Source: Perkinsus olseni
Lineage: Eukaryota > Perkinsozoa > Perkinsida > Perkinsidae
NCBI GenBank assembly: GCA_013115135.1
Contig: JABANP010000071.1
Coordinates: 62,001-126,000 of the forward strand
Length of the DNA: 64,000 nucleotides
Direction of reading: 5' to 3'
Position 1 is the first letter of the stretch, and each line of letters starts with the position of its first letter. The notes beneath the pieces were generated by a model. The model did not search any database. It had not been told where the DNA came from and saw only the letters and a program-made list of their open reading frames with translations. This document shows positions 1 to 64,000 of the stretch, piece after piece. A program made the translations under genes and the position numbers.

Positions 1-3000
1 GCAACATAGTCGCAGATAGACGCTTTCGAGCCCATCCTGGCGAAGGAGCGTAATGAGATCGTAGAGCCGAACATAGTGTAGTCCAGGACTGAGCATTTGG
101 ACCCTGCACGAGCCAACGACCGCAGAGATAGTGAGCTGCCCAGTGCAGCGCAGTCGATTACTGATATACCTCCACCGATGTCAGCGCGACTGACGGCAGA
201 GATGCTGCTACCGAAACGAGCCAGCCCACGCAATGAAAGGGAGCTGCCTACTGTTACGTAGTCTAATATGGACGCGCTCGAGCCACACCTGGCGAACGAT
301 CGCAGGGACAGCGAGGAGGCCATACTGGTGGCAGCGATGACCGAGAGCTTGTAGATCGACCCTACTCGGGCAATGCCGAAGACAGAGCAGCCACTGCCCA
401 GTCGAGCCGCCCCACGGAGGGACAGTGTGCTACCTAAGGCAGCGTAGTCGAGGACACTCTGCTGGCTGCCGAGGCGAGCGAAGGACCTCAGGGACAGCGA
501 CGACCCGAAAGAAGCCACGCCAATGGTGCTAAGAGAGCTACCAACCTGCAGGGCTCCGCAAGCGGATGCTGAGCTGCCAAGCCTGAAGGCGGCCCGTAGT
601 GAGAGTGAGCTACCCAAGTTCACGTAATCCAGTGCCGTGAGCGTGCTGCCCAGGCGAGCGAAGGAACGAAGAGATGCTGTGCTGGCCAAGGTGGCGAAGT
701 CAAGGCTACTCAACGCTCCACTGAATCGTGCAGAGGCGACCACGCTGATGCCGCTACCACAGCGAGCGACTGATCGAATAGAAAGGGCACTGCTGAGCGT
801 CGTGCAGGCGATAACAGAAAGCTTGTAAGCCGAGCCCAATCGAGTCAGTCCAAGGATGGATATACCACTACCCAGCCGAGCAGCCCCTCTCAGCGACAAA
901 GTACTGCCGAGAGTACTGAAATCCAGCAGCGTCATCTTAGAACCGAAGCGGGCGAACGACCTCAGTGAGACGGAGGACCCCAGAGTGGCCTCCTCGAGCA
1001 CCGATACGGCGCTGGCTAGCCGGATGGACGACGTCACAGACACGCTGCTGCCGAGCCTCGCCAAGCTCCTCACAGAGAGTGAGCTACCGATATTCACGAA
1101 TTCCAGGATAGAGACCTTGGACCCCAGTCGAGCGTGGCTCCTCAGCGACAGGCTGCTGCCCGAGGCTGCTCATTCCCAACACAGAGGCCGCACCAGAGAA
1201 GCGGGCGAAGTTACGCAGTGACAGGGAGCTGCCCAGGTGAGCGGACCCGATCGCTGTGAGAGCAGCGCCAAGGCGGCATAGGCCAGCTGTCGATATGCCG
1301 CTCCCTACTCTAAGACAAGATCGGATAGACATGGCACTGCCGAAGGACCCACAGTCCAAAATCGACAAAGTCGATGACAGTCTAGCGGCCGATCGAATAG
1401 AGAGTGATGACCCGAAGGAGGCATCGGCGATAACAGAGAGCTTGTAAACCGACCCAACACGCGTGAGTCCGCACACAGAGATACCACTGCCGAATCTAGC
1501 CACGCCTCTGAGGGACATCGAGCTGCCAAGAAGCGCATGCTCCAGAACAGTCGCGCAGCTTCCAAGCCTCGTGAACGACCGCAGAGAGAGGGTCGAGCCA
1601 AAGTGAGCCTGGCCGATAGCCGACAGGGAAGATCCGAGGTTCGAGACGCCAAAGGCCGATACAGTACTGCCAAACCGAGCGAGCGATCTGCAGGACAGGC
1701 TGGAGCCGAGAGCTAAGATTATCCAAAACGCTCAGCTTACCAGACAGCCTTGCGAAAGGATCTCAAGGAAAGACTCGAGCCCAAGCTACTCATCGAAACG
1801 ACTGAGAGGCTAGAGCCGGTCCTCAGCAAACCGAGCAGGGAGAGATCAGCGCCCAGGCGAGTGAACTGACGAACCGAGAGGGAGCTGCCAAGATGGGTGA
1901 AGCCGATGGTTGATATCTTTGTACACCGAGCCGATCCTGGCGAGGCCGAGGACGGAGACGCCGCTGCCTAGCCGGACCATCGACCTCACAGAGAGGCTAC
2001 TGCCCAGCACGGCCAAGTCGACTAGTGTTAAGTCACTGCCGAGACGTGCGAACGATCTGAGCGAGAGCGACGAACCGAAGTGGACGCTGTCGAACACGGA
2101 TAGCTGGCTGCCCAGGCTAGCTGTAGAGAGAGCAGACATAACACTGCCGAACCTCGCAGCAGACCTCAGAGAGAGCGAGCTGGCAAGACCGACGAAGTCG
2201 AAGACTGAGTAGCAGCTGCCGAACCTGGCGTAGCTGCGCAGTGACAGGCTGCTTCCAAGATGGACCTCATCGAGGACTGAGAGGGCAGCACCCACGCGAG
2301 AATCCGTCAGCACTGACAAACCGCTTCCGAGCCGCACTAAAGCTCTCAGTGAGAGGCTGCTGCCGATAGCGGTCGAGTCGAGAACAGTGAGCGATGAGCT
2401 GAGCCGGGCGAATGACCGCAGTGATAGGGACGATCCAAAAGTACCGTGACTGAGCAGGGACGTCGATGAACCCATGTAACAGAAGGAGCGCAGCGAGAGG
2501 GTGCTGCCGAGCTCCGCTGAACCGAGTATAGAAGCCTTGCTGCCAAGCCTAGCGAAGGACCTCAGCGACAGGCTCGAGCCGAAGAGACCCTCGGTTATCA
2601 CAGAGAGCTTATAGACAGAGCCAACCCTAGTCAGACTAGCAACCGAGATTGCGCTGCCGAGCCGTGCGACTGATCGTAGGGAGAGGGAACTGCCAAGTGC
2701 ACAGGCGTCCAGCACTGATACGGCCTCACCGACGCGTACGCTGCTGAGGGTCGACACGGAGCTGCCAAGGCGGCTGAACGATCTGAGCGACAGCGAGCTT
2801 GCCAGGTGAGAGGCAGCAATGGTGGACAGCTGGTAGAGGGAGCCAAGTCGGGCCAGACCGTAAGCACTGATTCCGCTACCGAAGCGGGCCATGCTCCTCA
2901 GAGACAACGAGCTGCCGAGTTCCACGGTATCGAGGACCGTCAGACTCGATCCTAGTTGAGCAAGCCCTGTGACGGACTGAGCGCTGCCGAACCTCATGAA

Positions 3001-6000
3001 GCTTCTGAGAGACAGAGAGCTTCCGAGCAGGGCTCCATCGAGCACAGAGATACCACTTCCCAAAAGGCCACTAAGCGCTACCGAGACGGAGCTGCCGGCT
3101 CGGAAGAGGGCACGGACTGATAGGGAACTGCCAAGATGAGTGTAATCAACAACCGAAGCTGTCGAGCCGAGCCGAGAGAACGATCGCAGCGAGAGGGACG
3201 AGCCGAATGCAGCGGCATCTAGCACGCTTGTGGACGACCCTAGTAGGCAGCTAGACGCTACCGTCAGTGAGCTTCCGAAGCGCGTGAGAGCACGTAGTGA
3301 CAGGGAACTGCCGAGGGCAACGTGGTCGAGCGCAGTGAGGGTCGAACCAATTATTGCTAGTCCCACAGTAGATACAGTGGATCCTATTCGGGCTACCCCT
3401 CGCAGTGATAGGGCGCTGCCCAGCGTGGTGAAGTCGATCACTGACAGCTTGGAACCGAGTCTCGCGAATGACCGGAGAGAAAACGATGATCCGAGAGTCG
3501 TGGCATCAATAGCACTAACGGCTCCTCCCAGGGAACTGTCACCGAAGATCGACACGGAACTGCCAAGCCTGGCGAAGGAGCGGAGAGACAGAGTACTGCC
3601 GAAGTTGCTGATGCCCACCACCGAGAGCTCAGCCAGCGACTCGACTCGGAGAACCCCGGCAACAGAAAGACCGCTGCCAGCTCGCACGAAGGAGCGAATA
3701 GACAGGCTGCTGCTGAGAATGGTGAAGTCCAGTACTGAGAGATGGCCGCATAGCTTGGCAAAGGATCTCAGTGAGAGGGAGGACCCGAAAGCAGCCTCGC
3801 TTACCACGGACAAAGACTCACCCACGCGAGTCCACGAGTGGACCGAGAGGGAGCTTCCGAGCCGAGAGAAATCGCGTAGCGACAAAGAGCTGCCGAGTGA
3901 GCAGGCTTCCACAGCGGAGAGAGTACTGGCCAGTCGAGCGAACGACCGCAGCGACACCGAAGAACCGAAGTTGGCGAAGCTCAGAACCGACAGCTGCTCC
4001 CCCACGGTAGCGCTCTTAACCAGGGACATAGAGCTCCCGAGCCTTGCGAAGCTTCGAAGGGACAAGGAGCTGGCAAGCCCTGTCTGTGCTATAACCGAGA
4101 GGCTGTAGACGGAGCCGACCCTGGCTAGTCCTAGAACGGACACTGAAGAGCCCAGTCTTGCCATTCCTCGTAGGGATAGGGAACTCCCGAGCTCGATCAA
4201 GTCAAGGACGCTTGCGGTGCTGCCCAAGCGAGTGAAGGCTCGGAGCGACAAGCTGGATGCTAGCTGGGCCTCCTCTATCACAGACAAAGTGCCTCCGAGC
4301 CGGGCAAGACTGACGGTCGAGAGGCCGCTGCCAAATCTAGCGAGCGATCGCAACGACAGTGAACTGCCTAGTGTGGTTGATGCGATGGCAGAGAGTGAGC
4401 CGCCGAGCCTTGAGAAGCTCCGGAGGGATAGGCTGCTGCCGAGATGAACGGCGTCAAGCACCGACGTGCTGCTACCGATGATGGCTCGACTGAGGCAAGA
4501 TAGTGAGCTGCCTAGCCTCGCCATTGCCTTCAACGACACAGCGCTGCCGCAGAGGGCGAAGTCTAGAGCACTGAGCTTACTGCCTAGCCGTGCGAATGAG
4601 CGCAGCGACAGTGACGAGCCCATGTGACCCTGGGCTAGCACCGTGAGGGAGGAACCGAGGGAAGTGGTACCGAACGATGATACAGAGCTACCCGACCGAG
4701 CGATGGCTCTGAGACTCAGTGAGCTGCCGAATGTAGCACCGTCGAAGATAGACAGACTGCTGCTCAGCTGGGATCTGCCAAAGACGCTGAACGCACTTCC
4801 AGCTCGGGAGAAGCTCCGCAGAGAGAGTCCCGAGCCGAAGGTTGCCATCGACACGGTCGAGACGGATGAGGCAATCCGCGTTACAGCGAGCACGCTCAAG
4901 GAGGAGCCTGTACGGATGAAGTTGCGGATGGAGAGGGACGACGAGAACTGGGAGTAGTCAAGCACTGACAGGCCGCTGCTCACTCGGGCGCGTCCAACCA
5001 CCGACATCTCGCTGCCGAACCGAGTGAAGCCTCTCACGGACAGGACTGAGCCCATGAGGACGTAGTCAAAGACGGATACGGAGGAGCCTACTCTGGAGAG
5101 GCCGAATACAGAAAGCCGACCACCGAGTCGGGCAAAGTTAGAGAGCGAGAGAGAGCTGCCAAGGCCGGTGCAGTCGAGCACGCTCAGAGCGCTGCCTAGG
5201 CGGGCTGAGTCGAACACAGAAGCGAAACTGCCAATCCTAGCCAAGGAGCGTAGTGAGAGGGACGAAGCCAGCGTCGTGGCATCAAACGCAGACAGCGCGG
5301 AACCTAGGCGAGCAGTCGAGAAGATGCTCAAGTTAGAGCCGAGCCTCATGGCAGCTCGGAGGGACATGGAGCTTCCCACAGCAACCATCTCCAGGACCGA
5401 CAGACCAGCAGCCAACCTTGCCGTACTGAACATCGAGAGGCCCGACCCGAGTCGCAGGAAGTCTCGAAGAGAGAGCGAGCTGCCCAGGTTGGAGAATTGG
5501 AACACTGTCAGAGCACTGCCGAGTCTGGTAGCGGTCCGTATAGACAGACTACTACCCAGGGTAACGTAGTCGAACACGGTAGCTGTGCTGCCGAGCCGAG
5601 CGAATGATCGTAGAGAGAGCGACGAGCCGAAAGCACTGACGCCCACAACGGAGAGGTCATGCAAGGAGCCTACTCTTGTTAGACCAGCCACTGACACGGT
5701 GCTGCCAAATCTAGCGAACGCCCTTAGGGACAGGGAAGACCCCAAATCTAGGCAGTCCAGGACAGAGACCGAGCTAGCAAGCCTCGAGATTCCAGAGACA
5801 GAGAGAGTACTTCCAAGCCGAGCGAAGGCGTTGAGAGAGAGGCTGCTGCCGAGGTTGGCCATCTCGAAGGTCGAGATCGGCTTGCCATACCGAGTGATCG
5901 CAGCAAAAGATACGCCGCTGCCGAACCTCATGAAGCTCCGCAGGGATAGTGAGCTGCCAAGGACGGCAGAGTCCGCAACGGAGACCCTCGACCCGAACCG

Positions 6001-9000
6001 AGCAAACGACCTCAACGACAGGGATGAGCCGAACGTGGCACTCGCAATTACGGACACCTTGTACACGGAGGCCAGTCGAGTGACTCCGTCCACGGACAGG
6101 CCAGAGCCCAGTCTAGCGAAGCTCCCTGATCGACAGTGCACTGCCGAAGACCATAGCGTCGAATGCCGAGAGCTTAGCACCGAAACGTCCGAATGATCCC
6201 GAGAGAAATGGAGCTGCCGAGTTGCATGGAGTCCAATGCACTGAGCGTTCCCGCGAGACGAGAGAGCCCAACCACAGAGCAGCCACTGCCAAGGCGAACT
6301 AAGCCGCGGAGCGACAGAGAGCTGCCAAAGCTGGAAGCGTCAAGAACCGAGAGCTTCCTTCCTAGCAGGGCCTGGCTGAAGACGGACGAGCTGGCTGCCG
6401 AACCGAGTGAGGGATCGGAGGCTCAATGAGCTACCGAGGCCGACGAAGTCGAATACCGAGGTAGAGCAACCCAGGCGTGTGAACCTCGTAATGGAAAGAG
6501 TGGAGCCGAATACGGCGTAGTCCAACACTGAGACTGTAGAGGCAAGCGTTGTTTGACCGTACAGAGAAACAACGCTACCGAAACGAGCCATTGCCCTTAG
6601 CGACAGGCTGCTTCCGCAGGCCACCATGTCCAGTGTGCTGAGAGAGGCACCCAGCTTGGCATCCGATGCGACAGAGAGCCTGCTGCCCGAGCCGCACGAA
6701 GGACCGCAGTGATAGACTGGAGCCGAGCGACACGAAGTCGAGACCGCTGAGCGAGCCGGCGAACCGAGGACTCTGCAGAAACAGAGAGTACGCTACCGAG
6801 ACGAGCACTTCCTCTCAAGGACAACGAACTTCCCAAAGCGGTGTAGTCAAGGACGCTGGCTGAGCTTCCCAGCCGAGCGAAGGAGCGTAGAGATAGGGAA
6901 GACGCCAGATCCGTTCGGGCAATGACAGAGAGCTTGAACACGGAGCCGATGCGAGCGAGACCAGTCACCGAGATGGCACTGCCAACGCGAGCGAAGCTCC
7001 TCACTGACAGTGAGCTGCCCAGAGCGGTACCGGCGATGACCGAGAGCTGATAGACAGAGCCCAACTCTGGCTAGACCAACGACGCTGATACCGCTGCCTA
7101 CTCGGGCGAACTCCCTCACAGAGAGCGAACTGCCGAGGCAGGCGTACTCCAAGGCACTCAGGGCACCACCGACTCGAGCGAAGGCCCGAACCGACAGGGA
7201 TGACCCAAGAGCAGTGAAGCCGACAGCAGAGCAGGACCCACCGAATCGCGCCCAACTCACCGTACTGAGGGCACTGCCTAGCCGACCGCTGCCAGCCACA
7301 GAGATGGCACTGCCCAGCCTCACGTGCGCACGGAGGGACATAGAGCTGCCACAAGTGGCAAAGTCCATCACTGTTACTTTGGAGCCCATCCTAGCAAAGC
7401 TCCTCAGGGAGAGGGAGCTACCGAAATCGGCGAGGCTCGTGACGGACATCGTCCCCATGCCAATCAGATTGCTAACTATAGAGAGCGAGCTGCCAAGGCG
7501 AGCAAAGCTCCTCAAGGACAGAGAGCTACCAACATCGGTCTCGGATATGACCGAGAGTCTGTAGGCCGAGCCGAGTCGCAGGAGGCCGACCATCGACAAG
7601 CCGCTGCCTAGCCTCGCGACATTCCTTAAACTCATGGAGCTGCCGCAGCTGGCGTAGTCGAGAACAGAGAGCTTACTGCCGAGCCTAGTGAGGCTACGCA
7701 GACTGCAGGAGCTGCTGAAGCTGACTGCATCGACAACACTCAAGGTACTGCCGGCCCTCAGCCAACCGAAAGAGCTGGTCAAGGAACCAATGTGAAGCCC
7801 GGTGGCTATGGACAACGTGCTGCCTAGACGGCCGAAGGCTCGGAGTGAGAGCGCGCTCCCGAAGGAAGCAAACGCCAAGGCACTCACTTTCTCGCCGACG
7901 CGAGCAAAGTACCTCAACGACAGGGAGGAGCTCAATGATGCCGATTCTAGTATAGAGACGCGACTGCCGAGCCGACCAAAGCTGCGGAGCGAGAGAGAAG
8001 AGCCGAAGGTCACCTCTTCGATGACCGATAGCGTCGACCCGAGAGCTGTAGCAGCGAAGGCGGACGTGACACTTCCTAGCCTTGCCAGTGCCCTCAGTGA
8101 TAGAGACGAGCCCAGGACGGCACAGTCCAGGGCCGAGAGCTGGCTGCCAAGTCTAGCGAATGACCTCAGTGATAACGAAGAGCCTACATGCACGGCGCCC
8201 AGGACGCTCGCAGTGTCCCCCAGCCGAGTCCACGAGAATATGCTCGCGACTGATCCACCGCGGATGCCGTCGAATGCCGAAAGGGTACTCCCGAACCGAG
8301 CAAAGGCACGGAGCGATAGGCTGCTGCCAAGCGCTACTTGGCACAGCGCAGAGCCGTGGCTGCCGAGCCGAGCGAACGACCTCAGCGAAAGCGAAGACCC
8401 GTAAGAGCTGCTGCCCAGGACCGAGATGGCGTTCCCGTAGCGACCTAGTCCGGCCACCGATAGCCCACTTCCGATTCTGGTCTGAGCCCGAACGGACAGG
8501 GCGCTGCCGAGCGTGAGGTAATCAAGGACACTGGCAGAGGATCCGAGACGGCCGAAGGAGCGGAGGGATAAGGCGGAGCCGAAGTGAGCTGCGCCTACCG
8601 CAGACACTGTGTCTCCCATCTTGGTGGCGGATAGTACAGAGGCTGTCGAGCCAAGCCTGGCCATGGCCCTCAAGGACAGAGAGCTGGCAAAACTCGAAGT
8701 TGCAATAACCGACAGTTTATAGAGAGATCCAATACGTGCCAAGCCGGCCACGGAAACACCGCTGCCAAGCCGGGCAACGGAACGCAGAGAGAAGGAGCTA
8801 CCCAGGCACGCATAGTCGATGACTGTTGACTTGCTGCCGAGCCGAGCGAATGACCTCAACGACAAGCTGGAGCCGAAAACAGCCTCGCCCAGCGCAGAGA
8901 GGGACGAGCCTAGAGCGCACTCGGAGTGGACACTAATGGTACTGCCAACGCGACCAAAGGAAGCCAGGGAGAGTGCGCTGCCCAGGGAGGTGAAGTCCAG

Positions 9001-12000
9001 TACACTGACCTTAGAGCCTGCACGAGCGAAGGACCTCAGAGATAGTGATGAGCTGATAGCAGTACAGTCGACCACGCTGGTCTTGCTGCCGAAACGGGCG
9101 AAGCTGCGGAGTGACAATGATGAGCCCACAGAGGTCATGCCGAGCACGGAGATGCTGGACCCAATTGTAGCAGCTTCAGCGGCAGAGAAGGAACTGCCGA
9201 GCCTCATCGCTGCTCGTAAGGACAGTGAGCTGCCGAGTGCTGTATAGTCCAGAGCAGTTAACTTGCTGCCGAGCCTTGCGAAGCTTCTCAGTGAGAGCGA
9301 CGAGCCGAATGCCGCCTCCTCTACCACGGAGAGAGACTGGCCCACCTGGATGAGCCCGTGCAGGGAAGCATCACTGCCAATGCGGGCGAAGGAACGCAGA
9401 GAGAGGGAGCTGCCTAGGGACATGCTAGATATGATAGAGAGGTCGTAAACGGACCCCAAACGAGCTAGGCCATAGACCGAGACGCTGCTACCACAGCGAG
9501 CCACGGCCCGCACTGAGAGAGAGCTGCCGAGGAGCACATAGTCCAGTACACTAGTCTTGCTTCCGACCCGAGCGAAGGACCTCAGAGACAATGACGAGCC
9601 AAGCTCAGTTCGAGCAAGCACTGACAGGGAGTCGCCGAGGGCAGCCGAGGCTATTGTAGACAGGGCAGAACCGACGGTGATAGTGCCCACCATCGAAAGG
9701 GAGCTGCCGAGACGAGCGAAGTCTCTCATCGATACAGCGCTACCAAAGGTGGCGTAGTCCAAGACGGTGAGCTTACTACCGAGCCTTGCGAATGACCGTA
9801 ACGACAGTGACGATCCTAGCTCTGTCTGGGACACGGTACTGAGTCCAGAGCCAAAGCGAGCGAAGGAGCGGAGAGACAGGGAAGATGCGCAGGCAGTCGC
9901 CGCTATAACAGAGAGCTTGTAGACTGAGCCCACGCGAGCAAGTCCTACAACCGAGAGGCCGCTACCGATACGAGCGAACTGCCGCACCGACAGAGAACTG
10001 CCGAGAATGGTGAAGTCTAACACACTGGCTTTGCTGCCGAGTCTAGAGAAGGACCTCAAGGAGAGGGCCGATCCGAACTGTACCGAGTCTACGACTGACA
10101 GAGTAGAGCCCAGCCTAGTATGCTCGAGGGCCGACAGCGAGCCGGAGACTTGAGCGGCGCCTGTGGTAGACAGGCTGCTGCCTAGCCTGGCGAAGCTCCT
10201 AAGAGAGAGGCTGCTGGCTAGATGCTGCGATGCTATAACGGAGAGCTTGTACGCCGAACCCACGCGGGCTAGGCCGATCACTGAGACGCCACTGCCGAAT
10301 CGTGCCAGGGACCTTAGCGACAGAGAGGACCCAAGGTCCACTTCCGCAAGCACACTGGCGCGACTACCCACTCTGCTGAAGGATCTCACTGAGAGGGTAC
10401 TGCCCAGCTGGCCGAAGTCGAACAGGCTGATGGATTCGCTGAGCCGAGCGAGGGACTGCACTGACAGGGTGCTCCCGAGGCGTGCGCAGGACCTCAACGA
10501 TAGAGAGCTTGCCAGGCTTGCACTACCAATCACAGAGACAGAGTATAGTGACCCGACACGGGTGAGGCCGGTGACCGAGAGGGAACTACCGAGGCGAGCT
10601 GCTCCGCGGACGGAGAGAGAGCTGCCCAGTCGTACAAAGTCCAAGACGCTGGTGTAGCTACCGAGACGAGCGAAGGACCGCAGCGACAGTGATGATCCGA
10701 GCGTGCTAGAGGATACCGTGGACAGTGAGCTGCCGAGGGATGCCGATTGAACAACCGAAAGCGAGCTGCCCACTCGAGCCAAGCTACGGACAGAGAGGGA
10801 GCTTCCAAGGGTAGTGTAGTCCAGCGCGGATAGGGCGCTGCTGAGACGAGCAAACGATCTCAGCGAGAGCGTGGAGCCGAAGCTTCCTTCGGCAAGCACA
10901 GAGATACTGCTCCCTAGTCGCGCCAGCCCCACAGTGGACACGCTGCTGCCCAGTCTGGCCACGTTACGCAGAGATAGGGAGCTGCCCATCGTGGTCGATG
11001 CTATGACAGAAAGCTGGTACACCGAGCCGACTCTAGCCAGTCCGACAACTGATAGCCCACTACCGAGCCTCGCGAAAGCCCGCAAGCTCAGCGAACTGGA
11101 GAGCGAGGTCGCATCAATCACGGTGAGCTTGCTTGCCAGCCGGGCAAAGGAGCGCAAGGAGAGGGAAGACCCCAGCGCAGTCTGCCCGAGGACACTAACG
11201 CTGTCGCCAAGAGTACCGAAGCCTAGGGCTGATACTGTGCTGCCGAGCCGCAATAGGTCTCGCAGGGACAAGGCACTACCCAGCGTGACGAAGTCAAGGG
11301 CGGTGACATCACTACCGAGGCGGGCGAAGGAACGCAGCGATAACGAGGAGCCCATGGTAGTCGAGGCTATAACGGAGAGCTTGTAGACTGAGCCCACACG
11401 ACAGAGAGCAGCAACCGACAGGCCCGAACTGAGCCGCGCGAATGCACGGACGGACAGACTGCTACCGAGGGTTGTTGCGTCCAGCACGGACAGGGAACCG
11501 GCCAAGCGGGCATTAGCAGCCGTCGAAACGCCACTGCCAAGCCTTGCGAAGGACCTCAATGATAGCGAGCTGCCGAACGACGCGTCGCTGATAACAGAGA
11601 GCCTGTACACTGAGCCGACTCGAGCTAGGCCGAGGACGGACAGACCACTGCCGAAGCGTGCAGAACTGCGAAGTGATAACGACGAGCCGAGAGAGACAGT
11701 ATCGAGCACAGAGAGAGCTTCTCCTAGTCGTGCTACTGAGACCGCCGACAAGCCGCTACCGCACCGACAGAAGTTCCGTAGAGACAACGAGCTCCCTAGA
11801 ACAGCGAAGTCGAGGACTGACACGGTGCTGCCTAAATGAGCTAATGATCGCAGAGACAGCGATGAGCCGAAGGCTGCGCTGGCAATCACCGAGAGCTCGT
11901 AGATCGAGCCAACCCTAACCAGTCCAACGGCGGACAGGCTGCTGCCGAGCCTCGCGAAGGACCTCAGGGACAGGGAGCTGGCCAGGTGGGAGGAGGCAAT

Positions 12001-14600
12001 GACGGACACCTTGTAGACTGAGCCCACACGAGCCAGGCCGTAGGCGGACACTCCACTACCAAGCCTGGCGACAGACCGAAGTGACAGAGAGCTGCCTAGA
12101 AGCGCGTAGTCCAATACTGTACTCTTGCTGCCAAGTCGAGCGAACGATCGTAGTGACAGGCTCGATCCCAGCCCGACTGCGCTGATAGCTGATAGACTCG
12201 ACCCAAGAGCTGCTGAGCCGAGGGCAGACAAGCCGCTACCGAGACGCAGGATGGCACGGGTCGATAGGCTACTGCCGAGGACGAGGAAGTCGAGGACCGA
12301 CGCCTTGCTGCCAATGCGGGCGAAGCTCCGCAGTGACAAAGACGATCCGAGTTCGCCTTGCTCAATCACAGACAAGGAGCCGCCCAACGCCGCTGACCCC
12401 ACTGTGGACACCGAGCTACCTAGGCGGGCGAAGCTTCGCAGAGAAAGGGAACTGCCGAAGGTTGATGAGGCGATGGCTGAGAGCTGGTAGACAGAGCCTA
12501 GGCGAGCCAGTCCGTGAACAGATACACCCGAACCGAATCGACCCACGGCACGGAGGCTGAGGGAGCTGCTCAGGCTGACCTCATCCAGGACGCTCAACTT
12601 GCTGCCGAGCCGGGCAAAGGATCGCAGCGAGAGGGAAGAGGCGAGACTGGTCCCCGCGATGACCGAGAGCTTATAGAGGGAGCTCAGCCGAACCAGGCCG
12701 GTGATCGAGATACCGCTGCCAAGTTTGGCGAAGCCTCTCACTGAAAGCGAGCTGCCGATACCGACTGCCGCTATTGCTGATAGCTTATACACAGAGCCGA
12801 CGCGAGCTAGACCAGCGACGGACACCCCTACTGCCAAGGCGGGCCATCGACCGTAGGGACAGTGAGCTACCCAAAGCGACGAAATCGAGAACAGTGGAAT
12901 AGCTGCCAAGCCTGGACAGGGACCGAAGAGAAAGAGACGAGCCGAAAGCGGCTTGTCCCGCAATGGAAAGGCTGCTGCTCATCGTTGCACGGCCCAGCAC
13001 TGAGAGACTGCTGCCAAGTCGCGCTACCCCCCGAAGCGACATAGCACTACCCATTACAGCACCGTCAATAACCGAGAGCTTGTACACTGAGCCCACTCTC
13101 GCCAACGAGGCCACACTCATTCCGCTGCCGAGCCGAACGAAGGAGCGGAGGGAGAGGGAACTGCCCAGAGCCGCCGTACCGACTATGCTGAGGTTGCTGC
13201 CGAGCCTTGCCATCCCTCGCAGAGATAGAGTGGACCCGAAAGAGGCAGTTGAGATGAGACTCATAGACGATGACAGGCGAGCCCAGCCTAGGACTGAGAG
13301 GTGGGACCCGAACCGACCGCACGACCTCAGAGAGAGTGCGCTGCCGAGCGAAGTAGCATCAATGGTAGAGAGCTTGTAGACGGATCCGATACGGGCCAGG
13401 CCGGTCACTGACATCCCACTGCCGAAGCGGGCAAAGCCACGGAGTGATAGAGCGCTGCCGAGGGACGCGTGGTCGAGAACAGTGAGCTGACTAGCTAGCC
13501 TAGCAAACGATCTCAGAGAAAGTGACGACCCCAAGTTAGCCTCCGATGCTACCGAGAGCGCAGCTGCGAGCTGAGTGTCAGAGTAGACAGATAGGACGCT
13601 CCCGATGCGCGATAAAGACCGCAACGACAAGCTACTGCCCAGAGTAGCGAAGTCCAATACCGAAGCGGAGCTGCCAAGACGAGCAAAGCTCCTCAGGGAC
13701 AGGCTGCTGCCGAGTGAGGCACCGGCTATGACCGAAAGGTCGTAGACCGACCCTACTCTTGTCAAGGCGGTAACGGAGATACCACTGCCGAAGCGAGCCA
13801 CTGATCTTAGGGATAAAGTGGAGCCTAGGGACACGCAGTCCAGAGCCGAAAGGGAATCGCCGAACCGAGCTGCATCGAGAACGCTCAGGCCGGATCCCAG
13901 TCTGGCAAAACTCCTAAGAGACACGGAGCTCCCCAGCAAGGAGAAGTCGACGGCCGACAGGCTAGCCCCCAAGTTGACAGTCGACACTGCACTGAGGGAG
14001 CTACCGAGGCGGGCGGCGGACCTCACAGAGAGGCTGCTACCCAGGTGGACAAAGTCAAGTACAGATACGCTGCAGCCGGCACGAGCGAACGACCTTAAAG
14101 AGAGCGAAGAGCCCAAGTCGGTCTGTGCTATGACCGAGAGGTCGTACACTGACCCCACCCTAGCGAGCTGCTGTACTGATATACCCGAGCCAAGCCGAGC
14201 GAAGCTTCTCACGGACAAGGCACTGCCGAGGGCAGCAGAGGCTACGGTAGAGAGGTAGTAAAGAGAGCCAACTCGCGCGAGCCCTAAAACCGAAGCGCTG
14301 CTCCCAAGCCTAGCGAAGGACCGGAGAGATAGCGAGCTGCCAAAGTTGGCCGTATCGTATACCGAAGCTCGACTACCCAGCCGAGAGAACGAGCGCAGAC
14401 TGAGGGAGCTACCGAAGTGCCCCTGAGACATCACTGAGAGAGAGTCGCTGAGCCGAGCCGCACCGAAGAGGGACGCAGTGCTGCCGAGACACGCAAAGCC
14501 TCTGAGTGACAGGGCGCTAGCCAGCTGGACATGGTCTATCACTGACAGGCTGTAGGCCGACCCAACTCGTGCTAAGCCGAGAACCGACAGTCCGCTTCCG
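1..14600 (-). repeat. Left (C-terminal-ward) array section: pentads with a 14-residue VYKLSVIA unit
   Basis: Here a frequent order is A (LGSSLSLRSFAR), B (LGSKxSVLDxxx), A, C (LGSGLSVxGLAR), D (VGSVYKLSVIASxx). Unit D is 14 residues because two residues are inserted after VGS, giving a period of about 62 residues (186 bp). I count roughly 30 copies of D by eye, the rightmost near 14,535-14,580. None was seen to the right of that point, so this section differs in architecture from the rest of the protein. Shorter A-C-D sets also occur. Confidence 0.75.
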
Positions 14601-17600
14601 AGCCGAGCGAAGTTGCGTAAGGAGAGGGAGCTGCCGAAAGTGATGCAGTCGGTGACAGAGAGTTTCGACCCCAGTCGAGCGAATGCTCTCATAGAACAGC
14701 TGCTGCCGAGCCATGCTCCGTCGAGAACTGAGATCTTGTCTCCAACTCTAGCGGTGCCCAGGGCCGACAGCGCGCTCCCCAGCCTGGCCCCTCCTGCGAC
14801 CGACAGGGATGACCCGAGGCGGGCGGCTGCTCTGAGGGATATCGGAGCTGCCGAAGCAAGCGAAGTCAAGGGCCGAGAGCTTGCTGCCAAGCCTGGCCAG
14901 ACTTCTCAGTGATAGCGATGAACCCCAGATGAGCATAGCCTACTGCCGAGAGATCCGATCCCAGCCTCGACCGCTCGAGGACAGAGATGCTGCTGCCGAC
15001 CCTCATCAGTTGCCGCAGGGACAGCGAGCTACCGAGCACCGCCGCGTCAACGGCCGATATAGTTGAACCAAGCCGCACCTTGGATAGCGCAGAAAGACTA
15101 CTGCCGAAGCGGACGAAGCTCCTGCACGACAGACCACTGCCGACCCACACTGAAGAGAGCGTGGATACAGAGCCTGCCCAAGCACTGCCGAAAATGGACA
15201 GGCTGCTCCCGAGGCGCCCAAAGCGCTGTACACTGAGGGAAGAGCCTAGGTTGACGAAACTGAGGACCGAGATGGCGCTACCCAGCCTACTCATGCCAAG
15301 GGCACTTAGGGATGATCCGATCCCCACGCAGCCCAGCATAGACGCACCGCTACCCAGTCGGGCGAATGACCGGAGGGAAAGAGATGAGCCCAAAGCTGTG
15401 CCATCCAGGACGGACATCGTGGCCTTGACGTAGCTGTAGGCCTCGACTGAGAGGCTGCTGCCGAGGCGAGCGGCTTCGCACACTGATGCCGCAGAGCCCA
15501 TACGAATGAAGTCCCTCAGTGACAAGGAGCTGCCGAGTGTCGTGTAGTCTAGGACGGAGTACCTCCCGCCGGTGACAGATCGACCAGCAGTTGACAGAGA
15601 GCTGCCGAGCCGGGCTATCGCTCGGAGGGACAGGCCGCTACCGAAGCTGCTATACCCGACTGCGCTCAAACTGGAGCCCAGCCGTCCCCATCCGAGGGCA
15701 GAGAGGGAGTCGCCGACCCGCCCGCAACCGGCAACCGATGTGTAGCTTCCAAGACGAGCGAAAGCTCGCAGAGATAGTGAGCTGCCGAAGGAAGCGTAGT
15801 CGAGTACTGTGACGTGGCCGCCTAGTCTCGCGAACGACCGGAGGGACATACTGCTGCCAAAGTTAGCGTTCTGGTACGCTGATATCGTCGAGCCAGCCCA
15901 CAGCGCCCCGGCACTCGACAGGACACTGCCTAGACGGGCGAAGGACCGTAGTGATGCCGCAGAGCTGATGGTTGCGAAACCGACTGCTGAGAGGGCGTCG
16001 CCGAATCGAGCCAAGCCGTGAATAGAGAAGGTAGACCCGAGCCGAGCCATTGACCGCATCGACAGACAGGAGTTAAAGTAGGCAGTCTGCACGACCGACA
16101 GAGTGCTGCCGAAGATGCCGAGGCCCGAGAGCGACAGCTGACTACCCAGCCTTGTGAAAGGATCGTACTGACAGTGAAGAGCCTAGCTGAGCCGCACCGC
16201 ACGCCGATAAGGGCGTCAGACCGACGAGCTGGCCGGACACGCTCACGCAGGAACCGAACCTTGCGAAGCCTCTGAGAGAGAGGGAGCTACCGAGGTTGGT
16301 GTGGTCGAACACGCTGAGCGAAGTGAGACGGGACTCGGCGCAAACAGAGAGGCCGCTTCCGAGCCGAGCCGAGGCTCGCAGGGATATAGCGCTGCCAAGG
16401 GTCGTGTAGTCGATAACGCTGAGCTTACTGCCGAGTCGGGAGAGAGAGCGAACCGAGAGCGAAGAACCCAGGGTTGTTGCCGCGAACGCTGACAAGGCGT
16501 CGCCAAACCTCGCAAAGGATGTCAGGGACAGAGAGCTACCGAGACTCCCCTGGTCAAGGATGCTGACCGCAGATCCGAACCTCGCGAAGCTTCTGAGGGA
16601 CATGGAGCTGGCGAGATGGGTGTAGTCGACCACCGAAAGCGAGCTCCCAACGAGGGCCGCTCCCACCATCGAGACGGCGCTTCCGAATCGGCCAAAGGTT
16701 CGCATCGATACAGCCGACCCCGACTATCATCATGTCCACTACTGACAAGGTCGCTGACAGCCGCGCTGTCCCCACGACGGACGCTACACTGCCCAGACGA
16801 AGAAGGCTACGAAGGGACAGCGAGCTGCCTAGCGTCGCGGCTCCTACGGCCGAAAGTGACGCACCGAGTCTGGACATGTCGACCAGACTCATGCCACTAC
16901 CAAAGCGACACATCTGCCTTAAGCTCAGAGCCGAGCTGAGGACCACGGCGTCGAGGACGGACAGAGATGAGCTCAGACGACCGAGCGAGAGGATGCTCAC
17001 AGAAGAACCGAACCGGGCCATGGCTCGGAAGGAAATTGAGCTGCCGAGAGAAGCACTGGAGAGGACCGAGAGGGTACCATCCAGTCTCGTTGCTTTTAGG
17101 ACGGATACCCCGGAGCCGAACCGAGCCAAGTGTCGCAAAGACAGCGAGCTGCCCAAGGCGGCGAAGTCAAGCACGGATAGCGATCCACTGATTCGAGCCA
17201 TGCTCCTCACCGACAGGGAGCTGCCGAGAGTGCTGAAGTCCAGAACCGAGAGGTTGCTGCCGAGCCGCCCAAACGACCGTAACGATAGGCTGCTTGCAAG
17301 CGATGCCTCTGACAGAGCCGAAAGCGAACCGCAGAGTCTAGTCGTACCGTACGCCGACAACTGGCCACCGAGCCGAGCGAACTCCCTGAGAGAGAGGGAG
17401 CTGCCCAGGGAAGCGGCGTCGAGTACCGAGACTCGGCCAGACAAGCGGGAGGCCCCGGCAATTGAGAAGGTGGACCCAAACTTGGCTTGTGACCGGAGTG
17501 AGAGCGTTGAACCGAGGTGAAACAGCTTCGAAGGCTGATATTCTACCGCCGAAACGGGCAAACTGCTGCAGTGAAAGGGAGCTGCCAAGGTGTGTGGCGT

Positions 17601-20600
17601 CGAAGACCGAGAGCTGACCTCCGAGGGCAGACCTAGAAGAGATCGAGAGTGTGCTCCCAAGCCGGGCCGCCGCCCTCAACGAGACCGTGCTTCCCAGAGT
17701 CATGTGATCTAGGACGGAAAGAGAGCAGCCGAATCGTGATGCAGCCCGTCACAGAGGCTGCGCTGCCCATGCGAGCAACTGCCCTCAGTGACAGAGAGCT
17801 GCCGAGCACTGTGCAGCCGAGGGCGGACAATGCACCCCCAACTCTGGAGAAGGACCGCAGGGATAAGGACGAGCCACAGGAAGCCTCGCCCAAGACACTC
17901 AGGGCGGCACCCAGTCTGGTGATATCCAGTGCAGAGCACATAGAACCGATCTGAGCCGTGCCAACCACCGACAAAGCACTGCCGAGCCTCGTGAACTTGC
18001 GGACTGAGCAGGAGCTGGCACAGGTGACGAAGTCAAGAACAGAGGTCGAGGAGCCCAGCCGGGCGGTGCCAAATAGGGACACGGCACTCCCTATCCTAGC
18101 GAAGTGACGCAGTGACAGGGAGCTTCCGAGGAGGCCGAAGTCGAGTGCTGACAAGGAGCCGAGACGCCCACCAGCCACAGCCGAGATCGACGAGCCAAAT
18201 CTTGCGTAGGTTCGGAGCGACAGAGAACTGCCCAGGCCGGCCAAGTCGACTACGGATAGGGAAGAGCCGACCAGTGCACTGCCTAGAAGAGACTGCGAGC
18301 TTCCGAAGCGGACGAAGCTCCGGGATGATAGGGAGCTGCCGATAACCGTGGACCCACATATCGACGCGGAGGAGCCCAACTGAGCCTTGCCAACCACAGA
18401 GAGGGCGCCGCCGACTCTGGCGAAGGAGCGAAGACTTAGCGAGCTGCCGACTGCAGCGGCTTCAACGACCGACAAGTCCCCACCGAAACGGCCATGGCAC
18501 TGAGCTGACAAAGACGATCCAAGCCTAGCCATGGCACGCAGGGACAAGCTGCTGCTCAGGGTCACGAGGTCGACGACGCTGAGGCTGGAGCCGATCCCGC
18601 CAACACCGAACAGCGAGCAGGACGAGCCCAGCCGACTGAAGGCTCTCAGTGATAGTGATGAGCCTAGGGAGATCTGAGTCTAGGACGGACAGATGGCTAC
18701 TTAGGCGACTTTGGCCGAAGACCGATAGAGCTCCCCCAGCTCGGACGAAAGAACGGGCCGAGAGGGAGCTGCCAAGCTGGGCGAAATCGAACATGGAAAT
18801 TCCACCACCGAATCTGCCCAAGACCCCGAAGGGACAGGGTACTGCTGAGTGCTGTGCAGTCGAAGGCTGAGACAGCACCACCGAACCGGCTGAAGCTCCT
18901 CACTGACAGAGTTGAGCCGAGCGTGGCCGCGTCGAGGGCTGACAAAGTCCCAGCTACTCGAGACGCAGCATGGACTGACACCTCGGCACCAAAGCGTGCG
19001 AAGTTCCGCAGAGAGAACGAGCTACCAAGGCTGATAAAGTCGGTGGAGGAGACTTTGCTGCCGAGTCGAGCGAATGACCGAAGCGACATGCTTGAGCTCA
19101 TAGTAGCCGCAGAAACCACGGATAAGGCGCTGCCGAGCGTGGCATCGCCGAAGGTGCTCACAGAGCTGCCCACGCGGGAGAAGCTCCGCAGGGAGAGGGT
19201 GCTGCCCAGGGCCACAGCGCCTAAGGTCGAGACAGCTGCTCCGAGCTGGGAGGTGCTAAAGGCGGATACAGTGGATCCGAGACGAAGCTGCGCTCGGACT
19301 GAGAGAGCACTACCAACGGTGATGAAGTCCATGACGGAGGTACTGCCGCTGAACCTTGACCAGCCGTAGCAGGATAGGTTACTACCGAGGCGGCCACTGC
19401 TCCTCAACGAGAGGGACGAGCCCAGGTTGAGGTAGTCCAGTACGGAGCACGACAGGCCGAAGCGACCGGCCCCAGTGAGCGACAGTTGACTGCCGAACTT
19501 AGCCAGGCTTCGGACCGACAAGGTGCTGCCAAGAATGGTCATCTCAAAGGCAGACAGGGTGCCACCAAGACGACTTAGGTGTGCGATAGAGAAAGCTGAG
19601 CCGAATCTGGCGTAGCCCCGCAGCGAGCAGGAGCTGCCGATGTGGACGGAATCGAAGACACTGAGGGCGGAGCCGAGACGAGTGACCCCATGAAGGGACA
19701 AGTCACTGCCGATCCGCACACACGAACGCAGCGAGACCGAGCTACTCATCTGGGCTTGCTGGAAGACCGAGAGGACTCCACCCAGCCGAGATTTACCCGC
19801 TGCCGAGAAAGCGCTGCCGAGCCTGGCGAAGGATCGGAGTGACAGGGCACTGCCAAGATTACCACTGGCTAGGGTCGATAAGGTCGCCCCGCAAGCAGCG
19901 GTGGACGCCACTGAGAATGAGGAGCCGATTCTACCGAAGCCACGGAGGGACAGTGCAGAGCCGAGTAGGGTAGTGTCAAGGACTGACAGGGAGTCGCCGA
20001 GCCTGGAGGCCGCTGCAGCACTCACGACCGAGCCGAAGCGCGCGAAGGACCTCATGGAGACCGAGGAGCCGAGGGTGGCGGCATCCACGACACTCATGCA
20101 GGAGCCGAGCCTTGCCAAGGACTGCACAGAGAAGGAGCTCCCCAGACGGGACATGCTCCGCAGACTAAGGGAGCTGCCGAGGTGCAGTTGTTCCAGGACA
20201 GACAGCTTGCCGCCGACGCGGGTGAATGAGCGCAACGACAGAGACGAGCCAAGATGCACCTCAGCAAGCACCGAGAGTCGATCTCCGACTCTTGCCAAGT
20301 CGAGAGCAGAAACAGCCGATCCGATCGTAGCGGTGCCGAGGAGGGAAACGCTGCTGCCGAACCGAGCGAAGTCCCGCAAGGATAGGGAGCTACCGAGGAG
20401 CTGAGAGTCAAGCATAGACATCGTGGAGCCGAAGCGTACCCAGGAGAGAGCAGATAGACTGCTGCCGAACCTGCCGATGGCTCGCAACGAGAGAGCGCTG
20501 CCTAGCTGGACATAGTCCAACACCGAGACTTTGCTGCCGAGCCGGGCGAAAGATCTCAGCGATACACTGGAAGCAAGCTCAGCCTGCGCCAGCACGCTCA

Positions 20601-23600
20601 CTAGCGAGCCCATCCTAGCCTGACTGATTACTGACACCCCGCTGCCCAAGCGAAGAAGGGCACGCAGAGACAGGGAGCTGGCCAGCGTAGTGGCGTCCAC
20701 CGCGGAAAGGGTTTTGCCGAGTCGCGCTACTTCTAGGATCGATAAGGACGATCCAAGACGAGCCACGTTGCGGAGGGACAGGCTGCTACCCATGGTCAAG
20801 TAGTCCAGTACTGATGCCGAGGACGCTAGCCTGGCGAAAGCTCTCAGCGAGAGAGAACTCCCGAGCTCAGTCTGTTCAATAATAGAAAGACCCGAGGCGC
20901 GCATCAAGCCAACGGCCGACAGGTGGCTACCGACACGCAAGGCGCAGCGGAGTGACATAGCACTCCCTAGGAGAACGTAGTCAAGGACACTGAGCTTCGA
21001 ACCTAGTCGGGCTTGAGACCGAACCGAGAGGGAACTGCCGAGCTCAGCGAAGTCAACAGTGCTGATGCTCCGTCCTAGGCGTGCGAAGCTTCGAACCGAT
21101 AAAGTACTGCCAAAGCTCGCGGCCGAAACAACCGACAGGGAGTCTCCGATCCTGGCCCAGTCGAGGACGGACAGAGAAGAGCCGACTCGAACGAGACCCA
21201 GAGTGGACACACCGCTGCCAACACGACCAGTGCTGCGAAGCGACAGGCTGCTGCCGAGGGTGATGCAGTCCACTGCGCTCAACGCGGCGCCGAGCCTAGC
21301 GGTCGAGAGGACGGAGAGGGAACTGCCGAGCCGAGAGAAGCTACGCAGTGATGTCGCACTTCCGAGACTCGCCTGATCAACCACTGAGAGGAAGAGTCCC
21401 AGCCGAGCTCCGGACAATGCCGAAATTGAGCTGCCGATCCTCGCTGCAGCCCTCAAGGATAGAGCACTGCCGAGGTGTGTCGCACCGACCGCACTAAGGC
21501 TGTCACCAAGCCTGGAGGTAGAGCAGACAGAGACGGAGCTACCCAGACGAGCGAAGCCTCTGGTTGAGAGGGAGCTGCCAAGATGGACGAAGTCCAGCAC
21601 CGACAGGGCTTGGCCGAGGCGTGCCCTGTCCAGCGCTGAGAGGGCCCCACCGACGCGTACGTCAGACAAGACACTGACAGCGCTTCCGAATCTGGTGCAA
21701 GCCCGGACAGACAGACTGCTACCGAGGGCGACTTGGTCGAGGACGGTGAGGGATTGACCTAGTCTCGCCTCTCCCAAGGCAGACAGTGTGCTGCCTGATC
21801 GCAGGAAGCTCCTCAGGGACAAAGAGCTGCCGAACTCAGAGGCGTCCAGAGCAGAGAGGGAGCTCCCAGCCTTCAAAAAACTGCGAATCGACAAGGAAGA
21901 TCCGAACTGAGCTTTGCACATCGCGGAGATCTGATCGCCCAGGCGAGTTGCTCCCAGTATGGATACACCCGAGCCCACGCGGGCGAAGGCTCTCAATGAG
22001 AGAGAGCTACCCAGAGTAGTGGAGCCGATAGCGCTGAGGGCATCGGCGAGGCCCGTAGTGCCGAAGATCGATAGCGAGCTGCCGAACCTTGCTAGTCCAC
22101 GCAGTGACAGTGAGCTGCCCAGAGCATTCGCGGCCAAGACGGACGCACTGCCAGAGACCCTGGCGAAGGACCGCATCGACAGGGAGCTGCCCAGATGCGC
22201 CTGGCTCACAACTGTGAGAGACGACCCGAGCTGAGCGCCGTCGAGTACTGAGCAGCCGCTGCCGAGCCTCGCGAGGCCGCGTAAAGATAAGCTGCTACCC
22301 AGACTAGAATAGTCGAATAAGGACACTCTGCTGCCGAATCTGGCGAACCCAGTCAGGGAGAGGGTACTGCCTAGAGTCAGCGCATCGATGGTCGAGAGGG
22401 CCGATTCGAAGCGGGCTAGACCAGTGACAGAGAGATCGCTGCCGAGCCTAGCCGTGCCTCTGACGGAAAGGGAGCTCCCCAGGGCCAGGTAATCCATGAT
22501 AGAAACATTACTGCCAGCTCTCATGAAGGAGCGCACCGACAGAGATGAGCCGAGCGTAACGTAATCCAAGGCTGTCAGCGAACTGCCAAAGCGGGCAAGG
22601 CCGTAGGCGGAGCAGCTACTGCCAAACCGAGCTAAGCTCCTCATCGAGAGCGAGCTGCCCAGCCACACGTGATCGAGAGTAGAAGAAGTGGCTCCAAGCC
22701 GAGCTGTGCCGAATACGGACACTGTGCTACCGGACCTCAGGAACCCTCTCAAAGATAGGGAGCTTCCAAGGTGCCCCATGTCGAGCGTGCTGAGGGCAGC
22801 GCCTAGTCTGGCGCAACCAACGGTGGACAGAGAGCTGCCGAGCCGAAGGAGCTCTCGCAGGGACAGCGAGGAGGCCAGCGTGGTACAGTCCAAGACAGAG
22901 AGGCTGTCACCGAACCGGACAGACTCCATCGCAGACAAGCTGCTCCCAACGCGGAGATACGCTCGCAAAGACACAGTGCTGCCCATATTGACGAAGTCGA
23001 ATATCGACATGGAACTGCCGTAGCGGCCGGTGCCGAAGATCGACAGGGATGACCCGAGACGGCTGAAGGACCGGACTGACAGAGCACTGCCGAGGAGAAG
23101 GAAGTCCGCGGTGCTGACGGAACTGCCGAACCGGGTAGCCGAGAAGACCGACAGCCTCGAACCAGCTCTGGCACAACCCCTTAGGGAGAGGGAGCTGCCG
23201 AGAGCTGCAGTGTTAAGCAGCGACAGGGTGCCTCCGAGCCGAGTTCCAGCGAAGACTGATAGGCCGCTACCAATACGGCCAAGGGACTTGGTAGAGAATG
23301 TCGAACCGAGAGAGGCCATGTCGAGCAGGGACAAGGACTCTCCGAACCGTGAAGCCGCGGCAACACTGAGGGTGCTTCCAAACCGAGCCAGAGACCTCAA
23401 CGACAGGGAGCTACTCAGTGTAGCGAAGCCCAGCGAAGAAGTTGAGGAACCCATCCTGCTCGCACCATGGACAGACAGCCCGCTGCCGAGCCTGGCGAAG
23501 CATCGGAGGGACAGAGAGCTGCCAAGAGCCGCTGAGCCGAGGGCACTAGTCACATCTCCTAGCCGCGCAGTCCCGAAGGCCGAGAGCTGACCGCCGAACC

Positions 23601-26600
23601 TTGCAAAGTGATGAAGCGATAGTGAGCTGCCCAGCATGGACGCGTCCAGGACGGTTACAGTGCTGCCGAGCCTGCTGCTGCCGTAGAGGCTCAGCGATGA
23701 ACCAAGACGAGCAAAAGATCGCAACGACAGAGTACTGCCAAAGCCGGCCTGCGCGAGAACCGTGAGCTGGCTGGAGAGCTTGCACGCTCCTAATACACTG
23801 AGGGAGCTCCCAGCTCGAGCAAAGGATCGTAGAGAGAGCGCGCTGGCCAAGGTGACTGTATCCACGACAGAGAGGGCACTTCCGAGCCTTGTAGCATCAT
23901 ACACAGATAGCCGACTGCCCAACCTCACCAAGCCCCGCAAGGAAAGGCTGCTTGATAGGGCGGTATACTCAAGGACACTGAGGGAGCTACCAAAGCGGGT
24001 CATGCCGAAGACGGAGAGGCAGCTGCCGAACCTAGCGACAGATCGCAGAGACATAGCGCTGCCCATGGACGCCCAGTCGAACAGGGAGACGGACTCGCCA
24101 AACCTTGACATGGCAGCTACGCTGAGGGAACTGCCAAGCCGGGTGAAGGACCGGGAGGAGAGGCAGGAGCCAGCGTAAACCCAGTCGCTACCCGAGAGAG
24201 AAGAACCGAGCCGAACCGCACCGTAAGCGGAGAGAGAACCTCCTAGACGGGCATGGTGGCGAAGTGACAGACTCGAGCCGAGCGACACATAGTCGAAGAT
24301 GGATGTGCTCGATCCTTGGCGAGCCAATCCGAAGAGGGATAGCGCCGAGCCAAGTTTCTGAGTGGATCGTACTGACAAAGTGCTGCCCATGTGCGTGAAG
24401 TCAAGAACTGAGAGGGCGTCGCCGAAGCGAGTGGCTGCGTAAACTGATACTGAGCTACCGACGCGTACCAAGTCTCGAAGCGAGAGTGAGCTTCCCAATG
24501 CCACGCAGTCGAGAGCTGAGAGGACGCCTCCGAGACGGTGACCACCTAGTGTCGAGAGAGCAGAGCCCAGTCGAGTGAAAGCTCTCAACGACAGAGTACT
24601 ACCGAGGACGACATAGTCAAGGACGCTCGCCGAACCACCGAGCCTCGACCCAGCATGTGCCGACAGTGAGCTGCCGATGCGCACGAAGGAACGGACGGAG
24701 AGGTTGCTGCCCATGCTGGCCAGGTCCGCTACAGAAGCAGAGCCTCCGAACTTAGCGTAGCCCCACACTGACATAGCACTGCCCATGCGCGCACCAGACC
24801 GCAGTGAGAGGGTACTGCCGAAGTGAGCGCAGCCTAGAGCCGTGATGCTGTTACCCAGCCTGGCATAGGAGCGCAGCGACAGAGTCGAGCCGAAGGAGCC
24901 CGCATCCGAGCACGCTTAGAGTGCTGCCCAGGGAAGCTGCTCCAAGGGCAGAAGCGAGTCCACCGACTTGTGCTGCACTGCAGGCTGATACGGCACTACC
25001 GAGCCTAGAGAAGGACCTCACTGATAGTGTGCTACCGACAGAGGCCGACCCGAGAGTAGACAGCGAGCTGCCGAATTTCACAGAGCCGAAGGCGCTCATC
25101 TGGCTGCCTGCTCGAACGTAGGATCTCAAAGACAGAGTCGAGCCGAGGGTAGTGGCATCGAAAAGGGAGAGAACGGATCCGAACCGCGCCAGGGAGAAGC
25201 AGGAGAGGGCCGACCCAGCGCGTGCTACGTTACGCAGGGATAGGGTGCTGCCGAAAGATACCATATCGAAGACAGACAGCGATGCGCCAAGGCGGGCCAT
25301 GCTGCCAACACTGAGAGAGCTGCCTGCGCGAATGAACGACCTTAGGGAGGTCGCGGAGCCCATTTGGACGAAGTCTAGGATGGTCAAGGCGCTGCCAAGC
25401 CTAGTTAGGCCGTACACTGTGAGACCCGAGCCGAGTCTGACGAAGCTACGGGTGGATAAACAGCTGCCGATCTGCTTCTGGCCAGCAACAGAGCAGTCCT
25501 GACCTATACGACAGGTCTTGAGGATTGAGACGGCGGAGCCTGCTCTGAAGGCGGCCCTCAGGGAAAGGCTAGAGCCAAGGGTAGTGACATCCAGCGCACT
25601 TAGCGTATGGCCGAGACGCAGAGTCTCAAGCACCGACACGCCGCTGCCGATCCGAAGCAGTTGCCGAAGGCTCAGAGAGGAAGCTAGAGTGGTGGAGGAG
25701 AGGACTGACATGCTGCTTCCGAGGTTCATCAGGCCGTAGACCGAGGCAGTGCTGCCCATCCTCGAGAAGGCTCTCACCGACGCGCTGGACCCGAGGAACA
25801 CGCAGTCCATGACCGACATCGCAGACCCGAACCTAGACACTCCCAGGACCGAAAGAGCAGAGCCCAACCGGACCAAACTCCGGAGGGATGCACTGGAGCC
25901 AAGAGCTAGGTAGTCCAGGATACTCATGGACCCTCCGACCTGTGAGCTCAGCATGGCCGACACCGAGCTGCCGATGCGGGCGAAGTTGCGCAAGGACAGG
26001 GTACTGCCGAGGTGAGCAGCTCCGAGAACGGAGACGACCGAGCCGACCCTAGCCAGACCGAAAGTTGAGATGTCGCTTCCGAAACGTGCCATGGCTCGAA
26101 GGGATAGAGCGGAGCCGAGAGCGGCGTAGTCGAAGCTTGATATCTCCTTGCCGAGTCGTGAGCAGCCCGTCAAGCTGAGGGCACTCCCTAGACGGGTGAT
26201 GGATCTCAGCGAAAGAGAGCTGCCGAAGTGTGAGAAGCCCACCACGGACATGCTGTCGCCGATCCTGCCGACAGAAGCGACAGAGAGGCTGCTGCCCAAC
26301 CGAGCGAAGTTGCGGATGGACAGGCTCGATCCCAAGTTGACGTAGTCCAGAATTGACAAGGCCGACTGGATATTTGTCTGGCAGAAGGTCGCTGCGCTGC
26401 CTAGCTTGAGAACGCCCTGCACGGAGAGACTCGACCCCAGCGATACCTGGTCTAGCACCGACAGAGCACTGCCCAATCGAGCTAGGCCAAAGGTAGACAT
26501 CGCACTGCCAACCCGGAGGAAGTGTCTTACCGAGATGGAGCTGCTAAAGGTGGAGAAATCACAGACGCTGAGAGCTGAGCCGAGGCGAGCCAGAGAGAAT

Positions 26601-29600
26601 AAAGAGAGGTTGCTGCCAAGCTTGACCATGGCCCGGAGGGACAGAGCCGAGCCTAGATTGACCAAGTCAATAACCGACAGCTGGGAGCCGAGCCGAGACG
26701 CCCCGAAGAGCGAGTAAGAGCTGCCCAACTTGGCGGTGGAGCGCAGCGACAGCGAGGAGCCGAGAGCGGACAGGTCCATCACCGATAGGACACCGAGTCT
26801 AGTTGCCCCAACGATGGACACTGTGTTGCCAGATCGGACGACCCCGCGAATCGAGAGAGCGCTACCGATGGTAGCCCAGTCGAAGACGGAGAAGGAGCTG
26901 CCCATTCTCGAGACCCCGAACAGCGACACTGCGCTGCCTGACCGAGTCATGCTGCGCAGGGATAGGGCGCTCGAGAAGTGGACGAAGTCAAGTGCGGATA
27001 GAGAGCTCCCCAACCTCTGCACGCCCTCTAACGAGAGGCCACTGCCGAACCGCGCCGCGGACCTCAGCGAAAGGGAGCTGCCGAGCAGGGAGAACCCTAA
27101 GACCGACATCGATGAGCCGAGCCTAGCCGTGCTGAGGATAGATACCGCCGATCCGAACTTGGCCATTGCCCGCAGGAGACACCGAGCTGGCCAGGGCGCA
27201 GAAGTCCATAATAGAGGTTCGGTCTCCGTGTGACGTCCTCCCGAGAACGCTCAGACCGTCGCCTAACCGAGAAGCCGACCGCACGGATAGGGTGGATGCA
27301 AGCGTAGCGAAGTCCACCGCAGAAAGGGAGCACCCCAGCCTGGCACCTCCGAAAGTCGAGAGAGACGAGCCGAAGCGGCTGAAACTCCTCACGGACAGGC
27401 TCGGAGCCCACGGTGGCGAAGTCCAGAACAGAGAGTGCCGAGCCAAGTCGGGCCGATCCGAACAGCGACAGAGCTGACCCCATCCTCATAGCGCCTCGGA
27501 TAGAGAAGGCACTGCCGAGGTTGACGAAGTCGAAGGAGGAGACGCTGCTGCCGATGCGAGCCACGCCATAGACAGACATGCCAGAACCCAGCCGGGAGAG
27601 AAGCTGCGCATGCTGACTGAGCTGCTGACCGTCACCAAGTCTACTGTACTGACCAAGGACCCAAACCGAGCACCGCCGAAGGCCAGATACCGTGCTGCCA
27701 ATACGGGCTACGTTGCGGAGTGAGAGCGAGCTGCCGAGCTGCAGGAAGTCCAAGGCCGAGCAGGCTGCTCCTAACTTGGCCATGGCGAACAAGGAGATAG
27801 TGCTGCCCATGCGAGCCGCCTGACGCATCGAAAGTGTCGAGCCGAAGCTGACGGCGTCGAAGACCGAGACACTGCTGCCGAGGCGAGCCGTACCGTAACA
27901 GGAGAGGCCGCTCCCCAGCCGGCTGAAGGATCGTATCGATAAAGACGAGCCGAGATGGGACTGGGCCACTACAGTGAGTACGGACCCAAACCTAGCACAG
28001 CCGAGAAGACTCAGAGAGCTACCGAGGCGACCGCAGGATCTGAGCGACAAGCTGCTGCCTAGGTGGACCTGGGACACCGCCGATAATGCCCTGCCGATGC
28101 GCGTGCTAGCATGTGCGCTGATGGAGCTGCCGATACGACCGTACGTCCGGAGAGACAGCGAGCTACCGAGAGTAGCAAAGTCCATACCGCTGAGGAGACC
28201 GCCGACTCTGCCGTGGGAGACGACAGAGAGGGAGCTCCCAGCTCTGACGAATTGCCGAACCGACAAGGAAGATCCGAAGTTGACCAAGCCTAGGACGCTG
28301 AGGGATGAGCCAACGCGTGTCACGCCGAGTAGAGAGCAGCTGCTCCCAACCTTTGTCGAGAACCGTATGGACAGCGCACTGCCTAGGTTGGCGAAGTCGA
28401 CGGCCGAGATCGCAGCGCCGAGTCGGGCAGAGCCGAGGACACTCAGACTACTGCCAAAGCGAGCCATGATCCGGAGAGAAAGGGCACTCCCGAGGAAGGT
28501 AGCGTCAAGCACTGAGAAGCCGCCGCCTAGTCGGCCAACACCGAGGCTGCTGAGGGATGAACCGAATCTAGCGAAGCCTGATAGAGATACCGTACTGCCT
28601 AGGGATGCAAAGTCTAGGATAGAGACTGAGCTGGCCAAGCGCAGAGACGAGAAGGCCGACAGCGTTGAGCCCATCCGGACGAAGTTCCTCAGCGACAGGC
28701 TGCTGGCCAGATGGACGAAGTCCAAGGCACTGAGAGAGGAGCCTAGGCGAGCCGCTCCCACCGTGCTTAGCGAGGAGCCCACACGCACTAGTTTCCTGAG
28801 CGATAGTGAGCTGCCGAGGTGCAGGAAGTCGACCACACTGAGACCACTGGAGACCCTCGCCTGACCGACCACCGACAGCGATGATCCGATACGTGCAAGG
28901 CACCTCACACTGAGAGCTGACCCCATCAGGATGAAGTCGGTAGTAGACTGGCTAGCACCGAATCTAGCTGTACTAAGGGTCGAGATCGAGGAGCCGATCC
29001 TGGCCATGTACCGTACTGACAGGGCGCTGCCTAGAGCGACCTGCTCCATCAGGCTCATAGTGGAGCTGAACCGGGCACTGCCCAGCATGGACAGCCCCGA
29101 ACCTATACGACAGAGAGCTCGGGTAGACAGGGAGCTACCCATAGCAAGGTAGTCCAATACCGAGAGGCATGATCCGAAGCGAGCAGCGCATGCTACCGAC
29201 ACGGTGCTTCCGTAGCGGGCGTACTGTCGAACCGAGAGAGCGCTGCCGACGGTCACGAAGTCCATCACGGAGTTCAGAGCCGCAGAAACGAGTCTTGCCG
29301 AATACTGAGAGGCCCGAACCAAGCCGGGAGGCACTCCGCAAGGAGACGGTGCTGCCTATCGCTACTAGGTCCAGGGCACTGAGGCTGCCGCCGAAACGGG
29401 CCAGGCCGAACAAGGATACGGTAGAGCCCAACCTCGCTGTGGACCGGAGTGACAGCGAACTGCCGAGGGAAGTAGCGTCAGCCGCAGAGATCTGCGGCAC
29501 CGAGTCTAGTGGTTCCGAATGTCGATAAGGAGCTGCCAACCCTCGCTGCAGCTCGAAGGGAGAAGGCGCTGCCCAATGCCGTGCAGTCGAGGGCCGAGAG

Positions 29601-32600
29601 TGGGCTGCCGATGCGAGCCATGCCGTAGACAGATAGAGCGCTGCCGAACCGAACGAAGCTCCGGGTGGAGAGAGCCGACCCTACATGGCAGCGGCCAACT
29701 GAGCTGACTGCTGAGCCAACCCTGGGCGAGACCGACGATGGAGATGCCGGACCCAAGCCTCACTGTGGTCCTGACCGACAGACTGCTGCCAAGCTGGAGG
29801 AAGTCAAGCACCGACATCGTCTGACTCAGACGTGCGGCTCCGACGAGACTGAGGGAGCTGGACAGCCGTACCATCGTGCGGACTGATAGAGAGGACCCTA
29901 GGTGAAGGAAATCCAGTATGCTCATGTCCGAGCATATCTTAGCTCGACTCGACACGGAGAGGGAGCTGCCAAGGCGGGCCAACCGGCGCAGTGACAGCGA
30001 CGAGCTGAATGTGGCGAAGTCGACGAGGCTGATAGAGTCACCAAAGCGGGCCATGCCCATGAGGGAGAGGGTCGAGCCCATCCTTGTGAACGAGCGCAGC
30101 GACAGGGAGCTGCCTATGGTGGTATGGGCTAAAGATGATAGTGACCCACCGAGCCGAGACCCGTCGAAAATGCTCAGTGTGCTGCCGAGCCTGACGCAGC
30201 CCCGCAAAGAAAGAGAGCTTGACACAGCCACATAGTTTAGGGCAGAGAGGGAGCCACCCAGTCTCGAGGTCTCGAACACCGACAGGCCGCTTCCAAGCCT
30301 CGTAAATGCTCTCAACGACAGAGAGCTTCCGAGCTCTACATTAGCCATAGCGCTCATGCAACCACCATGCCGCGACCCACCCTGGACGGAGATACTCGAG
30401 CCTAGCCGAGCTGCAGCACGCAGAGACAGAGATGAGCCTAGAAGGGCCGATTCCATTATGGAGACGTCATAGCCGAACCTCGAGGTACCGAAGAGAGAGC
30501 ACTGACTGCCGAGCCGTGCCTGGCCCTCTCAGGGACAGCGTACTGCCGAAGGAGGCGAAGGATAGAACACTCAAGGCTGACCCGAGGCGAGCTGAGCCGA
30601 ACATCGAGCAGCTGCTGCCCATCCTGGCGAAGGTCCGTAGGGAAAGCGACGAGGCAAGAGCTGTCTCGTGCATGATGGAGGTCTGGGAACCGATCCGGGC
30701 CATACCAACCGTGCTGATCGAGGACCCTACTCGAGCGAAGTCCCGGACAGAGAGGGAGCTGCCGAGGTACACGGCATCGAGGATCGACATGGTACTGCCA
30801 AGCCTGGCCATATCGAAGGCAGAGACGCGGCCTCCAATTCGGAGGAAGTTGCGCAAGGAGAGAGAGGAGCCCAGGTTAGCAACATCCACGGCCGACAGCT
30901 GCTCTCCGAAGCGGACAGTCGACACAGTAGATAGACTGCTGCCCACCCTCGCGAAGGCTCTGATGGAGAGGGAGCTCGATAGAGTCGTGAAGTCCACCGT
31001 CGACAAGCTGCTCCCTAGCCGTGCGAGGCCGAACATTGAGACCGAACTGCCCATCCGGTTGGAGTCCCGCAGAGATAGTGAGCTTCCGAGGTGGAAGTAG
31101 TCCAGGACAGAGCAGGCTGAGCCGACCCGGGTGACACCGCAGATGCTCTGACAGGAACCCAGTCTAGCGTAGCTACGCAGCGACAGGGAGCTGCCCATGT
31201 AGCCGCCGTCGAAGACCGAGAAGGTTGAGCCCAGTCTAGCCAAGCCCAGGACGGAAAATCCACTGCCGAGGCGGGCAAACCTTGCTAGACTCAGAGAGCT
31301 GCTCAGATGAGCGGCATTAAGGACAGTCAGAGTAGAGCCGAAGTAAGCCTTGGTCATCACTGAGCAAGTAGAGCCGAGCCTGGCAAAGCCTCTTAAGGAC
31401 AGACCGCTGGCCACCTCGGTGAAGCTGAGTACCGATACAACTTCCCCTAGCCTGGCTGCGCTGAGTACCGATACGGTGCTGCCTAGCCTGGCGAACTCAC
31501 GTAGGGACAGGGAGCTGCCCAAGATGGGTAAAGTCCAGTACAGACACCGCCGAGCCGAGCCTGTTGGCGGCAAAGGCCGAGCATGAGCTACCCAGACGAG
31601 CCACTGACCTCAGTGAGACACAGCTACCGAAGGAAGCGTAGTCCAAGGCGCTCAAGGGACAGCCCGAGCCGAGCCAGGCCGAAGGAGCTGACACTGCTAC
31701 CGAAGCGACCGAAGGAACGCAGTGACAGAGCGCTGCCCATTGTGGCGAAGTCGAATATCGATAAGGAGCTGCCAAGTCTCGATACCGACAGGATGGATAC
31801 CGTAGAACCAACCCGAGCGAAGTTCCGAAGGGACATGGCGCTGGACAGGCAGGCGAAGTCGACCAACGATAGGGAAGATCCCAGCCGCAAGCACCCTAAC
31901 GCCGACAAAGAGCTGCCCAGGCGGACGTAGGCACGTGTGGAGAGGGAGCTGCCAAGATGAGTCTCGGAGACTGTTGACAGGTAGGCACCCGTCCTGATAC
32001 CATCGGCGACTGACAAGGCAGACCCGAAGCGGACGTAGGAGCGCAAGCTGAGGGATGAGCCGAGAGTGGCGTAGTTGAGCATCGTCAGGGAGCTGCCGAA
32101 CCGAGCCGCACCGAAGAGCGATATGGTGGACCCCATCCGGAAGAAGCTGCGCAGAGACTGAGAGCTGCCAAGGCTGACCCAGTCCAGCGTGGACGAGCTA
32201 CTCCCTAGCCTCGTTACCGAGAAAACTGTCAGAGCACTGCCGACTCGGGCAAAGGTCCTCAGCGAGAGGGAGGAGCCGACGTTGGTGTAGTCAAGAACGG
32301 ACATCGAGCTGCCGAGCCAGGCAAGGCCGATGACCGAGGCAGTAGAGCCCGCACGAGCGACGGCCCGGAGGGATAGGGTCGATCCGAACGATGCGCTGTC
32401 GAGCAGAGACATGCCGCTGCCGAAGCGCATCAGGCTGAAGACTGACAGCCTCGACCCGAGACGGACGTAACTCCGCAGCGAGCAGGAGCTACCGACGTTG
32501 GCAAAGGCGAGGACCGACACGGAACTACCAAGCCTGGCAAGGCCGAACATGGACAGAGAGCTGCCTAGTCGCGCCAGCGATCTGACGGACATCAGAGCTG

Positions 32601-35600
32601 CCGAGGTGAAGGAAGTCGAGTATGCTGGTACTGGAGGCCAGTCTGGTCCTTCCCACAGTGGATAGAGCGCTGCCAAGTCGGAGAGAACCCTCGAAGGCTC
32701 AGAGAGCTACCCAGATGGACGAAGTCCAGCGTCGACATGCTGCCTCCGAAACGACAGGATCCGAAGGACGAAAGACTCGACCCCAACCGCGCAAACGATC
32801 TCAGTGACATACTGCTGCTGAGTGAAGGCTTGCCCACACGCCGAGAGACTCTCTCCAACTCTGGCACGACCGAAGGCAGACAGGCTGCTGCCGAACCTTG
32901 TGAAGGCTCTGAGCGAGAGGCTGCTGCCCAGCGTAGCGAAGTCCAGGATCGATACGCTGGAGCTCAACCGAGCTCCCTCGAGCAGCGACATCGAGCTGCC
33001 CACGCGGAGGAGCTTCCGGATGGAAAGAGCGCTGCCCAAGGAGGCGAAGTGCATGACGCTCATCGTACTGCCGAAGCGAGCCCCGTCGAAGACCGAGAGG
33101 GTCGAGCCGAGCCGAGCAAGGGACCGCAGTGACATACTCGAGGACAGCTTCGCGAAGTCAAGGACGGAGATTGAACCTCCGATCCTGGCAAGGCCAAAGG
33201 CAGACAGGCAGCTCCCGAAGCGGGAGAAGCTTCGGATGGAGATCGATGAGCCAAGGTGCGTAAAGTCGACCAAGGAGAGGGAGGAGCCGAAACGAGCCAC
33301 GCCGAAGACCGACAGGCTGCTGCCGAGGCGACCGTACGAGCGGATCGAAAGACCAGAGCCAATCTGGAAGAAGTCAGTGACCGATATCGGTGCTACGGCT
33401 CTGAGCTCTCCGGTGATGGACACTGAGCTGCCCGAGTCGGGCGACACCACGTAAGGACAGGCAGCTGCCGAGGATGAGGTAGTCTAGGACCGACAGGGAG
33501 CCCGCTATCCTCGCTTGGTCGTATACCGAGAGGCTGCTGCCAAGCCTGCTGACACTACGCAGGGAGAGCGATGATCCAAGGTGGGAGAAGTCCACTATGG
33601 ATACCGAAGAGCCGATCCTTGCCCTGCCTAGCAGCGACAGGGAGCTGCCAACTCGCAAGGAGTTACGAAGGGAGAGGGAAGAGCCGAGGATGAGGTAGTC
33701 TAGCACCGACATAGACCCGCCAACTCTAGCATGAGTGTACACCGACAAGGAGGAGCCCATACGGACGAGGGACCGTAGGCTGAGGGAGCTCCCTGTAGCA
33801 GCGTAGTCCATGACCGACAGGGCATCGCCGAGCCTTGACAGCCCGTAAACCGAGACGTAGCTGCCCATCCTCGATAGGGACCTCACAGAGAGAGTGGATC
33901 CAAGCTGGACGAAGTCGAGGGCCGAGAGGACGCTGCCGAACCGGGCCAAGCCGTACACGCTGACAGCACTGCCGAATCTCACGAATGACCTCAGGGACAT
34001 GGTGGAACCCAGCATCACGAAATCGAGTATGGATACACTACTACCAGCTCGGAACAAGGACACCATCGACAGTGCTGATCCGAGCCTAGCAGTAGAACGG
34101 AGTGATAGACTACTCCCGAGAGAGGCGAACTCGACCAGAGACATACGACTGCCGAGCCTAGTCTCGCCGAAAGTCGACAGATACGATCCGAGTCGGGCGA
34201 AGGACCTCAGTGAGAGAGTGCTGCCAAGCTCGACTGAGTCCAGTGTGGACAGCGTGGAGCCTAGTCTGCCCAGACCGAAGAGCGATAGAGCCGACCCACC
34301 CCGAGTGACGCCCCGAATGGATAAGGCGCTGCCCAGGTGTACGGAGCCCAGGGTCGACAGAGAGCTTCCGCAGCGAGTCGTGGCGAAGGTCGACAGCGTG
34401 CTGCCCAGCCGAGTGAATGTACGCAGGGATAGCGAGCTTGAAATCACGGTGTAATCCAAGGCTGATAGAGAGTCTCCGAACCTTGATACCCCGTACGCTG
34501 ATAGAGTGCTGCCAAGCCGGGCCGTTGCACGTAGGCTAAGAGTGCTCCCGAGCTGGAGGAAGTCCAGAACTGTGGCGGAGCGGCCGAGTCTGGCACAGTC
34601 GTAGACTGACAGAGAGCTGCCCAACCTGGCGTGAGACTGCAGGGACAAGGAGCTGCCCAAATGCAGGAAGTCGAGGATCGACACGGACGACCCGAGACGG
34701 GCTCGATCGTAGGCCGACACCGTGCTGCCCAGCCTGGCGAAGCTCCTCAGTGAAAGGGAGCTGCCCAAGTGACTATGATACAGCACCGAAAGGGAGCCTC
34801 CCAGCTTGGCTAGGCTGTAGACCGACATGTCAGAGCCCAGGCGAGCTGAAGAACGAAGGCTCAAAACACTGCCCAAAGTAGTGGCATCGAAGAGGGACAT
34901 CGTAGAGCCAAACCTAGTGCAGGAGAACGCACTGAGGGTGCTCCCAAGCTTGAGGATGCCACGGGCACTGATAACAGAGCCAGCCCAAAGTGAGCTGTGG
35001 ATCGAAAAGGTACTGCCTAGTCTGGAGTAGGAGCGGATGGACAGGGCGCTGCCAAGACCGCTGTAGTCCAGGACTGATAGCTTATCGCCGAGCCTCGTCC
35101 ATGAGTACACCGAGAGGTCGCTGCCGAGCCTAGCGCAGCTTCTGACCGACAGGGAGCTGCCCAGGACGATATAGTCGAGCGTTGACAGCGAGCTGCCGAG
35201 CCTCGAGGTGGCGAACACGGAGAGTCCCGAGCCAAGGCGCCCTGTTGCTCGCACGGACAGTGTCGAGCCAAGATCGCATAGCTGGCGGGCTGAGAAGTAG
35301 TCCGATAGATGCGTGGAGCCGTAGACGGAGAGGGAGCTGCCCAGCCTAGCGTAGGAGCGTAGTGATAATGATGAGCCGACATGGACGTAGTCGAAGACCG
35401 AAGCTGATGAGCCGAGACGAGAGCCTCCGAAGACTGAGAGAGCACTGCCCGCTCGAGCGAGGGATCGCACGGAGAGGGTCGATCCCAAAGTCGCATAGGC
35501 TAGCATGGACAAGTCGCTGGCGAGTCGTGCCGAGCCGTAGGCTGATAGGGAACTACCAAACCTGCCGACAGCTCTGAGGGACAGTGAGCTGCCCAGCCAG

Positions 35601-38600
35601 GCATGGTCCAAAGAGCTGATGAGCGACCCAAACTTGGCCATAGCGTGCAGCGACAGACTGCTACCCGAACGCATGAAGCCACGGAGCGATAGGGCACTGC
35701 CGAGGGAAACGAGGTCGACCGTACTCAGAGAGAGACCGAGTCGAGCACCCCCATAGACTGAAAATGTGCTGCCGGCTCTCAACAGTCCACGCAGAGACAG
35801 GGAGCTACCGATCAGGCTGTAACCGAGGATGGAAGCGCTGGAGCCGATACCAGCACTGCCGAACGAGGAGAGGCTCGATCCCAGGCGAGCAATGGCACGC
35901 AAGGATAGCGAGCTGCCAAGAGCTCCCCAGTCCAGGATTGAAGTCGAGCTGGCCAGTCTGGCGGTATCAACCAGTGAGAGGGTAGAGCCTAGCCTTGCCA
36001 CCCCACGAAGGGACATGGACGACCCCAAGGCAAGAAAGTCCAAGACTGAGGAGCTGCCGCTTATACGGGCGCCACGGAAGGCCGAGAACGCTGAGCCGAG
36101 CCGCATCACAGACCGGACCGAGAGGGCACTGCCGAGGTGGGAGAAGTCGCACACAGACAGACCCTGGCCCAGGCGTGCCGAGGCGAATGTGGACAAAGTC
36201 GATCCGAGCCTTGCCAGGGAGCGCATGGAGAGGGAGCTACCGAGGTAAACACAGTCGAGCACCGACGCCGTGAGGCCCAGCCTGGCTGTCGAGAAGACTG
36301 ATGCGGCTCGACCGAATCTCGCGTACTGTTGGAGAGAGAGCGTCGAGCCCAGAGTCACGTAGTCCAGCACCGACATCGAGCAGCCTAGCCGAGCCAGACC
36401 GGCCATCGAGAAGGCCGAACCGATTCGGGTGTGTCCTCTGAGGGAGAAGGCACTGCCTAGATGGACGAAGTCTAGCACGGAGACTGAGTCCCCCATCCGA
36501 CTCATACCGTATACTGAGATCTGGCTACCGAAGCGGGCGAAGTTCCTTAGAGACAGAGCAGAGCCCAGAGCGGTGAAGTCTAGAACGGAAGCTGCAGAGC
36601 CCAGGGTAGAAGTGCCGTAGACCGACATGGTGCTGCCGGCTCTTATAGCCCCCCGGACTGACAGACACGAGCCCAGGGCGCTGAGGTCCAGGACGCTGAA
36701 GCCCGACCCTAGACGGGTCGTTCCGAAGAGAGACACAGTCGAACCCATGCGGACCAAGGACCGCAAGGAGAGGGCGGAGGCCAGGGTTACACGACCCAGG
36801 GTGGACAAGGAACTCCCCAGCCTCGAAGTAGAGTACACTGAGAGGGTACTGCCCAGCCTAGAACTGGATCGGATACTCATCGTACTGCCCAGGGCGAGGT
36901 AGTCCAGTACCGAGAGGCTGTGAGCGAACCTTGCCGCAGCTGCCACCGAGAGAGTGCTTCCAGCTCGGATGTATGCTCGAAGGGAGAGAGCACTACCAAC
37001 AGCTACGAAGTCTAGTACGGATATGCTGCTGCCGAACCTCGACACGCCGTAGGTTGAGATCTGACTGCCTACACGACCCATCGACCTCAGCGACAGCGCG
37101 CTCCCGAGTGCAGTGAAGGTCATCACAGAGAGGGCCGAGCCCAGCCGTGCCGTGCCCAGCAGGGAGATGGTGCTGCCGAAACGAGCGAAGGATCGGATCG
37201 ACATCGACGAGCTGAGCGTGGCAAAGCCGAGGTTGGAGAGCTGGGAGCCGAACCTAGTCTGGCCGAAGACCGATACTGCACTCCCGAGTCTCATCAGGCC
37301 ACGCAGGGAGAGGGCACTACCGAGGGTAATGCTGTCGTAGGTGGACAGAATACTGCCCAAGGCGTGCCATGCTGAAGACTGAGACCGCAGAGCCAGCCCG
37401 AAAGAAGGCCCTGAGGGACATGCTACTGCCTAGAGCTAGCATGTCTAGCATAGAGACTGCACTGCTGTGGCGGACTTTGCCGTACACAGAGAGGGAGCTG
37501 CCGAACCTCAAGCTGGATCTGATGGACATCGTACTGCCGAAGTTTACGAAGTCCAACACCGACATACTGCACCCTATACGGGCCATACCGTAAATCGAAC
37601 AACTCGATCCGAACCGTGAGAAGGAACGGAGCGATGTCGCACTGGCAAGGTTAGTGAAGTCTACTATCGACAGGCTGCTGCCCATCCGTCCGAGGCTGAA
37701 GACGCTGATGGTGCTGCCGAGGCGGGCAAAGTCCCTGACTGACAGGGAACTGCCGAGGGCCATGAAGCCGAGGGTCGAGATGGAACTACCCATCCTGGCA
37801 ACGGCGAAGACCGACAAGCCGCTGCCAGCGCGAGCGAAGGTCCTCAAGGAAAGGGAGGAGGCGCAGGTGGCGAAGTCGAGCACCGATATTTGCGAACCCA
37901 GCCGGGCCATGCCAACAACGGAAAGGCTGCTGCCGAGGCGAGCAAAGGAGCGCAAAGACTGGGTGGATCCAAGGGCAGCGAAGTCCAGCAAGCTGAGGGT
38001 GTTGCCGAAGCGTGCAAGGTAGTGCAGCGAGACTGAGCTGCCCAGACGAGCGAATGCTCTCAGAGGAGAGTGAGCTGCCACCAGGCCGAAGTCCAACACC
38101 GACAGGCTCGAGCCCTAGGCGCGAACAACCGTACACCGACACTGAGCTACCAGTGCGACCGAAGGCCCTCACGGAGAGGGCCGAGCCGATGGCTACGGAG
38201 TCCAGAGTGGAGAGGGTCAGGCCCAGCCTGGAGGCACTGAAGACACTGAGAACGCTCCCTAGCCGGGCGAATTGCCGCATCGACACGCTACTGCCGAGGT
38301 GGGCCGCGCTGACGACAGATAGGTGACTACCTAGTCTGCATAGACCGAACGATGATACGGCGCTCCCGAAGCGAGCCAGACCACGCAGAGACAGGGCGCT
38401 GCCGAACGAGGAAAGACGTCCAACACACTGGTAGAGGTGCCTGCCCTGGAGGCTGCCGAACAGGGAGATGGCAGAGCCAAAGCGAGCGTAGGACCGCAAA
38501 GACATCGTACTACCACAAAGGGCGTAGTCTAGAGCAGACAGGGAGGAGCCGAGTCTGGACAAACCAAAAGTCGACAAGGCGCTTCCGAGGCGAGCCTGGC

Positions 38601-41600
38601 CACGAAGGGAGAGAGACGATCCTAGGAAGGCGAATGAAAGAGCCGAAATGCTGTCACCTAACCTGCTGAGGCTGTGGATCGACAGGGATGAGCCGAGCCG
38701 AGCGAACGCCCGGGTCGATAACGAGGAACCGAGGTTGATCAGGTCTAGAGTTGAGATAGTAGCTCCTATCCGAGCCAGGCCGGCAGTTGACAGGGCACTA
38801 CCGATGCGGGCTAGGTTACGGACAGAAAGACTGCTACCGAGTTGAAGGTAGTCCAGGATACTGGCCGTGGAGGCCAAGCGACCGATACCGAGGAGGGAGA
38901 GGGCGCTGCCAAGGCGGCTCATCTGGCGTAGAGATAGCGAGCTGCCCAGTATGGCGAAATCAATGACGGATGACGATGAGCCGAAACGCGCCAGTCCACA
39001 GGCCGAGACTGCCGAGCCCATCCTCATGAAGGATCTCAACGAGAAGGAGCTGCCCAGAGTCGCTGTGTGCAGTGCCGAGACAGAGCTGCCAAGGCGGGCC
39101 AGACCGAATACAGAGAGGCTCGAGCCTGCTCTCGTCGCGGACCTCAAGGACAATGATGAGCCCAGGTGAATGCAGTCTAGGATTGAAGCACTGCTCCCTA
39201 GCCTAGCAACGGCGTAGCTTGAGAGGCTAGAGCCGAGTCTAGCGAGAGAACGGAGGGACAAGGAGCTGCCAGCATGTGCGTAGTCCAGGACGGAGAGACC
39301 GTCGCCAAGACGAGCACGGGACACCAAGGAAAGGGAGCTGCCCACTCTAACGTATTGTCGCAGTGACATGCTGCTGCCGAGAGTCGCTGCATCCAGGAGA
39401 GACAGAGCCGAGCCGAAGCGTCCAACACCGCACACCGACAGAGCACTTCCGAACCTTGAGACAGCCCTCAAACTGATCGAGGAGCCCAAAGCCGCAGTGT
39501 CCAACAGCGAGAACCCTTTACCCATACGGAAGTAGCTGTGCATAGAAAGGGACGAACCCAGGCGAGCTGCTGCCCGCAAGGACAACGAGCTGCCCAGGGC
39601 TATCGAGTCTATGGCGGAGAGGCTCGAACCGATCCGAGCCAGACCGTAGCAGGACAGATCCGAACCGAATCTCGTGAAACCTCGGATACTCATAGCGGAT
39701 CCCAGGTTGATGAAGTCCAGGCCCGATAGAGATGAGCCGTAGCGAGCCATGCCGTATACTGATATCGAAGAGCCGCTCCGTGCGAACTTTTTGGAGGGAG
39801 AGCGACGACCCTAGCGTGGAGAAATCGAGGACCTGAGAAGGAGCACTTGGCCGGGTGTCAGGGGGCAGAACCGATCTTACGCTCAGGCTAGAGCCAAGGA
39901 CTGCACGGTCGAAGAGGCTGCAAGTGCTGCCAATCCGAGCCAACCCTCGAAGGCTCAGGGATGAGCTCAGTGTCGCCAAGTCGAGGACGGACAGGGATGC
40001 GCCAAAACGAGAGGCTCCGAATCTGAGGAGCTGATGACGGCGCAGAGCGTTAGTCGGAGACGTCATTACAGAGAGGTCGCACTGCCGAGCCGCATGAAGG
40101 ACTGTAACGACAGTGAGCTGCCGATGTTGATGAAGTCCAACGTGGTGAGGGATTTCCCTAGGCGGGCTCGACCTGGCAGCAGACAACGACCTTATTAGAG
40201 TAGAGAAGAGTACCACAACTTACCAGCAACAGACATGAAGCTGCCCAGGCGGAAGGAAGCTCGGATGGAGGCTGAGCTGCCTAGGGTTATCTGAGATGAG
40301 GAAGGGGAATTAATACAGCGGGGAGGATTAGTGGCCGTACCCAGTCCAGAACAGAGAGGCGACTGCCGAGGCGTGTCGTGCCGTACAGGGATAGCGCACT
40401 GCCAATTCTGGCATAGGTTCGGATCGAGGCCGAGCTACCGAACGTTGCGTAGTCCAAGACGGACATCGACGACCCGAACATCTGAGCAGGAAAGACTCCG
40501 CATCGGAGAGAGACGAGGACGACTCACCGCCGAATTAAAAAGGGAGAGGCCGCTGCCAAGCTTAGCGAAGTTGTAGACCGAAAGGGAGCTGCCCATGGAC
40601 ACGTAGTCGAAGATGCTAACGGTCGAGCGAAGTACTGCCGCTCCGTAAACCTGTGGAAGGAGCGGTTCATATCAGTGGTTCCCCGACGAGCGCCTACGCT
40701 AAGGCCGTAGCCAGAGTCTGGAGTCCCAATTTGTGGGTCGGTGGGCTCAGAGTTGCCGATGTTGATGAACCCCTGACGAAAGCAAGGCCCATCAGAGAGG
40801 TCGCACCTCCACTACAGCAGCTTACTTCAACGGACAAGCTCGATCCAACTGTAGCGATCTCTTGAACACTTATAGTGCTCCCGAGCCGAACGAAGGATCG
40901 CACCGACAGAGTCGAGCCGAGTACCACACGATCGTACATATGTCTGACCAAGGGACAACTATGGGACCGACGAAGAGGACAACGAGGGCACACTTACACA
41001 TAGTTCCCCAGACGAGAGAAGCCCATCACTGAGACCTGTGGTCGTTTAGACTCGTCCGGATCCTCAGGGTCATCAGGTTTTCCTATAGCCATCCAAACGC
41101 TTCAAAAGTATTACTGGATTGATACCGCTCTCACCTGGTCGCTTGGTCGAGATCCACAGATTCGAAAAGAACTGAGCTTGCCTCCAAAAGGCCGACTCCC
41201 CAGTGACCGACAGGGCGGCCGAGAAGTGTACGGCTTCCTCAACCTGTTAGTGCTCAGTACCATCTCCGACGTAAATCACCGATCCTACCGAGAGCGACTT
41301 CTTAAAAACTGCCACATCAAGCACCTCCATCGAACTGTTGAATATGGCCTTCTTGTAGTACCGCGGCAGCTCAGCTGAGTAAACGTTGAGTCAATCAACA
41401 CAAGAACGACAACACGAGAATGCTCTTACCTGAACCGTCTGGGGGTGCAATCATAGCCCCTCCTTCTCTTCCATCATCCAGCATCAGTATCAGCACCGAC
41501 ACAGGATCCGCGCCTAGTGATAACACTACAAGGGAAACAAAGAACAGAATGGCCTCACCGATGATGTCGTGGGCCATGATGTGCAAGTCGGTCTTCATTT

Positions 41601-41911
41601 CCACGCCAGTCAGCTCCTTTTTCGCCACGAAATCCCACTGTGGCAGGCCTTGCTTATTCAAAGCAAATCTCGAGGCCTGTGCAGAGATGCCGTCCGCCCA
41701 GCTTCAAGCGCATTTGCCTACCTGTGCGGGGCTAGGGTCGACCGTGAGCGGGCCTAGTAGTGTTATGTCACCACGGCGTCCAACAAGAACCCATCCCTGT
41801 ACGAGCTGAGCAGCAGGAAAGCAGTGAGCCTTGCTGGGAACTAACCGTCGATCTGATCACCTGTAGTGGCAGAAGTGTGAGCCACAATATTATCGAGTGC
41901 CAGCGGTGCAT
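1..41911 (-). CDS. Giant 12-residue-repeat protein, predicted secreted or surface (5' complete, 3' end off the window)
   Basis: Read from right to left this is one gene. Exon 1 (41846-41911) encodes 22 residues that look like a signal peptide. The next exons carry about 200 non-repetitive residues, then degenerate and finally canonical 12-residue units. From 39832 leftward there is one uninterrupted exon reaching the window edge, with about 1,100 units (about 13,300 residues). The start at 41911 is chosen because the hydrophobic core follows it directly; in-frame ATGs at 41923 and 41953 are alternatives. Conceptual frame is lost at about 40 one- or two-base insertions, but the 12-residue register is restored after each, and no stop remains once they are discounted. 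The product is Ser, Leu, Arg, Gly and Ala rich and nearly free of Pro, Trp and Asn. Function is unknown. A fibrous beta-solenoid coat or wall component is an inference from periodicity and the leader only. That it is one protein gene on this strand is well supported by splice sites that each restore the unit register. Confidence 0.85.
14600..40100 (-). repeat. Right (N-terminal-ward) array section: 36-residue triads
   Basis: Most of this section cycles through three unit types: A (LGSSLSLRSFAR), E (LGSSLSVYGTAR, also VFG or AYG) and B (LGSSLSVLDFVH), a period of 36 residues or 108 bp. It is clearest between 33.4 and 37.4 kb and also evident at 18.7-24.8 kb. Each triad offers Arg at position 8 and 12 of A, Arg at position 12 of E and Asp at position 9 of B. 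If triads stack as coils these would line up as charged ladders, which is an inference. Confidence 0.75.
39833..41845 (-). other. Cluster of 14 short introns at the 5' end of the giant gene
   Basis: Inferred introns (plus coordinates): 41806-41845, 41677-41721, 41514-41558, 41375-41429, 41244-41288, 41083-41134, 40944-40997, 40773-40825, 40651-40697, 40482-40527, 40291-40340, 40173-40223, 40023-40069 and 39833-39880. All are GT-AG, 40-55 bp, often with a pyrimidine tract or a CTAAC/CTGAC-like branch sequence. From 40944 leftward, removing each intron restores an exact 12-residue unit, except at 40651-40697, which follows a non-repeat insert; for example the 39833-39880 intron splits a unit between LGSSLS and VLDFST. 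This is strong internal evidence both for splicing and for the strand. The five outermost introns rest on frame continuity and splice consensus only. Confidence 0.8.
41846..41911 (-). other. Predicted signal-peptide exon of the giant repeat protein
   Basis: Exon 1 reads MHRWHSIILWLTLLPLQV followed by a short polar end (IRST). A basic N-terminus, a hydrophobic core of about 12 residues and a polar end fit a eukaryotic ER signal. No other clear membrane segment is visible. The hydrophobic stretch that a naive frame shows near 41,515-41,560 lies in a 45-bp in-frame intron and is not translated if that intron is spliced. Confidence 0.55.
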
Positions 41912-41953
41912 AGGAAAATGCATCTTATTAACAGCCTGAAGGCAAGGCGGCAT

Positions 41954-43169
41954 TGATGATGAGGAGCGGTGGCGTGGGATGAATTACACTCTTAGTATTA
42001 ATTGTCTTGCCTTATTAAGAGCAGAAGACGAATTATGCCATACCCAGGGTGATGAGCCTTCACGGGTAACAATCCCGAGAAAGGCAAAACCTGTAAGGAA
42101 GAAGAGCAGCAGCCGAGAAGGACCCCGATATCCCGTGCGATGACGACGGTAGTGCCCGAGCAACCTCGCTCAACCGTCAATGCCTCTACGCGTGCAACCC
42201 AGTGAAGAGACGAGCAAGGCAGGCGTTTCTCAAATCCACCGGACATCGGCCGCTGGTTTAACGATATATCGTAGCCAATTCCATCGTAAGCAGTGACCGA
42301 GGCCACACGAAGCATCGTGAGAGGTCGATTGACAAACCCAAGATACAAAGGTCTAGGTGGGAGGCAAAGCAGAGTGATGAGCGGAGTACAGTGGTTGATT
42401 GATAGAGCATACAGTAGTGGGGTAATTACACAAATCGGCTCATTCGGATTGACGCTGCCAGCCGGCCGTGTCCGCGTGGACCTGAGAATTTCCAACTAGG
42501 GGACTTTAGAAGAGTCCAATAACAGTTGCCATGTAGTGTAGAGATCGAACCATATAGTTTATAGTGTCGTATTATGGAGAATAAGCATGCTACACGCAGG
42601 TTCACAGGCCTGACCAACGCGGGCCTCGAGCAACTTCCGATCAGTTTCGATCCTGCGCCGACACTTGCCAATCTTACGAATCTTGCATTTTCTCAATGTA
42701 GCGTGCACGCTCGAAGCTATGCCGCGCGTCGATTATGTCTACGTCGCAGTACCCACTGCGGTAATCCCGTAGTAACAGAGCATTACTGTTCGGCTTCGTA
42801 TTTCCTGCTTGGTTCGTCTTGACGTCCATACGAACTCGGCATAGTAAGCGGAGCTATACTACATGACCACCGCTATCACTGTGAACTTGAACTCCTACAT
42901 GTTCGGCCAAGTTCAACAGCGGTGTGTCGTACATGTTGTAGCAACTGGCATCTTAGCGAGACCATTCCCTCTCCCCGATGTTAATTACTCTATTGAGATG
43001 CAGAATAGTGCTGCTTTCTCATTGCATGTCTTAACGATGGAGCCCTGTCGGCCTGATGGTTCGCGGGTGGCTAAAGGGCTATCTATCTTGTACAAGTACG
43101 GCTGTATTGTCATCCACGATTAGTCAATCTGTCCTGTAGGAGATTCTCACAAAGCTCCTTCAACGATCC
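41954..43169. other. Spacer upstream of the giant gene; weak ORFs only
   Basis: This stretch should contain the promoter of the giant gene. It holds a 165-codon minus ORF (41998-42495) and two plus ORFs (42574-42822, 83 codons; 42863-43123, 87 codons). None resembles a family I know, none shows convincing splice continuation, and composition gives no clear coding signal. I treat them as probably non-coding or as fragments of unidentified genes. Confidence 0.4.
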
Positions 43170-43451
43170 TTACGAAGCGAATCCTGATACAGATGATGTC
43201 GACCATCTGAAGATATTATTGGCCGTCGAGGCTAGTAGAAGGAAGAAGGCCAACAAGTAGGCTTCTGTTGTCCCACGCTCGGGTTGCATCTCGTCGTCCT
43301 GGTCAGTGAGCTCTTGAAACTTCGACGGGCTCATGACCAACAGTTTCTCGAAGAACAGCGCGTAAAGCGAGCGGTCTTCGTGGAGAGGGACCGAGAGGTG
43401 ATGATGCGCATTCGCGGCAGCTGCTCGAAATGAGCCTGAACGTGGAAGCAA
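43170..43451 (-). CDS. Weak unrecognised coding exon with C-terminal hydrophobic segment
   Basis: A 93-codon minus ORF with a plausible protein-like composition: an acidic middle (QELTDQDDEMQPE) followed by a hydrophobic stretch (AYLLAFFLLLAS) near the end. It could be the last exon of a small membrane protein whose upstream exons I could not place, or a chance ORF. No family is recognised. The neighbouring minus ORF at 43303-43497 is in another frame and is probably a shadow. Confidence 0.25.
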   Translation of the reverse strand: MLPRSGSFRAAAANAHHHLSVPLHEDRSLYALFFEKLLVMSPSKFQELTDQDDEMQPERGTTEAYLLAFFLLLASTANNIFRWSTSSVSGFAS

Positions 43452-43762
43452 CCGTGGGTTCCATCAATGGTGTCGTTCGTACTTGCAGAAAACCCAACTA
43501 CTGGACGAGCTTCACAGACTCAAGCTTGCGAATGACAGCCTGCGGCACAAACTACAATCACGACAGGAGCCTTGCGATCAGCGTCGGATTACAAAAGGCA
43601 CTGGTGTGAAGAACGCCTTATCATCGCCCAGCGTGTAGTTTCATGGTGATACAGGTTAGACAGAACGGTGGGCCATCCATTGGTAACGAGAATGCCGCCC
43701 GGATGCATACTGTCAGTCGCGTACGAGGACCAGGACAAGGTGATTCGGCTTGAGTTGGTATG

Positions 43763-44114
43763 TCAGTAAGCTGTGCACTCAGGCAGAGGAATAGCCAATG
43801 CATCGGTCCGTACGGTTGCCGCCGTAGGAAGGACGGAGTCTCTGCAGATCGCACCCACAGCACCGCCGAGTGCCCCGAACGTGAGCTTTCCTGCGCACTC
43901 ACCCTCCACAGCAACATCTCCGTTAGGCACCAAAGCCGATTGGGCCTTGGGATCTGCGGCTCGACCGTAAAGTATCGAGGTTTCGAAAGAATGAAGAGCT
44001 GCAGAAGTCTGTCTGGGACATGTGCGCGTCCGTGCCAGCCTGCCATACCCGGACGGTTGCTTTAGGTATTATTTGTGGCATGCTTCCTTCAACTGTGAAT
44101 GATTGAACCTCCAC
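43763..44114 (-). CDS. Weak unrecognised minus-strand coding region, one apparent frame break
   Basis: Reading starts at ATG 44114 and runs about 50 codons. A shift of one base near 43970 then joins a second open stretch rich in Gly, Ala and Val that ends at TGA 43763-43765. The combined product would be about 115 residues. The joint could be an indel like those in PNO, or two unrelated ORFs. No conserved family was recognised, so I give it low weight. Confidence 0.22.
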
Positions 44115-44733
44115 TAGACATGACTGATCTACCAGATGTCAAGACGCCTCGCGGCTTGTGTTGCCTAGTGGCCTCCAGGGATGTTGTGATTGACGTACTG
44201 CCATACTGACCAACAGCGATTCTATTTGAACAACATTGACGTGGCCGTGTCATGAATACGTGTCGAAAAACAAAGCGGTGGCAGGATGGCCACTAAACGA
44301 TAGCAGAAAGAATTGGCTGATGCAGATTGTCGAAGCTGGAAATTGTCATCGAGATGTCTGTGAGGTGAATGACTCTCTCTGACTTGGTACTGTAGTAGAC
44401 GGTAAAGAAACTGAAGGCATGACAAAGCGTCCTCAGATTGGCTGGTCGAACAGCAGCCGACATACCAGACTCTGGACAAGCGCTCGGGCCTTCTTTAGCA
44501 GCAGACAGTGCGGATTTTTGGCTGCACTCCGCGGGTTGCAGCAGCACCGCTTGTGACCGGGGTGCGGCATCGTACCAAAGCGAGGGCTGAAGACCCTGCG
44601 AAAAGCACACCAATGCCTTGCAGAATAGCGTTGTTCACCGACCTAGTCTGCGAAGGAATGATGGTGGTTTACGCTCACGCGTAGTGGTAGTGTCATCAAC
44701 CGGGCGAGGTGCTGGCCCTGAATTGAACAACGC
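44115..44733. other. Spacer with one unrecognised minus ORF
   Basis: A minus ORF at 44293-44613 (106 codons) is the only sizeable reading frame. It has no recognisable motif and overlaps another frame (44222-44479) of similar quality. I see no RNA gene or mobile element here. Confidence 0.35.
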
Positions 44734-45252
44734 TTACATCGGTCGCTGCGAGAGACGGCGATTTTGACGAACACGCGCAGTCGTGAAGTAGCTGGTCCGA
44801 TCCTCACCCCGTTCATAGCGTAGTTGGCGTTGGTACTCTTTAATTATCCCAATCAGAATTGGATCATGGGCCTGAGTGCACGGCAGAGGGAAGTGAAACG
44901 ACGGCCTGTGTTTACTTACATTAACCATTCGGTCTGGCATCGAGAATAGCTCGAACTCGTGTGGCTCACGCATACCAGTCGTACCTAGGGACAGGGCCAG
45001 TGACCAGTGGTCGAGCATCTCGAGATGGTGTCTCCCACTACCGCGAGCACCGCCATAAGGCAGATTGTGCGCAGTACGACCAGGGTGACGTGCGGTGCCT
45101 GTCAGGGGCGTTAAGGTACTTTTTATGCTCAACCAACCTGTCTCACTACGATGAGGCGTCGGTACCGCGAACAGACTTTCCCCACTTAACGTCCGTCGTT
45201 TGACTGCCCTCCGATGGGCCACAACAGAAGCAGCAGCGGCTGCTGCGTACAT
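44734..45252 (-). CDS. Small unrecognised protein, possibly mitochondrial
   Basis: The ORF runs from ATG 45252 to a stop at 44734-44736. A 48-bp GT-AG intron (44872-44919) lies in frame; removing it joins MPDRMVN to AHDPILIG. A second in-frame intron of 39 bp just upstream of the TGTARHPGRT segment is possible. The N-terminus is Ala-rich followed by Arg and Lys without acidic residues, as in a mitochondrial presequence. The C-terminal part is basic (YERGEDRTSYF, then RQNRRLSQRPM). Length would be about 145-157 residues after splicing. I do not recognise the family; a small mitochondrial complex subunit would fit the composition but is not supported by any motif. The gene is divergent from PNO. 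Confidence 0.45.
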   Translation of the reverse strand: MYAAAAAASVVAHRRAVKRRTLSGESLFAVPTPHRSETGWLSIKSTLTPLTGTARHPGRTAHNLPYGGARGSGRHHLEMLDHWSLALSLGTTGMREPHEFELFSMPDRMVNVSKHRPSFHFPLPCTQAHDPILIGIIKEYQRQLRYERGEDRTSYFTTARVRQNRRLSQRPM

Positions 45253-45811
45253 TTAGTCGGTGATAGTTGCGAACTGCATGAATATCGGTGGCAGGCAGGC
45301 GATATGCCCAAAGCTCTGCATCACCTACTGGTACGTAGCTGCTTCTGTAAGGTCCGCTCCGAACGTTGTGGCCTACAGAGACTTTGAGAGCAGCAGAGCG
45401 CGATGCCGCGTTGAGAAACTTCAAGTGCGCAAGTGACTGTGGAAATGCGCGGGTGATTCAATGAACGCGAGGCAAGGTCAATAGTTCAAGCGGTACAAGA
45501 CTCACATTCACTAGCTTAGCCCGACGCATTGTAGTACCCCGTCCCAACCGGCCGACTCCCCGGAGAATTGCTCGGCCTTGGGCGTCTCACTGGGGACTCG
45601 TGGCCGTGTCAACGTCCGTTTTTCGACGCGCGTTGGTTCAAAGGTCGTAGACGGTAGACGCCAGCCGTGGTATTGAACGTTATTTCCTCATGCAGGAGTT
45701 TTCATTCTCCTCCTCTTTGTCTACCAGACCACTCCAGTCTAGTAGACTAATTTTCATTCAACTAGAAGCAGCATCAGTAGAAGTTAGCAACGACGTGCAG
45801 CCCCTCATAGC
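45253..45811. promoter_or_regulatory. Divergent intergenic region between the 44.7-kb gene and PNO
   Basis: A spacer of 559 bp separates two divergent starts and must hold both promoters. A minus ORF at 45146-45424 overlaps it; its interior contains splice-like GT and AG sites and may represent a 5' untranslated exon. No TATA-like or other recognisable element is evident. Confidence 0.4.
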
Positions 45812-45895
45812 ATGTTATCGTCAAGATCACTATTTACCACCTCCAGTACCGCCGCCGCTCGCACTGTCGCAGCCGCTGCATCCGCCACGCGGATG
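45812..45895 (+). other. Mitochondrial-type targeting presequence of PNO
   Basis: The first 28 residues (MLSSRSLFTTSSTAAARTVA and eight more) contain Arg, Ser, Thr and Ala but no acidic residue and can form an amphipathic helix. Conserved PFOR sequence begins only near residue 75-94. This fits mitochondrial import, as in the Euglena enzyme, and differs from the cytosolic Cryptosporidium type. Localisation is inferred from sequence only. Confidence 0.6.
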
Positions 45896-48800
45896 TCTAA
45901 GCAGGCATTTGGTAGTGCAGCTGCTGCCAACCACCCGTCGTCAGCCGAGGGTTACACGGAGCTTGTTGAGCCTGCATGGAAACGGAAAGCAGCTAAGGTC
46001 GGTTGGTGGCATTTCTAGTGCTCTTTCTGGCATCGCGAGTATTGACCTTTGTCTCTGGTTGTGGTTGACGAAGTGTTCTTCCTTTCAGGGGTTGAAGGAG
46101 TTCCCTCAGAAGCAGTTGCCCTACGATGGCTGCACTGCCGCGGCCTACGTGGCTTACGCTTGGTCCGAGCAGGCCATGGTGAGCGTTCGCGTACTGTCTT
46201 CGTCATTCGTATACGCTTTCTATTCAGATCTATCCCATCACACCTGCCACACCAATGGGAGATGTTATGGCCAACTGGGCTGGTCAAGGCCGCAAGAACC
46301 TCTTTGGTAGCGTCCCTAGGGTTACCCAAATGCAGTCAGAAGGCGGTGCAGCTGGTGCTGTACACGGCGTCCTCGACGTTGGTGGCCTTGGTACCACTTT
46401 CACCTCCTCGCAAGGTCTACTACTGATGATCCCTAATATGTACATAATTGCCGGTGCCCTCAACCCCTGCGTCTTTCATGTCGCTGCCAGAGCAATATCG
46501 AAGCATGCGCTGTGTATTTTTGGTGACCATACGGACGTTATGGGTACTCGACAGACTGGTTGGGCACAGCTCTCTGGTCATAGTGTCCAGGCGTCTATGG
46601 ACATGGCCTTGGTTGCGCATATTGCTACTATGAAGAGCTCAGTGCCCTTCGTCAACTTTTTCGACGGCTTTCGTACTTCTCATGAGATTAACAAGATCAA
46701 CATCATCCCCTACGAGGCCATGGACCAGCTCGTTCCCTGGACGGAGTTGGCCGCCTACCGTGCCCGAGGGCTCAACCCCAACAAGCCTCACTCCCGCGGT
46801 CTCGGCCAATTCGCCGATACCTTCTTCCAGAACTCTGAGGCTGTTAACAAGTACTACGACAACACCCCTGCGATAGTGCAATCGGTCATGAATGATGTTG
46901 CCCTTGTGACCGGTCGCCACTACAAGAACTTCTTCTACTACGGCCATCCCCAAGCCGAGTACGTCACAGTCATCATGGGCTCTGGCAGCTCGACTGTTGA
47001 GGAGACTGTTAATTACATGACCGCCCGTGGTGAGAAGGTCGGTCTAATTCGAGTCCACCTGTATCGACCGTGGGATGCCGAGTCCTTCATCAGCGCCTTG
47101 CCCCATTCGGTCAAGCGTATTGCAGTGCTTGACCGTACCAAGGAGCAAACAGCTATTGGCGAACCATTGTTCTTGGATGTTGCAGCGACGCTACAGTCTG
47201 TTGGCAGCACTATGAAGGTGGTCGGTGGTCGCTATGGTCTCGGCTCTAAGGAGTTCACCCCCGCCATGGCCGAGGCTGTCTTCGAGAACTTGAAGCAGTC
47301 CAGGCCGGTGGAGAACTTTGCTGTTGGTATTGAGGATGATGTCACTCACAGATCCATCAAGGTCGGCCCTGAGCCTGACGTCTCCGCCCCTGGTACAAGA
47401 CAGTGCCTGTTCTGGGGTATGGGTTCTGACGGTACCGTCTCCGCCAACAAGAGTGCCATCAAGCTCATCGCTGACAACACTGGATCAGTTCGTGCAGGCT
47501 TATTTCGCCTACGACTCCAAGAAGTCCGGTGGCTGCACTATCTCCCATCTCCGTTTCGGCCCTGAGAAGATCGAGTCGCCGTATGCCATCATGAACGCCG
47601 ATTACATTGCCGTCTCCCAACGGACGTGGCCGCATAAGTTCCCGAGGGTCATTGTGGAGACCCTCAAGCCTGGTGGTATCGCTGTCTTCAACTCCGCCTC
47701 TAAGACTGCTGAGGAGTTCTTGTCTGAGATGCCACAACCAGTCATCAACCAACTTGGTGAGAAGAAGGCTCACATCTACACCATCGATGCCTCGAAGGTT
47801 GCTAGGGATAACGGTCTCGGTCGTCACACCAACAACGTCCTTGCTGCTGTATTTTTTAAACTGGCTGACATCATCCCCTACGAGAGCGCTGAGAAGCTGT
47901 TGAAGGACGCCATGAAGAAGGCTTACTCGTCCAAGGGTGAGGACTTGGTGCAGAGGAACTTCAAGGGTGTTGATGCTGCCATTGCCAACTTGGTGGAGAT
48001 CCAGTACGACCCTCAAGTCTTCAGCTCCTACGCTAAGCCCGAAGATGTCGATCCTACCAGGCCCGCTTTCTGTACTGATCTCATGGACAGGCTCAATGCG
48101 TTGGAGGGCAACAACTTGCCTGTGTCGTCCTTCGACCCTCGTGGTCACTATCCTCCTGCCACCACACAGTACGAGAAGCGTGGTGTGGCTCTCACCATCC
48201 CCATAGTGGACATGGACAAGTGTACCCAATGCAACAAGTGCTCGGCTATTTGCCCTCATGCCGCTATCAGACCCTTCCTCATCTCCCAGTTGGAGGCTGA
48301 TGTCGCTCCCGAGGCCTTCGACATGCGTATGGCCAAGGGTGGCAATGACGTTGCTGGTATGATGTACCGCATCCAAGTGGCCCCTGAGGACTGCACTGGT
48401 TGCGAGGCTTGCTCTTGGGCTTGCCCGGACAACGCTCTCACTATGACCCCGCTCGAGGACGTCGTCGAGGTCCAGCGTCCCAACTGGTCCTTCGCTACCG
48501 AGCTTACCCAATAGAGGGTACATGGTGGACCGTCACACTCTCAAGGGTTCTCAATTCCAGCAGCCTATGCTGGAGTTCTCGGGCGCGTGTGAGGGCTGCG
48601 GCGAGACTCCCTATGCAAAGCTCGTCACACAGCTGTTCGGTGAGCGCATGGTCATCGCCAACGCCTCCGGCTGCTCTTCTGTATGGGCTGGTACTGCTGC
48701 CTTCAACCCACTGGCTGTTAATGACAAGGGCCAAGGGCCCTGCATGGGGTCGCTCCCTATTCGAGGATGCTGCTGAGTACGGTCTTGGTATGGCTCGAGC

Positions 48801-51482
48801 CGTCCAGGAGCGTCGCCTCAATCTGAAGGAGAAAAGGTGCAAGAGCTGGTCGATGACGAGGAGTACAAGGCCTTGCTCAGCCCTGAGCTCAACAATGCCT
48901 GCCACGAGTGGTTGGAGAAGTACCACGACTCCAAGATCTGTCAGGAGCTCTCTGAGCAGATCCCAGCCATGCTAGAGGACACCAGTGGATTGCGCCATGT
49001 CCCGTTGGTCCAGGAGATCCTCTCCGATGAAGGACCTCTTCCCGAAAGATTTCCCAGTGGGTTTGGGGTGGTGATGGTTGGGCTTATGACATCGGCTTCG
49101 GCGGTCTCGACCACGTGTTGGCCTCCCAGACGGACCTCAACGTCCTGGTCATGGACACCGAGGGTTACTCTAACACCGGTGGTCAGGTCTCCAAGTCCAC
49201 CAACTTGGGCGCTGTGCAGAAGTTCGCCCCTACTGGTTACCGTCGTGCTAAGAAGGACCTCGGTGCCATTGCCATCGCCTACGGTGACGTCTATGTTGCT
49301 TCCATCGCTATCGGTGCCAACTACGCTCAGTCGGTGAAGGCATTGGTGGAGGCCGAGGCTTTCCCTGGCCCCTCGCTGGTGCTCTGCTATTCTCCTTGCA
49401 TCGAGCATAAGATCCTCTACCCTCGTGGCCTCTCTCGATTGGCTGAGGAGATGAAGAAGGCCGGTGGACTCGGGCTACTGGACGCTGTACCGTTACAACC
49501 CGGCCCAAACCCCGAACGGTCAGAACCCCTTCACGCTCGACTCCAAGCACCTGTCGATTGACGTGCACCAATTCACCAAGCTGGAGAACCGCTTTGAGAT
49601 CCTCAAGCGTACTCATCCCGAGGTCGCTGATCAGCTCAAATCGAGCCTTCAGCAGTGGACTCGTGACCGCCTGGAGAACTACAAGTGGATGGAGAAGCGT
49701 GGTGCCCCCTCTGACGAAGCTTCTGGTCCTGCTCTCGACATCCTCGTTGGCTCTGATACCGGTACCACCACTGAGCTCGCCAGCCGCTTCGCTGGGCTGT
49801 GCCGATCTAGACAGTTCAACGTTGCCGTCCACGAGTTGGATGAGGTGACCCCTGAGTCTCTTAGGGCTATGAGCAACGTAGTCGTCCTTTGTTCGACTGC
49901 CGGTGAGGGTGACTTCCCCAACAACGCCCATGCCTTCTGGGAGGGAATCAACGACCCTGAGCTCGAAGAGGGCTTCCTGGCTTCAACTAAGTTCTCAGTG
50001 TTCGGTCTTGGTGATACTGGTTACAAGCACTTCAACGCCGCTGCTAAGAATATCGAGAGCCGTCTGCTGGAGCTCGGTGCTGTGAAGTCCCAGGACATTG
50101 GTCTCGGCGATGACAAGGACGAGGACAAATACGAGACTGCCTTCGAGTCTTGGCTCCCTGATTTCTGGAAGATCCAGAACGCTCCCGAGTCCCCTGACGA
50201 GCACGAGATCCCCGAGCCCATCGTGGAGTTGGAGGTCGTTGGTAAAGAGCTGGCCCACAAGTATGAGAGAGTTCATCCGCCTAAGACTAAGACTATCACT
50301 CTCACCAAGAACGAGCGCATCACTGCCCTTGACTACGACCGGATCATTCGCCATCTTATCTTCGACGTGCGTGGCGTTGACTTCTCCTACCTTCTGGGCG
50401 ATGCCCTTACCATCTACCCTGACAACGACCCGGCCCTTGTTGAGGACTTCTTGGACTGGTATAAGGTCGACCAGACCCAGTGGTATCATGTCCGCGGTAC
50501 GAAGGATTTGGACCCGCGCCGGGCGGCCAGTTATCGTCATCCGATGACTGCTCGACAGATCTTTGGTGAGGTGGTGGACATCACGGGAAGGCCTAACAAG
50601 TTCTTCTATAAGCAGCTCGCTAAGTTCGCTGTTGACGAGGAGGAGCGGAAGGCCCTCGAGCTGATCGTTGCCGACACTCCTGAGGGTAACGCTGCCTACA
50701 GCGCTCTGTCCTCGGAGTCGGTGAACTACATTGACGTCTTGAAGAAGTTCCCTAGTGCCCATCCGCCACTGGAGCATCTCATGTCTCTCGTGCCCTGCAT
50801 CAAGCCCAGGCTCTACTCGATCGCCTCCTCTCAGCGATTCGTCAACGACAAGGTTGAGCTGGTAATTGTCGTGAATGACTGGAAGACTCCCAGTGGGGCA
50901 ACGAAGCGTGGTCTCTGTACCAACTACATCGATCGTTTGGCTACCGATGGCCACGAGGATCTTACTCACAAGGTTGTGGTGTCGGTCACTCCGGGCACTT
51001 TCAACCTCCCTCCTACGCTGATGGAGCCCTACGTTATGACTGGTCTTGGAACTGGTTTGGCGCCCTTCCGAGCATTCATCCAGGAGAGAGCTTTCTTCAA
51101 GAACTTGGGTTACGAGACTGGCCCCATGTGGCTTTTCTACGGCTGCCGGTATCGTGCCAAGGACTACATTCTGGGTCACGAGCTCGAGAAGTGGGCTGAG
51201 GAAGGTGTCATCACTCATCTCAAGCCAGCCTTCTCGCGTGACCAGAAGGAGAAGGTCTATGTTCAACATAAGATGCTCGAGAGCAAGGACGATCTCTACG
51301 AGGACCTCATCAACAAGGGTGGCTACTTCTACCTCTGTGGTCGGGCTGGGCAGTTGGAGATTGACGTCCGGAATGCTATCTTGACGGCCATCAGGGAGGG
51401 TGGTAAGATGTCGGCTGAGGACGCGCAGAAGGTTTTCGACAAATTCGAGGAAGAGGGTCGGTACTGCCTAGAGCTGTATTAA
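45812..51482 (+). CDS. PNO: Pyruvate:NADP+ oxidoreductase (PFOR fused to flavodoxin/P450-reductase module)
   Basis: Oxidatively decarboxylates pyruvate to acetyl-CoA and passes electrons to NADP+. Exons are 45812-45997, 46089-46178 and 46228-51482, giving about 1,840 residues, close to the roughly 1,800 known for this fusion. Order: mitochondrial-type leader; PFOR N-domain (IYPITPATPMGD); gamma domain (GSDGTVSANK); two 4Fe-4S motifs near residues 750-820 (CTQCNKCSAICP, CTGCEACSWACP); thiamine-diphosphate domain (ACEGCGETPY, GGDGWAYDIG); flavodoxin near 1260 (GSDTGTTTELA); FAD/NADPH reductase (RLYSIASS, GLGTGLAPFRAF) to the C-terminal ELY. All cofactor motifs are present, so the gene looks functional. 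Frame is interrupted near 47482, 48507, 48740, 48833, 49051 and 49463. Each is explained by one or two extra bases in a short homopolymer, most simply sequence error. The neighbour UBE2J2 is convergent. Confidence 0.95.
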
Positions 51483-52357
51483 TCACCACAGTGCATGACA
51501 ACAACCGGCTGTCTGTGACTGCTACTGAGGATACTCTGCAAAATGCGTACCATTGTGTCACTACTTACCTACTTCTCCCTCGATGGCCATGTGTTGCTCA
51601 TAGGGGCAGCGCTGACCTCAACTCCACTACTGCAGTGCAGACCATTTTGCTCTGGTTAGGTGATGTACAGTCGCCATTCTTTATCATGTAGACGACGACA
51701 ACAACAGTAGTGGTGACTGTGTCAGATTTTTTAAAGGCGAATTGGCAGCTACTGTTAACACGGGGATGTGGCATTCATCAGCCCTAATATAGATACGTTA
51801 TGATGATACTTTTTGAGTCGACGATTATGGTGGAGGACCTACTTGATACAGATACTCATCTATTTGTTGTCTGTGTACGTTAATAACACTGAGGCAGTTG
51901 CGTTGTAAGTTGAGGGATGTCGCAGGGCATGAAGTTGAATCGAGGATCTCGTACACTCCTCAGTGAAACCATCGGCAAGAACGAGTCGAAACGGCAGCGG
52001 GGGAGCGCATTTAATTGCTTCTATCGATAATTAGTGATACACTGAGCTAGGTTAGTCCAGATGAGAGCATGGCATCGTATGACGATGGTAGAGAGCTGCC
52101 CATGAACCGAACCAATCCACCGGCCGGAGCTTCTATCAGTTCTTACCAACTTTTACCACCATTAGATTACCTGCAGGCCAGTAGATCCTCAAAGTTGCAC
52201 CACGATTTCTGGCTAGTGATCGACTGTACAGCTTCCGGCGTGATCTTATTCGTATAGCGACCGTCTGGCAGCAATCCTCTCCGACCTACGTGGTTACTAT
52301 TCAACGCAAGCGATAGAATTAGGCAATAGACCATCACAAAAAGTATACACGAGGAGC
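51483..52357. other. Convergent 3' spacer between PNO and UBE2J2
   Basis: An 875-bp AT-richer stretch between two convergent stop codons. Short ORFs of 60-66 codons on both strands show no family resemblance. It presumably holds both 3' untranslated regions and polyadenylation sites; no repeat or RNA gene is evident. Confidence 0.6.
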
Positions 52358-53459
52358 TCATATGGAATTCTCATTAGCGTCGTCCAGTGATGAAATAACG
52401 GCATAGCCGATAGCAGTGAATACGGCCACAGCTGCTAGGATAGTTGGCAGTAAATAGTGATGATCATTGACCAAGTCGAGACCACCGAAGAGATCGCCTC
52501 TGTCTTTTGAATTTGGATCGTACACATTGTTCTCGCTTCCCCCGAGCCGTTTGCAAAACTTGGAGAAATCCTGAATCAGGGGCTGCCGAACGGTGACACT
52601 ACGCAACGCTGTTACCTTGCAGGCGAATACAGCATCTTTGTCAGGGAAGCCGCACTCAGTGCAGGTCTTTGCTCCTTCGGGAGGAGGTATTCGATGAAAG
52701 TACCCATGGGTGGGATAGAACCTGAGACCTCCCCATGCACACCCGTGGACTACACGAGGATCGCAGCTCTCACCGAGTGGTATCCAGGAACTCCGGAAAG
52801 AGCTCTCGGAAGTCCTTGTCCTGAAATAAGGTAATCCTGTCATTGCCCTTCAATACCACCAACTTACGAGTTTGTTTTTGACGAAGCTATTGATCGCACA
52901 CTTCTCCCTGTACGCAGTCGATGCCGACATCCCGCCGGTCGTTCTGGGCTCAGTTTTGTCCAACATGAAACTCACAAGGCCTGATGAGTGGTGAAGTAAG
53001 AAAACGGTGAGAAAAGAGTTGAACTCACCGATAAGGATAGTCTCCACTCGCCAGCTGGGATTCCAAGATTCTGGATGGAAGTCGGACATGGACAAACATA
53101 GCTTCGTATGCGTTTCGAATCTCCCTAAGGAGCGGTGGTTGATAATGACGATGATGGCAGTTGGCAGGCGTAATACCATTGGGAGTAATCATGTAGATCG
53201 CCGGCGGCTTCAGCGGATACATCGGTGGGAATACTAGCTTCCCGTGATACACGCCGCCGTAATAGGGAGTGTCTTCGGGAAGATCAAAAACAACAAAGTG
53301 CCATTCAAGCATGCTCTTAGTGGAGGGCATGGCATCTATCTGTGCTGGGCAGGCCCTGATGGAGTAAAGGGTTGAGGGTGGTAGCTCGTCCGGGACCTAC
53401 TTCTTCAAAGCCTGCAATTCCCGTGTCAGCCGCGCCACCGCCTGGCGATTCTCCGACAT
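52358..53459 (-). CDS. UBE2J2: Tail-anchored ER ubiquitin-conjugating enzyme E2 (UBE2J2/Ubc6 type)
   Basis: E2 enzyme that carries ubiquitin for ER-associated degradation. Seven exons: 53401-53459, 53177-53355, 53029-53124, 52868-52980, 52774-52820, 52616-52721 and 52358-52570. They sum to 813 bases, exactly 271 codons including stop. The UBC fold is clear: RLTRELQALKK, LEWHFVV, GGVYHGKLVFP, KPPAIYMITPNGRF, then TKLCLSMSDFHPESWNP with the catalytic Cys near residue 89. The C-terminus has a single membrane segment (LLPTILAAVAVFTAIGYAVI) followed by a short polar tail, the Ubc6/UBE2J2 topology. Introns are 45-52 bp; the 52571-52615 intron is in frame and could be misread as coding, and an apparent in-frame TAG at 53398-53400 falls in the first intron. 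No frame break was needed. Start chosen as the ATG directly before the UBC helix. Confidence 0.93.
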
Positions 53460-53675
53460 TATCGAAAAACAATTCTTGCTTATGTAGAGGTGTATAACAT
53501 GACAGTTAACAGGCGCGGCCACTGAGTGGCAGTCGCATCAGATTTCAGTAACCCCAAGGTCATTATAAATGACTGCTGTTCCCATCCCTCCTGTCATCAG
53601 ACTTCCAACCAAGCCGCCTAGGTAGCTGGAAACGTTTGGTAAGGATAAACATTCTCATCAGCACACTCAACAACT

Positions 53676-55924
53676 CTAGGGAGCTTTCTCAGAAGTCGGC
53701 GAAGTCACAGCCGCTCGGTCCAGCTCAGTCTGACGCTCCGCCTCTCGACACTTGAGCGGGATGTAGTCCTTCATGTCCTCCTCTTCCACCAAGTCACCGA
53801 CATCAAGCTGCAGTATATCACAACTGAGGACGATTGAGGGTGAAGGTAGCCAGCAGCAGAGGCCACCTACTGTTTCGATCCGAGGAGGTCGGCCATTGAT
53901 GGTCTCGTCCGGCCGAAGTCACCATGCACAAACTCCTTTATGTACATCCCTGCGCTGCACGCCAGAGACACCTGACCACACGGAGTTGCTCACTGAGATG
54001 AGCCCCCTACGGCGATGCCGACCTTGAGGTAGTGGGGGTTTATAATCTCGCAAGTGATGCTGTGCATGATCTTCCTTCGCATGGCGTTGGCCCGACGATG
54101 CATCACTCGGAGGGGAGTCCGCTGCTGGATCTCCACCTCCTTCATAGCGTTCACTCGCTCCACTACTTCTGCACTCACCGGGTCCTCACTCCAAACCATG
54201 CAGACATAACTGAGAGAGCGTCAACCTCACAGTCGAGTGCTACTACTCCCACCAAGGCCTACACTTTCGTGTGCCGCTCACTAGACCAGCCAAGCCACTC
54301 CATCACGTGCTTGTCGGCGGGGTGGATGAACATGACCTCAAAGGCGTCAGTCTTGGCTGCTAGAGACTCCCACTCCACCTTATGATGGGGTAGTAGTAGA
54401 TTCCGGTGGGCATCGGGGATCTGTCCATCACAGCGTGTGCACCAGTGGGGGCCGAGAGCGAGGCCAGCTCACCTCGACAGCGAAGGGACGACCGTTGCCA
54501 AGCATGCGGACGTCGACATCCTCGCGGCCGGCGCTACAGAAGCTGCATCGCGTCCAGTCCGCCCCGAGGGCCTCACAGATCGGCTCTGAGAAGCGAAGGA
54601 GAACTCCACAGTGGTGACAGCCGATAGACCATTGACGCAGAACAACATGCGACCTACTGAGCGCTATCTCTGATGCTGAGGTCTCGCAGCGACTGCGAGG
54701 CTTGGCCCCATCATGGACCAGCCAGGGCGTCTGTGATATCTTCCGACTGAACTTCCTATACCTCCCGAAGAGGTATATGCTATCCCGGTTTATCACTGAC
54801 TCCAAGGTCGGCCTGAACTCTGCTGTGTTGGGGTAGGCCCTCATGCACTTAGCCAGGTCATCAACACCTACGCACTGATGATGCCAACTCGAGTGGGGCT
54901 AACGGAGGCTCACCCAACAGAGTCTCGAGCCTGTCGGAGCTCTGGCCCTTCATTGCCTTGATAATGGTATTGGTAGATGGCAGCTCGGCCTCGGCATCAG
55001 AGGTCTCGGGAGAGGAGGCTGTGGGGGGCTGAGCAGTACAACTGGCTGATGAAGGGTCGGGCCAGCCCTTACCTCAGTAGAGGAATCCCGCCTGTCCTTG
55101 TCCCTCCGCCATCGACCCTTGCCCTTCCCTCCTTTCCGAGCGAACTTTCGGTCATCCTTCCACCCTGAGGAGGATAGGTCCGCCTCCTACCCGTCAGCAA
55201 AGGGGCCTACGTGACGGCGGTTTGATGCGCTGCTCACTGGCCAGCACCGAGCACTCAAGTTTGTCTGCCGCTGGCGAATTCACCTGACAGCGCAACGGGA
55301 TGATAGACCAGACCGCAGCCTGGACGAGTAATGCTACTTCCAGTGTGACCCTGAAGTAGGCCTCTGCCACAGGGTTCGATGCCGCCAGGACCTCCTCCGT
55401 CAGGCCAGGGGTCATGGCTCTCATTTTACGGTGGAGTTCTGGTAGCAGCACCCATCGGAGGACCTCCCGAACCTCCGGTACCTAAAACTACTACTGTCGT
55501 CGTCAACTACCACGATGACAGGCTTGACAGGACGGGTAACAGGCAAAGATATTTCACTTCACGTGAGAAGAGGTCACGAGAAAATGCCCCCGGCGACGAC
55601 CGACCTCTTCCACCGCTCCTCTTTCGTATAGTATCTTCTCGACGAAGCCTCGGACGACCAGAGCAGGCGGCAGGCGAGTAGAGAGTACAAGGTCGTAGGT
55701 GTCCTCAAACCTGTTTGAGCACTTCAAGATGACCCCCAACGCTAGATGCTGTACCCTGATGCATCGATAGCAGCAACGATGTCCTCCATGACGCGGTTCT
55801 CGTGACCAGAGAGGCAGGGGTCCTCCAATAGACCAAAGCAACCACCACAGAGATGCTCGGGCTCAGGCCTGCACAGGCAGGGGAGAATGGGAAAAGACAG
55901 ACAGCCCATTAGATAGAATGCCAC
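53676..55924 (-). CDS. PUS10: tRNA pseudouridine synthase PUS10
   Basis: Isomerises uridine to pseudouridine in the T-loop of tRNA. Read right to left: a Cys-rich N-terminal motif (CGGCFGLLEDPC) and DIVAAIDASGF segment; a middle part (VLRWVLLPELHRK); GRYRKFSRKISQTPW; the catalytic loop AGREDVDVRMLGNGRPFAVE containing the essential Asp; RTPLRVM then HRRANAMR; SAGMYIKEFVHGDFGRTRPS; and a terminal DILQLDVGDL. This is the domain order of archaeal and eukaryotic PUS10. Supported introns include 53824-53870 and 53972-54022, and others of 44-72 bp; several exon borders between 54.85 and 55.6 kb are uncertain. The stop is TAG at 53676-53678. The true start was not found: the exon at 55,870 needs upstream sequence, probably ending near 55,925-56,060, so 55924 marks only the end of what I can support. 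Confidence 0.88.
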
Positions 55925-56219
55925 TACGAGCGATTGAGAGCGCTCGCAGAGATGAGGTCACTATGCCACTGAATTAGTGAGGCGAGAGCGGTACAGCAAA
56001 GCCCTTCGGAAACAGAGCCAGCCGAGTGCTGCCCCTATGCTACGTGGCATAGCGGGTCAATTTGTGCATGCTACATTGTTCTCGTCACTGTGTACGTGAC
56101 ACAGCGCCTCTCAGTCTCATATGGATTCTCGAAGTCGAGAGTCCCGCTACCCGGTATCGTTAGGGATCGACAGAAAGGGCGAAAGTGACAACGGTCAAAT
56201 AGCAGGAGGCCACTGAACC
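55925..56219 (-). other. Probable 5' exon(s) or leader of PUS10
   Basis: A 59-bp GT-AG intron ending at the 55.88-kb exon, with a TCTAAT branch-like sequence, can be drawn. The sequence upstream of it stays open for about 30 codons back to a TAG. The N-terminus of PUS10 probably lies here, but no single model stands out. Confidence 0.35.
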
Positions 56220-56612
56220 CTATTCGCTAGTTTGACAAGACGAGTAAATGACGAGCCCCAAGCAAGTGCCCTCGTTCGGCTGCTGTTTCATCGCCAGTTC
56301 TCTACGGAGCCATCGGACGTTGCCTCGGCTATCCGAGGCGAGGGCTCTCAATCTATCCCAAGATGAGCCGAACAGCCCATAATCTATATCAGATACAACA
56401 GGCGATATGCTATTGCCTGCATGAGTAACGCGGCGGCGGCGGCACAAGGCCAAGTCGAGCCAATCCCAACACACTACCTGTCCTCCTGTGGTGGTCCGAC
56501 CCAGTCTTCTGCCTTGTACTTCTCAGGGTCCTTCTCTCCTTTAAACCGGAGCTCACATCGCCAGCAGAAGTAGTCCGCTAGCTCAGGAGCCGAGGCTTCA
56601 GACGCGGTCATT
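56220..56612 (-). CDS. Small unrecognised Cys-containing protein
   Basis: ATG 56612 opens MTASEASAPELADYFCWRCE and runs 45 codons to a charged stretch (KGEKDPEKYKAEDWVGPP). A one-frame shift near 56480 would continue into an 85-codon ORF ending at 56220. That shift could be a short intron or an indel. The CWRC pair suggests a metal-binding knuckle, but a second pair is not obvious. It might alternatively be a distal 5' exon of PUS10, whose N-terminus also carries Cys pairs. No family assigned. Confidence 0.35.
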
Positions 56613-56670
56613 ACTACGGACAAACCCTGCCGCCCGCTGATCTTCACTCACGACTACAACATAACACTTC

Positions 56671-57449
56671 TCAATAACGGACGATAATAGCGTTGAGCGC
56701 TGCGAGGCTCGGATGACCCCAACACCGGAGTAACAAACACTGAATAGACGGTACGACTACGGCAGCAGTCAGACCAAGCAACGTGCTCTGTGAAAATAGC
56801 AGTGCTCCGAGAAGGCCAGGTCTCCTCGCCTGGAGAACTAACAACAACCGGAACACCACAACGCACGACAAAAATCCGACTGCTACCATTGTTCGCTCAA
56901 CGATCGCTGACAGCAATTTAATCAGTTCTGCTACTACTACTTCTGATACTCTTATCGTTCAGTTTCCTCCTGAGCCCCGCATCACTGTTGAGGAAGGGGA
57001 GGGAACAGGCAGGAGGAGAAGGAGGGGATGAAGGGTCCTCGAGATTATGATGATGCTATTATTATTGAGTTACATGATGGCCACACAAGGCGACCGACTA
57101 ATGTTAATGGTACAGACATATTACTAGTAGATTTCGAAACCAAGACGACAACAACAACAACGACTACTACTACAACATTCTGTCGGGGAAAAGCGTCAAA
57201 TACACCACCACCGCGGGCCAGTAAGAATAGGGCAACGACAGATACGAATAGAACAGCACAAAGTGTCACGGAACTATCCAGCTTCCTCCGCTTGGACCAA
57301 GGCAAGCATTGGTATGATCCCCAAAGACTTGGCCCTCGTAACAGACGACTACTGCCTTCAAATAGCGGCGGAAAGTAGGTTGAAAATACTTGCCTATCAC
57401 TTGGAAGAGGAGCCCGGGAGAGAATCGTCATCATTCTGAGGGAGAACAT
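56671..57449 (-). CDS. Hypothetical membrane protein(s), structure unresolved
   Basis: The 5' ORF (57045-57449) starts MFSLRMMTILSRAPLPSD and contains a basic patch followed by one hydrophobic segment (VTLCAVLFVSVVALFLLA), as in a type II membrane protein. It then enters a poly-valine run produced by a microsatellite. A second ORF (56671-56916) has two further hydrophobic segments (VGFLSCVVVFRLLLVL; LLGLTAAVVV). Whether these belong to one spliced gene is unclear. No homologue recognised. Confidence 0.3.
57145..57176. repeat. Trinucleotide microsatellite (ACA/ACT-type)
   Basis: About 32 bp of near-perfect (ACA)n, ACG, (ACT)n triplets. In the minus reading frame it gives consecutive valines, a Val run that would be an artefact if the stretch is intronic. 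Confidence 0.85.
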
Positions 57450-60264
57450 AGGTCGACCAGAACAGGCATCACACTATCATTGGTTGCTCCGACTTTCCCT
57501 ACCGATGGTCTCTGTTGTCCTTCTACACTCCCCTCCTGATCAGATTTGCTCTCTCCCTGCTGCTGTTGTTGCTGTTGGGCCAAGCCATTAGCTAAAACCT
57601 CCGTGTTGATATTGTGGTCACTTGCAACGGAGACGTGAGGTGTCGAGGAAGCTGATGAGGGGGAAGTGGAAGACAGGTTAGCAATGAGCGACGCTAAAGT
57701 CGCGGTGTCCACGGTATCTGTATTGCAACTGAAGGCCAACACGATGCTGTGCTCCTACCCCCGGCCTCAGCATTTCCCCACCCTGCTAGATTCGAAGAAG
57801 CAGCGAGGTTGGCTGGATTCGTATTGGACGGTGGAATGGCAGCAGAGGACCTGAGAGGAGAAGGTGGGGGTCAGCTGGCTGGGTAGGGTGACTACTCTGA
57901 AACCGAGGAGGATGTGGGGGCTGAGCTCATAGGGTTCCACCAACTCTGAGAGGGAGGAGAGAATTGGAGGAGCACAACGGTATGGACGGCCTACTGCGTT
58001 GCTAGGGGTGAAAGCTGGGGCAGTGGCGCTCAGGTGACTGCTTCCAGAAGTCCCACTGGTGGAAAGATCTGGGAGAGGTGTGGTATGAAAAGCGCGCCGC
58101 CCACAGGTGAACCTCACCAAATTGGCCAGACAGTCCTCCCATAGAACACAGCCCGACACTATCGCTGCTGCTACTACTAGCATTAGTCCGTGGACCCGAA
58201 CCCGCCACAGATACATTGGTCCCTGAGTCACCGACTACTACCATCATCAACCCCTCAAAGCCAATACTACCCGTCGTAGGTGCATTCCGTGGGGAGGCGG
58301 CCAGTCCAGGCAGGCCGACCATATCGGCGCGACCCAGGCCATAAGTCCTCACCAACTGCTCTGCCAACTTAGCCAAAGAATCACTGAGGAGCGGGCGAGG
58401 ATGAAACTGTACGACGAAAGGAGCATGCCTTACTCGGCTGGAGCGGTATCCAATCTTGATGCTTGCTGCTGATGCGACAGTGACTGAGTATCCCACGAAT
58501 AGCGTCCCCGTTGTAGCTCAGTCTGAGGGACTGGATAGACGAAGAGCGGAAAAGGCGGTATTACGTTGGGAGTAAAGGAGGGTGCATCGACGCTCAGCGT
58601 ACTGGCGGCACTGCTACCCCTCTCGGCCTGGACCGAGACTGAGGCCATGTTGTCGAAGGAGGACAGGGAAGGCGCGACGTCGTCCGAAGCTGATGCCACG
58701 GACGAGTAGGGCTGCTGCTGCTGGGGGCCAAAGAGGGTTGGTAGGACGGACTCGAAGCCGGGGGGAGGGGTGGTAACTTCGTCATCATCACTCACGCCGT
58801 TCCCTAGCGAGGCTGCTGAAATCGACCAGAAAGTAGCGGCATCATTCCAAAGGAGGCTAACGTACAAATCTGTGTAGTGAGTCCATCGGCCCTGAGAGGA
58901 GCACCCTGAGCACCGGTAGTAGTAGCAGCGGCGGCGGCGGGCGCCTGACCGCCAGCAGTAGTAGTCTGGCCACCTGTCACCCCTAACGACGACACGGCAA
59001 TACAAACAGCCGATGGGTGCCCTGAGTAGTACTACCCATCTTGGCTGCGATCGAGGCTGCAGTGGCTGCAACCTGTGGGTCGGTCGGCAGGCTAGCGCCG
59101 TTTTGGAAACCACAATAAACTATATAGTTCTCCATTAGCTGCTCAGCAAGCTGTACGAACTGGCTGTGGGATCGAGACCTGAGAAGAGTATCTTCTGACC
59201 GATTGCGCAGCTGGAAGATTTCCTCACTTGATGGCGTTGTAAATCTGGCCTTTGAGATTGTACTCTTCTAGGAAAGCATCCGGGGCGTGACGTCTGATAA
59301 TTCTGAGAAGCTCTCGCTTGCTGAGGTCGGCATATCCCGGCCCAAATTCTGCCAATACCTAGAATGGAGCTCTCAGCCGATCCACCCCTTCCGAACCCTT
59401 CCACTACTACCATCTCAGTGGTCGAGTATTGGGTTGGCGGGTACTGCTCGGCCAATGGGGGAACTTCTACCCTCAGCATGCTGTTCACTTGGCCTGGTGC
59501 ATGGTTATGGTGGGGAGGGCGGACTCCAGAGGGGCCTTGTGGACCCCCACGGGGTGTCCTGTGAGGGGCGGCCCCCCAGGGTAGAGCGATAGAGCCGCCG
59601 CCAGTAGTGCCGTTACTGACCCCTTGATTGTACAGTAATGATGACAAGGATGTTGGCGAGAGTGAAGATGATGATGCTGTCGAGCGAGGGGCGGCAGAGG
59701 CCACAGGATATGCGGCTGTCACTGCTGCTGCTGCCGCCACAGGGGCGTTGTTATAGGCTGGAGGCACAAGGGCGTCTGAGATCAATCACTCGACCGTAGC
59801 GAGGATGCGTCCTTACCACCCTCAAAATTCCGTCCCCTGGCGGTTCTCATCCCCGTGGAGACTCTCGGCATCACACTGGCTCCGCCGAGCCACTGCTGTT
59901 GTTGCTGCTGGGCAGTGGTAGCGGGCCCTCTTTCACTACCTTGATAATCATGACGAGCCCCACCGTAATTCCGGGCACCTCTGGCCGCCGATTGAGCGGC
60001 TAATAGGTTATTCCGCCTAGCACTGGTGACCGGAGTCGGCGACGTGCTCGATGGTTGACTGTAAAGGGCCGATCCGACCAGGGCAGAGACATCAGGGGCG
60101 CTGCTGGTAGTGGGGTAGTAAGGAGCAGGGTAGGGATGGTAATCAGAAGGATTCCGACCAGTCGATGGAAGGATCCCCAGCCCCTGCTGAGCCGACGCGC
60201 GAATTGTGGGACGGCACCGCCATGATGATACCAATTGAAAATAAAACCCTTCCATACCATACAT
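57431..60264 (-). CDS. Long low-complexity Gln/Ala/Ser/Thr-rich protein with one ordered patch
   Basis: A multi-exon minus gene. From ATG 60264 the first exon is Ser/Pro/Ala rich with a poly-Gln run. Introns at 59776-59816, 59359-59410 and 59179-59227 (GT-AG, 41-52 bp) join it to an ordered segment (AEFGPGYADLSKRELLRIIR, then HAPDAFLEEYNLKGQIY and FVQLAEQLMENY). Ala/Thr/Gly-rich and Ser-rich stretches follow, and the last ORF (57431-57742) again carries poly-Gln. Exon borders from 59.0 kb leftward are not resolved, and frame breaks may be present. Composition resembles RNA-associated or transcription-associated disordered proteins, but no domain is recognised. The start lies only about 120 bp from the METAP2 stop; an upstream ATG at 60329 is in a different frame. 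Confidence 0.6.
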
Positions 60265-60381
60265 CCCCCAATTCTCATCTCGACAACACCCAGCATAATC
60301 TCATTTATACTACCATCACAGCCCAACACAGTCGGTGACGATTGAAACGACAGTCATCAGTGTCCTCAGGCAATGTACCCT

Positions 60382-62481
<2,100 letters not shown>

Positions 62482-62831
62482 GATGTTCTGGTAGGATTAA
62501 TCAACTGACCACGTCAGTGCCCCCACACTTTGCTCGACGCGTCACCACTGCTAAGCTTTTCCTTGTGAACATATGCCCCTTGAAGGCATAGTCGTAGGGG
62601 AAGCTGATCGATTCGTGGCCGACTTAAGGGGAGTGGGAATAGTCCCAGGTTCGAGCCCGGCACACGTCATTTTTAGCGTCAGGAAATGGCCGACGCATCT
62701 TGGAACTGCTGAGGTCGCACAACCCATAGTTACCCCGCTGCCCAAAGGGCTCTTAGATCTGCCTAAGCTCTCAGTTCAACTTAGCTTGGACGACAGCCTC
62801 CTCAGTTGTGGTTATTATCCTAACCTCGTCT
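62482..62831. promoter_or_regulatory. Divergent spacer between METAP2 and V-ATPase subunit a
   Basis: A 350-bp region between two divergent ATGs that must carry both promoters. It includes a plus ORF beginning at 62573 that I regard as non-coding because the downstream gene starts convincingly at 62832. No specific regulatory motif was recognised. Confidence 0.5.
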
Positions 62832-64000
62832 ATGGGCCTCCTGCGTAGTGAGACCATGAAACATGGGACTCTGGTCCTTCCCACCGACAGGGCCAGGCAG
62901 TTCATAGACGTCATAGGATACTCCGTGAGAACAACACCACCAATGCTTCTCCTTCCTCGTCGTTGCAGTACTGCCCCTCTCAGACCCGGATAGAATTCGA
63001 GGACATGAACAGTGCTAGTATGAATCGGAACTACAGGAAGTACGTTCAGAGGTAGTAGTAGCATCAGCGAGGCGAGAGAGGCCGCAGAGGAGGTTATGGC
63101 AGGATCGAGGAGCTCGAGAGGATAATACGGTTCCTAGAGGCCGAGATAGAGGAGGCAGCGCCGCATACTAGGATACGGAAAGGGCATATCGATGCCTTCC
63201 TGATGGACACTGCTGATGTAGTCGTAGTGGGGTTGGCGGGGGGGAGGTATTGAGGTGATGCTCAGAACTACCGGTTGGATACACTAGAGGCCGACCTCAA
63301 GAGGCTATACCAACGCTTTGTCGAAGTTCCAGGAGAACAACGCGTAAGGGTCTGTCGATTGATACTGAGGCACAGCCCGTCCCTCTTAGGGAACTCATAT
63401 CATCGCGGAACGCAGCGTTGGAGGAGAAATACGTGTGCTTCGCCGCGAGCACCTCTCAAGTGTACCTCGGCACCACAGGGGATGGTCAGTTCGATAACTA
63501 CGCTCTCGTCACCATCACTCTGTCCTCTTCAGATTTGTCCTCGACAGCCTTGATGAGTCCTCACGAGGTAGGTGGGCCATCCACGTAGCACTAGGTTGAA
63601 AGTACTTCCCTCAGGCTTCTTTGATAGAGGAGGGGGAGGCTCTCACTGGCGGCTACGGTGGCAGGTCTTCCCGATCCACGGCCGGTGTCACCTGCATTGC
63701 GGGGGTCATCCTGCAGGTAGGAGCGGTCCGCCCTTGACGCAGCTGATTGGTGTCTGTGTCAGTCGGACCAAGCCAGGTTTGCGAGAGTCTTGTTCCGAGC
63801 AACATTCGGCAACACGTAAGGAGGATATCTTTGCGCACGTAGAAGATTCCGAGGTGCTCGGATCAGGTTCACCGACTTCGTTCAAATCCCGGAAGCACTT
63901 CGGGATGCAAAAACGGGCGAGAACGAATACTACAGCGTTTTCGTCGTCTACTTCCAGGTGAGCGTATCTTAGGTCGGAAGCGTGTCTTTTGTGAACAAAC
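62832..64000 (+). CDS. ATP6V0A: V-type proton ATPase subunit a, N-terminal part (runs off the right edge)
   Basis: Subunit a forms the stator and proton half-channels of the membrane V0 sector. The start MGLLRSETMKHGTLVLPTDR is typical. Exons: 62832-62924, 62984-63051, 63103-63217, 63266-63343, 63390-63484, 63533-63567, 63615-63716, 63763-63815 and 63867-63957; introns are 46-59 bp. Conserved pieces in order: IEFEDMN, RNYRKYVQRIEELERIIRFL, YRLDTLEADLKRLYQ, KFQENNAELI, GVTCIAGVI, ARFARVLFRATFGNTF and YYSVFVVYFQ. These are the cytosolic N-terminal coiled-coil domain; the membrane half lies beyond the window. One extra base in the TTT run near 63318 breaks the frame between LYQ and KFQENN, matching the error type seen in PNO. 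Confidence 0.93.

What the first reader, a model, noticed from the sequence alone, without database searches (positions are those of the whole stretch)
1..41911. A single gene with an exon of at least 39.8 kb encoding about 1,100 copies of a 12-residue unit
The sequence shows continuous unit register from 41.0 kb to the left edge on one strand, a leader exon, splice sites that restore the unit exactly, and no stop once one- and two-base breaks are discounted. The product inside the window would be about 13,500 residues, near 1.4 MDa by simple arithmetic, and the gene is not finished. I know of no named family with this unit. A secreted or cell-surface fibrous protein is the working idea.
Basis: partly seen in the sequence, partly recalled or inferred. 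Interest (0 to 1): 0.92.

Follow-up and report, generated by a model that had tools for sequence, protein, structure and literature searches.

The report
Giant self-cleaving fibre gene in Perkinsus
A shellfish parasite carries a gene whose main exon is about 57,000 bases long and encodes about 1,550 copies of a 12-amino-acid unit, capped by the self-cutting folding helper known from virus tail fibres, so it probably makes a very long secreted protein fibre.

Summary
The minus-strand array starts behind a leader exon (window 41,923 or 41,911). Its long exon begins at 39,832, leaves the window and ends at contig base 44,620: 57,213 nt, 1,552 twelve-residue units. Just past the array, outside the window, short spliced exons encode a Peptidase_S74 domain (endosialidase intramolecular chaperone, E 1.6e-10) with its Ser-Lys dyad, a helical-looking tail and a stop. 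So it belongs to a known kind, the S74 fibre proteins (phage tail fibres, polinton-like virus fibres, MYRF), at extreme length. Named relatives occur in dinoflagellates, Perkinsus olseni (this genome) and Vitrella. A sister gene (C210, probable allele C523) reads through 12,806 codons with one break. The window copy's one-per-kb frame breaks, mostly +1, also split the neighbouring metabolic gene at a similar rate, so they are probably assembly errors. DNA repetition is gone while the protein pattern is kept, which implies selection on the protein. Best reading: a roughly 2 MDa secreted chain that trimerises into a beta-fibre and is released by self-cleavage. The boldest open reading is that it forms the zoospore's flagellar hairs.

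The parts
41861..41923 (-). Exon 1: start (ATG at 41,923, alternative 41,911) and hydrophobic leader MHFPMHRWHSIILWLTLLPLQ
   Evidence: GT donor at 41,860. Signal peptide judged by eye, no predictor run
41722..41796 (-). Exon 2: GWVLVGRRGDITLLGPLTVDPSPAQ, aligned to the N-terminus of P. olseni FOZ60_008328 (P0076)
   Evidence: tblastn 6e-6 across exons 2 and 3; AG acceptor, GT donor
41559..41676 (-). Exon 3: ASRFALNKQGLPQWDFVAKKELTGVEM..., continues the P0076 alignment
41430..41525 (-). Exon 4 (boundaries read by eye)
39881..41374 (-). Further short exons with the first 12-residue units, separated by short introns; individual boundaries not all fixed
39833..39880 (-). Last intron before the long exon (GTAAG...TTCTCAG); splicing restores the unit
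1..39832 (-). Window part of the long exon; continues to contig C679 base 44,620 (57,213 nt in all). 12-residue unit, 36-residue super-period

Best explanation
One protein-coding gene of Perkinsus olseni makes a secreted chain of roughly 19,500 residues (about 2 MDa): a leader, an N-terminal head, about 1,570 twelve-residue units (two hexapeptide beta-strands each), and a C-terminal Peptidase_S74 intramolecular chaperone with a helical tail. Shown from sequence: anatomy, register, splice sites, S74 domain, Ser-Lys dyad, a sister gene, and relatives with the same order of parts. Inferred from the S74 family: in the secretory pathway the chaperone trimerises three chains, nucleates a beta-helical fibre from the C-terminal end and then cuts itself off at the dyad, leaving a rigid, very basic fibre 0.5 to 1.5 micrometres long whose length is set by the number of units. 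Inferred: the fibre is extracellular.
For: S74 domain at the array's 3' end, 1.6e-10 by hmmscan and 5.2e-8 genome-wide, spliced with GT/AG sites, S-D-R-R-L-K dyad spacing as in MYRF S587/K592 and endoNF S911/K916. Ser and Lys are invariant in the 43 relatives aligned, out of 72 listed with S74. Of the eight relatives read, seven carry the unit upstream of S74 (the eighth is an N-terminal fragment). Tail-fibre PHROG hits for a relative, 1.1e-17; PDB profile hits to a phage long tail fibre (1.7e-8) and weakly to MYRF (0.035). Selection on protein: in 1,192 unit pairs 36 residues apart, third codon positions agree at 32%, first and second at 52%; Ser6 in 1,499 of 1,552 units uses all six codons; no DNA tandem repeat reported. 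Sister gene C210: open frames of 6,467 and 6,339 aa.
Against: No RNA or peptide evidence here. The window copy carries 58 frame changes in its long exon. The one finished structure model of the array is weak (pLDDT 61; the other four 27-37) and matches nothing in the PDB at E<=0.001. Trimerisation, cleavage and localisation are untested. No Pfam family matched the array piece scanned.
Confidence: 0.75

Rival explanations
1. The C679 copy is a decaying pseudogene of the sister gene on C210/C523.
For: 58 frame changes in 57 kb against 1 inside the array in 22 kb of C210 and 2 in 18 kb of C523; its 3' end has duplicated fragments downstream. Both it and its neighbour could be decaying together.
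Against: No stop codon away from a frame change in 18,621 codons, where 2.6% of random substitutions make a stop, so about 8 are expected at five substitutions per indel (1.5 at one per indel). 54 of 58 changes are +1, whereas decay gives mixed or deletion-rich indels (general knowledge). The neighbouring metabolic gene is broken at a similar rate. The S74 end looks intact (by eye).
Confidence: 0.1
2. The +1 breaks are real and read by programmed +1 frameshifting, as in Perkinsus mitochondria.
For: Strong +1 bias; mitochondrial genes of Perkinsus use frameshifts (title and passages of PMC9550989).
Against: The sister gene with the same unit needs almost none. Breaks also occur in a neighbouring gene whose paralogue is one open frame, and 2 of its 6 are not of +1 type. 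No shared context seen by eye (not tested statistically).
Confidence: 0.03
3. The array is several genes, or not coding: a GC-rich degenerate satellite with chance open frames.
For: No transcript evidence; open frames are short between breaks.
Against: One leader and one S74 end for the whole array; protein pattern kept while third positions are near random; relatives in transcriptome sources (mmetsp, eukprot).
Confidence: 0.05
4. Same gene, but each chain folds alone as a left-handed hexapeptide beta-helix (LpxA-like), giving a fibre of about 0.5 micrometre rather than an intertwined trimer of about 1.5.
For: Six-residue sub-period and weak PDB sequence matches to LpxA/LpxD-type acyltransferases.
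Against: S74 domains act on homotrimers with a beta-helical stalk (PMC8326128 passages). No Pfam family for the one 1,633-aa array translation scanned. The monomer model is poor, where a simple solenoid usually models well (general knowledge).
Confidence: 0.2
5. The gene is a captured or resident fibre gene of a polinton-like virus rather than a host structural gene.
For: PF13884 at the C-terminus of large fibre proteins (up to 3.9k residues) is reported as ubiquitous in polinton-like viruses of most eukaryotic groups (PMC12220804 passages).
Against: Spliced gene with leader peptide and a spliced sister gene; length beyond a 14-40 kb viral element (element size from the abstract). No viral hallmark gene was looked for, so an ancient viral origin stays open.
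Confidence: 0.1

Closest known systems
Peptidase_S74 (PF13884) phage tail fibres and spikes (endosialidase NF type)
   Same: C-terminal S74 with Ser-x4-Lys dyad; beta-repeat stalk upstream of it; profile matches of relatives to tail-fibre PHROGs and a phage long tail fibre in the PDB
   Different: Spliced nuclear gene with leader peptide; stalk of about 1,570 units; no enzymatic or receptor domain seen
S74 fibre proteins of polinton-like viruses
   Same: Eukaryote-associated large proteins with C-terminal S74 (PMC12220804 passages)
   Different: Those are described with laminin, collagen-like or baseplate domains and up to 3.9k residues; here one 12-residue unit fills about 19,000 residues
MYRF / MrfA (eukaryotic S74 transcription factors)
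   Same: Eukaryotic, S74 dyad at the same spacing, made at the ER membrane (PMC8326128 abstract and passages)
   Different: No DNA-binding domain found in the pieces scanned; leader peptide and giant repeat array instead
Dinoflagellate 'Peptidase S74 domain-containing proteins' (Alexandrium monilatum P0027, A. catenella P0066)
   Same: Same 12-residue unit array followed by S74 (P0027)
   Different: These two records are 387 and 421 residues; the search admits only lengths near the query's, so full lengths are unknown (unnamed S74 relatives of 1,612, 2,175 and 2,783 residues). No paper describing them found
Vitrella brassicaformis P0128
   Same: Unit array similar to P. olseni P0076 (BLASTP 3e-22)
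   Different: 1,205 residues, a weak TSP1 match below cut-off in front, no S74 match

Membership tests
Peptidase_S74 / intramolecular chaperone proteins | PF13884 domain above the curated cut-off | tested here: met
   41.6 bits against cut-off 22; 5 places in the genome over the cut-off
Peptidase_S74 / intramolecular chaperone proteins | Ser-Lys catalytic dyad five residues apart | tested here: met
   S-D-R-R-L-K in C679 and C210; invariant in 43 of 43 relatives aligned; MYRF S587/K592, endoNF S911/K916
Peptidase_S74 / intramolecular chaperone proteins | C-terminal position behind a beta-repeat stalk, followed by a helical end | tested here: met
   Order array - S74 - helical-looking tail - stop in C679 and C210; helix judged by eye
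Peptidase_S74 / intramolecular chaperone proteins | Homotrimer and self-cleavage | not testable with these tools
   Needs expressed protein
MYRF transcription factors | Ndt80/PhoG-type DNA-binding domain before the S74 (recalled) | tested here: inconclusive
   No such match in the four 3' pieces and one array piece or in P0076; the whole N-terminus of C679 was not scanned
Left-handed beta-helix hexapeptide proteins / bactofilins | Pfam hexapeptide or bactofilin match over the array | tested here: not met
   No family for one 1,633-aa array translation at E<=1; bactofilin only in other proteins P0109 (below cut-off), P0125, P0126
Polinton-like virus fibre genes | Neighbouring viral hallmark genes (capsid, ATPase) | not tested
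   No search for them was run; open frames beside the locus were only listed

The most novel reading that the evidence does not exclude
The giant S74 fibres are the core filament and length ruler of myzozoan flagellar hairs (mastigonemes): three chains are zipped into a beta-fibre in the endoplasmic reticulum, freed by S74 self-cleavage and exported to the flagellum. By geometry an intertwined trimer of the C679 product would be about 1.5 micrometres long (the 0.8 A per residue is my arithmetic). P. olseni zoospores carry a one-sided row of tinsels printed as 1.3 +/- 2.9 um long (PMC7398310 passage; the spread is probably a misprint), and hair-like structures are seen between the nuclear membranes in Psammosa (PMC3377698 passage).
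Probability: 0.2. Interest if true: 0.9.

Novelty: new variant of a known kind. Interest (0 to 1): 0.72.

Why it matters
It shows a phage-tail-fibre folding device used by a eukaryote to make fibres of about 2 MDa per chain, encoded in a single 57 kb exon that annotation breaks up: the only named public P. olseni hit is a 402-residue 'partial'. It would give a concrete candidate for an unidentified long extracellular structure of perkinsids and dinoflagellates, possibly the flagellar hairs, and a rule that unit number sets fibre length. It also warns that frame breaks in this contig are probably not biology.

Tried and rejected
Programmed frameshifting and pseudogene decay were tested and disfavoured. 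A single-chain beta-solenoid was considered; the structure model, built from 23 of 28 candidate pieces of the window, was too weak to decide. A viral scan gave 67 loci of 397 candidate stretches whose match is mainly the S74 part, 23-50% identity; a polinton-like origin is kept as a rival. Species by 18S rRNA was not obtained: RF01960 was asked five times and not answered, so the species name rests on protein P0076. One search used a 14-base guess; it matched once in the array and once on C1, the latter probably by chance. The strict S-D motif count in viral loci (5 of 67) was too narrow; a loose one gave 63 of 67 but would often match by chance, so neither is used. A profile trained with free spacing collapsed to six-residue half units and was redone.

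Full report
WHERE IT IS. The window is bases 62,001-126,000 of contig C679 (170,304 bases) in a 61.5 Mb assembly of 968 contigs. The species is taken to be Perkinsus olseni: the public protein FOZ60_008328 (P0076, 'partial', Perkinsus olseni) matches exons on contig C261 of this assembly at 100% in two stretches of 31 and 48 residues, with others at 90% or as gapped alignments across introns. An rRNA check was asked five times and not answered.

OBSERVATION. The array is real and on the minus strand. A 12-position profile built on a clean frame of contig C210 (507 units in 6,339 residues, 96% of the frame) finds 1,582 placements between contig 44k and 104k: spacing 36 nt in 1,431 intervals, 42 nt (a 14-residue unit) in 54, 37 nt in 48. 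Units starting in the window number 1,105; units between 44.7k and 103.0k number 1,573. The unit is roughly [LF]-G-S-S-L-S-[VL]-x-[SDG]-x-A-[R] with a 36-residue super-period. The long exon starts at window 39,832 behind a TTCTCAG acceptor and ends at contig 44,620 before a GTAGG donor: 57,213 nt. Exons 2 and 3 align with the N-terminus of P0076.

NOT A DNA SATELLITE. Tandem Repeats Finder reports no array in window 1-41,911. DNA self-matches within the long exon are few and short: 77 pairs, the longest 216 bases at 73%. In 1,192 unit pairs 36 residues apart, 43% of residues agree; third codon positions agree at 32%, first and second at 52%. Ser at unit position 6 is present in 1,499 of 1,552 units and uses all six codons. 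An old array has been held by selection on its protein.

WHAT IT IS. Beyond the left window edge the array ends and a short intron leads to a Peptidase_S74 domain (hmmscan 1.6e-10; genome search 5.2e-8), then further small exons and a stop near contig 43.9k (read by eye). The dyad motif S-D-R-R-L-K has the Ser-Lys spacing of MYRF (S587/K592) and endoNF (S911/K916) (passages of PMC8326128). The genome has five S74 places over the cut-off: three on C679 (the gene and two downstream duplicates, one with a stop), one on C210, one on C523. A further S74-like fragment at contig 7.0-7.5k is seen but not listed.

THE SISTER GENE. The repeat was found on C679, C210, C523 and C261 (128 matches, a lower bound: 66 of 142 candidates scored). 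C210 and C523 are 96% identical over the 24 kb compared, probably alleles. C210 shows open frames of 6,467 and 6,339 residues, C523 of 7,846 and 4,561, the 5' frame running towards the contig end; C523 has a further 393-residue piece before its S74 exon. C261 begins with the array and carries 5' exons matching P0076, with a frame change of its own; it may be the missing 5' end, which I did not prove. Giant, nearly uninterrupted frames of this unit therefore exist in the species.

THE FRAME BREAKS. In the long exon I count 58 frame changes, 54 of +1 and 4 of -1 type, 39 in the window. The 3 of 1,552 units with a stop are all at a frame change. If the copy were decaying with five substitutions per indel, about 8 chance stops would be expected elsewhere; at one per indel, 1.5. 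The control is next door: window 46.2-51.5 kb (+) encodes a pyruvate oxidoreductase fused to a flavodoxin/FAD/NAD reductase. Its paralogue on C15 is a single open frame (1,826 aa stop-to-stop; 1,783 aa from the first ATG). Here the same protein changes frame six times in 5.2 kb, four of +1 type and two not (read). That is 1.1 per kb against 1.0 in the array. Similar rates in two unrelated neighbours point to insertion-biased errors of this contig. It is not proof: both genes could be decaying together. C210 and C523 are far cleaner: one and two changes inside the array in the 22 kb and 18 kb held (one further change listed in each lies at an end of the held stretch).

RELATIVES. Searching one 676-residue array piece gave 131 proteins at E<=0.001 among 8,000 scored candidates; 72 of the 120 listed carry PF13884. 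Named ones: Alexandrium monilatum, A. catenella, Symbiodinium necroappetens, Symbiodinium sp. CCMP2456, Durusdinium trenchii, P. olseni. A longer query gave 18 proteins, among them Vitrella brassicaformis; an N-terminal query (P0076) gave 56, including P0076 itself and many of the same S74 proteins. In the 43 relatives aligned the dyad is invariant. A relative matches phage tail-fibre families (phrog_1980, 1.1e-17), while an array piece alone matches only two families of unknown function. The alignment matches a phage long tail fibre (6f45, 1.7e-8), a putative tail fibre (8jov, 7.5e-4) and weakly MYRF (7dc3, 0.035) and an LpxD-type acyltransferase (4e75, 0.035) in the PDB.

MECHANISM. Established for the family (abstract and passages of PMC8326128): S74 domains trimerise and cut themselves off, leaving a trimeric stalk. 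Inferred here: the same happens in the secretory pathway. The unit splits into two hexapeptides, one strand each. With 4.8 A between strands, an intertwined trimer rises 0.8 A per residue and a single-chain helix 0.27 (my arithmetic), giving 1.52 or 0.51 micrometres for C679. The array is very basic (pI 11.6; Arg 7.9%, Glu 0.7%, Pro 0.1%), so it may bind polyanions (inference). Structure prediction of an array piece gave an all-beta model of low confidence (pLDDT 61) with no PDB match at E<=0.001. This neither proves nor excludes the trimer.

FUNCTION. The best-supported claim stops at 'secreted long fibre'. The bold reading is flagellar hairs: P. olseni zoospores bear a one-sided row of tinsels printed as 1.3 +/- 2.9 um (PMC7398310 passage), and hair-like structures lie between the nuclear membranes in Psammosa (PMC3377698 passage). 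The match in length is suggestive only; coat, adhesin or extrusome filament remain open.

NOVELTY. Large S74-ended fibre proteins of polinton-like viruses in eukaryotes are in print (PMC12220804 passages), as are MYRF and MrfA (listing). Searches for Perkinsus with Peptidase_S74 (0 papers), dinoflagellate with S74 (19 papers, 15 listed, none on this by title), dinoflagellate with endosialidase (2) and Peptidase S74 with protist (1) found no description of this gene or unit in this open-access library. Larger proteins are known (titin, PKZILLA; recalled), so size alone is not a record.

Noticed in passing
window 46,183-51,479 (+): Pyruvate oxidoreductase fused to flavodoxin, FAD and NAD reductase domains; split over three frames by six changes, while two paralogues on C15 are open frames of about 1,830 residues.
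   Followed up: yes
C679 contig 969-44,843, left of the window (L003-L007): Mosaic of 95-97% duplicates, including copies of the fibre gene's own 3' S74 end (contig 7,467-10,444 and 29,062-30,299 against 41,855-44,843) and older copies near 90%.
   Followed up: partly
C679 contig 31,158-32,849 (-): Open frame of 564 residues that looks like a BED/hAT-type transposase by eye; no Pfam match at 0.001.
   Followed up: partly
P0008, P0049, P0052, P0059, P0077: Arrays of the same unit (two named Symbiodinium) with many Ser replaced by Leu, Phe or Pro and no S74 listed; perhaps decayed or edited.
   Followed up: no
P0117 (Durusdinium trenchii): A few units of the same repeat sit inside a von Willebrand factor A domain protein of 972 residues.
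   Followed up: no
P0109 (824 aa, unnamed): A short version: looser LSV-type repeats plus an S74 tail resembling the Perkinsus one; may resemble the ancestral form.
   Followed up: no
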